Source of the DNA: an uncultured Flavobacteriaceae bacterium
GTDB taxonomy: Bacteria; Bacteroidota; Bacteroidia; Flavobacteriales; Flavobacteriaceae
DNA: 64,000 bases
Direction: 5' to 3'
NCBI GenBank assembly: GCA_943842245.1
Contig: CALTAJ010000002.1
Coordinates: 583,596-647,595, forward strand
The notes under the pieces are model-generated. The model was not told the origin of the DNA. It saw nothing but the letters and a program-made list of their open reading frames with translations, and made no database searches. Numbering within the stretch: position 1 is the first letter of the stretch; each line of letters opens with the position of its first letter. This document shows positions 1 through 64,000 of this stretch, one piece after another. The position numbers were made by a program, and so were the translations under genes.

Positions 1-410
1 CCATAGATTCTGGAGGCGTCTGTTTGTTTGATATAATAATAGGTAAAATTATCATTCAAGATATTTCTAATCTTAATTCGAAAAGGTTTGGAATTTCCAA
101 AAGTGCAATAATCAATTGAATCAACATTGAGGTATTGAATACCAGATTCGTTACCATCAGAGTGAAGAAGTGTGTATATTTTCTTTAGGTGAAAATCAAT
201 TTCGCGCCTCTCAGTATCAGAAAAATATACACTTACCCAGAGTGTATCATTATCATTTTTATCATAGACAATTACAGAACCTGAAAAACGCAATAAGTCA
301 TTATAATGAATGGGTATTTCAATCCATCGATCATATGACTTTAAAAAGGTAGCTAACTCCGATACAATCGGATAAAATGGTTTTTTTTGAGAAATTAGTT
401 TTTCTTCCAT
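1..410 (-). CDS. Partial conserved protein, N-terminal 136 residues (gene runs off the left edge)
   Basis: An open frame starts at ATG (complement of 408-410) and stays open to base 1, giving 136 residues plus two bases with no stop. The start reads MEEKLISQKKPFYPIVSEL. A beta-rich, aromatic-rich stretch follows, including VDSIDYCTFGNSKPF and IKQTDASRIY. No signal peptide or membrane segment is visible. A perfect TAnnTTTG box (TACATTTG) lies 14 bases upstream on the same strand, which supports this start. From memory, similar N-termini occur in large flavobacterial proteins annotated as pyruvate phosphate dikinase/PEP-binding proteins, but no catalytic motif lies inside the window, so that identity is only a guess. 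It is transcribed divergently from uvrB. Confidence 0.7.
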   Translation of the reverse strand, partial: MEEKLISQKKPFYPIVSELATFLKSYDRWIEIPIHYNDLLRFSGSVIVYDKNDNDTLWVSVYFSDTERREIDFHLKKIYTLLHSDGNESGIQYLNVDSIDYCTFGNSKPFRIKIRNILNDNFTYYYIKQTDASRIY

Positions 411-423
411 AGCCTCTTTTATT

Positions 424-431
424 CAAATGTA
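424..431 (-). promoter_or_regulatory. Putative -7 box (TACATTTG) of the left-edge gene
   Basis: The minus strand reads TACATTTG, a perfect match to the Bacteroidota -7 consensus TAnnTTTG, 13 bases before the ATG at 410. No TTG is seen at the expected -33 distance, so only half of the promoter is supported. Confidence 0.35.
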
Positions 432-652
432 CTTATCTTTTTTATAAAATAATAAAGCTATTAATAGTGGGAAAGGTTTTGTTAAATATAAAAATATAGT
501 TGTTCTTAAATTTCAAATTATTTTATGATGGTTCATTATTTTACAATAAGTTTAGTGGTTTACTATTTAAAATGTATTTATAGAATTTCTTTTGATAAGT
601 CTGTAATTACTACCATTGATAATTTGTATTTTTATAGCTTTTTAAAAATATA

Positions 653-2641
653 ATGAATTTTCGAATATTATCTGATTTTCATCCAACTGGCGACCAACCT
701 CAGGCCATAAAAGAGATTGTTTCTCAATTCGAAAATAACGACTCTTTTGTGACCTTACAGGGTGTTACAGGATCTGGAAAGACCTTTACAATGGCAAATG
801 CAGTTGAACAACTTCAACGTCCTACTTTGGTATTGGCTCATAATAAGACTTTAGCAGCACAACTTTATTCAGAATTCAAACAATTTTTCCCAAACAATGC
901 TGTTGAGTATTTTGTCTCCTACTATGACTACTATCAGCCTGAAGCCTATATTCCAACATCGGGAACCTATATTGAAAAAGATCTTTCAATTAATGAAGAA
1001 ATTGAAAAACTTCGCCTTAGCACTACTTCCTCACTTCTTTCTGGAAGAAGAGACGTGTTGGTCGTGGCTTCAGTTTCTTGTTTATATGGTATTGGAAATC
1101 CAGCTGAATTTGAAAAAAACGTTATCGATCTAAATAAAAATCAAATAATTTCAAGGACTAGGCTAATGCACCATTTGGTACAGAGTTTATATTCGAGAAC
1201 TACAACTGAATTTGGGCGAGGAAATTTTAGAGTTTTAGGTGATATAATAGATATTTTCCCAGGTTATGCAGACATTGCTTATAAAATTCACTTCTTTGGA
1301 GATGAAATTGAATTAATTGAATCCTTTGACCCAATTAATAGTAAAAAAATTGAACAATATGAAAAAGTTAAAATTTATCCTGCAAACATATTTGTTACAT
1401 CACCTGATATCATCCAAAATGCAATTTTACAAATACAAGAGGATTTAGTTAAACAAGTAGATTATTTTAAAGAAGTAGGAAAGTTTCTAGAGGCCAAACG
1501 TCTAGAGGAAAGAACAGAATTTGATCTAGAGATGATTCGAGAGTTGGGATACTGTTCTGGTATTGAAAATTACTCCCGTTATTTGGATGGGCGTGCACCT
1601 GGAACCCGTCCATTTTGTTTATTAGACTATTTCCCTAAAGACTTTTTGATGATTGTTGATGAAAGTCATGTAACAATTTCGCAAGTGCATGCAATGTATG
1701 GGGGGGATCGTAGCAGAAAAGAAAATCTGGTAGAATATGGTTTTCGTTTACCTGCAGCTATGGACAATCGCCCTTTAAAATTTGAAGAGTTTGAGGCACT
1801 ACAAAATCAAGTACTGTATGTTAGTGCAACCCCTGCAGATTATGAATTGGAAAAAACAGAAGGTGTATTCGTAGAGCAAATTATTCGTCCAACAGGTTTA
1901 CTTGATCCTGTTATTGAAGTGCGTCCAAGTAAGGATCAGATTGATGACCTAATAGAAGAGATTCAGCAGCGTACAGAAAAAGACGAGCGTACATTAGTAA
2001 CAACATTAACAAAAAGGATGGCAGAAGAGCTTACTCAATACCTAAGTCGAGCACAAATTCGTTGTCGCTATATACACAGTGATGTTGAGACTTTGGAACG
2101 TGTAGAGATAATGCAAGATTTACGAAAGGGTATTTTTGATGTATTAATTGGTGTCAATTTATTACGAGAGGGGTTAGATTTACCTGAAGTTTCACTAGTT
2201 GCTATTCTTGATGCAGATAAAGAAGGTTTCTTACGCTCTAACCGTTCTCTAACTCAAACTGTAGGTAGAGCGGCTCGAAATATAAATGGAAAAGCAATAA
2301 TGTATGCTGACAAGGTTACTAAAAGTATGAAAAAGACTATAGACGAAACAAATTATCGTCGGGATAAACAAATGTTTTATAACAAAAAAAATAATTTAAT
2401 ACCAAAGGCCTTAAACAAATCATTAGATAGTGCTTTAGCCAGAAACTCAGTTGCTACAATGGCACAAGAATTGGAAAAACGTAGAGAAGCTGAGGAGGTA
2501 AATAGGTATTTAACTAAGTCGGAAATTGAAAAGAAAATTCGTGAAGTTAGGAAGTATATGGAAAAAGCTGCAAAATCACTCGATTTTATCGAAGCAGCTA
2601 AATATCGAGATGAAATTAAAAACTTACAAGAGCAGTTATAA
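653..2641 (+). CDS. uvrB: Excinuclease ABC subunit UvrB
   Basis: UvrB is the damage-verifying, DNA-loading helicase-like subunit of nucleotide excision repair; it acts with UvrA and UvrC. The 662-residue length is normal for the family. Visible landmarks are Walker A GVTGSGKT (37-44), the beta-hairpin region YYDYYQPEAYIP (90-101) that clamps DNA, the DESH helicase motif near 337-340, the C-terminal helicase motifs with QTVGRAARN, and a C-terminal UVR domain (about 622-660, EKAAKSLDFIEAAKYRDEI) that binds UvrC. The start is the first ATG and gives the canonical N-terminus ending in DFHPTGDQPQAI. uvrA and uvrC are not in the window. The next gene starts 13 bases downstream on the same strand and may be cotranscribed. 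Confidence 0.97.
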   Translation: MNFRILSDFHPTGDQPQAIKEIVSQFENNDSFVTLQGVTGSGKTFTMANAVEQLQRPTLVLAHNKTLAAQLYSEFKQFFPNNAVEYFVSYYDYYQPEAYIPTSGTYIEKDLSINEEIEKLRLSTTSSLLSGRRDVLVVASVSCLYGIGNPAEFEKNVIDLNKNQIISRTRLMHHLVQSLYSRTTTEFGRGNFRVLGDIIDIFPGYADIAYKIHFFGDEIELIESFDPINSKKIEQYEKVKIYPANIFVTSPDIIQNAILQIQEDLVKQVDYFKEVGKFLEAKRLEERTEFDLEMIRELGYCSGIENYSRYLDGRAPGTRPFCLLDYFPKDFLMIVDESHVTISQVHAMYGGDRSRKENLVEYGFRLPAAMDNRPLKFEEFEALQNQVLYVSATPADYELEKTEGVFVEQIIRPTGLLDPVIEVRPSKDQIDDLIEEIQQRTEKDERTLVTTLTKRMAEELTQYLSRAQIRCRYIHSDVETLERVEIMQDLRKGIFDVLIGVNLLREGLDLPEVSLVAILDADKEGFLRSNRSLTQTVGRAARNINGKAIMYADKVTKSMKKTIDETNYRRDKQMFYNKKNNLIPKALNKSLDSALARNSVATMAQELEKRREAEEVNRYLTKSEIEKKIREVRKYMEKAAKSLDFIEAAKYRDEIKNLQEQL

Positions 2642-2654
2642 TCAAATTTAAAAT

Positions 2655-4142
2655 ATGAAAATTAAATCTGTTTTTTTTCTTTTGATTATTCATTTAATTA
2701 GTTCCGCACTTCTGAATGCACAAGAACTAACTGCTGTTGTAAAAGACAGTATAAGTCAAAAAGTAATACCATTTGCAAGTATTTACGTCAACTCAGGAAG
2801 TGGTGTAGTTTCAAATGAAGAAGGACATTTTCGTTTGCAATATGATGCTTCAAAAGAAAAAGACTCTCTTTTTATCTCATGCATGGGTTATAAAACTTTA
2901 AATATTCCTTTTTCTAAAGTTAAAGACACTGTGTTTTACTTAAGTCCCAAAACGATTGAATTGAATTCAATAATTTTAAGCAATAATCAACTCGATATAA
3001 AAGAGATTTTGAAAGAAATTCAAAAAGATATTCCGGAAAAATATGAATTGGGACTTACTAAAAAAAAACTTTTTTTTAGAGAAACTGGATCACAAGAATT
3101 TAAAATTTTAGATGTCAAGATTAAAAAAACATCCATTACTGAATTCAATCAAACTTTTTGGGATAGCACACTTGTAAAAATTCCTAGAAAAAACAGTTGG
3201 TATTTTGAATTGATAGGGAACCTAAATGGGGATTACAATAAAAAAAATCAAAAGCTAGAATTACTTAGAGCATTGGAACTTGAGGACAAAGAAAAAACAG
3301 CTATTTTCGAAAATATTGAAAAACTTTTTGACACCATTCTGAAGCAAAATGTGAAAAGTAATTCCTTCTTTAAAGTGCGCTCGGGAATAATTGGAGGAAA
3401 GGTTGAAGCAGATGAAATAAATGATACATCAGAAGATACGTTAACATCAAAACAAAAAATTCAAAAAGAAAAAGATGATTTTTTAAAATGGAGAAAGAGA
3501 GTTTTAAGCAACTCGATAATTAGTTTATTTGATGAAGAAAAACTTGATTTAACCATATTGAAAAAAGCTTCGAAATATAAATTCACTCAGACAGATTTTA
3601 CTTACTTAGGAGACACCCCAGTGTACATTATCAATTTTTATCCAGATGGAAATGCAGATTTCAAAGGAAAAATATATGTTGATGCGGATAAGTTAGCTCT
3701 GATTCGAATTGAATATAAAAATATTCAACCAATTAGAGACTTTAGTATGTTTGGAGTATCCTTTAAAGAAGATTTAAGAGAAGTGATTGTTCAGTTTAAA
3801 AAAACAGCATCTGAAAAATACAGTCTAGAATACTTTGACTTTAACACAAGCTTTGAGGGAGGCTTTGATCGACCGTTAGTAATAACAGAAAAGAATAAAA
3901 TAGTTAAAGGGCGCAATAAACAAAATCAACTAAAAATGGATTTGAATGTTGTTAATCGAAACAACCAGCGTTATCAATTAGTTATTTTTGAAACCACCCC
4001 CTTGGATATTCGTGTCTTTGAAGATTTTCAAGAAAAAGCGAAAATTCTTCCTGTAAATCGAATAACCTATGACCTTGATTTTTGGGAAGGATATATGATT
4101 ATCGAACCCAATGCCTCAATTAAAGAGTTTCGAGTTGACTAA
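2655..4142 (+). CDS. Exported carboxypeptidase-regulatory-like domain protein
   Basis: This is a 495-residue secreted or envelope protein. It starts with a signal peptide (MKIKSVFFLLIIHLISSALLNAQ, cut after about residue 23). A carboxypeptidase D regulatory-like beta-sandwich follows (about 25-100), with the typical VIPFASIYVNSGSGVVSNEEGHF segment. The large C-terminal part (about 120-495) is beta-rich, as in flavobacterial proteins that pair this domain with an outer-membrane-associated region. No TonB plug or barrel is evident and no catalytic motif is seen. The function is unknown. Family members are often linked to outer-membrane or polysaccharide processes, but nothing here proves that. 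It lies 13 bases after uvrB and is followed by a possible AT-only terminator. Confidence 0.75.
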   Translation: MKIKSVFFLLIIHLISSALLNAQELTAVVKDSISQKVIPFASIYVNSGSGVVSNEEGHFRLQYDASKEKDSLFISCMGYKTLNIPFSKVKDTVFYLSPKTIELNSIILSNNQLDIKEILKEIQKDIPEKYELGLTKKKLFFRETGSQEFKILDVKIKKTSITEFNQTFWDSTLVKIPRKNSWYFELIGNLNGDYNKKNQKLELLRALELEDKEKTAIFENIEKLFDTILKQNVKSNSFFKVRSGIIGGKVEADEINDTSEDTLTSKQKIQKEKDDFLKWRKRVLSNSIISLFDEEKLDLTILKKASKYKFTQTDFTYLGDTPVYIINFYPDGNADFKGKIYVDADKLALIRIEYKNIQPIRDFSMFGVSFKEDLREVIVQFKKTASEKYSLEYFDFNTSFEGGFDRPLVITEKNKIVKGRNKQNQLKMDLNVVNRNNQRYQLVIFETTPLDIRVFEDFQEKAKILPVNRITYDLDFWEGYMIIEPNASIKEFRVD

Positions 4143-4180
4143 AAATAAATTAATATTTAAAACTGAAACTCCTTAGAATT

Positions 4181-4211
4181 AAAAATTTATTCCTAATAAA
4201 TTTTTTTATTT
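4181..4211 (+). terminator. Possible AT-only intrinsic terminator
   Basis: An 11-bp perfect inverted repeat (4181-4191 with 4195-4205, loop CCT) is followed by a T-rich tract, 40 bases after the preceding stop. The stem has no G-C pairs, so termination strength is doubtful, but the position between two co-directional genes fits. Confidence 0.4.
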
Positions 4212-4229
4212 TAGTGAAAAACATTTAAA

Positions 4230-6746
4230 ATGAGAGCATTTTTATATGCCTTGCTTACTGTTATCTTTCTAATTCAATGTGAAGGTCAAAATGTTGATAA
4301 TAATCCAGAAATAAAATACATAATCAATGCGTTTGATGTAGAAAAAAATCAGATGGAAGTATCTTTCGAACTAACCAACTCATCTGATACTGTTTGGAAT
4401 GGTGGTGATTGGTCATTACACTGGAATCAATTTAGTGGTTCATTACAACAAGAAAGTCTTCCTGAGGGTATAGATATTATTACAACCAAAAATAGTCAGT
4501 ATTGGCAATTAGAATTTGGTAGTTCATTTTCACTTAAACCAGGTGATAAACTTAAATTTTCCGGAATTCAAAAGGGAATAATGCGCAGATTGGTTATGGG
4601 ACCTATCGGATTTTTTGTAAATCTCTCGAGTTCAAATCAACTTTTTGACTTGGAAAGTGAAATTATTTGGGAATCTGCACTTGGAGTAAAAGATTTAAAA
4701 ATTCCTTCTGCTTCAGAACGTTACGCTTATTATGAAGATATTACTTCTTTACCAAAATCAGAACTACATTGGGTAATACCTACACCCAAAAAAAGTGAAT
4801 GGAATGGAGATTATCTTGACTTTCCAAAGTCTTTAACTTTTGATTTTAGATCTTTTGAAAAACATGCTGAGTTTTTAAAAACCAGATTGAAAACTGGACT
4901 TGATATTGATTTTAATCAAACTTCAAATAATATTGAAGTTCAAATTACCGAAGATGGAAGCTTTTCGAAGGATGCCTATACCATTGAGATAAAAAACAAA
5001 AAAGTATTTATTAAAGCTTCGGCTTATAGTGGTCTTTTTTATGCTATTGGCTCTTTGCATCAGATTTTAGCCCATTCCCAAAGTGAGGGAAATGGAATTC
5101 CACTTCTTAGAATTGAAGATTCACCTCGTTTTGAACATCGTGGATTTATGATCGACTTATCTCGAAACTTCTTTCCCAAAAAGAAGCTACTTCAAATCCT
5201 TGATTATATGGCTTATTACAAACTCAATGTCTTAGATGCAAAACTTTCCGATGATGAAGGGTGGCGCATAGAAATTCCTGGATTAGAAGAATTGACAAAA
5301 ATTGGGAGTAACCGTGGATATACAAAAAATGAAAAGGACCGTCTTTTTCCAATGTATGGCTCTGGATCTGGAAAAAAAGATAGTCAAGGAAATGGTTATC
5401 TAAATCGATCAGATTTTACAGAAATCCTTAGAGCTGCTAAAAAAAGAAATATTCGTGTAGTTCCTCAGGTCAGTTTTCCTTCACACGCAAGAGCTGCAGT
5501 AATAGCTATGAAAGTTCGTTACGAAAATTTGCTTGAAAAAGGAGATTTTGCTGCAGCAAATGAGTTTCGCCTTCACGATCCCAACGATGCAAGTGAATAC
5601 ATCTCAGCACAACTCTTTAAAGACAATACCATATGCATATGTGAACCAGGGGCTTTTCGCTTTTTTGAAAAAGTTTTTACAGAAATTAAATCCATGTATA
5701 CTGAAGTAAATTTACCTATGGAAACCTTTAATATCGGAGCTGACGAATTACCTTTTGGTGTATGGAAAAAATCACCAATATGTGAAGAGTATTTAAAACA
5801 AAACCCTGATATAAGTAATTATCAAGCTCTATATAATCAGAGTGTAAAACGATTAAATGAAATTATAAGTGGTTCTGGTGCTCGAATGGCTGGATGGGAA
5901 GACGTACTTCTCACCCACAGTGAAAAAAGCCAATCAGAAATAGAAGTAAATGAAAACTTATTAGACTTAGACTTTATCCCAAGTGTTTGGAACAATACGT
6001 GGGGTGAGGGAAGAGAGGATATTATTTATAAACTTAATAATCTTGGTTTCCAAACAATAATGAGTAATTCTGCTGCTTTTTACTTCGATATGACAGATGA
6101 TATGGACATGGAGAATTCTGGGCTTAGTTGGTCAGGATATGTCAACTATATCGATAGTTGGGGCACTGAGCCTCTAAATGTATTTGCTAATAAAGTCAAA
6201 CTTCAAAGTTTAGGTATAAAAGAAGGTGAAATCAAAAATAAAGTAAGCCTTACGGAAAGTGCACGATCTAATTTCTTAGGAATTCAATCACAATTATGGA
6301 CAGAAACTGCAGCAAATACATATGAATTTGATCGTATGCTAATGCCTAATATGATTGTTTTTTCTGAACGAGCATGGAGTAAAAAAGAAGAATGGTTAAA
6401 AGAAAAATCTGTTACTAATCAAAAACCCTTATTAAAAAAATCATGGAATCGTTTTGCCAATACTGTTGGTCAACGCCAACTTTCACTTTTATCAAAAATA
6501 AATAAAGATCTTCTTTTTGATTTACCCAAACCGGGTGCAATTATTGAAAAAGGGATATTAAAAATTCGCCAACAGTTTCCAGGGCTAGAAATTAGATACA
6601 CAATTGATGGTAAAAATCCCAGAAAAACAGATTTATTATTTACAAAACCTATAGAAGTAAATCCATCAGACAAAATTGTAGTGCGTCTTTTTGATTTAAA
6701 TGGAAGAGGTGGAAATTCAATAAAATTAAAAAATGAAAACAATTAA
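4230..6746 (+). CDS. Family 20 glycoside hydrolase (beta-N-acetylhexosaminidase), lipoprotein
   Basis: This enzyme is predicted to remove terminal N-acetylglucosamine or N-acetylgalactosamine residues from chitin oligosaccharides or glycans by substrate-assisted catalysis. It has 838 residues. The N-terminus MRAFLYALLTVIFLIQC carries a lipobox ending at Cys17, so the mature protein is probably lipid-anchored. Domains in order: an N-terminal chitobiase-type carbohydrate-binding domain (about 28-150, with NSSDTVWNGGDWSLHW), a GH20b domain (about 185-295), the catalytic barrel (about 300-710) with the Asp-Glu pair in NIGADELP near 505, and a C-terminal chitobiase-type Ig-like domain (about 760-835, with YTIDGKNP). 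It overlaps the next gene by 14 bases, so the two are probably translationally coupled. The exact substrate is not visible. Confidence 0.93.
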   Translation: MRAFLYALLTVIFLIQCEGQNVDNNPEIKYIINAFDVEKNQMEVSFELTNSSDTVWNGGDWSLHWNQFSGSLQQESLPEGIDIITTKNSQYWQLEFGSSFSLKPGDKLKFSGIQKGIMRRLVMGPIGFFVNLSSSNQLFDLESEIIWESALGVKDLKIPSASERYAYYEDITSLPKSELHWVIPTPKKSEWNGDYLDFPKSLTFDFRSFEKHAEFLKTRLKTGLDIDFNQTSNNIEVQITEDGSFSKDAYTIEIKNKKVFIKASAYSGLFYAIGSLHQILAHSQSEGNGIPLLRIEDSPRFEHRGFMIDLSRNFFPKKKLLQILDYMAYYKLNVLDAKLSDDEGWRIEIPGLEELTKIGSNRGYTKNEKDRLFPMYGSGSGKKDSQGNGYLNRSDFTEILRAAKKRNIRVVPQVSFPSHARAAVIAMKVRYENLLEKGDFAAANEFRLHDPNDASEYISAQLFKDNTICICEPGAFRFFEKVFTEIKSMYTEVNLPMETFNIGADELPFGVWKKSPICEEYLKQNPDISNYQALYNQSVKRLNEIISGSGARMAGWEDVLLTHSEKSQSEIEVNENLLDLDFIPSVWNNTWGEGREDIIYKLNNLGFQTIMSNSAAFYFDMTDDMDMENSGLSWSGYVNYIDSWGTEPLNVFANKVKLQSLGIKEGEIKNKVSLTESARSNFLGIQSQLWTETAANTYEFDRMLMPNMIVFSERAWSKKEEWLKEKSVTNQKPLLKKSWNRFANTVGQRQLSLLSKINKDLLFDLPKPGAIIEKGILKIRQQFPGLEIRYTIDGKNPRKTDLLFTKPIEVNPSDKIVVRLFDLNGRGGNSIKLKNENN

Positions 6747-7836
6747 AAACGAAAGGTTACTTTCTCTTGATATTTTACGTGGTTTAACAATTATACTTAT
6801 GATTATTGTTAATACACCAGGTTCTTGGGATCATGTTTATGCGCCATTTCTTCATGCAGAATGGAACGGAGTTACACCAACTGATTATATTTTTCCCACT
6901 TTCCTTTTTATAGTTGGAGTGTCAATAGTTTTGTCCTTTACAAAACAACTAGAACTGGGAAAAAATCGAACTGAATTAACAAAAAAGGTTTTCATTAGGG
7001 CTCTAAAAATTTATTCTGTTGGTATTTTTTTATGGCTGTGGCCAAGCTTTAATTTTGACGGAATAAGATGGGTTGGTGTGCTTCCACGTATAGCTTTTGT
7101 ATTTTTAGGTTGTGCACTTCTATTTTTATATACCTCACGAAAAGCTCAAATGTATATTGGAATTGCAATCTTACTTTTTTACTGGATTATCATGGCTTAC
7201 ATTCCAGTTCCTGGGATTGGAATTCCAGATTTAAGTGTACCTGAAAAAAATTGGGCGCATTTTATAGATAAACTCTTTCTTCCAGGTCGACTATGGAAAC
7301 AAACTTGGGATCCAGAGGGTATTTTAAGTACCCTGCCCTCAATAGCATCTGGAATTATGGGAATGATGTCAGGTTACATATTATTAAAAAAGGAAGAGTT
7401 GGGTAATAAAATAAACCAATTATTCTTTTTTGGGTTTCTTCTATTATTTTTAGGAGATATAATGCAATGGGTATTCCCTTTAAATAAGAATCTTTGGAGC
7501 TCTTCATTTAGTTTGCTAATGGGTGGAATAACAGCAATTAGCTTGGCATCATCCATATATATATTTGATCTCAAGAAAAGTGAATATAAATTTAAATTTG
7601 CTCATGTCTTTGGTGTTAATTCCATCTTTTCTTATTCACTTTCGAGTATTCTAACTGTAGTATTCTACAGTTCCAAATGGTGGGGTTTTGCTTTAAATGA
7701 CAAGTTTATAAATCTATGGGAGAATATTGGACTACCCTTAAAAATGGGATCCTTAGTATATGCATTATTTTATGTAATAATATTATGGGTCCCAACTTAT
7801 TACCTATATAAGAATAAAGTCTTTATTAAGCTTTAA
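6733..7836 (+). CDS. NagX-type / DUF5009 acyltransferase-like membrane protein
   Basis: This 367-residue integral membrane protein has about ten hydrophobic segments. The N-terminus carries LLSLDILRGLTIILMI and a nearby TPTDYIFPTFLFIVG, the hallmark of the heparan-alpha-glucosaminide N-acetyltransferase/NagX family. In that family a membrane acyltransferase moves an acyl group to amino sugars or other periplasmic glycans; bacterial NagX genes sit in GlcNAc/chitin utilisation loci. It starts inside the 3' end of the GH20 gene (14-base overlap), which strongly suggests a joint role with the hexosaminidase in amino-sugar scavenging. Whether it transports or acylates cannot be read from the sequence. 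Confidence 0.85.
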   Translation: MKTIKNERLLSLDILRGLTIILMIIVNTPGSWDHVYAPFLHAEWNGVTPTDYIFPTFLFIVGVSIVLSFTKQLELGKNRTELTKKVFIRALKIYSVGIFLWLWPSFNFDGIRWVGVLPRIAFVFLGCALLFLYTSRKAQMYIGIAILLFYWIIMAYIPVPGIGIPDLSVPEKNWAHFIDKLFLPGRLWKQTWDPEGILSTLPSIASGIMGMMSGYILLKKEELGNKINQLFFFGFLLLFLGDIMQWVFPLNKNLWSSSFSLLMGGITAISLASSIYIFDLKKSEYKFKFAHVFGVNSIFSYSLSSILTVVFYSSKWWGFALNDKFINLWENIGLPLKMGSLVYALFYVIILWVPTYYLYKNKVFIKL

Positions 7837-7862
7837 AAAAATCGGCCTCCAAGGAGGCCGAT
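7834..7862 (-). terminator. Strong intrinsic terminator of hsp20
   Basis: ATCGGCCTCC (7841-7850) is followed by its exact complement GGAGGCCGAT (7853-7862), a GC-rich stem. On the minus strand it is followed directly by seven T residues (7840-7834). It lies 25 bases past the hsp20 stop. On the plus strand the stem is followed by A residues, so it should not end the plus-strand operon as efficiently. Confidence 0.9.
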
Positions 7863-7887
7863 TAAAAAAAATAAATAATTAATTATA

Positions 7888-8307
7888 TTATTTGATTTTT
7901 ATTAGCTTTTTAGGCTGTGGTAAAGCTTCTTTTCGTTTAGGTAGAGTAAGTTGAAGTACACCATTCGAATAACATGCGTCAACTTTTGTTGGATCGACAC
8001 TGTCAGGAATAGTAAAAGTTCTTTTAAAACTATTAAAACTAAATTCATGACGAGTGAATTCTTCTTCGGCAATTTCTTTATCGTTAGTTGAAGAAGAAAT
8101 TGAGAGTAAACCGTTATCAACTTCAATTTCAAAGTCGCTTTTTTTCATGCCAGGAACCGCCAAGTGAATATCAAATTGAGTGTCCAGCTCTTTTATATTT
8201 ACAGCCGGTAAACTGTTATAATTTGGTATATTAAAGTCCCACTCTTGATTAAAGTAATTATCAATCAAGGAAGGAAAAAATGTTTTTTGTTTATGTATTA
8301 AATTCAT
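7888..8307 (-). CDS. Small heat-shock protein, Hsp20/alpha-crystallin family
   Basis: This ATP-independent holdase chaperone binds unfolding proteins in the cytoplasm. From the chosen ATG (MNLIHKQKTFFPSLIDNYF) it is 139 residues; an upstream in-frame start would add eight poorly supported residues. The alpha-crystallin domain spans about 30-130: DIHLAVPGMKKSDFEIEV, the LLSISSS strand, a FNSFKRTFTIPDSVD segment, and the closing A-x-x-x-N-G-V-L signature (ACYSNGVLQLTLPK). The gene stands alone, with its own promoter carrying an inverted repeat at the -33 position and a strong terminator behind it. This fits a monocistronic stress-induced unit. Confidence 0.95.
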   Translation of the reverse strand: MNLIHKQKTFFPSLIDNYFNQEWDFNIPNYNSLPAVNIKELDTQFDIHLAVPGMKKSDFEIEVDNGLLSISSSTNDKEIAEEEFTRHEFSFNSFKRTFTIPDSVDPTKVDACYSNGVLQLTLPKRKEALPQPKKLIKIK

Positions 8308-8353
8308 AATCTTAATTTTTAAGTTTAACAATTTTTTATTGATAACTATAAAG

Positions 8354-8391
8354 CAAAATCAAGACCAATTTAAATTTTTGACAACTTGTCA
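8354..8391 (-). promoter_or_regulatory. hsp20 promoter with a 13-base inverted repeat over the -33 element
   Basis: The minus strand carries the perfect inverted repeat TGACAA-G-TTGTCA (8391-8379). Its right half supplies the -33 TTG (8384-8382). After 20 bases comes TGATTTTG (8361-8354), 7 of 8 matches to TAnnTTTG. The spacing fits a Bacteroidota housekeeping promoter, with transcription starting roughly 40 bases before the hsp20 ATG. A near-copy of the repeat sits at the same place in front of htpG. Confidence 0.6.
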
Positions 8392-8423
8392 GTTATTTTA
8401 ATAATAAGCATGACATTATGGCT

Positions 8424-9617
8424 CTAATTGAGAGCTCTTTGAACTTTATCAGCAGCTTCTTGGAAAGCAGTGGCGGAAAGTACATTTAATCCGGATGAGT
8501 CTATCAACTCTTTTGCAATGTCAGAATTAGTACCTTGTAAACGAACTATAATCGGAACGTTGATTGCATCACCCATATTCTTATAAGCATCTACTATGCC
8601 TTGTGCAACTCTGTCACAGCGAACAATTCCTCCAAAGATGTTAACTAGAATAGCCTTAACATCAGGGTCTTTAAGAATTAAACGAAAGGCAGTTTCCACT
8701 CGGGTAGCATCAGCAGTTCCTCCAACATCGAGAAAATTTGCTGGATCCCCTCCAGCCTGCTTGATGAGATCCATGGTTGCCATCGCAAGGCCAGCTCCAT
8801 TAACCATACATCCAACATTTCCATCAAGATCTACATAGTTGAGTCCAACCTCGCGTGCTTCTACTTCAACGGGGTTTTCTTCGCTTAAATCTCGTAAAAC
8901 TTCAAAATCTTTATGACGAAACAAGCCATTATCATCTAAAGTTACTTTGGCATCTACTGCAATTATTCGATCATCAGAAGTTTTTAAAACTGGGTTTATT
9001 TCAAACAAAGAAGCATCAGATCCAATGTAGGCTTTATACAAGGAAGTTACAAATTTAGTCATGTCCTTAAAAGCATTACCGGATAGACCAAGATTAAAAG
9101 CTATCTTTCGAGCTTGGAATCCCTGAATACCAAGCGAAGGATCAATTTCTTCTGTAAAAATTAAATCAGGTGTCTGATCCGCAACAGCTTCAATATCCAT
9201 ACCTCCTTCAGTAGAATACATTATCATATTTTTACCTGTAGCCCGATTTAATAGAACAGAAATATAAAATTCGCTGGGTTCAGATTCGCCGGGATAGTAT
9301 ACATCTTCAGCCACTAAAACTTGATTAACCCTTTTACCTTCTCTGGGGGTTTGTGGAGTTATTAGTTGCATACCTATAATCTCTTCAGAAATACACTTAA
9401 GATCTTCAAGGCTTTTAGCTAATTTGACTCCGCCTCCTTTACCACGTCCTCCGGCATGAATTTGAGCCTTTACAATATGCCATGAAGTTCCAGTAGTTTC
9501 TGTTAATTTTTTTCCTGCTGCAACGGCCTCTTCCGCTGTTTTTGCAACAATTCCTCGTTGCACAGTAACTCCAAAACTAGCTAATAATTCTTTTCCTTGA
9601 TATTCGTGTAGATTCAT
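8424..9617 (-). CDS. sucC: Succinate--CoA ligase (ADP-forming) subunit beta
   Basis: SucC is the nucleotide- and succinate-binding subunit of succinyl-CoA synthetase in the TCA cycle. It works as a heterotetramer with SucD, which is not in this window. The start was moved to the internal ATG giving MNLHEYQGKELLASFGV, the conserved SucC N-terminus; this yields 397 residues, the usual family length. The ATP-grasp fold is visible in KAQIHAGGRGKGGGVKLA (about 51-68), the metal-site region EINPVL (about 205-210), and the C-terminal ligase domain with GNVGCMVNGAGLAMATMD and VNIFGGIVRCD (about 310-340). It is a lone gene between hsp20 and the divergent lysA. No sucD neighbour is present, as is common in this phylum. 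Confidence 0.97.
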   Translation of the reverse strand: MNLHEYQGKELLASFGVTVQRGIVAKTAEEAVAAGKKLTETTGTSWHIVKAQIHAGGRGKGGGVKLAKSLEDLKCISEEIIGMQLITPQTPREGKRVNQVLVAEDVYYPGESEPSEFYISVLLNRATGKNMIMYSTEGGMDIEAVADQTPDLIFTEEIDPSLGIQGFQARKIAFNLGLSGNAFKDMTKFVTSLYKAYIGSDASLFEINPVLKTSDDRIIAVDAKVTLDDNGLFRHKDFEVLRDLSEENPVEVEAREVGLNYVDLDGNVGCMVNGAGLAMATMDLIKQAGGDPANFLDVGGTADATRVETAFRLILKDPDVKAILVNIFGGIVRCDRVAQGIVDAYKNMGDAINVPIIVRLQGTNSDIAKELIDSSGLNVLSATAFQEAADKVQRALN

Positions 9618-9684
9618 AACTATAATATATCGAGTAAAAATAGAGATACCCATTGGAATTTTGGCTTCTTTAAGTTAAACTTTT

Positions 9685-9700
9685 TGTTATATGTATAACA
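9685..9700. promoter_or_regulatory. Perfect 16-base palindrome between sucC and lysA (candidate operator)
   Basis: TGTTATA-TG-TATAACA is a perfect 7-bp inverted repeat with a 2-base centre. It lies 68 bases upstream of the sucC start and about 35 bases upstream of the lysA -33 element. The compact dyad resembles a binding site for a dimeric regulator. No regulator gene is adjacent, so the function is inferred. Confidence 0.4.
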
Positions 9701-9734
9701 TTTTTAAAAATTTTGAGTGCGAAAACAGCTTTAA

Positions 9735-9765
9735 TTTGTTTGATAAGATATAGGTGTTACTTTTG
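9735..9765 (+). promoter_or_regulatory. lysA promoter
   Basis: TTTG (9735-9738), a 19-base spacer and TACTTTTG (9758-9765) match both halves of the Bacteroidota housekeeping promoter exactly. The predicted transcription start is near 9772, leaving a leader of about 13 bases before the lysA ATG. Confidence 0.65.
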
Positions 9766-9784
9766 ACGATTATATCGAGTTTAT

Positions 9785-11011
9785 ATGAAAAATGAAAATT
9801 TAATAAATATAGCTAAGCACTATAAAACTCCTGTTTACGTATACAATGGAAACAAAATTAAAAATCAATTTCAACGTCTAAAAAATGCATTTAGTGAAGT
9901 TGATAATCTCAGAATAAATTATGCCTGTAAGGCGCTTTCAAACATCTCAATACTTAATTTGATTCGTTCTTTTGGATCCGGACTGGATACAGTTTCTATA
10001 CAAGAAGTTGAATTAGGCATAAAGGCTGGTTTTAAACCAGAACATATAATATTTACACCCAATGGTGTTTCTTTAGAAGAAATTGAAAGTGTTGCTGCCA
10101 TGGGAGTCCAGATTAATATTGATAATCTTTCAACTCTTGAACAATTTGGCACAAAACATCCAAGCACTCCTGTTTGTATTCGTATAAATCCACATGTAAT
10201 GGCAGGAGGAAATAGTAATATCTCAGTAGGTCATATTGATTCAAAATTCGGAATTTCGATTCATCAAATCCCACATATATTACGTATAGTAAAAAACACT
10301 CAAATGCAAATCAATGGGGTTCACATGCATACCGGAAGTGATATTTTAGATATTGAGGTATTTTTATATGCAGCAGAAATATTATTTGATACTGCTTTAA
10401 AATTTAAAGATTTGGAATTTTTAGATTTTGGAAGTGGCTTTAAAGTCCCTTATCAATTTGGTGATATAGAAACTAATATCGAAGAATTAGGCGAAAAACT
10501 GAGTGATCGATTTCGCCGTTTTTGCAAAACCTACGGGAAAGAGTTGCAATTAGCATTTGAACCAGGTAAGTTTTTAGTTAGTGAAGCGGGTCATTTCTTG
10601 ACAAAAGTAAATACTGTAAAACAAACCACCTCTACTGTTTTCGCTCAAGTTGATTCGGGTTTTAATCATCTGATTAGGCCTATGATGTATGGTTCACACC
10701 ATGAGATAGTTAACATCTCCAACCCAAAGGGCAAAGAACGCTTCTATACTGTAGTGGGATATATATGTGAAACCGATACTTTTGGTAGCAATCGAAAAAT
10801 AGCTGAAATTTCTGAAGGTGACGTGTTAGCCTTCAAAAATGCAGGAGCTTACTGTTTCTCAATGGCTAGCAACTATAATTCTCGTTTTCGCCCACCAGAA
10901 ATTCTTTGGTATAAAGAAGTAGCTCATTTAATTAGAAAAGAAGAAACTTTAAAAGATTTGACTCAAAATCAAATTTTAATTGACTTTAATGAAACTGCAA
11001 CTGTCAATTAA
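9785..11011 (+). CDS. lysA: Diaminopimelate decarboxylase
   Basis: LysA is a PLP enzyme that decarboxylates meso-diaminopimelate to L-lysine, the last step of lysine synthesis. It has 408 residues, a typical length. The PLP-binding lysine is Lys49 in NYACKAL. The alanine-racemase-like barrel (about 20-280) includes RINPHVMAGG, the substrate/PLP-loop HMHTGSDI and the glycine-rich LDFGSGFKV. The C-terminal beta domain contains CETDTFG, which supplies the active-site cysteine from the dimer partner. The start is the first ATG, 13 bases after the predicted transcription start. The stop overlaps the 3' end of the convergent flavoprotein gene by 8 bases. Confidence 0.96.
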   Translation: MKNENLINIAKHYKTPVYVYNGNKIKNQFQRLKNAFSEVDNLRINYACKALSNISILNLIRSFGSGLDTVSIQEVELGIKAGFKPEHIIFTPNGVSLEEIESVAAMGVQINIDNLSTLEQFGTKHPSTPVCIRINPHVMAGGNSNISVGHIDSKFGISIHQIPHILRIVKNTQMQINGVHMHTGSDILDIEVFLYAAEILFDTALKFKDLEFLDFGSGFKVPYQFGDIETNIEELGEKLSDRFRRFCKTYGKELQLAFEPGKFLVSEAGHFLTKVNTVKQTTSTVFAQVDSGFNHLIRPMMYGSHHEIVNISNPKGKERFYTVVGYICETDTFGSNRKIAEISEGDVLAFKNAGAYCFSMASNYNSRFRPPEILWYKEVAHLIRKEETLKDLTQNQILIDFNETATVN

Positions 11012-11948
11012 TTTTGTTTAGTCTGTCAATTGTTTTATTATATATTTCGATAAATTCTTGAACAACTTCTGCTGCAGGTTTTATTGAATCAATTTGTGCT
11101 GCTACTTGACCAATTTCTAATTCACCTTCAATAAGGTCACCTTCAAACATACCTTTTTTAGCTCGCCCTCTTCCTAGCGCAAAACTAAGTTCTTCAACAC
11201 TAGCTCCATTTTGATAAAGATTTTGGATTTTTTTATAAAATGGATTTTTCATCATTCTCACAGGAGTTAACTCTTTTAAAGTTAGAATAGTTGTCCCTTG
11301 TTCTGCTTTAAGTATTTCTTCTTTAAAATTTAAATGAGAAGAGGCTTCGGGGGTAGCAACAAAACGAGAACCTACCTGAACTCCCTCAGCACCAAGAGCC
11401 ATAGCCGCCAACACTGATTCTCCTGAGCCAATACCTCCCGCTGCAATAAGTGGAATTTGAATTGCTTTTTTAACCAAAGGGATTAAGATCATTGTCGTTG
11501 TTTCTTCACGACCATTATGTCCTCCGGCTTCAAAACCCTCAGCCACTATAGCATCAACTCCGCAGTCTTGAGCTTTTAAAGCAAACTTAACTGAACTAAC
11601 AACGTGTACAACTATACATCCATTTTTTTTTAAATGCGATGTCCATAATTTTGGGCTCCCTGCAGCTGTAAAAACAATTGAAACTTTTTCCTCAACAATT
11701 ATTTCCATTAATTTATCTATATCTGGATAAAGCAAAGGGACATTAACACCAAAAGGTTTGTTGGTTGCTTTTTTGCATTTTTGGATATGTTCACGAAGAA
11801 CTTCAGGGTACATAGAGCCCGCTCCTAAAAGCCCTAATCCACCAGCATTACTTACAGCTGAAGCCAATTTCCATCCACTTGCCCAAACCATACCCGCTTG
11901 AATAATTGGATATCGAATCCCTAACAGCCTACAAATAGAATTTTGCAT
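11004..11948 (-). CDS. FMN-dependent nitronate monooxygenase / enoyl-ACP reductase II (FabK)-like protein
   Basis: This 314-residue TIM-barrel flavoprotein belongs to the NPD/FabK family. The N-terminus shows LGIRYPIIQAGM and SNAGGLGLLGAG, the family FMN/substrate loops. The phosphate-binding region reads VAEGFEAGGHNG and LIAAGGIGSGESVLAAMALGAEGVQVGSRF. Members either oxidise alkyl nitronates or reduce enoyl-ACP in fatty-acid synthesis, and sequence alone does not separate the two well. The start codon shares one base with the stop of the upstream gene (TAATG), so the two are translationally coupled. It is the last gene of a four-gene operon and converges on lysA with an 8-base overlap. Confidence 0.85.
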   Translation of the reverse strand: MQNSICRLLGIRYPIIQAGMVWASGWKLASAVSNAGGLGLLGAGSMYPEVLREHIQKCKKATNKPFGVNVPLLYPDIDKLMEIIVEEKVSIVFTAAGSPKLWTSHLKKNGCIVVHVVSSVKFALKAQDCGVDAIVAEGFEAGGHNGREETTTMILIPLVKKAIQIPLIAAGGIGSGESVLAAMALGAEGVQVGSRFVATPEASSHLNFKEEILKAEQGTTILTLKELTPVRMMKNPFYKKIQNLYQNGASVEELSFALGRGRAKKGMFEGDLIEGELEIGQVAAQIDSIKPAAEVVQEFIEIYNKTIDRLNKIN

Positions 11949-12862
11949 TATATAAACTGATCTACCTTAACATAAGCATCAATAACAGCTTGTTCGCCAG
12001 CTTTATCTTTGCGACTGTTGCCGTGTTCCATTCCCAGAATTCCATTAAAACCACGAGAATGGATATATTTAAATACGTTGGTATAATTAATCTCTCCAGT
12101 GGTAGGTTCATTTCTTCCAGGATTATCACCTATTTGGAAATAACCAATTTCGTCCCAGCATTTTTCAATGTTTGGAATTAGATTTCCTTCTTGAATTTGT
12201 TGGTGGTATATATCAAAAAGAATTTTGCAAGAGGGTGAATCTACTGCCTTACACACCTCATAAGCCTGTGGACTCTCCGACAAAAATAGGCCTGGATGAT
12301 CTCTAAAATTAAGTGGCTCCAATACCATGACAATTCCATGAGGCTCCAACAAACCAGACGCCAGTTTTAAACTTTCTACAACATGGGCAGTTTGATAGGC
12401 CATATTTTGTCTCAAATCTACATACCCAGGAACTACTGTCATCCACTTAGCATTAACACGCTTAGCTACAGGAATGGCTTTTTTGATGTAGTCCAAAAAC
12501 TCTTCTCTTAAAGCTTTATCACCGTTGGCTAGATTCGGTTTTTTCCAATAAATTTCATGTGCCACAAAAACTCCCATGCGAAGGCCACGCCTATCCATTG
12601 TCTGAGCCATTTTTTCTTGTAAAGCAACTTCACGGTTTCGCATATTGTTGTCTTCAAAAGCAGTAAAACCGTGATCTGCCATAAAATTTAACTGGTCTAT
12701 TGGATCATTACCAGCATGATTACGAAACATACCTAAATGTGGGGCATAAGCTAAATTGAATGATTGCTTTTTTGAGTCGCTATTTGAAGCGAAAATGGAT
12801 TGGGATGAAAACAATCCCATTCCGCCAAATCCTGCAAGTTGTGAAAAATTTCTACGGTTCAT
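11948..12862 (-). CDS. Tat-exported TIM-barrel sugar isomerase (hydroxypyruvate isomerase-like)
   Basis: This 304-residue protein belongs to the xylose-isomerase-like TIM-barrel superfamily (AP endonuclease 2 fold). The N-terminus MNRRNFSQLAGFGGMGLFSS is a twin-arginine signal, so the enzyme is probably exported folded. The body (about 35-300) contains the metal-ligand-type motifs VLEPLNFRDHPG, LFDIYHQQIQEG, IGDNPGRNEP and MEHGNS, typical of hydroxypyruvate isomerase and related epimerases. The substrate is unknown. It sits 2 bases after a Tat-type Gfo/Idh/MocA oxidoreductase, a pairing common in Bacteroidota and Planctomycetota sugar-processing loci. Its stop overlaps the start of the next gene by one base. 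Confidence 0.85.
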   Translation of the reverse strand: MNRRNFSQLAGFGGMGLFSSQSIFASNSDSKKQSFNLAYAPHLGMFRNHAGNDPIDQLNFMADHGFTAFEDNNMRNREVALQEKMAQTMDRRGLRMGVFVAHEIYWKKPNLANGDKALREEFLDYIKKAIPVAKRVNAKWMTVVPGYVDLRQNMAYQTAHVVESLKLASGLLEPHGIVMVLEPLNFRDHPGLFLSESPQAYEVCKAVDSPSCKILFDIYHQQIQEGNLIPNIEKCWDEIGYFQIGDNPGRNEPTTGEINYTNVFKYIHSRGFNGILGMEHGNSRKDKAGEQAVIDAYVKVDQFI

Positions 12863-12864
12863 TA

Positions 12865-14238
12865 CTAAACAAATTTAGTTTTACCTGGAGTGGGTATTGG
12901 ATAATTACCATTTTCATCCGGAAGAGACGGAGGTGTAGTATTCCAGGTCACTTCCTCAGGCATTAAATGCAGTTTAGAGTTTAGGGCTTCATCAAAAGTG
13001 ATTTTCTTTCCTGAATAAGTTGCCATTCGACCTAGAATTGCTGTTAGGGTACTTTTTGCACCGTTTTCAGCATCAGCTATAACATCACCATTTCGAATTG
13101 AAGCAAACAAACGATCATGTTCTACCTGATAAGGATTAGAATCTTCACCCCATTTATTGGGATACTTGTATTGACTGTTTCCATCTAAATCTGTAATTTC
13201 TCCTTTTCCTATTTCAACACTTCCTTTAGTACCCTGGAAGACTTCATCAACACGCCGCATTGTTCCACGAATATGTCTGCACTGGCTTGAAATCACAGCT
13301 CCACTCGCATAGGTAAATTCAACAAAGTGATGGTCAAAAATCTCACCATGATCTTTTCCATTACGAACTTGGCGTCCACCCATTCCTTGGGCTGAAACTG
13401 GATAATCTCCAATAAACCAATTTGCAACATCAATATTGTGAATGTGTTGCTCTAATATATGGTCGCCACAAAGCCAATTAAAATAATACCAATTTCTCAT
13501 CTGATATTCCAGTTCAGTTTGACTAGGCTGTCTCTTTTTTACCCATACTCCACCATCATTCCAATACACTTGACCTCCTCGGATTTTTCCAATGGCTCCT
13601 TGTTCAATACGATTCTTTAAATCAATATATTTTGATTCATAATGACGCTGTAGGCCAACAACGACATTTAATTTTTTTGCTTTAGCAAGTTTAGCCGAGG
13701 CCAAAACTTTCCTTATTCCAACAGGGTCTGTAGCAACAGGTTTTTCCATGAAAACGTGCTTGTCATTAGCAATAGCGTATTCAAAATGATAAGGTCGAAA
13801 ACCTGGAGGAGTTGTCAAAATTACAACATCAGCCAAGTCAATAGCTTTTTTATAGGCATCAAAACCTACAAACTTATTTTTTTCCTTTACACTGATTTTT
13901 CTTTTGCTACCTTGATGTTTAGATGTACTATAGTCAAGTTTTTCTTCTCCATCAAAATGTTTCTTGATTCCTATTAAACTTTTTTCAATACGGTCTGCAA
14001 AAGCATCAGCCATTGCTACTAATTCAACATTTTCGTCAGCGGTTAGCGCTTGAACTGCAGCACCAGAACCTCTTCCACCACAGCCTACCAAAGCCAATTT
14101 TAATTTTTGATTTCCGTTGACACGTGCCATACCCTCCATACTTAATGGTGCAGCAAGTAAAATTCCTGATGCTATTGCTGTTTTTTGAACAAAAGCACGT
14201 CTTGATTGACTTTTTTGATTTTTATCTTTATTATTCAT
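12865..14238 (-). CDS. Tat-exported Gfo/Idh/MocA family oxidoreductase
   Basis: This 457-residue NAD(P)-dependent sugar or cyclitol dehydrogenase-like protein has a twin-arginine signal (SRRAFVQKTAIASGILLAAP, residues 12-31), as in glucose-fructose oxidoreductase-type periplasmic enzymes. A Rossmann domain follows with LALVGCGGRGSGAAVQAL (about 48-65). The family EKP motif (MEKPVATDP, about 168-176) is conserved, and the C-terminal alpha/beta domain contains the DHILEQHIHNIDVANW active-site helix. The family commonly carries a tightly bound cofactor and acts on sugars. The specific substrate is not deducible. It is the second gene of the SUMF1-Gfo-TIM-flavoprotein operon, with gaps of 10 and 2 bases. 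Confidence 0.9.
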   Translation of the reverse strand: MNNKDKNQKSQSRRAFVQKTAIASGILLAAPLSMEGMARVNGNQKLKLALVGCGGRGSGAAVQALTADENVELVAMADAFADRIEKSLIGIKKHFDGEEKLDYSTSKHQGSKRKISVKEKNKFVGFDAYKKAIDLADVVILTTPPGFRPYHFEYAIANDKHVFMEKPVATDPVGIRKVLASAKLAKAKKLNVVVGLQRHYESKYIDLKNRIEQGAIGKIRGGQVYWNDGGVWVKKRQPSQTELEYQMRNWYYFNWLCGDHILEQHIHNIDVANWFIGDYPVSAQGMGGRQVRNGKDHGEIFDHHFVEFTYASGAVISSQCRHIRGTMRRVDEVFQGTKGSVEIGKGEITDLDGNSQYKYPNKWGEDSNPYQVEHDRLFASIRNGDVIADAENGAKSTLTAILGRMATYSGKKITFDEALNSKLHLMPEEVTWNTTPPSLPDENGNYPIPTPGKTKFV

Positions 14239-14248
14239 GATTTATAGT

Positions 14249-15238
14249 TTATTGTGTTAATTCGTAATTCCAATATTTTTTTTGTTCTGCTTCTAGTGGC
14301 GTTTTATAGGGACGTACTATCCTGAAACCAACAAAAGGTGCATCAGTGTGCCACCATTGACTTTTTGGAATTTGAGGATCCCGCTTTTTCCATTTTTTAG
14401 AAGAAGGTCTTCGTGATGCAGAACGTAATCTTTTAGGAGAGTCCATCCAAGACCCTCCTCTCACAACCTTTGGGTAAATTTTTGAAGGTTGTTGAAAGGG
14501 ATTTAGAACCTCACCTTTTCTTTGTCTATATGCGGTAGGTAGATATTGATCAAGAGTCCATTCAGCTACATTACCGTGCATATCATATAACCCCCATGCG
14601 TTTGGTTTTTTTGTCCCTACAAGTTGGTATTTATCGTTACTGTTACTAGCATACCAGGCATAATCATCTAAAACTTCCAGGTCTTCTCCAAACGAAAAAG
14701 CATCGCTACTCCCAGCTCTACATGCATATTCCCATTCAGCTTCAGTAGGTAAACGATAAAAATTTCCTGTCATTGCAGAAAGCCATTCACAAAATTTAAC
14801 GGCAGCTAATTGTGTCATACAGATAGCGGGGTAGCCTTCTATTCCCATGCCAAAACTCATTTCAACGTAAGGCGTCGTTGCGCCAGAGACTGCATCAACA
14901 TTTAATTTAACCTCAGCAGCTTCTGTTTTAGTGATCTGATTTCCATCCAACTCTCTGCTTACAAAAAGGTTATACAAGTCCCAAGTAACTTCATGTTGAC
15001 TCATCCAAAATCCATCAACAGTGACCTCATGTTGAGGGCCTTCATCACCAAAGTGTCCCAGCTCAGACCTTGCACTACCCATTTTAAAATTGCCTCCGGT
15101 AATAGATTGCATTGACAATCTATAGTCGTTACCAGGGATTTGTTCTTCATAATTTTCCTGAGCAAAAGAAAAGAAGCTGGTTATTAAAACAATAAGTATA
15201 TTACGTTTATAATTAGCCCTAAGCCTCTTTTCTTTCAT
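14249..15238 (-). CDS. SUMF1/formylglycine-generating-enzyme-like exported protein lacking the catalytic cysteines
   Basis: This 329-residue protein has an N-terminal signal segment (ILIVLITSFFSFAQ, ending about residue 27) and one SUMF1/EgtB-type domain (about 40-315). Family motifs are clear: FKMGS, VTVDGFWMSQHEVT, YRLPTEAEWEYACRAG, YDMHGNVAEWTLDQY, VVRGGSWMDSPKRLRSASRR and VGFRIVRP. True sulfatase-activating enzymes have two cysteines just after the RGGSW-type segment; here those positions are Asp and Leu, so formylglycine formation on sulfatases is unlikely. No sulfatase is encoded nearby. It is the first gene of the operon with the Tat oxidoreductase and isomerase, so a binding or structural role in that pathway is possible. 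Confidence 0.85.
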   Translation of the reverse strand: MKEKRLRANYKRNILIVLITSFFSFAQENYEEQIPGNDYRLSMQSITGGNFKMGSARSELGHFGDEGPQHEVTVDGFWMSQHEVTWDLYNLFVSRELDGNQITKTEAAEVKLNVDAVSGATTPYVEMSFGMGIEGYPAICMTQLAAVKFCEWLSAMTGNFYRLPTEAEWEYACRAGSSDAFSFGEDLEVLDDYAWYASNSNDKYQLVGTKKPNAWGLYDMHGNVAEWTLDQYLPTAYRQRKGEVLNPFQQPSKIYPKVVRGGSWMDSPKRLRSASRRPSSKKWKKRDPQIPKSQWWHTDAPFVGFRIVRPYKTPLEAEQKKYWNYELTQ

Positions 15239-15340
15239 TTTTATTAGATTAGTTTAAGAGTTTATTAAATATATATTAGCATATTATTTATACAATTTAA
15301 GAATTATAAACTCTAAAATAAATCTCTTAAATACTATTTT

Positions 15341-16525
15341 TTATGAAATTACACCAGAGCCAATAAGTTCTTTTTCTCTATACCATGCAACAAATTGTCC
15401 TGAAGTTATTGCAAATTGTGGATTTTCAAAGGAAATATACATAATATCTTTAGTTTGAAAAAGAGTAGCTTTTTGCAGTGCTTGTCGGTATCGAATTCGA
15501 GCATCTACTGATAACTTTTCTCCAGAGTTTATGCTCAAATCGTCACGAACCCAATGGATATCTCTCTGAGAGACCCTTAATGCCAAACGATATAATCCTG
15601 GATGTACTTTTCCTTGCCCCACATAAATAATGTTGTTATCCATATCAGTATCGATAATGAATAAAGGCTCCACATTCCCCCCTACGCCTAATCCTTTTCG
15701 CTGTCCTATTGTATAAAAATGAGCTCCATTATGTTTACCAACTTCGATTCCGTCCGTAGGCTTGTAACGTGGCTTTATTGAACGCTTTAGAATATCATTA
15801 TCAGAATTTTTAGATTTAAAATAATTAGAAAAATTCGTTGGGATTTCAATAATTTTACCCATTTTGGGCTTTAACTGCTGCTGTAAAAAGTCAGGTAGTT
15901 TCACTTTTCCAATAAAACATAGACCTTGAGAATCTTTTTTCTCTGCTGTTATTAAATTCTGTTTTAAAGCTATCTTTCTTACCTGATCTTTATTTAAGTG
16001 CCCAATTGGGAATAAGACATTTGAAAGTTGTTTTTGCGAAAGCTGACATAAAAAATAAGACTGGTCTTTATTATTATCTTTCCCAGCAATTAACTTATGG
16101 ATCTTTGTACCTGATTGGTTTTTAAAAGATTTTTTTTGGCAGTAATGTCCTGTTGAGACATAATCAGCTCCAAGGGAAATTGCAATTTTCAAAAAAACAT
16201 CGAATTTAATCTCTCGATTGCATAAAACGTCTGGATTTGGTGTACGACCTTTAGAATACTCATCAAACATGTAATCCACAATTCGCTCTTTATACTCTCT
16301 ACTTAAATCTACAGTTTGAAAAGGAATACCTATTTTTTCAGCCACCAACATTGCATCGTTGCTATCTTCTAACCAAGGACATTCATTTGAAAGGGTAACA
16401 GATTCATCGTGCCAGTTTTTCATAAACAGCCCAATAACTTCATATCCTTGTTCCTTCAATAGGTATGCAGCAACACTAGAATCTACACCTCCAGAAAGCC
16501 CAATTATGACACGCCCTTTTTTCAT
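15341..16525 (-). CDS. mnmA: tRNA 2-thiouridylase MnmA
   Basis: MnmA adenylates and thiolates U34 of tRNA-Lys, tRNA-Glu and tRNA-Gln, using sulfur relayed from a cysteine desulfurase. It has 394 residues. Visible features are the PP-loop SGGVDSS (11-17), the first catalytic cysteine in TPNPDVLCN (about 102), the persulfide cysteine in [11 protein letters not shown] (about 204), and the C-terminal RNA-binding barrel with [15 protein letters not shown] and RYRQ. The long segment between the second cysteine and the barrel is slightly expanded, as in other Bacteroidota. The start ATG is 27 bases after the yidC stop, so it is probably cotranscribed with yidC. Confidence 0.95.
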
Positions 16526-16552
16526 ATCGCAAAGATAGAAAGTATTAAAGGA

Positions 16553-18370
16553 TTATCTACGTCCTGCCTTTTTTTGCTTTTCAGCTTCTTCCATTGCTTT
16601 CTGAAGACGAGCAGAAAATCCACCCACTTTTTTGGGCTTCTTTTTATTTTCTTCAATCTTGGCATGAATCTTAGTATCATCAATAATATAATTCTTAATA
16701 ACAAGCATTAATATGATTGTAAGCAGATTTGAAACAAAATAATATAAACTCAAACCACTTGCGTAATTATTAAAGAAAAACAACATCATCACTGGCATCA
16801 GGTACATTATTATCTTCATATTTGGCATTCCGGGTTGTTGCGGCATTGGTTGTTGTCCCGTTGTCATTTTGGTATAAAAGAAAATGGCAATGGAAGCCAG
16901 GATAGGGAATAAACTGACATGATCTCCATAAAAAGGTATTGAAAATCCTAAATCTAAAACCGAATCATAGGATGAAAGATCATCTGCCCAAAGAAAACTT
17001 TTATCTCTAAGTACAAAGGCCACCGGAAAGAATGAGAATAAAGCGTAAAATACAGGAAGCTGAATTAATGCAGGAACACAGCCTGACATTGGATTAGCAC
17101 CTGCTCGGGAATACAAACTCATGGTCTCTTGCTGACGCTTAACAGCATCATCCTTATACTTTGCAGTAATAACCTCTACATCCGGACGAAGTACTTTCAT
17201 TTTTATCTGTGATACATAAGATTTATAGGTTACTGGAGACATCATTAATCTTACGATAAGTGTCATCACGATAATAGCAATTCCATAGGAAAGATAAGAA
17301 GATAAAAATCCAAATAATGGGAGGAAAATAACACGATTGATCCATCCAAATATACCCCATCCCATTGGTATAGAAGCTTCTAAGTCTCCCGAAAGATTTT
17401 GTAATGTACCATAGTCCGTAGGGCCATAATAAAACTCTAACTTAGAATTTATATTTCCAGATTGATAGGGCAAAGAGAATAACGTTTCAAAACGCTTAGT
17501 GTATTTTTCATCTAAGCTTTCATTTGCGGTCAAATCTTTTGATTTTATCTCTGCGCTTGAAATAGTAGATTCGGGTATAAGAATGGCGCTAAAAAAGTGT
17601 TGACGATATGAGATCCATCGTATTCCTTCACGAATTTCTTGATCTTCACCGCTTAATGATAAATAATCTACTCGGTCCTCTTCATAACCAAAAGTATATT
17701 CTGTGTAACGGTTTTCATAGTCAATACTTCGAGAATTTCGATAAGCGTCAGTAGTCCAACTTACCTCAGGAGACTGATTATTATCCAATAAAGCTTCCAT
17801 ACCTTCAGTTAAAAAGTTAACAGTAAACAAATAACCCTCTTTAGGAAAAACATACTCATAAATTACATGCTGACTTTCTGAAAGTGAAGCTTTCATTTGT
17901 ATAATAAAGACATCACTTTCATCAATCAATTTGGGTGTAAAATAAAAATCTCTAGTGTTTAATATTCTCCCGTCTTTCGTATTTAATGAGACATTAAAAT
18001 CCATGTTTCCATCCTTAACCATTGGAATAGGTTGATCTTCATAGTTTTCAAATTCACTTAAAGCAAGCTTACTAATTCCCCCACCTTTGGTTTGGAATTC
18101 TAGAATCATATTCTCTGTAGCAAACTTAATATTTGGAATTTCTTTTGGCACAAATAAACTCCCCAGATCACCATAGGCAAGGATCTTTTGTTGTTGCTGG
18201 AGAGAATCATTAATTATTTGCCCTGTAGGACTTGCTTTTACTTGTTCAATTTTTGTTTGATTCTCTTCTATTTGTTGCTCTGGACCATTACGATAAAGCA
18301 TCCATGTAAGGATTAATGCAATCAAGATAAATCCTGTAAATTGATATGGGTCAAACTTTTTTTCTTCCAT
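16553..18370 (-). CDS. yidC: Membrane protein insertase YidC
   Basis: YidC inserts and folds inner-membrane proteins, alone or with SecYEG. The 605-residue form is the Gram-negative type. It has an N-terminal membrane segment (about 10-25), a large periplasmic beta-domain (about 60-345), then the conserved five-helix core (about 365-560). The core contains the cytoplasmic coiled region IKMKVLRPDVEVITAKYKDD, the SRAGANPMSGCVPALIQLPV motif and the late PNMKIIMYLMPVMMLFFFN segment. The C-terminus is Lys/Arg-rich, which suits ribosome contact. It lies 19 bases downstream of pyrG, an arrangement common in Bacteroidota. Confidence 0.97.
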   Translation of the reverse strand: MEEKKFDPYQFTGFILIALILTWMLYRNGPEQQIEENQTKIEQVKASPTGQIINDSLQQQQKILAYGDLGSLFVPKEIPNIKFATENMILEFQTKGGGISKLALSEFENYEDQPIPMVKDGNMDFNVSLNTKDGRILNTRDFYFTPKLIDESDVFIIQMKASLSESQHVIYEYVFPKEGYLFTVNFLTEGMEALLDNNQSPEVSWTTDAYRNSRSIDYENRYTEYTFGYEEDRVDYLSLSGEDQEIREGIRWISYRQHFFSAILIPESTISSAEIKSKDLTANESLDEKYTKRFETLFSLPYQSGNINSKLEFYYGPTDYGTLQNLSGDLEASIPMGWGIFGWINRVIFLPLFGFLSSYLSYGIAIIVMTLIVRLMMSPVTYKSYVSQIKMKVLRPDVEVITAKYKDDAVKRQQETMSLYSRAGANPMSGCVPALIQLPVFYALFSFFPVAFVLRDKSFLWADDLSSYDSVLDLGFSIPFYGDHVSLFPILASIAIFFYTKMTTGQQPMPQQPGMPNMKIIMYLMPVMMLFFFNNYASGLSLYYFVSNLLTIILMLVIKNYIIDDTKIHAKIEENKKKPKKVGGFSARLQKAMEEAEKQKKAGRR

Positions 18371-18389
18371 TTTTTGGAACTTAATAATT

Positions 18390-20006
<1,617 letters not shown>

Positions 20007-20029
20007 TTAATTCATTGACGTACCGGGCT

Positions 20030-20037
20030 CAAATTTA
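20030..20037 (-). promoter_or_regulatory. Putative -7 box (TAAATTTG) for pyrG
   Basis: The minus strand reads TAAATTTG, a perfect TAnnTTTG match, 32 bases before the pyrG ATG. No good -33 TTG lies at 16-21 bases, so only half of the promoter is supported. Confidence 0.4.
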
Positions 20038-20070
20038 CAAAATCAAGTGGAATTTCTAGCTTTATGTGAT

Positions 20071-21804
20071 TTATTCTTTTATCTCAATTATTTCGTAACC
20101 ATCGTGCTGTAAAATATATTTCCCTTGATTGATAAAAGACTCATTGCTGTTTTCTCTATACAAAAATCTACTGGACTCGTACTGAGTCTCACCTAAATCC
20201 AATGAGTTTTTAAGATTTTTAGATACTGCAATTCTTAATACAGCATCTAAAGTAATGTCGTATCCTCTTACAGCTTCTTTATTTGGTGGTTTTCCAAATC
20301 TGTTAACATAGTCCTTAATAAATGGATCTTCGATAGGTCTATCTAAAGGTTTAGATCCAGCTGAATATGTAAAATGTAAACCGCCTAAAACTTTCCTTGA
20401 TAGATTATCATTATCATAAGCATTACTTCGATATGTAGTAAATAACTGTACATCTCGATCTCGTGTGTTTTGTGCATTAAACTGGGAAATAGCACTAGCT
20501 ATTAGAGGAAAAGACTGAGTCTCCAAAATTACTTTATTTGGTATAGAATCGATTAGTAAGGAATCTACGAGTTCAGGAATAATATAATCAGTTTTTTCAG
20601 GTCGAATTTTAATTGCCCAAGGGAATCGATCCTGAAGCTCTTTTTCTATTCTATGATTTAAATGATCTGCAACAATGATAATATTTTGAGTGCTATCAAG
20701 CTTGGTCTCCAAATACCCATACATTTTATTTCGACAATCGTTTTCTGACGTAACGGATTGAAATACATTTTTACGAAACTTTACAGAGCGTGACGATAAT
20801 GGTGCTATTTTAGGAATATTTTTTAAACTCGGTTCATTAGAAATAAAATCAAAATTTGTTGGTATTAATGGCCCAACAAGTAAATCTAAATCCTTTAAAA
20901 CTTCAGAATCAATAATTTTTTTAATTTGGTATTTGTCATTATCTGTATCATAGGTTTTTAACTCAATTTCAATATTTCTTTTTGATGCCTTTTCTAAGGC
21001 AAATAGAACCCCAGTGTAAAAGTCAAGAGAAAGTGTATGAAGATTTCTTCCAGCTAGGGTCTTTTTAGTATCTTCTAAAGAATCAAAAATTATTTCTTTT
21101 ACTTTAAAGGGGAGCAAGATTCCTAACTTTAATTGATTCTTTTGAATTGTTGAATCTAACAAATTCACTCTTTCTACTAAAAGATCGTTCTCAATTTTTA
21201 GTTTACCACTCAAAGAGTCCGGGATTCTTAAAATCATTCCCACTTGAAGTCCAGTTTTAGATAAAATAGGGTTTAATGAATCTAAAGTCTTACGATCTAC
21301 TCCTAGCTTTTTTTCAATACGATAATACCCCTCTGTTTTAAGTACTTTATAATAATTATGGATTGGGTCTTTTTCAGGTAATACTTTTCGATATTCAAAA
21401 TTTCGAACACGAATTTCTTGACCAATTTCTAATCCCTCAATGATTTGAGGATTGAGAGAATCTAATTCTTTAATTGTCATTTTATATTCATAAGCTAAAC
21501 GCCACTTGGTCTCCTTTGGCTTAACTGTATGGATATCAAGAACTTTGTTGTGTTTAATTCTTGGAAGATTTTTGAAATTATTCGATTGGGAATATATTGG
21601 AACCCGAAGAGTTATCCTACGTTTGATTCCTGTTTTTTCTACAGAGGGGTTAAACTCTAAAATTTGATCTAGGCTTACATTATACCTTTCGGTAATTTGA
21701 ATTAACGTTTCACCTTTTTTTACGCGATGACTTATAAAGCGTTCAGGGGTTTGAGCAAAACTCAATTGAAACCCTAATAAAAAGAAAAAGAAAAAATTTC
21801 TCAT
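20071..21804 (-). CDS. Exported LysM-repeat protein with a periplasmic-binding-protein type 1 domain
   Basis: This 577-residue exported protein has a signal peptide MRNFFFFFLLGFQLSFAQ. Three LysM-type peptidoglycan-binding repeats follow: about 24-70 (HRVKKGETLIQITERYNV), 91-134 (HTVKPKETKWRLAYEYKM) and 148-194 (more divergent). The C-terminal part (about 225-577) resembles a type 1 periplasmic-binding fold (KLGILLPFKVKEI, LALEKASKRNIEIELKTYDTD, DLLVGPLIPTN, GYDITLDAVLRIA). It resembles proteins annotated as ABC-transporter substrate-binding, but no transporter is nearby. The cell-wall-binding repeats suggest a role at peptidoglycan. It lies 19 bases after guaA and may be cotranscribed with it. 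Confidence 0.85.
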   Translation of the reverse strand: MRNFFFFFLLGFQLSFAQTPERFISHRVKKGETLIQITERYNVSLDQILEFNPSVEKTGIKRRITLRVPIYSQSNNFKNLPRIKHNKVLDIHTVKPKETKWRLAYEYKMTIKELDSLNPQIIEGLEIGQEIRVRNFEYRKVLPEKDPIHNYYKVLKTEGYYRIEKKLGVDRKTLDSLNPILSKTGLQVGMILRIPDSLSGKLKIENDLLVERVNLLDSTIQKNQLKLGILLPFKVKEIIFDSLEDTKKTLAGRNLHTLSLDFYTGVLFALEKASKRNIEIELKTYDTDNDKYQIKKIIDSEVLKDLDLLVGPLIPTNFDFISNEPSLKNIPKIAPLSSRSVKFRKNVFQSVTSENDCRNKMYGYLETKLDSTQNIIIVADHLNHRIEKELQDRFPWAIKIRPEKTDYIIPELVDSLLIDSIPNKVILETQSFPLIASAISQFNAQNTRDRDVQLFTTYRSNAYDNDNLSRKVLGGLHFTYSAGSKPLDRPIEDPFIKDYVNRFGKPPNKEAVRGYDITLDAVLRIAVSKNLKNSLDLGETQYESSRFLYRENSNESFINQGKYILQHDGYEIIEIKE

Positions 21805-21823
21805 ATATTAAATAATGTGAAGA

Positions 21824-23353
21824 CTATTCCCATTCTATTGTAGCTGGTGGTTTTGAACTAATATCATATACCACTCTATTAATTCCCTTAACGTTATTAA
21901 TGATTTCATTTGATATCTTCTGTAAAAACGCATAGGGTAAGTCTACCCAATCAGCAGTCATTCCGTCAGTAGACTGAACTGCCCTTAAGGCTACACAATT
22001 TTCGTAAGTTCTCTCATCCCCCATGACTCCAACACTATTAACAGGTAGAAAAATTGCTCCTGCCTGCCATACTTGATCGTAAAGTTCCCACTTCTTAAGT
22101 CCTTGAATAAAAATAGCATCGACCTCTTGTAAAATATTAACTTTTTCTCGTGTTATATCTCCCAGAATTCGAATAGCTAAACCCGGTCCAGGAAATGGAT
22201 GACGCCCCAGTAAAGCACGATTCATTCCCAAACTCCTACCAACTCGTCTAACTTCGTCTTTAAAAAGCATCCTTAAAGGTTCTACTAATTCTAATTTCAT
22301 ATAGTCAGGTAGACCTCCAACATTATGATGTGATTTAATTGTAGCGGAAGGACCATTAACTGATATAGATTCGATTACATCAGGATAAATAGTTCCTTGC
22401 CCTAACCACATTGCACGATCAACTTTTTGTGATTCTGCATCAAAAACGTCAATGAATATTTTTCCAATAATTTTTCGCTTTGTTTCCGGGTCGGATACCC
22501 CTTGCAATGCGCCTATAAATTTATCTGAGGCATCAACACCTTTAACATTGAGTCCCATACCTGAATATTGCTCTAATACTGATTTGAATTCGTTCTTTCT
22601 TAATAAACCGTTATTAACAAAAATACAGTTCAACTGCTTTCCAATTGCTTTATGAAGAAGCATTGCTGCTACAGATGAATCAACACCTCCAGAAAGACCA
22701 AGAATTACTTTATCATCTCCAATCTTTTCTTTTAATTCCTTTAATGTCATTTCAACAAAAGAATCAGGAGTCCATTCTTGTTTAACTCCAGCTATATCAA
22801 CTAAAAAATTTTGTAGAATCTGTTTCCCATCATAAGAGTGATATACTTCAGGATGGAACTGAATGGCATAGGTCTGTTCACCAGTAATCTTAAACGCTGC
22901 ATTTTTGACATCTTCAGTGCTTCCTAAACATTCAGCTTCGCTTGGAAGTGTAAGAATAGTATCAGCATGACTCATCCAAACCTGACTATTAGTTGATACG
23001 CCTTTAAAAAAAGGCTCTTCATCATTAAATGAAGAAAGTTGAGCTCTACCGTATTCACGTGTTTTAGAAGGACTTACTTCTCCTCCAAAAAAGTGAGCTA
23101 AGTATTGAGCTCCATAACAAACCCCTAAAAGCGGTAACTTCCCTTTAATCTTTTTTAAGTCAGGATGAGGAGCATCTTCTGATCTAACTGAAAAAGGAGA
23201 TCCAGATAAAACAACTGCTTTAAAGCTTGAAATATCGCCTGGTGGGTTGTTGTAAGGATGAATTTCACAATAAATAAATAGCTCTCTAACTCTGCGAGCA
23301 ATTAATTGTGAGTACTGTGAACCAAAATCGAGAATAAGTACTTTTTCTTGCAT
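21824..23353 (-). CDS. guaA: GMP synthase (glutamine-hydrolysing)
   Basis: GuaA aminates XMP to GMP. From the ATG giving [20 protein letters not shown] it is 509 residues; a TTG two codons upstream is a less likely start. The amidotransferase domain has [10 protein letters not shown] with the nucleophilic cysteine and the His-Glu motif [11 protein letters not shown]. The ATP-pyrophosphatase domain begins near 200 with the PP-loop [12 protein letters not shown]. The C-terminal dimerisation domain has [15 protein letters not shown] and ends KPPATIEWE, the canonical terminus. The gene is followed 19 bases later by the LysM/PBP protein. Confidence 0.97.
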
Positions 23354-23417
23354 GAACAAAAATACGATTTAATAAAGGGGTTTAATATCTAATCTCAAAT
23401 TTAATAAACAAGAATTG

Positions 23418-25022
23418 TTAATATTCGATTAAAGTGAAATCAGAATTTAAAGGATCTAAGTTTTCAATGAGCGAAGGAATCATTTGTTCTCCTATTTCAA
23501 GATAAAAAGAGACAAAGTTTAAAGTGCGCTCCTGAAGTTGATCATCTGGAAATAACTGACTATGTAACATTGATAATCTTTGAACCTGATCTGAAAGCGT
23601 ATTTTTTTGTGCTTTTAATAATCGTTTTTCTAAATAATCTATACCTCGAGTTTGTTTTTTTAATTGAGCACTTACTGCTCCTTCAAAGGATTTATCAGTT
23701 TGAGATACTAAAGATTGAAGGTGATTGAATTGTTTTTCTAATTGAATTTTAAGAAATTTTAAATCTAAATCAATACTACTAATTTGTTTTATTTTTTTAT
23801 TAACTAATACCTCACGTTTTAAAAATAAATCTGACAGTGTTAAATTAAGTTTATCCATTTTTTTTCTTAATTTATTTGAATAAATTAATGCTGAATTTCT
23901 TAATAAAAGTAATGGAAATGGAACTCCATAACGATCAAAGTTTTTTTTCAACTGTAACCAATAAGCTATCTCTCCTCCTCCACCTATGTAATGAAGATTG
24001 GGCAGAATAATCTCTTGATATAAAGGTCTTAAAATAACATTTGGAGAAAATCGCTCAGGGTATTTTTTTAGAATTTTAAAAAAAGTATCCTTCGTAAAAT
24101 TTAATTCAGCTCCAATTAAAGAAAAACCATTTTTAGTCTTTTTTATTCGGTAACGTCCTTGGGGTGTTAAATAAAATAGATTAATTTCTCGAGGGTTTAC
24201 TTGAGGTGTATACTTTTTATTATAATTCGTTTTAATTAAATTTATTTGTTCAGTAACACTTTTAAAAGAAGATGCATTAGTTAATTCATCTTTTATAATC
24301 GGTGAAAAAAGAGATTTGAGAACTTTTTGGTTTGGCTCCAAAACAATAAGACCGTAGGATCCAAAAAGTTGATCTACTAATTTAAAAGTTGCCTCAGATA
24401 AGTTTACTGCTTTACGATAACTTTTTTCTAATAATTCTTTAATAAAACTGACTTCAGGATGATTACCTAAATTAGTTTCAAAAATATCTAAAGCTTCTTG
24501 TAAATCGTTCAAAGGGAAGTCTCCAACAGCACCTGCTGAATTTCTTTTCCATTGAATCTTCTTGTCTTGAAAATTAAAACTATTAATCTCTTCAAAATCA
24601 TGGTCTTCGCTTGCCATCCAGTATACAGGGATAAATTCTGATTTTGGATATTTTAATTTAAGTTTCTTACATAGATTAATGGTGCTAATTATTTTATAAA
24701 TAAAATAAAGGGGACCAGTCATCAGGCAGAGCTGATGTCCAGTAGTAACAGTGAATGTATTTTCATTAGCCAGTAATTTAAGGTTTTTTATGACCGCTTT
24801 TTCAGGAGTCATTTTTGCATATTGTGAATTCAATGCTTTAACTAAAACTATTCGAGATTGTTTTGAATAATGGTCTTTTTTAAGCTCCATTTGAATGCGA
24901 GTATTTTCCAAATTAGGGTAATGCCCATAAAACTCCTTTAGACTTTTCTTCTCAATTAAGTAATCACAAATTAATTGAGAAAAACGACCAGTATCTTTTA
25001 AGGAAATATGTTGCTTTCGCAT
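23418..25022 (-). CDS. bshC: Putative cysteine ligase BshC (bacillithiol biosynthesis)
   Basis: BshC is thought to add cysteine to glucosaminyl-malate in the last step of bacillithiol synthesis. The 534-residue length is typical. Visible family motifs are VTTGHQLCLMTGPLYFIYKI (about 93-112), PVYWMASEDHDFEEIN (about 128-143), LRPLYQEIILPNLHYIGGGGEIAYW and LLLRNSA. A coiled-coil segment (about 405-485) matches the helical insertion of the family. bshA and bshB are not in this window. The start ATG gives MRKQHISLKDTGRFSQL. The gene lies between guaA and a divergent carboxypeptidase. Confidence 0.92.
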   Translation of the reverse strand: MRKQHISLKDTGRFSQLICDYLIEKKSLKEFYGHYPNLENTRIQMELKKDHYSKQSRIVLVKALNSQYAKMTPEKAVIKNLKLLANENTFTVTTGHQLCLMTGPLYFIYKIISTINLCKKLKLKYPKSEFIPVYWMASEDHDFEEINSFNFQDKKIQWKRNSAGAVGDFPLNDLQEALDIFETNLGNHPEVSFIKELLEKSYRKAVNLSEATFKLVDQLFGSYGLIVLEPNQKVLKSLFSPIIKDELTNASSFKSVTEQINLIKTNYNKKYTPQVNPREINLFYLTPQGRYRIKKTKNGFSLIGAELNFTKDTFFKILKKYPERFSPNVILRPLYQEIILPNLHYIGGGGEIAYWLQLKKNFDRYGVPFPLLLLRNSALIYSNKLRKKMDKLNLTLSDLFLKREVLVNKKIKQISSIDLDLKFLKIQLEKQFNHLQSLVSQTDKSFEGAVSAQLKKQTRGIDYLEKRLLKAQKNTLSDQVQRLSMLHSQLFPDDQLQERTLNFVSFYLEIGEQMIPSLIENLDPLNSDFTLIEY

Positions 25023-25112
25023 AATGTAATTTATGTAAAGATATTTGTTTTTTAGGAAAAAGAAATTTATAGTTTGAAGAGAAAGTGTACTTTTAAAATA
25101 AAAACATAGTTT

Positions 25113-27557
25113 ATGTTTAGTAGAATATTATATCTAGTCTTAATTAGTTTCTTAACTAGACTTACAGGGCAAATTCATTCACCTAATGATTTTTTTGGCT
25201 ATGAGCTAGGTAGTAATTTTAGCAGACATCATCAAGTAGTAGATTATTTTCAATATTTAGATCAAAACTCTTCTGGAATTAAAATAGTTCCTTATGGAAA
25301 AACCAGTGAAGGACGAATATTGCAGTTAGTCTTCATATCAGATCCTGAAAATTTAAAAAATCTTGAAGATATCCGCACTATTCATATTCAGGATAGTAAT
25401 TCAATTAATGGTACTAAAAATAATGATAAAGTAATTGTTTGGCTGAGTTATGGCGTACACGGAAATGAATCTTCATCCACAGAAGCCTCTATGGAAACTG
25501 CATATACATTAATAACAAAACATCAAGATTGGCTAAAGGATACAATAGTAATATTGGATCCTTGCATCAATCCTGACGGAAGAGATCGTTATGTGAACTT
25601 TTACAATCAAAGCAAAAGTACGCCCTATGATAGTAATCGTGTTACAAGAGAACATGAAGAACCATGGCATAGCGGTAGAACAAATCATTATATTTTTGAT
25701 CTTAACAGAGACTGGGCATGGCTCACTCAGATAGAATCTCAGCAACGAATTAAACAATATAATAAGTGGTTGCCGCACATCCATGTAGATTTTCATGAAC
25801 AAGGAATAAATAGTCCTTATTATTTTGCACCAGCTGCAGAACCATTACATGAAGTAATTACTGATTATCAAAAAGACTTTCAAGACGCTCTTGGAAGAAA
25901 TCATGCAAAATACTTTGATAAAGAAGGCTGGTTTTATTTCACTAAACAGCAATTTGATATTTTATATCCAAGCTACGGTGACAGTTATCCCATGTACTTA
26001 GGAAGTATCGGAATGACATATGAACAGGCTGGAGGTGGAGTAGCTGGATTGGGTATTAAAAATGACGAAAATATTGAGCTTACTTTGAAGGATAGAATAA
26101 AACATCATCTTACTACAGGGATTTCAACAGTTGAAATGGCAGTTATGAAAAAAATACAACTTATTGAAAACTACAAAGCTTATTTCAATGATAAAGATTT
26201 GAAGTACAGGAATTTTGTCCTTGACGGCAATCAAGACCAGTTAGATGCAATCTCAGAGTTTTTTGACAAACATAAAATTAAAAGTGAAAAACTATTAAAA
26301 AATACATCTGTACGTGGTTTTGACTACCAAAAACAAAAAAATACAATTACTAATTTTACTAAAAATTCTTTAGTAGTATCAACAAATCAATCCAAGGGAA
26401 AAATGGCTCATGTTTTATTAGAGCCCAACACAAAACTCAATGACTCTCTTACATACGATATTACAGCTTGGTCGTTACCTTATGCATACGGACTAAAAGC
26501 AAATGCTACTCAGGAAAGTTTAAAAACTGTCAGTTATAAACCAAGAAAGGTTAAAATTATTCGAACTGATATTGGCACATATGGATATGCACTTCCTTAT
26601 AAAAGTTTTAGGGATAGTAAGTTTTTGGCTTCTATTTTAAAGGAAGGGCTTGGTGTTAGAATAAATACTGTTCCAATTATTAATAGTGGAAGAAAATGGG
26701 AAGAAGGTTCCATCTTTATATTGAAAGGGGATAATATAAAAAATGAATATTTTCTAAAAACATTAGAAAAACTTGCCCAAAAACATAACCGAATAATTTA
26801 TCCTATTAGAACAGGATATTCAGTTAAAGGCCCTGATCTTGGAGCTGATGAATTAAAATTAATTAAGTCACCAAAAGTAGCGGTATTTAAAAATGATTTT
26901 ACTTCATCATATCGATACGGTGAAGTCTGGCATTTTTTTGAAAAAGAGCTTGAATATCCGCTAATTCAAGTAAATTATAATAGCTTGAATAAATTATTGT
27001 CAGATATTGATATTTTGATTATTCCTGGCGGATTCTATAAAAAATGGTCAAACTCAACAACCGAAAAAAAAGTATATGAATGGTTGAATAAAGGTGGCAA
27101 GATATTGGCTCTTTCTAGTGCTTTAAACATCTTTGCAAATACTGATGCCTTTAATATAAAAAAGAAGAAAAATACAAGTCAAAATAATTCTATGGTTCCT
27201 TATTCAAAAATAGAACGTAATGAGATTAGCAGGATGACTACCGGAAGTATTTATGAAGCAACTATTGACAAAACTCATCCTTTAAGTTTTGGTATATCAC
27301 GTTATTATACTTTAAAACTAGATGCAGATTCATATAGTCTTTTAAAAGATGAAGGGAATGCTTTTACTCTAGGTTCAATGGCAAATCCTATTGCTGGATT
27401 TATTGGCCATCTTGCAAGAGAAAATCAAAAAACATCGTTACTTTTTGGACAAGAACATCATGGAGAAGGTAAACTAATCTATTTTGTAGATAATTTGCTT
27501 TTTAGAGGGTTTTGGTATAGTGGGAAACAAGTTTTTTCTAACGCAGTCTTCTTTTAA
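25113..27557 (+). CDS. Exported M14-family zinc carboxypeptidase
   Basis: This 814-residue metallopeptidase is probably secreted or periplasmic (signal MFSRILYLVLISFLTRLTGQ). The M14 catalytic domain (about 35-350) contains the zinc motif HGNES (His116, Glu119), a substrate-loop segment HYIFDLNRDWAW, the third zinc ligand in HIHVDFHEQG (about 224-232) and the catalytic glutamate in GMTYEQAGGG (about 302-311). The C-terminal half (about 400-814) includes a class I glutamine-amidotransferase-like segment (ILIIPGGFYKKW, about 633-644) without an obvious active site, as in other large Bacteroidota M14 proteins. The substrate is unknown. Its stop overlaps the convergent rimO stop by four bases. 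Confidence 0.9.
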   Translation: MFSRILYLVLISFLTRLTGQIHSPNDFFGYELGSNFSRHHQVVDYFQYLDQNSSGIKIVPYGKTSEGRILQLVFISDPENLKNLEDIRTIHIQDSNSINGTKNNDKVIVWLSYGVHGNESSSTEASMETAYTLITKHQDWLKDTIVILDPCINPDGRDRYVNFYNQSKSTPYDSNRVTREHEEPWHSGRTNHYIFDLNRDWAWLTQIESQQRIKQYNKWLPHIHVDFHEQGINSPYYFAPAAEPLHEVITDYQKDFQDALGRNHAKYFDKEGWFYFTKQQFDILYPSYGDSYPMYLGSIGMTYEQAGGGVAGLGIKNDENIELTLKDRIKHHLTTGISTVEMAVMKKIQLIENYKAYFNDKDLKYRNFVLDGNQDQLDAISEFFDKHKIKSEKLLKNTSVRGFDYQKQKNTITNFTKNSLVVSTNQSKGKMAHVLLEPNTKLNDSLTYDITAWSLPYAYGLKANATQESLKTVSYKPRKVKIIRTDIGTYGYALPYKSFRDSKFLASILKEGLGVRINTVPIINSGRKWEEGSIFILKGDNIKNEYFLKTLEKLAQKHNRIIYPIRTGYSVKGPDLGADELKLIKSPKVAVFKNDFTSSYRYGEVWHFFEKELEYPLIQVNYNSLNKLLSDIDILIIPGGFYKKWSNSTTEKKVYEWLNKGGKILALSSALNIFANTDAFNIKKKKNTSQNNSMVPYSKIERNEISRMTTGSIYEATIDKTHPLSFGISRYYTLKLDADSYSLLKDEGNAFTLGSMANPIAGFIGHLARENQKTSLLFGQEHHGEGKLIYFVDNLLFRGFWYSGKQVFSNAVFF

Positions 27558-28855
27558 ACAGGTATTCCAATTAGATCATAGTCAGTTGCATCTATAATTT
27601 CAATATTAACAAAATCCCCCTGTTTTAAATAATATTTTGAAGCATCAACAAGAACTTCATTATCCACATCTGGAGAATCCATAAATGTACGTCCCACAAA
27701 ATTAACACCTTCTTTTCTATCAATTAAACATCGAAACTTTTTCCCTAAACACATTTGATTATGTTCCCAAGAAATTTGAGATTGAATTTCCATGATTTCA
27801 TTTAAACGTTTCTGCTTAACTTGTGCAGGTACATTATCTTCAAGTAAATGAGCATGTGTGTTTTCTTCATGACTGTAAGTGAAACAACCTAATCTTTCGA
27901 ATCTCATTTCTTTAACCCAAGCTTTAAGAATTTCAAAGTCAGATTCAGTTTCTCCTGGATAACCAATAATTAATGAAGTTCTAAGAATTATTCCTGGCAC
28001 TTGTAAACGAAACTTATTTAAAAGAGAAGTAGTTTTTTCTTTTGTAGTACCACGACGCATTGATTTTAGAATCGGATTAGCAATATGTTGAAGTGGGATG
28101 TCTAGATAATTGCAAATTTTGGGTTCAGTTCTAATAACTTCTAGAACATCTTCTGGAAACCCTGTGGGGAAGGCATAGTGTAAACGAATCCATTCAATTC
28201 CACTAACTAGAGCTAATGCACGAAGAAGGTCTGCCAACCTTCTTTTATTGTATATATCCAAACCGTAGTAAGTCAAATCTTGGGCGATTAAAATTAATTC
28301 TTTAACTCCATCTTTTACTAAACATTTTGTTTGTTGAAAAAGCTCTTCAATTGGTGTTGAGCGATGCTTTCCACGCATCAAAGGGATTGCACAAAATGAA
28401 CATGGTCGATCACAACCTTCTGCGATTTTCAAATAAGCAAAATGTTTAGGAGTAGTTAAAATACGTTCTCCAACTAATTCATGCTTATAATCTGCACCTA
28501 AAACTTTTAAAAGTTGCGGTAAATCTGAAGTTCCAAAATATTCATCTACCTGTGGAATTTCTTTTTTCAGATCAGGCTTATAACGCTCACTTAAACAACC
28601 AGTTACATAAACTTCGTCAACCTTTCCGGATTCCTTTTTTTGGATTTGTTCTAAAATTGTATTAATTGATTCTTCTTTAGCATTATCAATGAAGCCACAG
28701 GTATTAATAACCACTATGTTACCCTCTTTTTGATGAACAACATTCTTACCACTTCCTTTTAATTGACCCATTAGAACTTCTGAATCATATATGTTCTTTG
28801 AACAGCCTAAAGTGATTACATTTATAGTGTTTTTTTTCGCTGACTTTGTTCGCAT
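27554..28855 (-). CDS. rimO: Ribosomal protein S12 methylthiotransferase RimO
   Basis: RimO is a radical-SAM enzyme that adds a methylthio group to an aspartate of ribosomal protein S12. It has 433 residues. The N-terminal UPF0004 domain carries three cluster-binding cysteines (about 18, 53 and 87, in TLGCSKN, INTCGFI and TGCLSE). The radical-SAM cluster motif CDRPCSFC gives Cys148, Cys152 and Cys155. The C-terminal TRAM domain (about 370-433) is present. The opening LGCSKN and the length distinguish it from the tRNA-modifying MiaB. It converges on the M14 gene and shares a palindromic TTTAAA at the stops. The upstream neighbour on this strand is the hydrolase gene, 35 bases away. Confidence 0.93.
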   Translation of the reverse strand: MRTKSAKKNTINVITLGCSKNIYDSEVLMGQLKGSGKNVVHQKEGNIVVINTCGFIDNAKEESINTILEQIQKKESGKVDEVYVTGCLSERYKPDLKKEIPQVDEYFGTSDLPQLLKVLGADYKHELVGERILTTPKHFAYLKIAEGCDRPCSFCAIPLMRGKHRSTPIEELFQQTKCLVKDGVKELILIAQDLTYYGLDIYNKRRLADLLRALALVSGIEWIRLHYAFPTGFPEDVLEVIRTEPKICNYLDIPLQHIANPILKSMRRGTTKEKTTSLLNKFRLQVPGIILRTSLIIGYPGETESDFEILKAWVKEMRFERLGCFTYSHEENTHAHLLEDNVPAQVKQKRLNEIMEIQSQISWEHNQMCLGKKFRCLIDRKEGVNFVGRTFMDSPDVDNEVLVDASKYYLKQGDFVNIEIIDATDYDLIGIPV

Positions 28856-28890
28856 ATTTATACTTAAATAATTCTGAAGTTGAGCATTAG

Positions 28891-29874
28891 CTATAGTTCT
28901 AGGACTTTATTCAAAAAACTAAGTGTTTCCTTGGTTACTTTATCGTAATTATCACCACTTAAATAAGAAGTGATAACATGGTCACCCGCATTTGGAAAAG
29001 CCTTTTTGACTTTTAAGTTTTCTGGAGTTCCTAATTGATCAAACATTTTTAACATAGCTTCAACTGACACAACTGAATCTTGAAACTTTTCATTTTTAAA
29101 ATAATACCCCATAAATACTGGTTTTTTTACTCTTTCAAATGTAGACTTATTCATTTTTACATCTAAAAACTTTTGCATATGTGTCGCACTTTCTAATCGT
29201 GTCTTTGTCGTCCAATATTTCTTTTTTTCAGAGTTAGTATTTTCCCAAATATGGTAGTTCCCTCCTTTAACTAAACGTGCTATTTGCAGTCCCCAAGGCT
29301 TAGATAGTAGCTTAGATAGAGGATCAAAAACTGCTATATTGGGGCCAAAAAGACAAATAGCTTTAATTTTAGGATCTTCTGCTAAACTTAATGATAAAGC
29401 TCCGCCGTGAGAAGTTCCTAAAAGGATTATCTCTTCTCCTAGTTGCTTAGCAACTGCAATAGATTCTTTAGCTGATTGCCAGTAAGCATCATTATTAAAA
29501 GTCAACATTGGTTCCTTCTCATCTAGTCCATGCCCATACAAGCGAGGAATATATAGATTAGAACCTAAAGCTTTTGCAATATTACGATGAACGGGATCAC
29601 CTTCCATACCAGAAGCAGTGAAACCGTGGAGATATAAAATGCTATACTTAGTTTTTTTAGGAATCGAATCGTTGAAAATAATCTTTGAAGCATTATCTGG
29701 ACGAATATTTCCAAGAGTATTTTCTTTTTCTTCAATCCAATTATTCAAAATTATCAAGTCTGAAGGGACCTCTACAGCTTCCATATTTAATTCTGGAGTT
29801 TCAACTCTGGGTCCAACTAAATATAGAGCTCCAAATATTAAAATGAACACAATAATTCCTCTTATGGTTTTCAT
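28891..29874 (-). CDS. Membrane-anchored alpha/beta hydrolase (esterase/lipase-like)
   Basis: This 327-residue serine hydrolase has a single N-terminal membrane anchor or uncleaved signal (residues 4-21, IRGIIVFILIFGALYLVG). The alpha/beta-hydrolase core starts near 77. The oxyanion-hole segment is YLHGFTASG (82-89), the nucleophile elbow is GTSHGG (Ser155), and GDHVI near 298 probably supplies the catalytic histidine. The cap region contains YHIWENTNSEKKKYW. It resembles carboxylesterase/monoglyceride-lipase-type enzymes; the substrate cannot be read. It lies 10 bases downstream of ftsY, so the two are probably cotranscribed. Confidence 0.85.
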   Translation of the reverse strand: MKTIRGIIVFILIFGALYLVGPRVETPELNMEAVEVPSDLIILNNWIEEKENTLGNIRPDNASKIIFNDSIPKKTKYSILYLHGFTASGMEGDPVHRNIAKALGSNLYIPRLYGHGLDEKEPMLTFNNDAYWQSAKESIAVAKQLGEEIILLGTSHGGALSLSLAEDPKIKAICLFGPNIAVFDPLSKLLSKPWGLQIARLVKGGNYHIWENTNSEKKKYWTTKTRLESATHMQKFLDVKMNKSTFERVKKPVFMGYYFKNEKFQDSVVSVEAMLKMFDQLGTPENLKVKKAFPNAGDHVITSYLSGDNYDKVTKETLSFLNKVLEL

Positions 29875-29884
29875 ATATCTATTT

Positions 29885-30832
29885 TTAGCTGAATAATGTC
29901 TGAATAAATTGTTGAGGGTTGAAATCTTGTAAATCTTCTATACCCTCTCCAACACCAATATACCTAACAGGAATCTGAAATTGATCAGAAATACCTAGTA
30001 ATACTCCTCCTTTTGCTGTTCCGTCTAATTTAGTTATAGCTAAACTAGTTACCTCAGTTGCAGAAGTGAATTGTTTAGCTTGTTCAAAAGCATTTTGTCC
30101 AGTTGAACCGTCTAGTACTAATAGTACTTCATGAGGAGCACCAGAAACAACTTTAGACATAACTCTCTTTACTTTTGAAAGTTCATTCATTAAATTAATT
30201 TTATTGTGAAGCCTTCCAGCAGTATCAATAAATACTAAGTCTATATCACTATTGGTTGCTGCTTTTAAAGTATCAAAGGCAACAGAAGCAGGGTCACTAC
30301 CCATTTCCTGACGGACAAGAGGGACCTTGGCACGATCTGCCCAAATTTGCAATTGATCTATTGCGCCGGCTCTAAAGGTGTCAGCCGCACCCAACATTAT
30401 TTTTTTACCTTGAGTTTTAAATTGGTGAGCAAGTTTACCAATAGTTGTTGTTTTTCCAACTCCATTTACCCCTACTACCATTACTACATGGGGATGATGA
30501 TTGTCATTTTCAGAAACTTTTTCATAAATCTCTTTTTGAGTCAGTAAACTAGAAATTTCTTCCCTTAGCATTTTTATCAAATCGTTATAACCTAAGTATT
30601 TTTCTTTTTTTGTACGATCTTCTAAAGCATCTATTATTTTTAAAGTAGTAGCTACTCCAACATCAGCCTGAATCAAAATTGACTCAAGCTCATCAAGAAA
30701 ATCCTCATCAATTTTTGTTTTACCAACAACCACTTTTCCTAAACGAGACAAAAAAGAGTTTTTTGTTTTAGCTAATCCTGTCTCTAGCTTATTCTGATCC
30801 TGTTTTGAAAAAAAGTTCTTAAGTTTTCCCAT
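29885..30832 (-). CDS. ftsY: Signal recognition particle receptor FtsY
   Basis: FtsY is the SRP receptor GTPase that docks ribosome-nascent-chain complexes at the inner membrane. It has 315 residues. The long acidic N-terminal A domain of E. coli FtsY is absent, as is usual in Bacteroidota. The N domain (about 20-105) is followed by the G domain with P-loop GVNGVGKTTT (121-130), the insertion region LGAADTFRAGAIDQLQ (about 147-162), the DTAGR motif and TKLDGTAKGG. It ends with the conserved GVGEGIEDLQDFNPQQF. A terminator upstream separates it from the rpmB-rpmG-DUF4295 group, though some readthrough is possible. Confidence 0.96.
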   Translation of the reverse strand: MGKLKNFFSKQDQNKLETGLAKTKNSFLSRLGKVVVGKTKIDEDFLDELESILIQADVGVATTLKIIDALEDRTKKEKYLGYNDLIKMLREEISSLLTQKEIYEKVSENDNHHPHVVMVVGVNGVGKTTTIGKLAHQFKTQGKKIMLGAADTFRAGAIDQLQIWADRAKVPLVRQEMGSDPASVAFDTLKAATNSDIDLVFIDTAGRLHNKINLMNELSKVKRVMSKVVSGAPHEVLLVLDGSTGQNAFEQAKQFTSATEVTSLAITKLDGTAKGGVLLGISDQFQIPVRYIGVGEGIEDLQDFNPQQFIQTLFS

Positions 30833-30840
30833 TATGTATA

Positions 30841-30875
30841 AAAATAAAAAAAGCTACCGGTTAAGTAGCTTTTTA
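30841..30875 (-). terminator. Intrinsic terminator after the rpmB-rpmG-DUF4295 group
   Basis: The stem AAAAAGCTAC / GTAGCTTTTT (30849-30858 with 30866-30875) has a 7-base loop and, on the minus strand, runs into a T tract. It sits just after the DUF4295 stop and before ftsY. Confidence 0.75.
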
Positions 30876-30878
30876 TCT

Positions 30879-31049
30879 TAAATAAGAATTGAAAAATTAT
30901 TTTTTATTCAACCAATCTGAGGCTAAATCTGGAGAAATTATAGTTTCTACAAAACTATAGGAATCACTACCATCTTTTTTCACCATTTTGATTGCCTTTG
31001 TTAATCTTTTTGAACCGGTTTGTAATGTTGCTACGGATTTCTTTGCCAT
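30879..31049 (-). CDS. DUF4295 small protein downstream of rpmG
   Basis: This 56-residue basic protein runs from ATG at 31049 to TAA at 30879. It starts MAKKSVATLQTGSKRLTKAI and has SYSFVETIISPD in the second half, matching the short Bacteroidota DUF4295 family that almost always follows rpmB-rpmG. It is Lys-rich and probably ribosome-associated by context, but no function is established from the sequence. The C-terminus (DWLNKNNFSILI) looks a few residues longer than the usual end at about 50. The start lies 3 bases after the rpmG stop, so it is in the same operon. Confidence 0.85.
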
Positions 31050-31052
31050 GAC

Positions 31053-31235
31053 TTACTTTATTTCTTTATGAACCGTCATTTTTTTCAAAATCGGGTTGAA
31101 CTTTTTAACTTCTAAACGTTCAGGTGTATTTTTTTTATTTTTTGTAGTAATATAACGGGAGGTTCCAGGTCGACCTGAGTCTTTGTGTTCAGTACACTCT
31201 AATATAACTTGAACTCTATTTCCTTTTTTTGCCAT
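31053..31235 (-). CDS. rpmG: 50S ribosomal protein L33
   Basis: L33 is a small basic protein of the large ribosomal subunit. It has 60 residues, starting [18 protein letters not shown] and containing the family core [24 protein letters not shown]. The zinc-binding cysteine pairs are missing (only one Cys is present), so it is the zinc-free type. It lies 4 bases after the rpmB stop and 3 bases before the DUF4295 gene, forming a tight three-gene operon. Confidence 0.95.
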
Positions 31236-31239
31236 TTTG

Positions 31240-31479
31240 TTAACCTTTATAGTGACCTTTTGCTCTGGCTTCTTTCAAAACAGCAGAAATGCCTTTTTTG
31301 TTAATTGTTTTTAGAGTCGCTGCCGAAACAGTAAGGGTTATCCACTTATCCTCCTCAGGAATATAAAAGCGCTTTTTGATGATATTAGCGTCAAAACGAC
31401 GCTTTGTTCTATTTAATGCTTTAGAAACGTTGTTCCCAAACATTACCCTTTTTCCACTGATCTCACAAACTTTTGACAT
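31240..31479 (-). CDS. rpmB: 50S ribosomal protein L28
   Basis: L28 is a large-subunit ribosomal protein. It has 79 residues, with the family opening [29 protein letters not shown] and the later segment [19 protein letters not shown]. It is the first gene of the rpmB-rpmG-DUF4295 operon. A full Bacteroidota promoter lies just upstream, with a predicted leader under 20 bases. Confidence 0.96.
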
Positions 31480-31502
31480 TATTGTCTTTTTTAACGTGGG
31501 TG

Positions 31503-31533
31503 CAAATTTACTGTTTTTTACACAGTATCAAAA
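31503..31533 (-). promoter_or_regulatory. rpmB operon promoter
   Basis: On the minus strand TTTTG (31533-31529), an 18-base spacer and TAAATTTG (31510-31503) match the Bacteroidota promoter consensus at both elements. The start of transcription should fall near 31497, giving a leader of about 18 bases before the rpmB ATG. Confidence 0.7.
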
Positions 31534-31558
31534 TTGTTTTTTTAAAAAAAATTGCTTT

Positions 31559-32800
31559 TTAAATCAATTGCTTAAAAAGCATCTCCAAAGCCTTATTAAC
31601 AGCTTTACCAATAATCCTTTTTCGATTTTTACCAAATAAAAACTTTTCACTAATAATTCCCTCTTCATAAGCAATAGCTATCCATACAGTTCCTACCTCA
31701 ACATCGGAATCTCCTTTAGTAGGACCTGCATTTCCTGTAGTAGAAAGTCCAATACTAGTATTAAATTTTACCCGTGCTTCCTTCGCCATAGCTTCTGCAA
31801 CTTCCTTACTGACTACCGAATATTCTTCAATAAGCTTTTTTGGAACATCCAAAACATCAGATTTGGATTGGGTGTGATAGACAACTAAACCACCGCTAAA
31901 ATATCTTGATGCTCCAGGTATTTTTGTTAATCGAGATGCAATTTCTCCCCCTGTACAACTTTCTGCAGTGCTTAAACTCAATTTTTTTGTGATAAATTGA
32001 GCTTGTATTTTTTCTTCAAATGATGCAACATCTTCATAACCTACAAAGATATCTTTAATCAAGGGTAAAAGTTTTTTCAATTCAGCATCTATTCTCCTTT
32101 CTAATAATGCTTCATCAGAGCCCTTTCCAGAAAGACGTAGACGGACACGTCCTAAATTTGGCAAATAAGCAAGCTTAATGTCCTTGGGAAGATTATTTTC
32201 CCAATTTAATATACGTTCAGAAATAGCACTTTCTCCTAATCCATAAGTCATTAGAGTTTTATGCAAGATAAAAGGACGGATAAAATGACGCTGTAAAGCA
32301 GGTAACACCTCCTGAGTCATTAACGATTTCATCTCAAAGGGAACTCCAGGAAGTGAAATGATTATTTGCTTATCTTTTTCAAACCACATTCCAGAGGCTG
32401 TACCGTGTTCGTTTTTAAAAATTCTCGCTTTTGAGGGTAATAATGCTTGTTGCCGATTTTGATTATTAATAGGTGTGGTCACATATTTCTTAAAAATCTC
32501 TTCTATGTGCAATAAAATCTCTTTTTTTTCTTCTAAAACATCATTAAAGTAGGTACACAATGTATGCTTGGTTAAATCGTCTTTGGTAGGACCTAAACCT
32601 CCAGTCATAATCACAAGTTGTGCCCTTGAGTAAGATGAATCTAAAGCATTTATAATAGCTTCCTTTTCGTCTGAAACACTAGTGATTTGAACAATTTCAA
32701 TTCCAATTTTGTTTAAAGCTTTTGCTAAAAAAATAGAATTAGTATTTACGATTTGACCAATAAGTATTTCATCACCTATCGATATAAGTTCTGCCTTCAT
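31559..32800 (-). CDS. cinA: CinA-family protein (competence/damage-inducible protein A)
   Basis: This 413-residue protein has both CinA domains. The N-terminal MoCF/COG1058 domain (about 1-170) starts MKAELISIGDEILIGQIVNTN and has MTGGLGPTKDDLT, linked in the family to ADP-ribose pyrophosphatase activity. The C-terminal domain (about 250-413) has LSTAESCTGGEIASRLT and STTGNAGPTKGD, typical of nicotinamide-nucleotide amidohydrolase (PncC). Together they point to NAD salvage by deamidating NMN; a competence role is known only in some lineages. The start ATG is one base after the stop of the FAH gene, so the two are in the same operon. Confidence 0.93.
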   Translation of the reverse strand: MKAELISIGDEILIGQIVNTNSIFLAKALNKIGIEIVQITSVSDEKEAIINALDSSYSRAQLVIMTGGLGPTKDDLTKHTLCTYFNDVLEEKKEILLHIEEIFKKYVTTPINNQNRQQALLPSKARIFKNEHGTASGMWFEKDKQIIISLPGVPFEMKSLMTQEVLPALQRHFIRPFILHKTLMTYGLGESAISERILNWENNLPKDIKLAYLPNLGRVRLRLSGKGSDEALLERRIDAELKKLLPLIKDIFVGYEDVASFEEKIQAQFITKKLSLSTAESCTGGEIASRLTKIPGASRYFSGGLVVYHTQSKSDVLDVPKKLIEEYSVVSKEVAEAMAKEARVKFNTSIGLSTTGNAGPTKGDSDVEVGTVWIAIAYEEGIISEKFLFGKNRKRIIGKAVNKALEMLFKQLI

Positions 32801-32801
32801 T

Positions 32802-33413
32802 TTATTTGATTTTTACTGAGAAAGCTTGTCTATCTTCTAAGTGACCAACTAAAACATCACCTTCAGATACAGTGCCAACTCCAGCTGGGGTTCCTGTAAA
32901 AATTATATCACCTATTTTAAGTGTAAAATATTGAGAAATATAGCTGATTAAATCATCAATATTCCAAAGCATTTTTGAAGTATTCCCATGCTGAACAACA
33001 TAGTCATTAAGTTTTAAACTAAATGAAAGTGAATTTAAATCTTTAAACTCATTTTTAGGAAACCAATCTCCAATCAACGCTGAACCGTCAAAAGATTTGG
33101 ATTTGTCCCAAGGCATTCCATTTTTTTTTAACTGATTTTGAAGTTTACGTGCAGTAAAGTCAATTCCCAACCCAATCTCTTCATAATATTTGTGAGCAAA
33201 TTTAGTCTGTATGTGTTTACCAATTCTATTTATTCTAATCAATACCTCTACTTCATAATCAATATTTGAAGAAAAATGAGGAATAAAAAACGGTTGATTT
33301 TTCTGTAAGATAGAGGTGTCTGGTTTAATAAATAATACTGGGTTTTTAGGTTTATCATTACCCAACTCTTTAATATGAGAAAAATAATTTCTCCCTACAC
33401 ATACAATTTTCAC
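32802..33413 (-). CDS. Fumarylacetoacetate hydrolase family protein
   Basis: This 203-residue single-domain FAH-fold protein starts MKIVCVGRNYFSHIKELGN. The metal-binding glutamates appear in NIDYEVEVLIRI (about 70-81), and the acidic segment GLGIDFTARKLQ and the GDIIFTGTPAGVG loop near the C-terminus are family hallmarks. Members are acylpyruvases, oxaloacetate decarboxylases or 2-hydroxymuconate-type hydrolases. The substrate cannot be assigned. Spacing of 4 bases to the upstream exonuclease gene and 1 base to cinA supports an operon. Confidence 0.88.
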   Translation of the reverse strand: MKIVCVGRNYFSHIKELGNDKPKNPVLFIKPDTSILQKNQPFFIPHFSSNIDYEVEVLIRINRIGKHIQTKFAHKYYEEIGLGIDFTARKLQNQLKKNGMPWDKSKSFDGSALIGDWFPKNEFKDLNSLSFSLKLNDYVVQHGNTSKMLWNIDDLISYISQYFTLKIGDIIFTGTPAGVGTVSEGDVLVGHLEDRQAFSVKIK

Positions 33414-33417
33414 AATT

Positions 33418-34191
33418 TCAACCTTTTGTATTCATGGTCTTTAATCTAATCTCAGTAAGTACTTTTTTAGTATATCTTGGAAAGTCTGCATTAAGAACCC
33501 ATCCAAAATAACCTGGCTCTTTTTCCAAAATATCAGTGACTTTTTGGCCTTTATGTTTTCCAAATCCAAAACACATTTCATTTGATTTATCAAATACAAC
33601 AAAACCTGCAAAATCTGCTGTTTTTCTTCTTGTACTAAATTTATTTAAAAAATCTATGTTTGGCTCTAAATCATTGTATCGGTCTAGTTGAGCTAATAAT
33701 ACATCATGAGTAGCTTTAGTATCTGCTTGAGCTGAATGTGCATCTTTAAGTTCCTCTTCGCAATAAAATTTGAGAGCAGCAGAAAGTGTACGAGCTTCCA
33801 TTTTATGGAAAATAGTTTGAACATCGACTGTTTTAACATTTTTAAAATCAAAGGAAACCTCGGCACGAAGAAGTTCTTCAACTAAAAGAGGGATATCAAA
33901 ACGATCAGAATTAAATCCTGCTAAATCACAGCCTTTCAAGAAGCCATAAATAATATGAGATTCTTCTTTGAAAGTAGGGGCATTTACTACCATTTCATTT
34001 GTAATACCATGAATTTCAGAAACTTCAGGTGGAATCTGAATTTCTGGATTGATACGTTTCTCCATTTTCTCATGTGTTCCATCAGGATGTAATTTAAGAA
34101 TTGCAATTTCTACGATTCTATCTTTACTTATATTAGTACCAGTTGTTTCCAAGTCAAAAAAACAAAGCGGTTTAGCTAGTTGAAGTTTCAT
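33418..34191 (-). CDS. DEDDh 3'-5' exonuclease (DNA polymerase III epsilon-like)
   Basis: This 257-residue nuclease has the DEDDh active site: Asp13 and Glu15 in FFDLETTGT, the second-motif Asp in LAGFNSDRFDIPLL (about 93-106), and His and Asp in AHSAQADTKATHDVLL (about 151-166). A C-terminal extension (about 205-257) with FGKHKGQKVTDILEKEPGYFGWVL resembles the small accessory domain common to Bacteroidota proteins of this type. It may act as a proofreading or repair exonuclease. The main replicative epsilon subunit cannot be distinguished from a paralogue here. It lies 9 bases downstream of the E2 gene. Confidence 0.9.
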   Translation of the reverse strand: MKLQLAKPLCFFDLETTGTNISKDRIVEIAILKLHPDGTHEKMEKRINPEIQIPPEVSEIHGITNEMVVNAPTFKEESHIIYGFLKGCDLAGFNSDRFDIPLLVEELLRAEVSFDFKNVKTVDVQTIFHKMEARTLSAALKFYCEEELKDAHSAQADTKATHDVLLAQLDRYNDLEPNIDFLNKFSTRRKTADFAGFVVFDKSNEMCFGFGKHKGQKVTDILEKEPGYFGWVLNADFPRYTKKVLTEIRLKTMNTKG

Positions 34192-34200
34192 AATCTCAAA

Positions 34201-35532
34201 TTAATAGGGAAGAGTCTCTTTCCAATTTTCTAAATATTCCGCAACACGTTTTACAAAAAGCCCCCCAGTAGCTCCATTAATTATTCGATGATCATAACTG
34301 TGAGAAAGAATTACTTTTCTTCGTATTCCTATAAAATCTCCATTTGGAGTTTCGATAACAGCTGGCATTTTTCGAATTGATCCTATAGCTAAGATTCCTA
34401 CCTGTGGCTGGTTTATTATGGGCGTCCCCATAATTGATCCAAAATTTCCAATATTTGTAAATGTATAAGTCCCATCTTGAACTTCCTCGGGCTTTAAATT
34501 ATTGTTTCGTGCGCGATTTGCCAGATCATTTACAGCTTTTGTCAGCCCTACTAAATTTAAGTGATCTGCATTTTTAATTACAGGAACAATAAGATTTCCA
34601 TCAGGTAATGCAGTTGCCATTCCCAAGTTTATATCTTTTTTGATGATGATTTTATCACTATCCAAACTACTATTTAAAGCTGGATAATCACGTAGAGCTT
34701 TAATTGTAGCTCTAATAAATAAAGGTGTAAAGGTCAATTTTTCATTTTCACGTTTTAAAAAAGGGTCTTTGACCTTTTCTCGCCAGTCCCATAAATCAGT
34801 AACATCAACTTCTATAAAGGATTGAACGTGAGCAGAAGTTTGTATGCTTGATTTCATGTGGGATGAAATCAGCTTCTCCATACGACTCATTTCTATGATT
34901 TGATCACCTTCTGAAAAACTAGGCTTTGCTAATATCGGAAGCTTTGTGATTTTTGATTGATCTTCTATTTTATCTGAATTCTTATCAGGATGAATAACTC
35001 TATTATTTAGATATTGAAGTAAGTCTTTTTTAGTTAATCGATGCCCTTTTCCTGATCCTGGTATTTGATCTAATTCATCTTGTAAAATCTCCTCCTTTTT
35101 TGCAATATTTTTTACCAAAGGGGAATAAAAACGTTCGCTATTCTCCTTTGTTTGATTTACTTTGATTTCTATGGTCTTAATTTCTTCTTCCAATTCTGCT
35201 GCAACTAATTCAGTTTCATCTTTTTCTTTGAAAGAAGTTTCAGGGACTATCTTATTTAAATCTAAATCATTAAGAGATTCGTTTTCTCCTTTTTCAGTTT
35301 CAATAACTACTAAAACCTCTCCAACCTGAGCAACTTCATTTTCTTCAAATTTCTTTTCTATGATGACGCCTTCAGCTTCAGAAGTTACATCAGTGTCGAC
35401 TTTATCAGTTGCTATTTCTAATATCGGGTCATCTATAGATACTGAATCACCAACATTTTTTAACCATTTGATTATAGTTGCCTCAGCTACACTTTCACCC
35501 ATTTTGGGTAATTTTAAAAAATATTGTCCCAT
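34201..35532 (-). CDS. 2-oxoacid dehydrogenase E2 (dihydrolipoyl acyltransferase)
   Basis: This is the core acyltransferase of a 2-oxoacid dehydrogenase complex, probably branched-chain 2-oxoacid or pyruvate type, 443 residues. Domains in order: lipoyl domain (1-78) with the lipoylated Lys44 in EIATDKVDTDV; an acidic linker; an E3/E1-binding domain (about 135-175, PLVKNIAKKEEI...GHRLTKKDLLQYL); and the catalytic domain (about 205-443). The active-site motif reads SYDHRIINGATGG, with Asn where most family members have Asp after the catalytic histidine. Genes for E1 and E3 are not in the window. A -7 box and a palindrome sit immediately upstream. Confidence 0.9.
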   Translation of the reverse strand: MGQYFLKLPKMGESVAEATIIKWLKNVGDSVSIDDPILEIATDKVDTDVTSEAEGVIIEKKFEENEVAQVGEVLVVIETEKGENESLNDLDLNKIVPETSFKEKDETELVAAELEEEIKTIEIKVNQTKENSERFYSPLVKNIAKKEEILQDELDQIPGSGKGHRLTKKDLLQYLNNRVIHPDKNSDKIEDQSKITKLPILAKPSFSEGDQIIEMSRMEKLISSHMKSSIQTSAHVQSFIEVDVTDLWDWREKVKDPFLKRENEKLTFTPLFIRATIKALRDYPALNSSLDSDKIIIKKDINLGMATALPDGNLIVPVIKNADHLNLVGLTKAVNDLANRARNNNLKPEEVQDGTYTFTNIGNFGSIMGTPIINQPQVGILAIGSIRKMPAVIETPNGDFIGIRRKVILSHSYDHRIINGATGGLFVKRVAEYLENWKETLPY

Positions 35533-35534
35533 AA

Positions 35535-35554
35535 TATTACGTAATACAAAAGTA
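35535..35554 (-). promoter_or_regulatory. -7 box abutting a perfect 12-base palindrome upstream of the E2 gene
   Basis: On the minus strand a perfect -7 box TACTTTTG (35554-35547) is followed directly by the perfect palindrome TATTACGTAATA (35546-35535), which ends 2 bases before the ATG. The palindrome covers the predicted transcription start. That is a position where a bound protein would block initiation, and the leader would be very short. A good -33 TTG is not seen. Confidence 0.45.
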
Positions 35555-35611
35555 TCAAATTTTGATGGGGAAATCAGATTTAATTAATAGATCTACAAAG
35601 AAGATTTTGAA

Positions 35612-36232
35612 TCAACTTTTTGTAATGGATGACTCAAATGGAATACGAGCCAAAATGGATCTACCTAGAGTAACTTCATCAGTATACTCCAACTCATCCC
35701 CTACAGGAATTCCTCTGGCAATTGTGGAAGTCTTTATCTGATATGGAGATAACAATTTGTAAATATAAAAATTTGTAGTGTCTGCTTCCATAGTTGCGCT
35801 TAAAGCAAAAATTACTTCATGAACAGAACCTTCTTTTGCCTTATTTACAAGAGAAGTAATATTTAAATCTTGAGGTCCAACCCCCTCCATTGGAGAAATA
35901 ATTCCACCTAAGACATGATAAATTCCCTGAAATTGTCCTGTACTTTCAATCGCCATAACGTCTCGAATATCTTCAACTACACAAAGTAATTTTTTATCAC
36001 GTTTTGGACTAGAACAAATCTCACAAAGGGTTGAATCTGAAAGGTTGTGACAACTAGAACAGAAGATTACACCGTCTCTTAATGCTTTAAGAGAATCTGA
36101 AAGCAAATGAGTATTTTCTTTAGGTTGCTTTAAAAGGTGTAATGCGAGTCTTAATGCAGTTCTCTTTCCTATTCCTGGTAAAAGGGCAATTTCTTGGACT
36201 GCATTTTCAAGTAACTTTGATGAAAAATCCAT
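35612..36232 (-). CDS. recR: Recombination protein RecR
   Basis: RecR works with RecO and RecF to load RecA at single-strand gaps. It has 206 residues, the usual size. The N-terminal helix-hairpin-helix ([18 protein letters not shown], about 17-34) binds DNA. The zinc finger has four cysteines ([18 protein letters not shown], about 57-74), the Toprim domain starts [16 protein letters not shown], and the C-terminal Walker-like [18 protein letters not shown] is conserved. The gene is divergent from the symporter gene, 64 bases apart. Confidence 0.97.
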
Positions 36233-36296
36233 GTGTAAATTTACAAAAAACTAGGTTGTCTCTACTTTCGTATCTTGGCCTCTTTAAAATTAAATA

Positions 36297-37757
36297 ATGA
36301 TAACTCCCCTATTCATACTAAGCCTAATAATTGGTTATTTTTTTGTTCTTTTCAGTATTTCTTATTTGTTTGTAAAGGAGGATTCTAATGAAGTGTTTTT
36401 TAAAGCCAATCGAAATTCTCCTTGGTATTTAGTTGCCTTTGGAATGGTTGGAGCATCATTATCAGGAGTTACCTTTATATCGGTTCCAGGTTGGGTAGAT
36501 TCTTCAAAATTCCACTATTTTCAAGTTGTTTTAGGTTATCTTATTGGATATTTTGTTGTAGCATATTTACTCTTACCTCTTTACTATAAAAATAATGTAA
36601 CTTCAATTTATGAATACCTTTTGATACGTCTAGGGAAAAGAAGCCATTATGCAGGTGCTTTCTTTTTTTTTATTTCGAGGGTTTTAGGAGCTGCATTTAG
36701 ATTATTTCTCGTTGCAATTGTACTTCAAAATTTTATTTTTGACGCTTGGAATATACCTTTTGAAATTACAGTAGTAATCTCAATATTACTGATTTGGATT
36801 TATACTCAAAAAGGTGGCATTAAAACTATAGTATTTACTGATACACTTCAAACAGCTTTAATGATTCTTTCTGTATTGCTCTCAATAAATTATATAAATC
36901 AGGCATTGGATTGGTCTTTTTTTGATTTTCTAACTTCAAGAGAATTATCTAATTATAATGATATTTTCGTTACAGATTCACTTTTGAGTCGAAACCATTT
37001 TATAAAATCTTTTGTTGGAGGTGCTTTTGTAACAATATGTATGACTGGTCTAGATCAAGATATGATGCAAAAAAATCTGAGCTGTCGGAATTTAAAAGAT
37101 GCTCAAAAAAATATGATTGTCTTTAGTATTGTTTTGGTTATAGTAACTGGACTATTTATGCTTTTAGGAGCATTACTATACATTTATGCTGATCAACAAG
37201 TTATTTCTGTCCCAATAATGGATGGAAGTATTAAAACAGATCTTCTATTTCCAGAAATTGCACTAAATGGTGGATTAGGTATTACCGTTGCTATAACTTT
37301 TATTCTTGGCTTAATTGCTGCAGCATACAGCAGTGCAGATAGTGCATTGACTTCATTAACAACTTCCTTTTGTGTAGACTTTCTTGATATAAAACAATAT
37401 GAAAGTTCAAAACAAAAAAGTTTACGTAAAAAAATTCATATTGGAATGAGTATTTTATTGATTTTAGTTGTCATATCATTTAAATATTTTTTAGGTCGTA
37501 ATGTCATCGACGGACTTCTTACAGCTGCTGGATACACATACGGTCCTCTATTAGGTCTTTTTTCATTTGGAATATTTACAGATTATAAAATAAGGGATCA
37601 ATGGCTTTGGCTAGTTATATTGGTAGTATTGCTTTTGATAAGCATTTTGGGTTCTTTAGATGCTAGTCTTTTGGGTGGGTATGAATTAGGATATGAACTA
37701 CTTCCCTTAAACGGACTACTTACATTTTTAGGTTTGATATTGATTCGTAGAAAGTAA
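36297..37757 (+). CDS. Sodium:solute symporter family transporter
   Basis: This 486-residue inner-membrane transporter of the SSS family has about 13 hydrophobic helices. Family landmarks are WYLVAFGMVGASLSGVTFISVPGW in TM2, the GGIKTIVFTDTLQT loop, and AAAYSSADSALTSLTTSF (about 345-362), which carries sodium-site serines. It should co-transport Na+ with a small solute (a sugar, amino acid or carboxylate); the substrate is not readable. The 3' end overlaps the convergent CoA-binding protein gene by 30 bases, the largest overlap in the window. Confidence 0.92.
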   Translation: MITPLFILSLIIGYFFVLFSISYLFVKEDSNEVFFKANRNSPWYLVAFGMVGASLSGVTFISVPGWVDSSKFHYFQVVLGYLIGYFVVAYLLLPLYYKNNVTSIYEYLLIRLGKRSHYAGAFFFFISRVLGAAFRLFLVAIVLQNFIFDAWNIPFEITVVISILLIWIYTQKGGIKTIVFTDTLQTALMILSVLLSINYINQALDWSFFDFLTSRELSNYNDIFVTDSLLSRNHFIKSFVGGAFVTICMTGLDQDMMQKNLSCRNLKDAQKNMIVFSIVLVIVTGLFMLLGALLYIYADQQVISVPIMDGSIKTDLLFPEIALNGGLGITVAITFILGLIAAAYSSADSALTSLTTSFCVDFLDIKQYESSKQKSLRKKIHIGMSILLILVVISFKYFLGRNVIDGLLTAAGYTYGPLLGLFSFGIFTDYKIRDQWLWLVILVVLLLISILGSLDASLLGGYELGYELLPLNGLLTFLGLILIRRK

Positions 37758-38099
37758 AATTAAAGTACAGGCATTTTCCCAAAAAATTCCTGAAGCACTT
37801 AGTTTTTTAGCAAAAATTTTATTTTCAGTTCCAGGGTTAAAAATAATACGATGTGGTTTTAGCTTTAAAATAAAATCGAGGTATTGATCTTGTTTTTGTG
37901 GAGCTAAATAAAGTGAAATGGTGTGAATATCTTTCAGAACTGTAAATGGAGCTACAATTTTAATATTAGCAATTTTTCCTTCTTTTATCCCCATAGGAAT
38001 TACATCTATACCTGCATTAAATAGGCTAATAACAGCTTTAAAAGAATAGCGTTCATTATTTGGTGAAGCCCCAAGAATAAGAGTTTTATAATTTACCAT
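37728..38099 (-). CDS. CoA-binding (YccU-like) domain protein
   Basis: From the ATG giving MVNYKTLILGASPNNERYSF this is a 123-residue single-domain protein. It has a Rossmann-like fold with the GASPNNERYSFKAV nucleotide loop, VIPMGIKEG, and RIIFNPGTENK near the C-terminus, typical of small CoA-binding proteins related to the succinyl-CoA synthetase alpha N-domain. A longer reading with seven extra residues lies inside fabH and is less likely. The start overlaps the fabH stop by seven bases, so translation is coupled. The function beyond CoA binding is unknown. Confidence 0.85.
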   Translation of the reverse strand: MVNYKTLILGASPNNERYSFKAVISLFNAGIDVIPMGIKEGKIANIKIVAPFTVLKDIHTISLYLAPQKQDQYLDFILKLKPHRIIFNPGTENKIFAKKLSASGIFWENACTLILLSTNQYQT

Positions 38100-39100
38100 T
38101 GAATCATGATACTCCCCCATGTAAAGCCACTTCCAAAAGCAGCTAATACAACTTTATTTCCCTTTTCAATTTTACCTTCTTCCCAAGCTTCAGTTAGAGC
38201 GATCGGAATTGAAGCAGCAGTAGTGTTCCCATAACGCTGAATATTATTATAAACTTGATTGTCACTAAGTCCAAATTTCTTTTGAACAAATTCAGCAATA
38301 CGAAGGTTAGCTTGATGAGGAATCAGCATATCAATTTCGTTTGGCTTCCAGCCTACTTTTTTTAATCCTGCATTAATAACTTCAGTAAAACGAACTACAG
38401 CATTTTTAAATACAAACTGACCATTCATAAAAGGATAATATGATATGTCTTCTGGATTATTTTCTTTCATAATCTCAGGAACCCATCGACCTGTGCTAGG
38501 TCCGATAAGAGAGAGCTCTTTCGCATGTTTTCCCTCGGAATGCAATTGTGAGTTTAGAATACCTATTGAATTACTTTCAGTTCGAGTCATTACAACAGCA
38601 CCAGCTCCATCACCAAAAATTACTGATATATTCCTGCCACGAGTTGTCATATCAAGACCTCCAGAATGAAATTCCGAGCCAATGACTAAAACATTTTTAT
38701 ACATTCCGGTTTTAATAAACTGGTCTGCAGTAGCAACTGCATAAACAAATCCAGAACATTGCATACGGATATCCATTGCTGGACAATCTGGAATATTTAA
38801 AGCCTCTTGTACAAGGACCCCTGAACCAGGAAAATAATAATCTGGACTTAGTGTAGCAAACAAAATTAAATCAATATCCTTGGCTAATAATCCAGATCGT
38901 TCAATCGCAATTTTGGAAGCCTTAACTCCCATTGATGAAGTAGAATCTTTACTTCCCTTAGAAATGTGACGTCGTTCTTTAATTCCAGTTCGTTCTTGAA
39001 TCCAATCATCTGAAGTTTCCATAATACTTTCTAAATCAGAGTTCTTGACAACGTTATCTGGCAAGTATTTTCCGAGTCCAATAATTTTTGAATTATACAT
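38093..39100 (-). CDS. fabH: 3-oxoacyl-ACP synthase III (KAS III)
   Basis: FabH starts fatty-acid synthesis by condensing an acyl-CoA primer with malonyl-ACP. It has 335 residues. The catalytic cysteine is Cys115 in RMQCSGFVYA, the His is in LIPHQANLRI (about 260) and the Asn in RYGNTTAASIP (about 290). The N-terminus MYNSKIIGLGKYLPDN and TGIKERR are conserved. In flavobacteria a FabH of this kind often uses branched-chain primers, but specificity cannot be read here. The plsX/rpmF genes often found next to fabH are absent. It overlaps the CoA-binding gene by 7 bases. Confidence 0.93.
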   Translation of the reverse strand: MYNSKIIGLGKYLPDNVVKNSDLESIMETSDDWIQERTGIKERRHISKGSKDSTSSMGVKASKIAIERSGLLAKDIDLILFATLSPDYYFPGSGVLVQEALNIPDCPAMDIRMQCSGFVYAVATADQFIKTGMYKNVLVIGSEFHSGGLDMTTRGRNISVIFGDGAGAVVMTRTESNSIGILNSQLHSEGKHAKELSLIGPSTGRWVPEIMKENNPEDISYYPFMNGQFVFKNAVVRFTEVINAGLKKVGWKPNEIDMLIPHQANLRIAEFVQKKFGLSDNQVYNNIQRYGNTTAASIPIALTEAWEEGKIEKGNKVVLAAFGSGFTWGSIMIQW

Positions 39101-39222
39101 CTTTATATAAATTATATTGAAAAGTACATTTTTTTAGATAGGAAAACGAATTCCTTCTAAACAGAAGTTATTTATGTATGTGCTTTGAAAAAATTCTACT
39201 TTTAAAATTTGATCACAAATAG

Positions 39223-39261
39223 TGCCATGTTGTCATATTTTCAATTTTGGTATTTTATTTG
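39223..39261 (+). promoter_or_regulatory. htpG promoter with a TGnCA-N3-TGnCA element at -33
   Basis: TGCCATGTTGTCA (39223-39235) matches the hsp20 element at 11 of 13 bases and keeps its symmetrical TGnCA-N3-TGnCA core. Its right half provides a -33 TTG (39230-39232). After 21 bases comes TTTATTTG (39254-39261), 7 of 8 matches to TAnnTTTG. Transcription would start about 25 bases before the htpG ATG. Confidence 0.5.
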
Positions 39262-39289
39262 TAAATAGTTTTTATAAATTATAATAATT

Positions 39290-41170
39290 ATGAGTACTGG
39301 AAAAATAAATGTAGCTGTTGAAAATATATTTCCGTTAATAAAGAAATTTCTTTATAGCGATCATGAAATCTTTTTAAGAGAATTAATATCAAACGCTACA
39401 GATGCTACGACTAAAATTAAGCACTTAAGTAGCCTTGGTGAAATTAAGGGAGACTTAGGTGATCTACAAATTGAGGTTAAAGTAGATAAAAAAGGTAAAA
39501 AACTTCATATAATTGATCGTGGTATCGGAATGACTCACGAAGAAGTTCAAAAATACATTAATGAAGTAGCTTTTTCTGGAGCGGAAGAGTTTTTGGATCA
39601 ATATAAAGACTCTGCAAAAGATAGTGGTATAATTGGACACTTTGGTTTAGGTTTTTACTCAGCATTTATGGTTGCTGAAAAAGTAGAAATTATAACAAAA
39701 ACTCACAAGGATGAGCCTGCAGCGCACTGGATATGTGATGGATCACCAGAATACAGTCTTAAAAAATCGAAAAAAGATATTCGTGGAACAGAGATTATTT
39801 TACATATTGACAAAGACTCAAAAGAGTTTTTAGAGGATACTCGTATTGGAGAATTGCTTAAAAAATATAATAAGTTTATGCCCATTCCAATAAAGTTTGG
39901 AACCAAAGAAGAAACGCTTCCTCTTCCCGATGGAGCAGAAAAAGACGCAGAGCCTGAAAAAATAACAGTAGACAATATAATTAATAATCCAGATCCTGCA
40001 TGGACAAAAAAACCAGCGGATCTTAAAGATGAAAATTATAAATCTTTTTATAGGGAGTTATATCCGATGCAATTTGAAGAACCATTATTCAATATTCATT
40101 TAAATGTAGACTACCCTTTTAATTTAACTGGAATTCTATACTTTCCCAAGCTTAATAATGATATAAATATTCAAAAGGATCGTATCCAACTTTATCAAAA
40201 CCAAGTTTTTGTAACAGATAATGTTGAAGGAATTGTTCCTGAATTTTTAACCCTCCTTCGTGGGGTGATTGATTCACCAGATATTCCTTTAAACGTATCT
40301 AGAAGTTACCTTCAAGCTGACGGAGCAGTAAAAAAAATAAGTAACTACATAACCAGAAAGGTAGCTGACAAATTGAAAAGCCTCTTTAAAAATGATCGAA
40401 AAGGTTTTGAAGAAAAGTGGAACGATATTAAAGTAGTTATCGAATATGGGATGTTAAGTGAAGATAAGTTTTATGAAAAAGCTGATAGTTTTGCTCTCTA
40501 CCCAACCACAGATGGTGAATTTTTTACTTTTGATGAACTTAAAGAGAATACTAAAGACCTACAAACTGATAAAGATGATAAATTGGTTATTCTTTATTCT
40601 TCAGATATTGATGCGCAACATAGTTATATTAAACAAGCTAATGCTAAGGGATATAAAGTTTTATTATTAGACTCCCCTATAATTGGACATCTTATCCAAA
40701 AAATAGAGGGTAACAAAGAAAATATATCTTTCGCACGAGTTGATGGAGATACTTTAGAAAACTTAATAAAAAAAGATGAAGCCATCATTTCTAAAATCTC
40801 TGATAAGGAAAAAGAAACTTTAAAGCCAATTATTGAAGAAGTAGTAAAAGAAGGCGGATATACAGTCCAATTAGAGCCTTTAGATAGTCAAAGTTTACCT
40901 TTCGTATTAACCCAACCTGAATTTATGAGACGCATGAAAGAAATGCAACAAACTGGCGGTGGAGGTATGATGGGAAATATGCCTGACATGTATAATTTAG
41001 TAGTAAACACTAATCATGAACTGGTAGGGCAGATTTTAAATACTAAAACAAAAAAGAAGAAGGAGCGCCTTATTCAACAAGCTCTTGATTTGGCTAAGCT
41101 TTCCCAAAATCTTTTAAAAGGAGAGGCCTTAACACAATTTATTCAACGAAGTGTTGAATTAATTAAATAA
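39290..41170 (+). CDS. htpG: Chaperone protein HtpG (Hsp90)
   Basis: HtpG is the bacterial Hsp90, an ATP-dependent dimeric chaperone in the cytoplasm. It has 626 residues, a normal length. The GHKL ATPase domain (1 to about 215) shows LRELISNATDA, the IDRGIGMTHEEV metal/ATP motif and GIIGHFGLGFYSAFMVA. The middle domain contains RGVIDSPDIPLNVSRSYLQ. The C-terminal dimerisation domain (about 520-626) includes a glycine/methionine-rich loop (TGGGGMMGNMPDM). It has its own heat-shock-like promoter and a strong terminator, so it is probably transcribed alone. Confidence 0.97.
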   Translation: MSTGKINVAVENIFPLIKKFLYSDHEIFLRELISNATDATTKIKHLSSLGEIKGDLGDLQIEVKVDKKGKKLHIIDRGIGMTHEEVQKYINEVAFSGAEEFLDQYKDSAKDSGIIGHFGLGFYSAFMVAEKVEIITKTHKDEPAAHWICDGSPEYSLKKSKKDIRGTEIILHIDKDSKEFLEDTRIGELLKKYNKFMPIPIKFGTKEETLPLPDGAEKDAEPEKITVDNIINNPDPAWTKKPADLKDENYKSFYRELYPMQFEEPLFNIHLNVDYPFNLTGILYFPKLNNDINIQKDRIQLYQNQVFVTDNVEGIVPEFLTLLRGVIDSPDIPLNVSRSYLQADGAVKKISNYITRKVADKLKSLFKNDRKGFEEKWNDIKVVIEYGMLSEDKFYEKADSFALYPTTDGEFFTFDELKENTKDLQTDKDDKLVILYSSDIDAQHSYIKQANAKGYKVLLLDSPIIGHLIQKIEGNKENISFARVDGDTLENLIKKDEAIISKISDKEKETLKPIIEEVVKEGGYTVQLEPLDSQSLPFVLTQPEFMRRMKEMQQTGGGGMMGNMPDMYNLVVNTNHELVGQILNTKTKKKKERLIQQALDLAKLSQNLLKGEALTQFIQRSVELIK

Positions 41171-41199
41171 AAAAGATTGCCTTCGGGCAATTTTTTTTT
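41171..41199 (+). terminator. Intrinsic terminator of htpG
   Basis: The stem GATTGCC / GGCAATT closes on a stable TTCG tetraloop (82-85 of this block, i.e. 41182-41185) and is followed by nine T residues, starting right after the htpG stop. Confidence 0.93.
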
Positions 41200-41219
41200 A
41201 GTGTTAACTTAATTATAAT

Positions 41220-41828
41220 ATGATTAAACCAATTGTACTTCCAGGTAATGGTTCCACTTGTGAATTTCCAGGTGCAAGCTTACGCTATTTTGAATCTTTC
41301 TTTTCAAAAAAAGAAACTAACAGGTATTTTAAGCAACTTAAAGATGAAACTCTTTGGCAACAAGATTCCATTACTGTTTATGGGAAAAAATATTCTCAGC
41401 CTAGACTAACAGCTTTGTATGCGAACAACTCTTTACCTTACTCCTACTCTGGAATTACCATGCATCCACATCGAATCACACCTCTTCTATTTGAAATTCA
41501 AAATCGTGTACAAAGTATAATTAATATTGAATTCACAACCGTATTACTCAATCTATATCGAAATGGAAAAGATAGTAATGGATGGCATGCTGATAATGAA
41601 AAAGAGTTAGGTGAAAACCCAGCTATCGCCTCAGTGAGTTTTGGAGCAGAGAGGTTTTTCCACTTAAAACATAAAAATCAAAAAGAGCTAAGGTTGAAAA
41701 TTCCCTTAACATCGGGAAGTTTATTATTGATGGAGGGAGAAACTCAAACCCACTGGCTTCATCAAGTTGCTAAAACTAGTAAACTTGTAGGACCCAGGAT
41801 TAATTTAACCTTTCGTAAAATTATTTAA
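41220..41828 (+). CDS. AlkB-family 2-oxoglutarate/Fe(II) dioxygenase (alkylation repair)
   Basis: This 202-residue protein has the 2OG-Fe(II) oxygenase core of AlkB-type DNA repair enzymes, which oxidatively remove methyl groups from bases such as 1-methyladenine. The iron-binding motif is HAD (His123, Asp125 in NGWHADNEKELG), the distal His is in THWLHQVAK (about 182), and the 2-oxoglutarate-binding arginines lie in VGPRINLTFRKI. The substrate-recognition segments PRLTALYANN and PYSYSG resemble eukaryotic ALKBH2/3-like bacterial members. It follows the htpG terminator and converges on the S1/P1 nuclease gene with an 8-base overlap. Confidence 0.92.
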   Translation: MIKPIVLPGNGSTCEFPGASLRYFESFFSKKETNRYFKQLKDETLWQQDSITVYGKKYSQPRLTALYANNSLPYSYSGITMHPHRITPLLFEIQNRVQSIINIEFTTVLLNLYRNGKDSNGWHADNEKELGENPAIASVSFGAERFFHLKHKNQKELRLKIPLTSGSLLLMEGETQTHWLHQVAKTSKLVGPRINLTFRKII

Positions 41829-42591
41829 AAATATCATCAAGCAGATAAGCTAGTCGAAGACCAGCTTTAAGCAATTGTAAGCGGATCGTTTCAAAGTTTT
41901 CGTAACGATACCGGTAACCTAAATTGACGTTTTCCGGTAGATCATTATAAATCTTTTTCGTTATTTTATGTGTTTCCTCTATCCAAATTGAAATTGGACT
42001 AGATGCGAATTCTCTTTGTTGAGCTTGTGATAATCTTGGTAAATTTTTTGACAATTCAGTATAACTAAGCTTACTACTATCTATTAGATCGCTATCCCAA
42101 AGACGATGAAGATTTGAAATTTTACCAAACCATTTAATTTTGACATCATTTCCTCCTTTATCACTCTTTTTTCCTAAATGTAGGGGCTGATGTAGGTCAC
42201 CGATAAAATGAATTAGTAGCTTCAAATAAAATTTTTTATCTTTTTTAGAAGCTCTTTTACTTTTTAATACTTTAATACATTTACCAATAGCTTGAATAAT
42301 ATCACCTTTTGAGTTTTTCTTACTAGAATCATAATTCTCATCTAGTTCCATATTTGCATAATGCCAAGAATTATAAGCATCATATCTATAATCAGACTTA
42401 ATCTCATCGGCATAAGTAGAAATATATGCAATTGAAGCTCCCTCTAAAAGATCTTCAATCGCTATTTGTGTTTTTTTAGAAATGTGCTGAGCAGCAACTT
42501 CTCCAACAGTACGATGGCCAGTTGTTCCCCAATCCAAAAATTCATCTGAAGAAACAAGAAAACCTAAAATAAAAATGAACCCAACTTTCAT
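41821..42591 (-). CDS. Exported S1/P1-type zinc nuclease
   Basis: This 256-residue nuclease has an N-terminal signal (MKVGFIFILGFLVSS). The mature protein begins close to DWGTTGHRTVGEVAAQHI, which carries the N-terminal Trp and the first zinc ligand His. Further ligands are in YADEIKSD, WHYANMEL and HFIGDLHQPLHLG, and the late HRLWDSDLID segment is also conserved. The family degrades single-stranded DNA and RNA at phosphodiester and 3'-phosphate positions. Export suggests extracellular or periplasmic nucleic-acid scavenging for phosphate or nucleosides. Its 3' end overlaps alkB; the two are transcribed towards each other. Confidence 0.93.
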   Translation of the reverse strand: MKVGFIFILGFLVSSDEFLDWGTTGHRTVGEVAAQHISKKTQIAIEDLLEGASIAYISTYADEIKSDYRYDAYNSWHYANMELDENYDSSKKNSKGDIIQAIGKCIKVLKSKRASKKDKKFYLKLLIHFIGDLHQPLHLGKKSDKGGNDVKIKWFGKISNLHRLWDSDLIDSSKLSYTELSKNLPRLSQAQQREFASSPISIWIEETHKITKKIYNDLPENVNLGYRYRYENFETIRLQLLKAGLRLAYLLDDIFK

Positions 42592-42678
42592 TTTGTTAAA
42601 ATATAATTTAAATTTAATTCTTATTTTACATATTCTGTCTTATTCTAAAAGATCACTAATTTTATCTCAAAAAAACTG

Positions 42679-44886
42679 TTGAAAAAACAAAACCTTTTTC
42701 AATTTCTCTTTTTATTGATTAGCGCGCTGGTTTTCAGTCAAGAAAAAGAAATAGAATTTTTAATCCCTTCTATCCAATCAGACATAACTATTGATGGTGT
42801 CGGAAATGAAAAGGAATGGGGAAAAAGTGATTGGCAATCAGAATTTTGGCTATGGAGACCAAATGATAGCCTTAAAGCAAACAAACAAACTAGATTTAAG
42901 GTTTTAAAAAATGAAAAAAATCTTTACATTTTTATAGAGCTATTTACAGATGGGATTAAATTCAGTACTCCAAGCTTAAAGCGTGACTTTGACACATTTG
43001 GTGCTGAAGCTATAACTCTTCTTTTTGACACCTTTAATGATGGAACTAATGCATTTTCATTTACAACAAATCCTTTAGGTTTAAAAAAAGAAGGCCTTAT
43101 ATCAGGTGGAAATCAAAATTATAGAACTGACAGAAATTATTCATGGGATACTAAATGGTTTGTTGAATCAAAAATATATGATAACCGCTACACCGTTGAA
43201 ATTCAAATTCCGCTCACCTCACTATTTTATAATAACTCAAGTGATTTTTGGCGTTTTAATATTTACAGAGGGAATGCACAAAATAATGAATATAGTGTTT
43301 GGGCGAAAACCCCTCTAAACCAAACTATTGGAAATTTAGGATTTATGGGGAAGATGGTTTTTGAAACCCCTCTTAAAAAAGCAAGAAATCCCATTTCAAT
43401 AATCCCTTATATTAGTGGTTTAGCATTTAAAGACTTTGAGAGTATTAGTTCAGCTTCAAATTTTTCCTTAGGAGGAGATGCTAAAATTCCAATTGGAAAT
43501 GCACTAAATCTAGATTTGACTTTTGATCCTGATTTTTCTCAAGTTGAAGTCGATGATCAAGTAGTGAACTTAACCAGATTTGCAATTGCACTTCCTGAAA
43601 AACGACAATTTTTCACTCAAAATGACGATCTTTTTAAAGATTTTGGATCCACTAGAGATGTCGTCCCTTTTTTCTCAAGAAGAATAGGTGTTGCCAAGGA
43701 TTTAGAGGGAAACACTATAGAAAATAAAATCATTTATGGAGCACGATTAAGTGGTAAGTTAAATTCTAATTTACGTGTTGGATTTTTAAATATTATAACT
43801 GACGAAGATGTAGAAAATGAAATTGCTTCAAATTTAAATACTGTTTTTACTCTTAGACAAAAAGTGTTTGATAGATCGAATATTAGTTTCTTTTTTTTGG
43901 ATCAAAGAGCGGTAAAAGATTATACTTTTATGAATAATGAAGAAAGAAAAAATAGCGTTACTGGTGTCGAGTACAACTTGATATCTATTGATAGTAAATG
44001 GTCAGGACGTGCTTTTTTTCACAAATCATTTACAGAAGGTTTAAATGGTGATGATCAGATTGTAGGTATGAGACTTGAACGAAATTCGCTTCGCCATAAA
44101 GCTGGGATGGAATGGGTTCATGGGGGAGACGATTTCCGATCGAATCTAGGATTTTTTAGACGTACTGGATTTTTAAAACTTTCTCCAGAATACACCTTTA
44201 GAATATACCCTAAAAATGTCGATATAACAAGTTATAGTTTTACGCAAAGAGGATTTTTTGTTTATGATACTGCAAATGATTATTTAATGACAGATAGAGT
44301 TTTTATTACTACAATAAGAAAAAGTTTTCTAAATTTTAGTAGTCTCTCACTAGATTATACAAATCGTTATATTTATTTAATATCAGATTTTAATCCAACC
44401 AGAAGTCCAGAAGGGATTTTTCTTCCTTCTGGCACAGATTATTCATATGGTGATTTGGAACTTTCATACCGCTCAGACCAAAGAAAATTTTTTAACCTTG
44501 ATTCTAAAGTTTCTTATGGGACTTTTTATAACGGTACAAAATTTACAATAGAAAATGAGATTAAATGGAGAAAACAGCCTATTGTAAATGCTAGTATGAT
44601 TCTTAATTTTAATGCAATTAAATTACCTGAACCATATACATCGAAAAAAATCTGGCTTGTTAGTCCAAAGATTGATTTTACTTTTACAAAAACAATTTCT
44701 TGGACTACTTTTATTCAGTATAATTCCCAAGGCGAAAACCTAGGTATCAATTCTAGAATGCAGTGGAGGTTTGCCCCTTTATCAGACTTGTTTTTGGTTT
44801 ATAATGACAATTACATCAGTACAGACAATTTTTCCCCAAGATATCGTAGTTTTAACCTTAAATTAACTTATTGGATTAATATTTAA
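42679..44886 (+). CDS. DUF5916 / carbohydrate-binding family 9-like outer-membrane protein
   Basis: This 735-residue protein has a signal peptide (MKKQNLFQFLFLLISALVFSQ). A CBM9-like beta-sandwich follows (about 28-215, DITIDGVGNEKEWGKSDW, ETPNG-like strands and FNIYRGNAQNNEYSVWAKTP). The rest (about 235-735) matches the DUF5916 region and ends in alternating aromatic/polar strands (SFNLKLTYWINI), suggesting an outer-membrane beta-barrel. No start ATG fits the signal peptide: the codon is TTG at 42679, and upstream in-frame codons contain no ATG. Proteins of this kind may bind or move glycans or siderophores; the function is unknown. The DUF4369 lipoprotein gene follows after 2 bases. Confidence 0.85.
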   Translation: MKKQNLFQFLFLLISALVFSQEKEIEFLIPSIQSDITIDGVGNEKEWGKSDWQSEFWLWRPNDSLKANKQTRFKVLKNEKNLYIFIELFTDGIKFSTPSLKRDFDTFGAEAITLLFDTFNDGTNAFSFTTNPLGLKKEGLISGGNQNYRTDRNYSWDTKWFVESKIYDNRYTVEIQIPLTSLFYNNSSDFWRFNIYRGNAQNNEYSVWAKTPLNQTIGNLGFMGKMVFETPLKKARNPISIIPYISGLAFKDFESISSASNFSLGGDAKIPIGNALNLDLTFDPDFSQVEVDDQVVNLTRFAIALPEKRQFFTQNDDLFKDFGSTRDVVPFFSRRIGVAKDLEGNTIENKIIYGARLSGKLNSNLRVGFLNIITDEDVENEIASNLNTVFTLRQKVFDRSNISFFFLDQRAVKDYTFMNNEERKNSVTGVEYNLISIDSKWSGRAFFHKSFTEGLNGDDQIVGMRLERNSLRHKAGMEWVHGGDDFRSNLGFFRRTGFLKLSPEYTFRIYPKNVDITSYSFTQRGFFVYDTANDYLMTDRVFITTIRKSFLNFSSLSLDYTNRYIYLISDFNPTRSPEGIFLPSGTDYSYGDLELSYRSDQRKFFNLDSKVSYGTFYNGTKFTIENEIKWRKQPIVNASMILNFNAIKLPEPYTSKKIWLVSPKIDFTFTKTISWTTFIQYNSQGENLGINSRMQWRFAPLSDLFLVYNDNYISTDNFSPRYRSFNLKLTYWINI

Positions 44887-44888
44887 AT

Positions 44889-45617
44889 ATGACAAAACAT
44901 CACATAACTTTTTTAGTAATCTTTTGTGGGTTATTAACTTTCTCTTGTGAGAAAAAAGAAAAAAATTCAGATAATCTAATGATTGTTAATGGAAGTATAG
45001 ATGGACTGAGAAAAGGAACCTTATACCTTCAAAAGATACAAGACACAGTACTTGTAAACATCGATTCAATTCAAATCAATGGAATCCCAAATTTTGAATT
45101 TCGGACACCAATTGAAACAGCAGAGGTTTTTTATCTATATCTAGACAAAGAAGATGGAGACAGTTTGAATGATCGTATTTTATTTTTCGGAGAAAAAGGA
45201 GCTATTCAAATCAAAACCCTTTTAAATACATTCGAAAGCAGTGCTAAAATAATTGGGTCAAAAAATCAAGAATTACTTCAAGAATTTAATTCATTTAATA
45301 GAAAATTCAATGATCAAAATTTAGACTTAATGAAAAAGTTCTACGAGTCTAAAATTGAAGGAAACCCTAAACTTACAGATTCTTTACAACAAAAAATGGA
45401 TAATCTTTTAAAAAGAAGATACTTATATACCATAAATTTTGCTGCTCAAAATACTAATGAAAATATAGCACCATACTTAGCATTGACTCACGTCTATAAT
45501 GCAAATATTTCATTGTTAGACTCAATAGCAATAAAAATGACTGAAAAAGTTAGTAATTCTAAATACGGAAAAGAGTTCTTGACTTTTTTAGAACGACGTC
45601 GAGATCAAGAAAATTAA
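44889..45617 (+). CDS. DUF4369 lipoprotein
   Basis: This 242-residue lipoprotein has the lipobox in MTKHHITFLVIFCGLLTFSC (Cys20), followed by a charged linker. The DUF4369 domain (about 30-125) has GSIDGLRKGTLYLQKIQD and FEFRTPIETAEVFYLYLD. The C-terminal half is helical and charged. In Bacteroidota this domain is usually fused to a thioredoxin-like domain; here the thioredoxin part is missing, so no redox motif is present. It begins 2 bases after the DUF5916 gene, so the two are probably coexpressed at the envelope. Function unknown. Confidence 0.83.
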   Translation: MTKHHITFLVIFCGLLTFSCEKKEKNSDNLMIVNGSIDGLRKGTLYLQKIQDTVLVNIDSIQINGIPNFEFRTPIETAEVFYLYLDKEDGDSLNDRILFFGEKGAIQIKTLLNTFESSAKIIGSKNQELLQEFNSFNRKFNDQNLDLMKKFYESKIEGNPKLTDSLQQKMDNLLKRRYLYTINFAAQNTNENIAPYLALTHVYNANISLLDSIAIKMTEKVSNSKYGKEFLTFLERRRDQEN

Positions 45618-45618
45618 A

Positions 45619-45885
45619 TTATAAAGCTGCAGACTTTTTCAATAAAGAATGCATTAATTTTCTATGTTCATGGTTAATAGCTTTAAACTTGCTTTTCAAA
45701 TCATCACCACTCACTGCATTAATTTTTACCATCAAATCATCAAAGGTTTGTATAGCTTCATCTATTAACTTTTCACTTTTTGCTAAATCACCATTAGGAT
45801 TCGATAGCTCCCATAAATAAATTTCCTCAATAAAATCCCCAATGTCATTATTAATTTCTTTTTTGAGTAGTCTAATGCTTGGCAT
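45619..45885 (-). CDS. Small conserved hypothetical protein, helical
   Basis: From the ATG giving MPSIRLLKKEINNDIGDFIEEIY this is an 88-residue protein; a longer start adds seven residues with no support. It is predicted to be nearly all helical, with charged/hydrophobic heptads, and has no cysteine, signal peptide or membrane segment. I know of similar short proteins in flavobacterial genomes next to core genes but no function. It ends 1 base from the convergent DUF4369 stop and lies 72 bases downstream of queD on the same strand. Confidence 0.6.
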   Translation of the reverse strand: MPSIRLLKKEINNDIGDFIEEIYLWELSNPNGDLAKSEKLIDEAIQTFDDLMVKINAVSGDDLKSKFKAINHEHRKLMHSLLKKSAAL

Positions 45886-45957
45886 AGTTTTTAAAATAAA
45901 TATCATTTGAAGATATATATTTTTTTAATTGAAATTAAGAAAAGGGATTTCTTTTTT

Positions 45958-46365
45958 TTAACCTGAATAACTCACGAAGTTTCTAGGAGTTTCATAAAGT
46001 GTAACCGCAAGTTCATGTTCAGGATTCATATGAGGCTTTAGAGCTTCATAAATAACAATTACCATGTTTTCTGCCGTAGGAATTTTATCATAAAACTCTG
46101 GAACTTCTTCATTTAAATTTTTATGATCCATCTTATCCTCTACTTCTTCTTTGATCAAGTCTTTTAAGATCTTCATGTCAATCACATAGCCAGTATCAGG
46201 ATTAATTATTCCTGTAACATGAACTACCAATTCATAATTGTGCCCATGAAAATGAGGATTGGAACACTTTCCAAAAATAGTTTGATTTTTTTCATCTGAC
46301 CAGTCTTTCCTATATAATCTATGTGCCGCATTAAAATGTGCTTTCCTACTTACAGTTACCTTCAT
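45958..46365 (-). CDS. queD: 6-carboxytetrahydropterin synthase (QueD-like)
   Basis: QueD converts dihydroneopterin triphosphate to 6-carboxytetrahydropterin in queuosine synthesis; the fold is shared with 6-pyruvoyltetrahydropterin synthase. It has 135 residues. The zinc ligands are His in KAHFNAAHRL (about 13-17) and the pair in PHFHGHNYEL (about 38-47). The catalytic cysteine is in FGKCSNPHFHGH, four residues before the His pair. The catalytic Asp/His region MDHKNLNEEVP and the late Glu in VTLYETPRNF are present. It overlaps idi by 4 bases (ATGA), so translation is coupled. The exact step (QueD or PTPS) is inferred. Confidence 0.88.
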   Translation of the reverse strand: MKVTVSRKAHFNAAHRLYRKDWSDEKNQTIFGKCSNPHFHGHNYELVVHVTGIINPDTGYVIDMKILKDLIKEEVEDKMDHKNLNEEVPEFYDKIPTAENMVIVIYEALKPHMNPEHELAVTLYETPRNFVSYSG

Positions 46366-46886
46366 TTTTTTGTTTTTATATAATTGTAAAATCGATCAAA
46401 TATAATTTTAAACCAAACGGTATAATCTTTAGGATTAGCTTTTATGGCAAATGCAATCTGCTTAAGATCCATCCATTTCCATGATTGAACCTCTTCAGGA
46501 TTCACATCAGGAATATCTTCGTAATATCCAAGAAGAACATGGTCTAGTTCATATTCAGTTAAACCATTATCAAAAGGTGCCTTATAAATAAAACTAAAAA
46601 GTTCTTTTAGGGAAGTATTGAATCCCATTTCTTCTTTTAGGCGACGTTTTCCAGCAAATACATTTGTCTCACCTTCTCTTTGGTGACTGCAACATGTATT
46701 TGTCCATAATCCAGGGGAATGATATTTATGTAATGCACGCTGTTGAAGCAAAAGTTCGCCATTTTGATTTAAAATAAAAACTGAGAATGCTCGGTGTAAT
46801 AATGCTTTTTTGTGAGCCTCCATTTTTGGCATTACACCTATTGGGTTATCATTAGTATCAACTAAAATGACTTTTTCTTCATCCAT
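46362..46886 (-). CDS. idi: Isopentenyl-diphosphate delta-isomerase, type I
   Basis: Idi interconverts isopentenyl and dimethylallyl diphosphate in isoprenoid synthesis. It has 174 residues with a Nudix fold. Visible are HRAFSVFILNQNGELLLQQRA, the catalytic-cysteine region WTNTCCSHQREGE (Cys65/66), the Nudix-like RRLKEEMGF, and the second catalytic Glu in TEYELDHVLLGYYE (about 116-129). The cysteine motif and the 174-residue length fit type I rather than the FMN-dependent type II. The 3' end overlaps queD by 4 bases. A near-perfect inverted repeat lies just upstream of its start. Confidence 0.93.
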   Translation of the reverse strand: MDEEKVILVDTNDNPIGVMPKMEAHKKALLHRAFSVFILNQNGELLLQQRALHKYHSPGLWTNTCCSHQREGETNVFAGKRRLKEEMGFNTSLKELFSFIYKAPFDNGLTEYELDHVLLGYYEDIPDVNPEEVQSWKWMDLKQIAFAIKANPKDYTVWFKIIFDRFYNYIKTKK

Positions 46887-46890
46887 GCAG

Positions 46891-46915
46891 TGTAAAATTA
46901 CCCATAATTTTTACA
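46891..46915. promoter_or_regulatory. Near-perfect inverted repeat upstream of idi
   Basis: TGTAAAATTA (46891-46900), a CCCA centre and TAATTTTTACA (46905-46915) form a dyad interrupted by a single extra T. It ends 4 bases before the idi start codon, in the 93-base gap between idi and prfC, so it is a candidate operator or leader hairpin for idi-queD. Confidence 0.35.
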
Positions 46916-46957
46916 AAAACCTATTGAAGTTCTTTTCGCACGGGAGATTATTTGTAA

Positions 46958-46965
46958 TACTTTTG
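46958..46965 (+). promoter_or_regulatory. Putative -7 box (TACTTTTG) of prfC
   Basis: TACTTTTG is a perfect TAnnTTTG match, 14 bases before the prfC ATG. About 20 bases upstream there is TTTTCG, only a partial -33 match. Confidence 0.45.
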
Positions 46966-46979
46966 TCGAAAATGCACAT

Positions 46980-48563
46980 ATGGAGTTTTTAAATGAAATT
47001 AAGAGGCGAAGAACGTTTGGAATCATTTCCCATCCCGATGCAGGAAAGACTACTTTGACTGAAAAATTACTACTCTTCGGTGGAGCAATTCAAGAAGCAG
47101 GTGCTGTTAAGTCTAATAAAATCAAAAAATCAGCTACAAGTGATTTTATGGAAATTGAACGCCAAAGAGGTATATCAGTCGCAACTTCCGTTTTAGCATT
47201 TATTTATAGAGACAAAAAAATAAATATTCTTGATACTCCAGGTCATAAAGATTTTGCTGAAGACACTTTTCGGACCTTAACTGCTGTAGATAGCGTTATT
47301 GTTGTAATTGATGTAGCAAAAGGTGTAGAGGAACAAACCGAAAAATTAGTGGAAGTTTGCCGGATGCGAAATATACCTACAATTATTTTTATAAATAAAT
47401 TAGATCGAGAGGGAAAAGATGCTTTTGATCTTTTGGATGAAATAGAACAAAAACTTGACCTTAAAGTTACCCCACTATCCCTTCCTATTGGAATGGGTTA
47501 TGATTTTAAGGGTATTTTCAATATATGGGAGCAAAATATTCAACTATTTAGTGATGAACAAAAACAAACAATTGGAAAAAAATTAACCTTTAACTCAATT
47601 AGTGATTCCAAGCTAGAAAAAGCAATTGGAAGTGCTCATTTAGAATTATTAAAAGAAGAGTTAGAATTAATCGAAGCAGTGTATCCTAAATTTAATAAAA
47701 AGGCTTATTTAGATGGTAAACTTAACCCTGTTTTATTTGGTTCTGCTTTAAATAATTTTGGCATAGAAGAATTACTGAACTGCTTTATTGAAATTGCTCC
47801 TGAACCGCTTCCAAAAGTTTCTGAAGAAAGAATGGTAAATCCTGACGAAAAAAAATTTAGTGGCTTTGTATTTAAAATTCATGCTAATATGGATCCGAAT
47901 CATCGAGACCGATTAGCATTTGTAAAAATTGTTTCTGGAACTTTTGAACGAAATACACCCTACCTCCATGTACGCCAAAATAAAAAACTCAAGTTCTCTT
48001 CACCCAATACCTTTTTTGCAGAAAAAAAAGAGATTGTAGATGTTTCCTTTCCTGGAGATATTGTTGGACTCCATGATACAGGAAATTTTAAAATTGGTGA
48101 TACGCTAACTAGTGGTGAAAAAATTAAATTTAAAGGTATTCCTAGTTTTTCTCCCGAACACTTTCGATATATCAACAATAAAGATCCAATGAAATCCAAG
48201 CAACTTTCAAAAGGAATTGATCAACTGATGGATGAGGGTGTAGCCCAATTATTTATTCTCAACCTTAATGGTCGTAAATTGATTGGTACAGTTGGAGCGC
48301 TACAATTTGATGTAATTCAATATCGTTTACTCCACGAATACGGTGCACAATGTTCCTATGAAAACATCAATGTTTATAAGGCTTGCTGGATTGAAGCAGA
48401 TGAGAAAAGTTCATCTTTTAAAGAATTTAAACGTGTAAAGCAAAAATTTTTAGCTTATGATAAAAAAGGACAACTTGTATTTCTTTCTGATTCTTCTTTT
48501 TCCTTACAAATGACTCAAGATAAATTTAAAGATTTGCAGTTTCATTTTACCTCAGAATTTTAA
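46980..48563 (+). CDS. prfC: Peptide chain release factor 3
   Basis: RF3 is a translational GTPase that recycles RF1/RF2 from the ribosome after termination. It has 527 residues, the expected length. The G domain shows the P-loop ISHPDAGKTT (16-25), RQRGISVATSV, DTPGHKDFAEDT and NKLDREG. The translation-factor beta-barrel follows from about 280 (FSGFVFKIHANMDPNHRDRLAF), and the C-terminal domain has QLMDEGVAQLF and GALQFDVIQYRL, which separates RF3 from EF-G. It is a single gene, divergent from idi and convergent with DUF3467. Confidence 0.97.
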   Translation: MEFLNEIKRRRTFGIISHPDAGKTTLTEKLLLFGGAIQEAGAVKSNKIKKSATSDFMEIERQRGISVATSVLAFIYRDKKINILDTPGHKDFAEDTFRTLTAVDSVIVVIDVAKGVEEQTEKLVEVCRMRNIPTIIFINKLDREGKDAFDLLDEIEQKLDLKVTPLSLPIGMGYDFKGIFNIWEQNIQLFSDEQKQTIGKKLTFNSISDSKLEKAIGSAHLELLKEELELIEAVYPKFNKKAYLDGKLNPVLFGSALNNFGIEELLNCFIEIAPEPLPKVSEERMVNPDEKKFSGFVFKIHANMDPNHRDRLAFVKIVSGTFERNTPYLHVRQNKKLKFSSPNTFFAEKKEIVDVSFPGDIVGLHDTGNFKIGDTLTSGEKIKFKGIPSFSPEHFRYINNKDPMKSKQLSKGIDQLMDEGVAQLFILNLNGRKLIGTVGALQFDVIQYRLLHEYGAQCSYENINVYKACWIEADEKSSSFKEFKRVKQKFLAYDKKGQLVFLSDSSFSLQMTQDKFKDLQFHFTSEF

Positions 48564-48640
48564 AACTAAATTTGGTTTTAGAAATAGATGAAATAATAAT
48601 CAAATCTTAAAAAAATCTTTTTTTGAAAGTTTTTTAATTA

Positions 48641-48955
48641 TTAAGCTTCACCGGTGGGTCCGAAATTAAGTGGAATATGTTGTTGTTCGTTAGTTTCTAT
48701 AATTCCATTAGCTTTTTCAAAACGATGTATATTTTCCTCCAAAGCTTTTTTAAAACGCTTGACATGCTCTGGAGTTAATATAACACGAGATTTTACTTTA
48801 GCCTTCGGAGAACCCGGCATAACTGTTATGAAATCAACGATAAACTCTGATGCAGAATGATTAATTATAGCTAGATTAGAATATATACCATCTGCTACAT
48901 TTTCATCTATAGCAATATTCAGTTGCTGCTTATCTTGAAGTTTTTTATCACTCAT
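48641..48955 (-). CDS. DUF3467 protein, distal to rpoC
   Basis: This 104-residue protein starts MSDKKLQDKQQLNIAIDENVADGIYSNLAIINHSASEFIVDF, the DUF3467 core, followed by KSRVILTPEHVKRFKKALEENI. No membrane segment or catalytic motif is seen. It begins 5 bases after the rpoC stop, in the rpoBC operon, a position conserved across many Bacteroidota. Context therefore suggests a role connected with RNA polymerase or its expression, but the function is unknown. Confidence 0.9.
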   Translation of the reverse strand: MSDKKLQDKQQLNIAIDENVADGIYSNLAIINHSASEFIVDFITVMPGSPKAKVKSRVILTPEHVKRFKKALEENIHRFEKANGIIETNEQQHIPLNFGPTGEA

Positions 48956-48960
48956 ACTTC

Positions 48961-51900
48961 TTAGAAATTAATTTCTTCTTCCTTATCTATTAAAAGACTA
49001 GTATACTCTTCTTTGGAGCCAACAATTACATCATTGTAAGAACGTAATCCAGTTCCAGCTGGAATTTTGTGCCCAACTATTACATTCTCCTTAAGTCCTT
49101 CTAAGAAATCTACTTTTCCATTTACTGCGGCCTCATTTAATACCTTTGTAGTTTCCTGGAAGGAAGCAGCAGAAATGAAAGATTTAGTCTGAAGTGATGC
49201 ACGGGTAATACCTTGAAGTTCAGGCTTAGCAATTGCAGGAGCAGCTTCTCTTGCTGATACAAGAGTTTTGTTTTCTCGCTTCAATAAAGAATTCTCATCT
49301 CGAAACTGTCGAGATGAAATAATCTGTCCTTGTTTTAAGTTTTCTGAATCTCCTACCTCATCCACAATTTTCATTCCATAAAGAGCATCATTTTCTTTCA
49401 TAAAATCATAACGGAAAATCAATTGATTTTCTAGGAAAACTGAATCTCCCGGATCTAAGATTCTAACTTTACGCATCATTTGGCGAACCACTACCTCAAA
49501 ATGCTTATCATTGATCTTTACACCTTGAAGACGATAAACTTCTTGTATTTCATTCACAAGGTATTGTTGAACGGCTGAAGGGCCTTTAATATTTAGAATA
49601 TCTGACGGAGTTGTTGAGCCATCTGATAACGACATACCGGCTTTTACAAAGTCGTTCTCTTGAACTAAAATTTGATTGGATAGTTTAACCAAATATTTTT
49701 TAATGTCTCCAAATTTAGACTCGACGATAATCTCACGATTTCCACGTTTTATTTTCCCAAAGGAAACTACACCATCTATCTCAGAAACTACCGCGGGATT
49801 AGAGGGGTTACGAGCTTCGAATAATTCAGTTACTCTGGGCAAGCCTCCTGTAATATCCCCAGATTTTGCAGATTTACGAGGAATTTTTACTAATATTTTT
49901 CCTTCTTCAATCTGGTCTCCCTCATTAACAATAAGGTGTGCTCCTACAGGTAAATTATACGATCGTAAAATATTACCCTTCTTGTCTGCTATAGAAAGAG
50001 ATGGTATTAGTTTTTTATTTCTTGATTCAGAAATTACTTTTTCCTGGAAACCAGTTTGTTCGTCAATTTCTACTTGATAAGTAATTCCTTGCTCAATGTT
50101 CTCAAAGTTAATTTTACCAGTAAATTCAGAAATAATGACACCATTAAATGGATCCCATTGACATACCGTAGTGCCTTCTTTTATTTTAGCTCCATTTTTA
50201 ATATGTAAGGATGACCCATAGGGGATATTATTAGTACTGAGGACAATCTTTGTCTTGGAGTCTAAAATTTTGATTTCTGATGTTCTTGATATTACTATTT
50301 CAGCATCTTCACCTTCAAAATCTTTTCCTTTAACAGTTTTAAGATCTTCAATTTCAGCAACACCATTAAATTTCGAAATGAGTTTATTTTCTTCAGAAAT
50401 ATTTCCTGCAACACCTCCTACATGAAAGGTCCTTAATGTTAGCTGAGTCCCTGGTTCACCAATAGATTGAGCAGCAATAACTCCAACAGCTTCACCGATT
50501 TGAACCATTTTCCCAGTTGCAAGGTTTCTACCGTAACATTTAGCACAAATTCCATACTGAGCAGCACAGGTTAAAGGTGAACGAACCTCAACCGATTCGA
50601 TAGGAGTCTTTTGAATAAGAGCTACATGATCTTCTTTTACTTCTTCTCCAGAGGCAACAATTAGTTCGTTTGTTTTAGGATCAATAATGTCGTGAAGAGT
50701 AACTCGCCCTAAAATTCGTTCGCCGAGGGTCTCCACAATTTCCTCGTTTTTCTTAAGGGGTTTAACTTCAACCCCACGTAAAGTTCCACAATCCTCAATA
50801 TTAACTATTACATCTTGAGAGACATCATGAAGACGGCGGGTTAAATATCCTGCATCTGCAGTTTTTAGTGCTGTATCGGCAAGTCCTTTTCGTGCTCCGT
50901 GAGTTGATATAAAATACTCAAGAATCGATAGTCCTTCTTTAAAGTTAGAAAGAATAGGATTTTCAATGATTTCTCCTCCACCTACATTAGATTTTTTTGG
51001 CTTAGCCATTAATCCTCTCATTCCTGTAAGCTGACGAATCTGTTCTTTAGATCCACGTGCTCCTGAGTCTAACATCATGTAAACAGAGTTAAAACCTTGT
51101 TGGTCTTCACTAATTCGTTTCATAGCCAATTCGGTAAGCTTAGCATTGGTTGAAGTCCAAATATCGATAACCTGATTATAACGCTCATTATTTGTAATTA
51201 GGCCCATGTTATAATTTCCGATTACACTATCTACTTGACCATTAGCTTCATCAATCATAGTTAGTTTTTCTGGGGGAATTATAATATCCCCTAAACTAAA
51301 AGATAATCCACCTTTAAAAGCGAAACCATATCCCATTGCCTTAATCTTATCCAAAAACTCAGCAGTTTCAGGTACGCTTGTAACTTTTAGAATATCTCCA
51401 ATAATTTCGCGTAAGTTCTTTTTAGTTAATACAACATTGAAAAAACCTGCTGCCTCTGGAACTACTTCATTAAAAAGTACACGTCCTACTGTAGAGTCAA
51501 TCAACTGATATTCTAGAACTCCATCTTCATTAAAGTCTTTAGTTTTTATTTTTATCATTGCATTGAGATCAACACGTTTCTCGTTATATGCAATGTGAAC
51601 TTCTTCAACAGAATAAAATGTTAGACCCTCTCCGTTAACTTTAATTTTTGGTGAAGACTTTCTTGCCTTTGTCATATAATAAAGACCCAAAACCATATCT
51701 TGAGAGGGTACTGTGATGGGTGAACCATTAGCTGGATTCAAGATACTATGTGAAGCTAGCATTAGAAGTTGTGACTCAAGGATAGCTTCTGGTCCTAATG
51801 GAAGGTGAACAGCCATCTGATCACCATCAAAATCTGCATTAAAAGCTGTACAAACAAGCGGGTGAAGCTGGATAGCTTTTCCTTCTATCAGCTTTGGCTG

Positions 51901-53262
51901 GAAGGCTTGTATTCCTAAACGATGCAAGGTAGGGGCACGGTTCAAAAGTACTGGATGTCCTTTCAATACATTTTCCAAAATATCCCAAACTACAGGTTCT
52001 TTACGATCTATAATTTTCTTAGCAGACTTTACAGTTTTTACGATTCCCCTTTCGATAATTTTACGAATAATGAAAGGTTTATATAATTCTGCCGCCATAT
52101 CTTTTGGCAATCCACATTCAAATAATTTTAATTCTGGGCCAACAACGATTACAGAACGAGCAGAGTAATCAACTCTTTTTCCTAAGAGGTTTTGACGAAA
52201 GCGCCCTTGTTTTCCTTTCAGAGAATCAGAAAGAGATTTTAAAGGTCGATTGGAATCTGTTTTAACTGCAGATGCTTTTCTTGTATTATCAAATAATGAA
52301 TCTACTGACTCCTGTAACATTCGCTTTTCATTTCTTAAAATCACCTCAGGTGCTTTAATTTCTACTAGTCTTTTTAAACGATTATTGCGAATAATTACAC
52401 GACGGTAAAGGTCATTTAAATCAGAAGTTGCAAAGCGTCCGCCGTCTAACGGAACTAATGGGCGTAATTCCGGTGGAATAACAGGAATTACTTTCATAAC
52501 CATCCACTCAGGGAGGTTTTCTCCACGCTCATTTGCATCACGAAAAGCTTCTACGACCTGAAGACGTTTTAAAGCTTCAGTCTTACGTTGCTTAGAAGTT
52601 TCATTATTAGCCTTATGTCTCAATTCAAATGAAAGTGCTTGCAAATCAATACGTGATAGCAACTCTATGAGACACTCTGCTCCCATTTTAGCTATAAATT
52701 TATCTGGATCACCATCTTCCAAATACTGGTTTTCACCAGGAATTTGCTCCATTACGTTAAGGTATTCTTCTTCAGTCAAAAAATCCATAGACTGTAAAGA
52801 TTCTCCTTCTTCATTTTTAGCTATTCCCGGTTGAATTACGACATAACGCTCATAATATATTATCATATCTAATTTCTTTGAAGGAAGGCCTAGCAGGTAT
52901 CCTATCTTATTAGGAAGAGAACGAAAATACCAGATATGAGCAACAGGTACAACTAAATTTATATGCCCTACTCTATCACGACGAACTTTTTTCTCAGTGA
53001 CTTCTACTCCACATCTATCACAAATAATTCCTTTATAACGGATTCTTTTGTACTTTCCACAAGCACATTCATAGTCTTTTACAGGACCGAATATTCTCTC
53101 ACAAAATAGTCCATCACGCTCAGGTTTGTGGGTGCGATAGTTTATTGTCTCTGGTTTTAAAACCTCTCCACGTGAGTTTCCGAGAATAATCTCAGGAGAA
53201 GCTAAACCAATTGATATTTTATTAAATTTTTTTTGCGTAATGATTTCGTTATTTCTAGCCAT
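48961..53262 (-). CDS. rpoC: DNA-directed RNA polymerase subunit beta'
   Basis: This is the beta' subunit, which contributes the catalytic magnesium site of RNA polymerase. From ATG at 53262 ([20 protein letters not shown]) it is 1433 residues; an upstream TTG would add two residues. The N-terminal zinc finger is [20 protein letters not shown] (about 64-83). The catalytic loop [16 protein letters not shown] lies around 470, and the second zinc motif [13 protein letters not shown] follows around 900. Trigger-loop and C-terminal segments ([30 protein letters not shown]) are intact. It lies 24 bases after rpoB, with DUF3467 5 bases downstream. Confidence 0.98.
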
Positions 53263-53286
53263 AGCCAAATTTCTTCTTTTTATAAA

Positions 53287-56200
53287 TTATTCTTCTAATC
53301 TAATGTCAAGACCTAATCCTTTCAATTCGTGCATCAATACATTGAAAGATTCTGGTAAACCAGGTTCAGGTAGAGTGTCTCCTTTCACGATGGCTTCGTA
53401 CGTTTTTGCCCTTCCAATCACATCATCGGATTTGACAGTCAAAATTTCTTGTAAAGTACTAGAAGCTCCATATGCTTCGAGTGCCCAGACTTCCATTTCC
53501 CCGAAACGCTGTCCCCCAAATTGTGCTTTACCTCCAAGGGGTTGTTGGGTAATTAGTGAGTAGGGTCCAATTGATCGCGAATGCATCTTATCATCTACCA
53601 TATGCCCTAATTTTAACATATAAATTACACCTACTGTTGCAGGTTGATCAAAACGTTCTCCCGTTCCACCATCGTATAAGTATGTATGTCCATATTGAGG
53701 TACTTTGGCTTTTTCTGTAAGTGCATTTATTTGTTCAATAGAAGCTCCATCAAAAATTGGAGTAGCATATTTCTCTCCTAAATTTTTGCCAGCCCAACCC
53801 AATACAGTTTCATAAATTTGTCCAATATTCATTCGCGAAGGGACTCCTAGCGGATTTAATACAATGTCGACGGGTGTTCCATCTTCTAAGAATGGCATTT
53901 CTTCTTCACGAACAATTCTAGCAACAATTCCTTTGTTTCCATGACGTCCTGCCATTTTATCACCTACTTTAAGCTTACGCTTTTTTGCAATATATACTTT
54001 TGCTAATTTTTTGATTCCCGCAGGAAGTTCATCTCCTACGCTAATAGTAAATTTTTCACGGCGAAGCGATCCCTGAAGATCATTTTCTTTAATCTTATAA
54101 TTGTGAATTAAATCAGCAATTAGATTGTTTGTTTCATTTGATGTTGTCCAAGTACTTTTAGCTAAATGAGTATAATCGTCAACAGCAGAAAGTAACTTTA
54201 AAGTATATTTCTTTCCTTTTGGAAGAATTTCTTCTCCTAAATCATTGGTAATACCTTGACAAGTTTTCCCATTAACAATTGAAAAGAGCTTTTCTACTAA
54301 AATTGATTTTAGTTCGTTAAACTTTTTGTCATATAAATTTTCAAGTTTTTCTAACTCTATTTTATCTTCATTTCGCTTACGTTTGTCTTTCACAGAACGA
54401 GTGAAAAGTTTTTTGTCAATTACGACACCACGAAGTGAAGGTGGCGCTTTAAGTGAAGCATCCTTGACGTCACCAGCTTTGTCACCAAAAATAGCTCGAA
54501 GTAGTTTTTCTTCTGGTGTTGGATCAGATTCTCCTTTAGGAGTGATTTTACCAATCAAAATATCACCAGGATTTACTTCAGCACCTATACGGATCATTCC
54601 ATTTTCATCTAAATCACTTGTAGCTTCTTCACTTACGTTAGGAATATCATTTGTCAATTCCTCTGTACCTAATTTAGTATCACGAACATCTAAAGAGTAT
54701 TCATCTATATGAATTGAAGTGAAAATATCTTGACGTACGACTTTCTCTGAAATTACAATCGCATCTTCAAAGTTATATCCTTTCCAAGGCATAAAGGCAA
54801 CTTTCATATTTCTTCCTAGTGCTAATTCTCCGGATTCAGTAGCATATCCTTGACATAGAACTTGTCCTTTAAAAACGTGATCACCTTTTTTTACAATGGG
54901 TTTCAAATTGATACAAGTTCCTTGATTGGTTTTTCTAAACTTAATTAAGTTATAAGATTTTAAGTTTCCATCAAAATCAACTAAGCTTTGATTTTCGTTG
55001 AAGTTGTATCTGATAGAAATTTTTTCTGCATCTACATACTCAACTAGTCCATCATTTTCGGCATTTATTAATACTCGTGAGTCTGAAGCTACTTGCTTTT
55101 CGAGCCCAGTTCCAACAATAGGGGACTCAGGGCGTAAAAGTGGAACAGCCTGACGCATCATATTAGATCCCATAAGAGCTCGATTTGCATCATCATGTTC
55201 CAAAAAAGGAATTAAAGATGCAGAAATTGAAGCAATTTGGTTAGGTGCAACATCGGTAAAGTTGATTTGTTTTGGTTCAACAACTGGAAAATCAGCTTGA
55301 TCTCGAGCAATTATTTTTTCATCTATAATTTTTCCAGAATTATCAAAATTAATGTTGGCTTGAGCAATTAATTTATTTTCTTCTTCCTCAGCACTAAGAT
55401 AAATTGTTTCTTTTAAATTAATTTTTCCGTCTTCTACTTTGCGATAAGGTGTTTCAATAAATCCTAAGTTATTTACTTTTGCGTAAACCCCAAGAGAAGA
55501 AATTAATCCAATATTTGGTCCTTCAGGTGTTTCTATGGGACATAAACGTCCATAATGTGTGTAATGGACATCTCTAACCTCAAAACCAGCCCTTTCTCTA
55601 GATAGTCCTCCTGGTCCAAGGGCTGAAAGTCGTCGTTTATGTGTAATCTCTGCTAATGGATTTGTCTGATCCATAAACTGAGACAACTGATTAGTTCCAA
55701 AAAAACTATTAATTACGGAAGAAAGTGTTTTAGCGTTAATCAAATCAATTGGTGTAAATACTTCATTGTCTCTTACATTCATTCGCTCACGTATAGTTCT
55801 TGCCATTCGAGCTAAACCAACTCCAAATTGAGAAGAAAGTTGTTCACCGACGGTTCGAACACGTCTGTTGGAAAGGTGATCGATATCATCGATTTCAGCC
55901 TTAGAATTGATTAACTCGATTAAATATTTAATTATAGTAATAATGTCCTGTTTAGTCAAAACCTGCTTATCCATTTCAACATCTAAACCAAGTTTTTTAT
56001 TCATTCGATATCTTCCAACCTCACCTAGATTGTAACGCTGATCTGAAAAAAACAGTTTGTCTATAATACCTCTTGCAGTATCTTCATCTGGCGGTTCTGC
56101 ATTACGAAGTTGACGATAAATGTGTTCTACAGCTTCTTTCTCTGAATTAGTAGGATCTTTTTGCAGTGTATTATAAATGATAGCATAGTCAGACATATGA

Positions 56201-57096
56201 GCATCTACTTTATGAAGAAGGATATTCTTAACACCAGCTTCTATAATTTCTGCAATATGATCTTTTTCAAGAATAGTGTCTCGATCAATAATGATTTCAT
56301 TTCTTTCAATAGATATTACTTCACCAGTATCTTCATCTACGAAATCTTCATGCCATGTTTTTAAAACGCGAGCAGCAAGTTTTCTCTTAAGTACTTTTTT
56401 TAGACCTGTTTTAGTAACTTTAATTTCTTCTGCAAGATCGAAAATCTCGAGTATATCACGATCATGTTCAAAACCAATTGCTCTAAATAATGTAGTTACA
56501 GGTAATTTTTTCTTGCGGTCAATATAAGCATACATTACACTGTTAATATCCGTTGCAAATTCAATCCAAGAACCTTTAAAGGGAATTACACGAGCTGAAT
56601 ATAATTTTGTCCCGTTGGCATGAAAAGATTGACCAAAGAAAACTCCTGGGGATCGATGTAATTGAGAAACAACGATGCGTTCAGCACCATTAATAACAAA
56701 AGTACCACTTGGTGTCATATAAGGTATGGTTCCTAAAAAAACGTCTTGTACAATTGTTTCAAAGTCTTCGTGTTCAAGATCATTACAATATAACTTTAGG
56801 CGTGCCTTTAGAGGTACACAGTAAGTTAATCCTCTTTCTATACATTCCTGTATAGAATATCTTGGTGGATCAACGAAATAATCGAGGAATTCAAGAACAA
56901 ATTGATTTCTTGTATCTGATATTGGAAAGTTTTCTTTAAATGTATTGAAAAGACCTTCTTCATCTCGTTCATCAGATTTAGTTTCTAATTGGAAAAAATC
57001 CTGAAATGATTTTATTTGAATATCAAGAAAATCAGGATATCCGGGCGTATGTTTTGCTACTGCAAAATTTGTTCTTTGATTTTGTTTACTAGGCAT
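53287..57096 (-). CDS. rpoB: DNA-directed RNA polymerase subunit beta
   Basis: This is the beta subunit of RNA polymerase, 1269 residues. The rifampicin-binding region reads [20 protein letters not shown] and [13 protein letters not shown] (about 460-490); key residues match those of sensitive bacteria, so target-based resistance is not predicted. Further motifs are [31 protein letters not shown], the long-range loop [15 protein letters not shown], and the C-terminal [15 protein letters not shown] and [32 protein letters not shown]. The start [23 protein letters not shown] is family-typical. The gene follows rplL after a 104-base gap that holds a hairpin. Confidence 0.98.
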
Positions 57097-57150
57097 CTAA
57101 CTGTGTTTTAATGGTCGTATTACAAAAAGGGCGGTCACCAAAAAGGTATA

Positions 57151-57174
57151 GGCCTTTGGAAAAATCCAAAAGCC
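57151..57174 (-). promoter_or_regulatory. Hairpin in the rplL-rpoB gap (candidate attenuator or processing site)
   Basis: The transcript would form a 10-pair stem with one mismatch and a four-base loop (57151-57160 with 57165-57174), about 27 bases after the rplL stop. There is no direct T run after it on the minus strand, so it is more likely a partial terminator (attenuator) or RNase site than a full terminator. The rplL-rpoB junction is regulated this way in E. coli. Confidence 0.5.
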
Positions 57175-57200
57175 TAAGCCAATATTGATATGGTTTGAGA

Positions 57201-57581
57201 CTACTTAAGCTCAACCTCAGCACCTGCTTCTTCTAAAGACTTTTTAAGGGCTTCTGCCTCATCTTTAGCAATTCCCTCCTTAATAGGAGATGGTGCATTA
57301 TCAACTAAATCTTTGGCTTCTTTAAGTCCAAGACCAGTTAACTCTTTTACTAATTTTACTACTGCAAGTTTTGAGCCTCCAGCCGCAGTAAGGACTACAT
57401 CAAATTCTGACTTTTCCTCTCCTGCATCTCCAGCGGCACCGCCAGCTGCAGGTCCAGCGACTGCAACTGCAGCTGCTGCAGGCTCAATCCCGTACTCATC
57501 TTTTAAAATATCTGCCAACTCACTGACTTCTTTTACAGTCAAGTTAACTAGTTGTTCTGCGAATTCTTTTAAATCTGCCAT
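57201..57581 (-). CDS. rplL: 50S ribosomal protein L7/L12
   Basis: L7/L12 forms the flexible ribosomal stalk that recruits translational GTPases. It has 126 residues. The N-terminal dimerisation helix is [26 protein letters not shown] (1-26), the hinge is an Ala/Gly-rich stretch (about 33-52), and the C-terminal domain (about 57-126) has [38 protein letters not shown]. It is in the rplKAJL order, 64 bases after rplJ. Confidence 0.98.
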
Positions 57582-57645
57582 TTTACTTTGTTTTTTGTTT
57601 AAATTTTTATTGTGTTTTGAGTGCGTAATAATCTTGAGTCAGGAA

Positions 57646-58161
57646 TTAACGTTCTGAAAGTGTTTTAAGTATTCCAGAGAGTTTCCCACCTCCTGACTGA
57701 AGTGCTGAAACTACATTTTTGGTTGGCGATTGTAACAAAGTTATTATCTCTCCAATCAATTCATCTTTAGATTTAATCGCTACAAGAGCGTCAAGTTGTT
57801 CATCTCCAATATAAATAGCTTCTTCAATAAAAGCACCCTTTAAAATTGGTTTGTCCGACTTTTTCCTAAAAGATTTAATAACCTTTGCAGGTCCATTTCC
57901 CGATTCGGAAAACATTAACGAAGTATTCCCTTTGAGGATTTCCGTTAGCTCTCCAAAGTTGTGGCTGGAAGCTTCCATAGCCTTGGCGAGCAATGTGTTT
58001 TTAACCACTTGCAATTTGATGTTTTCTTTAAAACATGCACGTCTTAGTGCGCTTGTTTGAATAGCATCAAGTCCTGCAATATCAGCTAAGTAAAGATTTT
58101 TTACGTCTCCTAAAGCTTCTTTAAGGTTTTCTATTGCTTCGTTTTTTTCTTGTCTTGTCAT
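57646..58161 (-). CDS. rplJ: 50S ribosomal protein L10
   Basis: L10 anchors the L7/L12 stalk on 23S rRNA. It has 171 residues. Conserved segments are TRQEKNEAIENLKEALGD (start), the RNA-binding ALRRACFKENIKLQVVKNTLLAKA (about 37-60) and ALQSGGGKLSGILKTLSE (C-terminal L7/L12-binding helix). Only 17 bases separate it from rplA, so the usual long L10-binding leader hairpin found upstream of rplJ in many bacteria is not here. Expression must rely on the shared rplKAJL transcript. Confidence 0.97.
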   Translation of the reverse strand: MTRQEKNEAIENLKEALGDVKNLYLADIAGLDAIQTSALRRACFKENIKLQVVKNTLLAKAMEASSHNFGELTEILKGNTSLMFSESGNGPAKVIKSFRKKSDKPILKGAFIEEAIYIGDEQLDALVAIKSKDELIGEIITLLQSPTKNVVSALQSGGGKLSGILKTLSER

Positions 58162-58178
58162 TACTTAAATATTATATA

Positions 58179-58868
58179 TTAATCCAGATTGGTGTCAACA
58201 GAAATACCTGGACTCATAGTGCTGGACATAGAAACACTTTTAACATAGGTTCCTTTTGATGTTGAAGGTTTTAATTTCATTATTGTTTTTAGTAACTCAT
58301 CTGCATTTTCAAAAATCTTTTCAGATGTGAATGATACTTTGCCAATAGAAGCATGAATAATTCCTGTTTTATCTACTTTGAAATCAATTTTACCACCTTT
58401 AACATCAGAGACAGCTTTTTTGATATCCATTGTAACGGTACCCGTCTTGGGATTTGGCATTAAGCCACGGGGACCTAAAACACGACCTAAGGGGCCTAGT
58501 TTTCCCATAACACTGGGCATGGTTACAATTACATCAACATCTGTCCATCCATCTTTTATTTTTTGTAAATACTCATCAAGACCAATATAATCGGCTCCTG
58601 CATCCTTGGCGTCGGCTTCTTTATCTGGGGTTACTAACGCAAGAACTCTGACGTTTTTACCTGTCCCATGTGGCAGGGTTACTACACCACGAACCATCTG
58701 ATTAGCTTTTTTTGGATCTACTCCCAAACGAATAGCCAAGTCAATGCTAGCATCAAATTTTGTATTGGTAATTTCTTTTACCAAAGTAGATGCCTCTTCT
58801 AGGTTATAAATTTTCTTTGGATCCACCTTTGATCTTGCTTCTTTTTGTTTCTTGCTTATTTTAGCCAT
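58179..58868 (-). CDS. rplA: 50S ribosomal protein L1
   Basis: L1 binds 23S rRNA helices H76-H78 at the E-site stalk and, in many bacteria, represses translation of the L11-L1 mRNA. It has 229 residues. Family motifs are [21 protein letters not shown], the RNA-contacting [17 protein letters not shown] (about 163-179) and [16 protein letters not shown] (about 131-146). It follows rplK after 15 bases and precedes rplJ by 17, so it is in one operon. Confidence 0.98.
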
Positions 58869-58883
58869 TACTTAAAATTAAAA

Positions 58884-59321
58884 TTAAAAAGGAGCTTTTC
58901 CAGAAATTTGGAATCCCATTGAACGAGCAGTTCCCGCAACCATTTTCATAGCAGATTCTACAGTAAACGCGTTAAGATCAGGCATTTTATCTTCAGCAAT
59001 AAGTTTAACCTGGTCCCAAGTCACGGTTGCAACTTTATTTCGATTAGGTTCTCCAGATCCTTTTTTTGTTTTGGCTGCTTCCATCAGTTGAACGGCTGCT
59101 GGCGGGGTCTTAATGACAAACTCAAATGATTTGTCCATGAAAACAGTAATTGCTACTGGTAATATTTTACCGGGTTTATCCTGGGTTCTAGCATTAAACT
59201 GCTTGCAAAACTCCATGATATTGACTCCTGCAGATCCGAGCGCGGGTCCAACCGGTGGCGATGGATTCGCAGCACCTCCCCGAACTTGTAGTTTTAAAAC
59301 TTTACTTACTTCTTTTGCCAT
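58884..59321 (-). CDS. rplK: 50S ribosomal protein L11
   Basis: L11 binds the GTPase-associated centre of 23S rRNA with L10. It has 145 residues. The N-terminal domain (1 to about 70) contains [35 protein letters not shown] with the proline-rich thiostrepton-binding region, and the C-terminal RNA-binding domain (about 75-141) ends [18 protein letters not shown] small hairpin lies in the leader just upstream. Confidence 0.98.
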
Positions 59322-59343
59322 TATCTATTTTAATTTTAGAGTG

Positions 59344-59368
59344 ATGTAGTATATGGAAGCCGCTACAC
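59344..59368 (-). promoter_or_regulatory. Small leader hairpin upstream of rplK
   Basis: On the minus strand a 6-pair stem (59363-59368 with 59344-59349) with a 13-base loop lies in the 68-base nusG-rplK gap, about 23 bases before the rplK ATG. A site near this position is where L1 represses its own mRNA in E. coli. The sequence lacks a clear L1-site signature, so the match is tentative. Confidence 0.3.
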
Positions 59369-59389
59369 CAACCCTAATTATTTTAACAT

Positions 59390-59944
59390 TTATAATTTTT
59401 CTACTTGCATATAACTCAACTCTAGCGGGGTTTTCCTTCCAAATATTTTGACCATAACTTCAAGTTTACGTTTTTCTTCATTTACTTTTTCAATTGCACC
59501 TGTAAAACCGTTGAAGGGGCCATCTATAACTTTAACAGTTTCTCCAACCGTAAAAGGAATAGAGATGTGCTCTGTAGTCAGGGCCAATTCATCAACTTTA
59601 CCAAGCATACGATTAACTTCTGTTTCACGCATGGGGATTGGCTCTCCACCTTTCGTTTCTCCTAAAAACCCAATAACATTAGTAACTGATTTGATAATAT
59701 GTGGTAATTCTCCGGAAAGATTGGCCTTCACCATTATGTAGCCAGGAAAGTATGTTCGTTCTTTGTTGATTTTCTTTCCATTTCTAATTTGAATTACTTT
59801 TTCTGTAGGGACCAGTATATCTTCAACTAAATGGTCGTAACCAAAGCGAGAAATTTCAGACATTATATAGTCTTTAATTTTAGCTTCTTGACCACTCACA
59901 GCACGGACAACGTACCACTTTTTATCACTTGTTGCTGTAGTCAT
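59390..59944 (-). CDS. nusG: Transcription termination/antitermination factor NusG
   Basis: NusG binds RNA polymerase and links it to Rho or to the leading ribosome. It has 184 residues, a usual length. The N-terminal NGN domain begins KWYVVRAVSGQEAKIKDYI (about 9-27) and contains YFPGYIMVKANLSGELPHIIKSVTNVIGFLG. The C-terminal KOW domain (about 130-184) has VKVIDGPFNGFTGAIEKVNEEKRKLEVMVKIFGRKTPLELSYMQVEKL. It starts 2 bases after secE, giving a tight pair. Confidence 0.97.
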   Translation of the reverse strand: MTTATSDKKWYVVRAVSGQEAKIKDYIMSEISRFGYDHLVEDILVPTEKVIQIRNGKKINKERTYFPGYIMVKANLSGELPHIIKSVTNVIGFLGETKGGEPIPMRETEVNRMLGKVDELALTTEHISIPFTVGETVKVIDGPFNGFTGAIEKVNEEKRKLEVMVKIFGRKTPLELSYMQVEKL

Positions 59945-59946
59945 GT

Positions 59947-60141
59947 TTAACCTATCAAATTAAAGTAAAATTGTATAATACGGGAAAGGACAGTATCTGC
60001 TCCCCAAATTGCTAATGAAAATAATACAGAAAATACTAGTACGATAACAACTAATCTTTGTAGCTCTGAACGTTCAGTCCAAGAAACATTATTCTTCAAT
60101 TCCTCGAAAGAATCTTTAATATAGTCAATCATTTCTGCCAT
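59947..60141 (-). CDS. secE: Preprotein translocase subunit SecE
   Basis: SecE stabilises SecY in the membrane channel. It is a 64-residue single-span form: an amphipathic N-terminal helix (DYIKDSFEELKNNVSWTE), then one membrane helix (about 29-50, LVVIVLVFSVLFSLAIWGADTV), with the conserved Trp-Thr-Glu region VSWTERSELQRL. The short length is normal outside Enterobacteria. It lies between tRNA-Trp and nusG, the common bacterial order. Confidence 0.95.
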   Translation of the reverse strand: MAEMIDYIKDSFEELKNNVSWTERSELQRLVVIVLVFSVLFSLAIWGADTVLSRIIQFYFNLIG

Positions 60142-60157
60142 CTGTTATTTTTATCAG

Positions 60158-60230
60158 CACGGGTTGAGAGGCTCGAACTCCCGACACCTGGTTTTGGAGA
60201 CCAGTGCTCTACCAACTGAGCTAAACCCGT
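60158..60230 (-). tRNA. tRNA-Trp (anticodon CCA)
   Basis: On the minus strand the cloverleaf is complete, 73 bases. The acceptor is ACGGGTT / AACCCGT with discriminator G. The D arm has AGCTCAGTTGGTAGAGC. The anticodon stem CTGGT / ACCAG closes the loop CTCCAAA with anticodon CCA, and the T arm has GGAGTTCGAGCCTC. No CCA is encoded. It sits between tuf and secE, a widely conserved position. Confidence 0.96.
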
Positions 60231-60297
60231 TTTTATTTGGCAAGAAAGGTGTTAGCCGATAACAAACTCCTTAAATGCTTTTAAAAAACATCTTTAC

Positions 60298-61485
60298 TTA
60301 GTCTAAAATTTCAGTAACCTGTCCTGCACCTACTGTTCTTCCACCTTCACGTATTGCAAAACGAAGTCCAATGCTTAATGCAATTGGCTGAATCAAATCA
60401 ACGTTTATAGTTAGATTATCTCCAGGCATTACCATTTCTACTCCATCAGGTAATGCAATATTTCCTGTGACATCAGTAGTTCTAACATAGAACTGAGGTC
60501 TATAATTATTATGAAATGGAGTATGACGGCCACCTTCTTCTTTTTTCAAAATATAAACTTCAGCCTTAAACTTAGCATGAGGAGTTACAGATCCAACCTT
60601 ACATAACACCATCCCCCTTTTGATATCTGTTTTCTCGATACCTCTTAGAAGAATTCCAGTATTGTCCCCGGCTTCACCTCTGTCTAAAATTTTACGGAAC
60701 ATTTCAACTCCCGTGATAGTTGATTTCATTTTTTCAGCACCCATCCCTATAATATCAATTTCATCACCAGTATTAGCTACACCGGTCTCAATACGACCTG
60801 TAGCAACAGTTCCACGGCCTGTGATTGAAAATACATCTTCAACAGGCATTAAAAAATCTTTATCAACATCACGTTTTGGAAGTTCAATCCAAACGTCAAC
60901 TTCTTCCATTAACTTTAATACGGTATCAACCCATTTCTGTTCACCATTAAGTGCACCAAGAGCAGATCCTAACACAACTGGAGTATTGTCTCCATCATAG
61001 TCGTAGAAAGATAAAAGTTCACGAACTTCCATTTCAACTAGCTCTAATAATTCTTCATCATCGACCATGTCTGCCTTATTTAAAAACACAACGATTCTTG
61101 GAACACCTACTTGGCGACCTAGAAGAATATGTTCTCTAGTTTGGGGCATAGGGCCATCTGTAGCAGCAACAACTAGTATGGCGCCATCCATTTGGGCAGC
61201 TCCAGTAACCATGTTCTTTACATAATCTGCGTGACCTGGACAGTCAACATGTGCATAGTGACGATTGCTAGTTTGGTATTCTACATGTGATGTATTGATA
61301 GTAATTCCACGTTCTTTTTCTTCTGGAGCATTATCGATTTGATCGAAGCTTCTCGCTTCAGAAAACCCAGCATCTGCAAGCACTTTAGTTATTGCTGCTG
61401 TAAGCGTTGTTTTACCATGATCTACGTGACCAATTGTTCCAATGTTTAAGTGTGGTTTTGAACGGTCAAATGTTTCTTTAGCCAT
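60298..61485 (-). CDS. tuf: Translation elongation factor Tu
   Basis: EF-Tu delivers aminoacyl-tRNA to the ribosome as a GTP complex. From the internal ATG giving [20 protein letters not shown] it is 395 residues, the normal length; the longer reading adds six residues and is not typical. GTPase motifs are GHVDHGKT (19-26), DCPGHADY (about 81-88), NKADM (about 136-140) and the SAL motif (about 174). Domains II and III end with [17 protein letters not shown]. It is the first gene of the tRNA-Trp, secE, nusG, rplKAJL, rpoBC run and has its own promoter upstream. Confidence 0.98.
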
Positions 61486-61519
61486 AATTCTTAATTGTTT
61501 CAATGTTATTTTAGGAGCG

Positions 61520-61547
61520 CAAATTTATTAATTTTTTTTGTTTCAAA
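61520..61547 (-). promoter_or_regulatory. tuf promoter
   Basis: On the minus strand TTTG (61547-61544), a 16-base spacer and TAAATTTG (61527-61520, perfect -7 box) precede the tuf ATG by about 35 bases. The spacing is at the short end of the Bacteroidota range. Confidence 0.5.
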
Positions 61548-61601
61548 GATTGTTTTAAACTTTTTTTTTGTTATGAATATCTATTTTTTTGTCAATTAAT
61601 A

Positions 61602-61619
61602 TAACATTGATCAATATTA
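61602..61619. promoter_or_regulatory. 18-base palindrome with one mismatch between tuf and GT2
   Basis: The core ATTGATCAAT (61606-61615) is a perfect palindrome. Extended, it pairs 602-604 with 617-619 across one mismatch, giving an 18-base dyad. It lies 117 bases upstream of tuf and 139 bases upstream of the glycosyltransferase, so it could regulate either. No regulator is adjacent. Confidence 0.3.
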
Positions 61620-61713
61620 AGAGATTTTATAAAGTCCATCTATTTTAATATTACATTTTTTACTACTTATAATTCTCAAATTCCAAGACCTTCCCCTCAC
61701 CATTTTTTGTTTC

Positions 61714-61744
61714 TTTGTTAGTGACATTTAAGAAACTATTTTAG
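61714..61744 (+). promoter_or_regulatory. Putative promoter of the GT2/GT-C pair
   Basis: TTTG (61714-61717), a 19-base spacer and TATTTTAG (61737-61744, 7 of 8 matches to TAnnTTTG) precede the GT2 ATG by 13 bases. The leader would be short. Confidence 0.45.
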
Positions 61745-61757
61745 TAGCATAAATTTA

Positions 61758-62483
61758 ATGGAGTTAGGTATTGTCATTCCGTGTTACAATGAATTCGAAA
61801 GATTAGCTCATTCTGATTTTGAAAGTTTCTTGGATCAAAGACAAAATATTTCGTTGTTATTTGTAAATGATGGTTCTAATGATCAGACTATAACTATTTT
61901 AAAAAAGTTAAATCAAAGTAAATCAAATCGTATTGATATTATTAATTTAAAAAAAAATGAGGGAAAAGCATTTGCTGTTAAAACAGGAATGATTTTTTTT
62001 TTAGAAAAAAAAAAGTTTGATAAAATTGCTTTTTTGGATGCTGATCTCTCTACTTCATTGGAAGAGTGCTATGCCTTATCTAAAAAAGTGAATTCAAAAA
62101 TAAAGTTTGTATTTGGTTCTCGAATAAGAAAAATCGATAACAATATAAACCGCCTTTACCACAGATTTATAATTGGGCGAATCCTAGCAACCTTTATTTC
62201 AAGAATACTCAATCTACCGATTTATGATTCACAATGTGGCTGTAAAATTTTCAATTCAGAATTAATCCCTGTTGCCTTTAATGATCATTTTCTTACCAAA
62301 TGGCTTTTTGATGTAGAGATTTTTTTTCGTCTCAAGAATCATTTTGGAAGTGAAAATCTAATAGCCTTTTCTAAAGAAACCCCATTGAAATCTTGGAAAG
62401 ATATGGGTGGTTCTAAAATTAGACTTAGTTACGGGTTTTGGGTTTGGTTCGATTTAATAAAAATTTATCGTTTTTATAAATGA
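61758..62483 (+). CDS. Family 2 glycosyltransferase (dolichyl/polyprenyl-phosphate sugar synthase-like)
   Basis: This 241-residue inverting glycosyltransferase has a GT-A fold. The nucleotide-sugar motifs are IVIPCYNEFERL (5-16), LFVNDGSNDQT (34-44) and the metal-binding DAD (94-96 in FLDADLSTS), with later QCGCKIF and WLFDVEIFFRL. There is no C-terminal membrane domain. The length and motifs resemble dolichyl-phosphate glucose/mannose synthases, which load a sugar onto a polyprenyl phosphate. It overlaps the next gene by 4 bases (ATGA), and that gene is the type of transferase that uses such lipid-linked sugars. Confidence 0.88.
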   Translation: MELGIVIPCYNEFERLAHSDFESFLDQRQNISLLFVNDGSNDQTITILKKLNQSKSNRIDIINLKKNEGKAFAVKTGMIFFLEKKKFDKIAFLDADLSTSLEECYALSKKVNSKIKFVFGSRIRKIDNNINRLYHRFIIGRILATFISRILNLPIYDSQCGCKIFNSELIPVAFNDHFLTKWLFDVEIFFRLKNHFGSENLIAFSKETPLKSWKDMGGSKIRLSYGFWVWFDLIKIYRFYK

Positions 62484-63868
62484 AAAGAATTGAGTCGTTT
62501 ATAATAAGTGAAAGTTCACACCCCTTAATATTCTGGGTAATGGTTCTGATTAGGGGAATCTTTAATTATAGTCTTCCTCTTATGGATAAAACTGAAGCGC
62601 GTTATGCAGAAATCGCACGTATTATGTCAGAAACTCAAAACTGGATAGTCCTTCATGTAGACTATGATATTCCATTTTGGGCAAAGCCTCCTCTATCATC
62701 TTGGGCAAGTGCGCTGAGTATTTCTGTTTTTGGGGATCACGAATTTTTTATTCGCCTACCTTATTTGCTTTTAGCTGTAGTTATCGGACTTTTTTTAAGC
62801 CGTTATAATGAGGGAACTTCTCGATATTTACCAGGTATATTCCTCCTTTGTCTTCCAGAATTTTATTTACACTCTGGAGTTGTTTCAACTGATATGTTTC
62901 TAAGTTTTAGTATAGCGTTAATGATGCTTAGTTTTTGGGAAGCACTTAAAGAGGAAAGTAAATCCTATTGGGGATATCTCTTTTTTATTGGTTTGGGATT
63001 GGGACTTTTAGCTAAGGGGCCTATAGTAGCTATATTAAGTTTGCCACCAATAGCGATCTGGTGTGTTATTTCAAAAAACGTTAAGAAGGCATTTAAAACT
63101 GCTCCTTGGGTTTTAGGTGTTATTTTGTCACTCACTATTAGTATACCATGGTATTATCTTGTAGAATTACGTTCTCCAGGTTTTATAAACTACTTTATAG
63201 TTGGAGAACATTTTGAACGTTTTTTTAATTCAGAATGGCAAGGAGATAAGTATGGTTTTGCTAAACAGCAGCCCTTTGGAATTATTTGGATTTTCTTTAT
63301 AGTTTTTATTTTGCCTTGGTCTATTTTACTAATTAGACTGATCAATAAAAAATGGTCAATAATTAAAAAAGATTCCTGGGCATTATTTTTATTAGTCTGG
63401 ATGTTATGGACACCTTTCTTTTTTACAACTTCAAAAAGTTTAATCCATCCATACATACTTCCTTCTATGATTCCTCTGGCCCTATTTATCAACTATTTCT
63501 GGGAGACAGTAAAAAATAAAAGAATATATCTCTATTGTGGTTTAGGTATTCCTCTCACGCTTTTAATTGTATTACTTTCAGGAGTAGCCAAGCCTATATA
63601 TATAAACAATACAGATAAATATATTTTAAAAAATATTAACCCTAAGGTACCTATCTATTCCTTGGATCAAAAATCATACTCAAGCCAATTCTATACTAAC
63701 GGACTTATTAAAATAATTGATCAAGAAAAATTAGAAAAACTAATAACTAAAGGATCAAAATTTTACATAAGGATTACTAACAATAGATGGAGAAATTTAT
63801 CACCAGGTCTGAGAAGTGGTTTAGAACTTGTTAATAAAAACAAGAAAGTAGGAGTGTACCAATTGTAA
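62480..63868 (+). CDS. GT-C (ArnT/PMT-like) glycosyltransferase
   Basis: This 462-residue membrane protein has about 11 hydrophobic helices. The first periplasmic loop carries PLMDKTEARYAEIARIM, the acidic catalytic-Asp motif of ArnT/PMT transferases, and IPFWAKPPLSSW, the second conserved loop (KPPL). The family moves a sugar from polyprenyl phosphate onto a lipid, protein or glycan at the outer face of the membrane. The acceptor cannot be read. The ArnT role in polymyxin resistance is not implied, since other ArnT-pathway genes are absent. It is translationally coupled to the GT2 gene. Confidence 0.87.
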   Translation: MKRIESFIISESSHPLIFWVMVLIRGIFNYSLPLMDKTEARYAEIARIMSETQNWIVLHVDYDIPFWAKPPLSSWASALSISVFGDHEFFIRLPYLLLAVVIGLFLSRYNEGTSRYLPGIFLLCLPEFYLHSGVVSTDMFLSFSIALMMLSFWEALKEESKSYWGYLFFIGLGLGLLAKGPIVAILSLPPIAIWCVISKNVKKAFKTAPWVLGVILSLTISIPWYYLVELRSPGFINYFIVGEHFERFFNSEWQGDKYGFAKQQPFGIIWIFFIVFILPWSILLIRLINKKWSIIKKDSWALFLLVWMLWTPFFFTTSKSLIHPYILPSMIPLALFINYFWETVKNKRIYLYCGLGIPLTLLIVLLSGVAKPIYINNTDKYILKNINPKVPIYSLDQKSYSSQFYTNGLIKIIDQEKLEKLITKGSKFYIRITNNRWRNLSPGLRSGLELVNKNKKVGVYQL

Positions 63869-63879
63869 TAAGGAAGAAG

Positions 63880-63951
63880 AGCCAATGACGAGATTTGAAC
63901 TCGTGACCTCTTCCTTACCAAGGAAACGCTCTACCCCTGAGCTACATCGGC
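63880..63951 (-). tRNA. tRNA-Thr (anticodon GGU)
   Basis: On the minus strand a 72-base cloverleaf starts GCCGATG and ends CATTGGC with discriminator T. The anticodon stem TTTCC / GGAAG closes loop TTGGTAA (anticodon GGT in DNA). The D arm has AGCTCAGGGGTAGAGC and the T arm ACGAGTTCAAATCTCGT. A discriminator U is typical of Bacteroidota tRNA-Thr. No CCA is encoded. Confidence 0.95.
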
Positions 63952-63963
63952 AATAAATAAGAG

Positions 63964-64000
63964 AGCGAGAGACCGGGTTCGAACCGGCGACATTCAGCTT
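63964..64000 (-). tRNA. 3' half of a tRNA cut by the window edge, probably tRNA-Gly
   Basis: On the minus strand the T arm (GCCGG / CCGGT around TTCGAAC), the acceptor strand CTCTCGC and discriminator T are clear, preceded by the 3' anticodon strand GCTGA and the last two loop bases AA. The anticodon lies beyond base 64000. A discriminator U and a GCG-type acceptor fit tRNA-Gly, as does the usual tRNA order before tuf in this phylum, but the identity is inferred. Confidence 0.75.

Follow-up and report, generated by a model that had tools for sequence, protein, structure and literature searches.

The dyad at hsp20 and htpG

Two chaperone genes in the window, which is the whole 64-kb stretch of DNA analysed here, carry the same short dyad in their promoters, and the question is which regulator reads it and how. 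The hsp20 dyad TGACAAGTTGTCA (8379..8391, minus strand), a palindrome around a central base, and the htpG dyad TGCCATGTTGTCA (39223..39235, plus strand) were confirmed in the sequences and positions of the original prediction; as claimed there, they are identical at 11/13 positions and differ at 2/13. At hsp20 the dyad is followed after 11 bp by a sigma-54 -24/-12 element, TGGTCTTGATTTTGC (8353..8367, minus strand), which has counterparts at hsp20 across the order and from which a transcription start near 8341 (minus strand) is predicted for the small heat-shock protein gene (PF00011; 7888..8307, minus strand, the first ATG of the frame being taken as the start). At htpG (Hsp90, PF00183; 39290..41170, plus strand) the corresponding element TGGTATTTTATTTGT (39248..39262, plus strand) lies 12 bp past the dyad and predicts a start near 39274 (plus strand). 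Both promoters conform to the -24/-12 consensus TGG-N8-TTG, which C or A should follow, with T as the last base in htpG, and the two dyads, proposed here as enhancers of a bacterial enhancer-binding protein (bEBP), are centred at about -44 in hsp20 and about -45 in htpG.

The pattern TGNCANNNTGNCA was matched twice in the window, exactly at these two sites. Shuffled windows gave a mean of 0.68 matches and 17/100 shuffles reached at least 2, so the pair is weak evidence on its own, and it is the genome-wide and comparative results that settle the reality of the dyad. Taking them together, we consider it very probable that TGNCA-N3-TGNCA is the enhancer (upstream activating sequence) of a single sigma-54 activator, the bEBP encoded between miaB and lptE, acting at chaperone promoters.

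Distribution and spacing of the dyad and the -24/-12 element

The exact dyad occurs at 17 places in the 2.08-Mb genome to which the window belongs, the reversed pattern at 9, and 5/17 exact dyads are followed by a -24/-12 element, namely those of groESL, dnaK, grpE-dnaJ, hsp20 and htpG. The same genome encodes rpoN (G000:C2:705607-706083, PF04552). The dyads at lon and gyrA-clpC in this genome lie inside the lon and gyrA coding frames, no -24/-12 element follows them, and lon and clpC were rejected as regulon members.

Across the order, the dyad and -24/-12 pair was found at 27/30 groES, 10/11 htpG, 22/30 dnaK and 19/28 hsp20 promoters, and no more than one element per set appeared in 20 shuffles. 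A follow-up on grpE, a gene previously represented by its own-genome copy alone, added 25/30 promoters. Under the scoring rule, the element was missing from 8/30 dnaK, 9/28 hsp20, 5/30 grpE, 3/30 groES and 1/11 htpG promoters. The pair was present at 2/243 control ORFs, which were chosen mechanically and many of which are not promoter regions. The groES set comprises the 30/61 places in the order that had loci; loci were available in 30/32 genomes for dnaK and in 30/31 matched genomes for grpE. The hsp20 count is the window copy plus 27 loci, matches without a locus being excluded, and omits the duplicate in the own genome (L284, no in-frame ATG), a partial match (L312) and a second copy from one genome (L313). 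For htpG the exact dyad was found in the own genome, in 18/18 congeners with upstream sequence (24 congeners were searched) and in 6/10 other families of the order; the phasing count used 11/29 of these upstream regions, one from the own genome and 10 from other families, the 18 congeners being dropped as redundant. The common regulator of the chaperone regulon that the original prediction had deduced from two sites is thus supported by the pair in five core chaperone operons and order-wide, the motif with its -24/-12 element is not as common at other genes (the control ORFs) as at chaperone genes, and it is conserved in relatives at both hsp20 and htpG.

The dyad is exact in 34/78 elements, and over half carry one mismatch. 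Within the -24/-12 element, GG and the final G are invariant (61/61 tabulated elements), which is partly by construction because these bases were weighted in the selection score. Dyad positions 3 and 11 have mirrored base preferences (A/T/C versus T/A/G), and no covariation between them was found (9/28 palindromic versus 11.6 expected). The grpE site had suggested direct 8-bp repeats; that reading was set aside on account of these mirrored preferences.

The distance from the dyad to the -24 position falls in steps of about 12, 23, 33, 43, 54 and 64 bp. Among 61 gene-by-genus cases, in which the first genome of each genus was kept, the period was 10.5 bp with R=0.874, and 0/20,000 random sets were as good; the grpE spacings repeated the phase (1.39 versus 1.49 bp in the earlier set). 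The named groES loci gave R=0.82 (49/52), these loci coming from the best 80 of at least 590 confirmed matches, in which the script recognised no groES in 28/80 and no miaB in 46/80. Spacings off phase by more than 2 bp were 27 and 51 among the 61, and 27, 35, 48 and 62 among the 49. Some distal groES dyads overlap a terminator-like hairpin of secG, so a few groES spacings may be incidental. Elements, distribution and phasing alike are direct observations on the genomes. Such 10.5-bp steps between enhancer and promoter amount to a natural experiment, and an unusually clean one, on the way in which a bEBP has to face the sigma-54 polymerase at short range. The usual bEBP sites are described as lying 100-150 bp upstream in the part of that source available (PMC7057263). 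A dyad centre near -45 is unusually close for a bEBP site, and this counts against the enhancer reading.

The candidate activator and its retention with RpoN

The own-genome gene order is miaB-bEBP-lptE-tpr-secG-groES-groEL, and the bEBP gene between miaB and lptE is usually found just upstream of groESL. The protein has an AAA+ sigma-54 interaction domain (PF00158, 1.1e-65), with a GAFTGA or GSFTGA loop in 12/12 script-recognised sequences from 21 loci, a conserved linker that follows the AAA+ lid, and a C-terminal Fis-type HTH (PF02954, 6.1e-12) in which ELGISERTLYRKIK is invariant in 11 rows; it has no sensor domain. Two strong PF00158 proteins are encoded in the own genome, only one of them with a Pfam HTH. 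Within the order, the bEBP lies at most 7 kb from groES in 34/45 genomes and not near it in 10/45, and where a genome has a single strong PF00158 match (15 genomes), this is beside groES in 14/15.

The operon of the bEBP carries the dyad as well. Upstream of miaB the exact dyad was found in 29/34 named loci, within the best 80 of at least 590 matches, and TAnnTTTG begins 16-20 bp past the dyad in 23/29 of them; 7/29 loci also score as a possible -24/-12 element. The position of this dyad over a sigma-A promoter suggests autorepression by the bEBP: the protein probably represses itself because the dyad overlaps the -33 region of that promoter.

We infer from these sequence features that the bEBP binds the dyad and activates the chaperone promoters; heat may be the signal sensed. 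From the dyad, the bEBP would reach the RNA polymerase-sigma-54 that stands ready on the -24/-12 element and, by hydrolysing ATP, would open the groESL, dnaK, grpE-dnaJ, htpG and hsp20 promoters. The dyad would act from 11-13 bp upstream of -24 (centre about -45) or from one to five turns farther out, with the helix face almost always preserved, and therefore the contact between bEBP and polymerase is expected to be stereospecific; the nearest sites can probably do with hardly any DNA looping, or with none. Since the bEBP lacks a sensor domain, its activity is presumably governed in trans, and free chaperone binding to it would be the simplest way. The original prediction had left repressor or activator undecided; the balance leans to an activator, since sigma-54 needs one and the sites are helically phased.

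The bEBP and RpoN are retained or lost together in insect endosymbionts. RpoN was found in 46/46 genomes of one set, including the own genome. Of the 41 genomes in the endosymbiont family, RpoN occurs together with one strong bEBP in 28 and neither occurs in 12; the remaining one lacks RpoN and has an unrelated phage-like EBP fragment. The groES element was present in 26/28 RpoN-positive versus 0/11 RpoN-negative genomes; the RpoN-negative G099 and G105 had no groES match, and in G101, where no ATG was found, the upstream start is approximate. Among the exceptions, G083 has rpoN with no strong PF00158 match and its groES at a contig edge, G085 (Walczuchella) has groES without the element and at dnaK only a one-mismatch, off-phase element, and the dnaK element was absent in 4/5 RpoN-positive endosymbionts examined (G039, G052, G088, G089). 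Any bEBP would be expected to disappear along with rpoN, and few independent losses may lie behind the RpoN-negative lineages. The retention of RpoN in reduced flavobacterial endosymbionts has been described as unusual, with a tentative link to nitrogen, as far as the available text of that paper goes (PMC3971599), and our reading offers a reason for it.

A wider reading is possible, and we put it forward tentatively: the chaperone response of Bacteroidota might depend throughout the phylum on sigma-54 and one sensor-less bEBP reserved for it, whose enhancer stands next to the polymerase, is locked to one face and works largely without looping, which represses itself and is restrained by its own chaperones through the linker between AAA+ lid and HTH, and insect endosymbionts of 0.26-0.6 Mb might keep RpoN and the single bEBP above all for groESL. 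If this is true, RpoN retention in endosymbionts, otherwise read as nitrogen control, would be explained by a chaperone loop.

Alternative readings and known systems

The dyad might instead be the site of another DNA-binding protein, such as RprY, that modulates sigma-54 promoters, with the bEBP acting elsewhere or without DNA. RprY of Porphyromonas gingivalis, an OmpR-family repressor with overlapping targets, shifts groES, dnaK and clpB promoter fragments in gels, and the available passages give no motif (PMC3646045); two OmpR-type proteins (PF00486) are encoded in the own genome, and a proximal dyad could also suit a repressor. However, PF00486, the rival DNA-binding family searched, was above cut-off in 0/11 RpoN-positive endosymbiont-family genomes (G086 had one weak, broken match) and the groES element persists in 9 of those 11, while phasing relative to the -24/-12 element is more readily understood for a partner of the polymerase than for a repressor. 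RprY was rejected as the general binder because its DNA-binding domain is missing from most tested endosymbionts that keep the element; in the own genome such a protein may still act, and this alternative as a whole is improbable.

Far less probable is the layout first proposed, a sigma-A promoter whose -33 box is supplied by the right half of the dyad and whose -7 box is TAnnTTTG, overlain by a bound repressor or activator. Both window dyads do have TTG in their right half, and the layout is real at miaB, where it survives. At the chaperone genes it fails, as their promoters are of the sigma-54 -24/-12 type, what was taken for a TAnnTTTG-like box being their -12 element: at a distance of 19-21 bp, exact TAnnTTTG was found in 1/95 element-bearing chaperone upstream regions (groES 1/27, htpG 0/28, dnaK 0/22, hsp20 0/18), and the right-half TTG in 39/95, mostly htpG, against the partly constructed 61/61 for the GG and last G of -24/-12. 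Chance sharing of a short palindrome by two AT-rich low-complexity promoters, for which 17/100 window shuffles leave some room, carries negligible weight because the genome-wide, order-wide and grpE follow-up enrichment refutes it.

The enhancer reading is best placed beside known systems. CIRCE/HrcA is likewise an inverted repeat common to chaperone operons; it is a repressor site, whereas the dyad is a proposed activator site of unlike sequence. No site fitting the CIRCE consensus, TTAGCACTC-N9-GAGTGCTAA, was found in 146 upstream regions, even the best match having 5/18 mismatches, so CIRCE/HrcA was rejected on site sequence and the distinction drawn in the original prediction stands. Sigma-54 control of flavobacterial chaperones is already published. 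In Flavobacterium psychrophilum, SM4 (sigma-54) starts were reported in 2021 at groESL, dnaK, grpE-dnaJ, htpG, lon and clpB, an overlapping gene set with -24/-12 elements at mapped starts as here; the visible part of the SM4 table does not include hsp20, and the available text considers 'three proteins' with PF00158 possible, assigns no activator, and gives no enhancer or spacing rule (PMC9723704). Sigma-54 promoters were found in 2025 to be enriched at GroEL, GroES, DnaK, DnaJ, GrpE and IbpA in Flavobacteriia, Bacteroidia and Cytophagia, and also in Planctomycetota, and in the available passages these predicted regulons are not tied to a particular bEBP or enhancer (PMC12316311). The activator, the enhancer and the phasing are new as far as the open-licence literature goes, in which we found no report of them and which covers few subscription-journal papers. 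They give a testable answer to how flavobacterial chaperones are coordinated: a single sigma-54 activator would read one 13-bp enhancer, under a spacing rule that shows in the sequence itself.

A further counterpart is PspF of Escherichia coli, which differs in its regulon and in having its enhancer far upstream rather than at about -45, and no PspA-like partner is known here. The bEBP described here has the conserved linker after the AAA+ lid and scores below the cut-off of the PspF equivalog TIGR02974 (NCBIfam; 268.9 versus 443.55 bits). Like the bEBP, PspF works with sigma-54 and has no N-terminal sensor domain, and it represses its own sigma-70 promoter within a stress regulon, according to the passages available (PMC3709507, PMC7057263), much as is proposed here for the bEBP and its miaB operon.

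Predicted sigma-54 promoters at chaperone genes

The two palindromes of the form TGNCA-N3-TGNCA, at 8379-8391 on the minus strand and 39223-39235 on the plus strand, precede genes identified by family search as Hsp20 and Hsp90/HtpG, and they are placed as the original prediction had it and share 11 of 13 bases. The claim that this likeness was unlikely by chance gained little from the window alone, where at least two matches arose in 17 of 100 shuffles, but it held genome-wide and across the order Flavobacteriales. In the bacterium's own genome (2.08 Mb, four contigs), where the window occupies G000:C2:583596-647595, all 17 exact TGNCANNNTGNCA places were inspected, and genes were named by family support, with groES, dnaJ, lptE, TPR and secG identified by reading translations. 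Nine dyads are inside coding frames (fetched loci L003-L008, gyrA in L009, the start of lon in L010 and of a porphobilinogen deaminase frame in L017), and eight are noncoding, before groES, the miaB operon, dnaK, grpE-dnaJ, hsp20 and htpG and at two metabolic-gene sites. Sigma-54 (RpoN) -24/-12 elements of the form TGG-N8-TTG were sought 5-70 bp downstream, in a score that gave extra weight to GG and the final G. Five dyads qualified, at groES (gap 32), dnaK (12), grpE (11), hsp20 (11) and htpG (12), and all five precede chaperone genes, which bears out the expected genome-wide enrichment. Palindromes TGACACCGTGTCA (L015 1501-1513, G000:C2:722140-722152) and TGACACAGTGTCA (L016 1501-1513, G000:C2:760334-760346) stand between A/T-rich runs and adjoin a 3-hydroxyacyl-CoA dehydrogenase plus SCP2 gene and an electron-transfer flavoprotein gene, respectively; they resemble a distinct second operator, possibly of fatty-acid breakdown.

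Order-wide, a single rule was applied to 250 bp upstream (one mismatch allowed in the dyad, -24/-12 score no lower than 10 of 12, gap 5-70 bp). The pair was present at groES in 27/30 cases (exact dyad in 12), htpG in 10/11 (7), dnaK in 22/30 (12) and hsp20 in 19/28 (3), and 20 dinucleotide shuffles of these regions gave at most one pair per set. It occurred upstream of 2 of 243 other ORFs from the same kinds of loci, a lenient control because many of these mechanically defined ORFs (starting at ATG, 150 aa or longer, with chaperone-like signatures excluded) have upstream regions that are not promoters. One of the two control matches is a gene divergent from grpE with its own dyad and candidate -24/-12 at gap 11 (L350, about 2145-2214, plus strand).

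A sigma-A promoter, with the right half of the dyad as the -33 TTG followed by TAnnTTTG, had been proposed instead. An exact TAnnTTTG placed 19-21 bp beyond the right half was present in only 1/27 groES, 0/28 htpG, 0/22 dnaK and 0/18 hsp20 element-bearing upstream regions. At htpG the bacterium itself and all 18 congeners with upstream sequence available carry an exact dyad, as do 6 of 10 other families, so the predicted conservation in relatives was found there. Downstream of the dyad, TGG (once CGG) and TTG are conserved at fixed spacing across the aligned relatives, which, as read from the alignment, is a signature of sigma-54 promoters.

Helical phasing of dyad and promoter

With one case per gene and genus (61 cases), the gaps from dyad to -24/-12 clustered at 11-13, 22-23, 32-34, 42-45, 54 and 63-65 bp, and only two, 27 and 51, were more than 2 bp off phase. 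The best period was 10.5 bp (R=0.874), equalled by none of 20,000 random sets. The grpE follow-up set, of which the own-genome copy alone was known when the rule was set, carried the element in 25/30 (gap 10-13 in 24, 32 in one), with a phase of 1.39 bp vs 1.49 bp in the first set; since 24 of 25 are at the proximal spacing, it tests position more than periodicity. Among the best 80 of at least 590 confirmed matches (the named loci), groES had the element in 49/52 (R=0.82; gaps of 27, 35, 48 and 62 off by more than 2 bp), a set not fully independent because the groES sets share families. In L148, L149, L155 and L142 the distal groES dyad overlaps a sequence that resembles a hairpin and runs into T's (TGCCAGC...GCTGGCATTTT), so that a putative secG terminator and the dyad have bases in common.

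The candidate activator and its operon

The groESL genes of the own genome follow miaB, a sigma-54 activator gene, an lptE-like gene, a TPR gene and secG. The activator, a bacterial enhancer-binding protein (bEBP) of 421 aa, comprises by Pfam an AAA+ domain (PF00158, bearing GAFTGA), a lid and an HTH of the Fis type. Only 12 residues precede the AAA+ domain, so there is no sensor domain. It reaches no NCBIfam equivalog cut-off, and its PDB sequence relatives span only residues about 9-267. The HTH segment ELGISERTLYRKIK was invariant across 11 aligned order sequences. Part of the linker past the lid is strongly conserved (around residues 281-300), and the alignments' conserved block at about 277-310, between lid and HTH, has no Pfam match and is a candidate signal-receiving segment. 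The second strong PF00158 protein of the genome (L131 1258-2421, contig C2), a few kb from grpE-dnaJ and directly 3' of an MscS-like channel gene, is NtrC-like, with a receiver domain and AAA+, GAFTSA replacing GAFTGA, a shortened lid and no Pfam HTH; it may have lost sigma-54 activation.

Of the 45 order genomes with groES placed, 34 have a strong PF00158 match no more than 7 kb from it and 10 have theirs elsewhere; G083, with groES at a contig edge, has no strong match. Where such a match is single (15 genomes), it is beside groES in 14. Among the matches listed, relatives 55-82% identical come from contigs titled Flavobacteriales, Bacteroidales, Olivibacter, Hymenobacter and Algoriphagus. 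A contig filed as a Rhizobium sp. Q54 MAG (L228) encodes a bEBP that shares 72% identity with its flavobacterial counterpart; the contig is probably mis-binned.

An exact dyad stands upstream of miaB in 29 of the 34 named loci with recognised miaB. TAnnTTTG starts 16-20 bp past it in 23/29, so that in most cases the dyad overlaps a sigma-A promoter's -33 region; of the other six, three have the box at 9-10, two had too short an extracted sequence and one has no exact box. A possible -24/-12 was also scored at 7/29. The bacterium's own miaB dyad has as its nearest box TAATTTTA, at 18 bp and with one mismatch. By analogy, a dyad so placed at the bEBP's own operon suggests autorepression.

Insect endosymbionts and known systems

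The insect-endosymbiont family is represented by 41 genomes, of which 28 carry both rpoN and a strong bEBP, the latter being the sole strong match and within 3 kb of groES, and 12 carry neither. The one apparent exception, the RpoN-lacking MAG G087, has on a separate contig of 19.6 kb another kind of EBP fragment, phage-like and adjacent to a DNA ligase. This contig (L374, G087:C1:17000-19636), with a DNA-ligase-like frame, an NSFTGA AAA+ activator fragment and G+C below that of the groES contig, is probably stray. The groES dyad and -24/-12 are kept in 26/28 RpoN-positive (all except G085 and G089) vs 0/11 RpoN-negative genomes, two further RpoN-negative genomes having no groES match. The pattern at dnaK is weaker than at groES: among RpoN-positive genomes with dnaK loci, the element is absent in G039, G052, G088 and G089, and that of G085 is off phase with one mismatch. 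The series is supportive and no statistical proof, because the losses may be few. One earlier comparison already notes RpoN as kept in Walczuchella, Uzinura and Blattabacterium and absent in one genome of its table, Sulcia by the text (PMC3971599).

Very probably the dyad serves as an enhancer from which a bEBP acts at close range, and on a single face, relative to the sigma-54 polymerase, which the bound bEBP would contact from one side of the helix. The bEBP is linked to the dyad by elimination (the only HTH-bearing strong bEBP in the own genome, the only strong one in the endosymbionts), as well as through its own promoter and the phasing. Endosymbionts that lack the element at dnaK, and genomes whose bEBP is away from groES, weigh slightly against this reading and against the wider one below. 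As the bEBP lacks a sensor domain, the signal could be its titration by chaperones. A Bacteroidota-wide sigma-54 chaperone response under one sensor-less, self-repressing, chaperone-restrained bEBP is a tentative extension, somewhat less likely than not.

Sigma-54 control of chaperone genes has been published for F. psychrophilum (PMC9723704) and predicted for the phylum (PMC12316311), and the portions consulted of the open-licence literature yielded no report of the activator, enhancer or spacing rule. The proposed enhancer centre near -45 would be closer than the usual 100-150 bp of bEBP sites (PMC7057263), and the autorepression proposed at the miaB operon would be like that known for PspF (PMC3709507).
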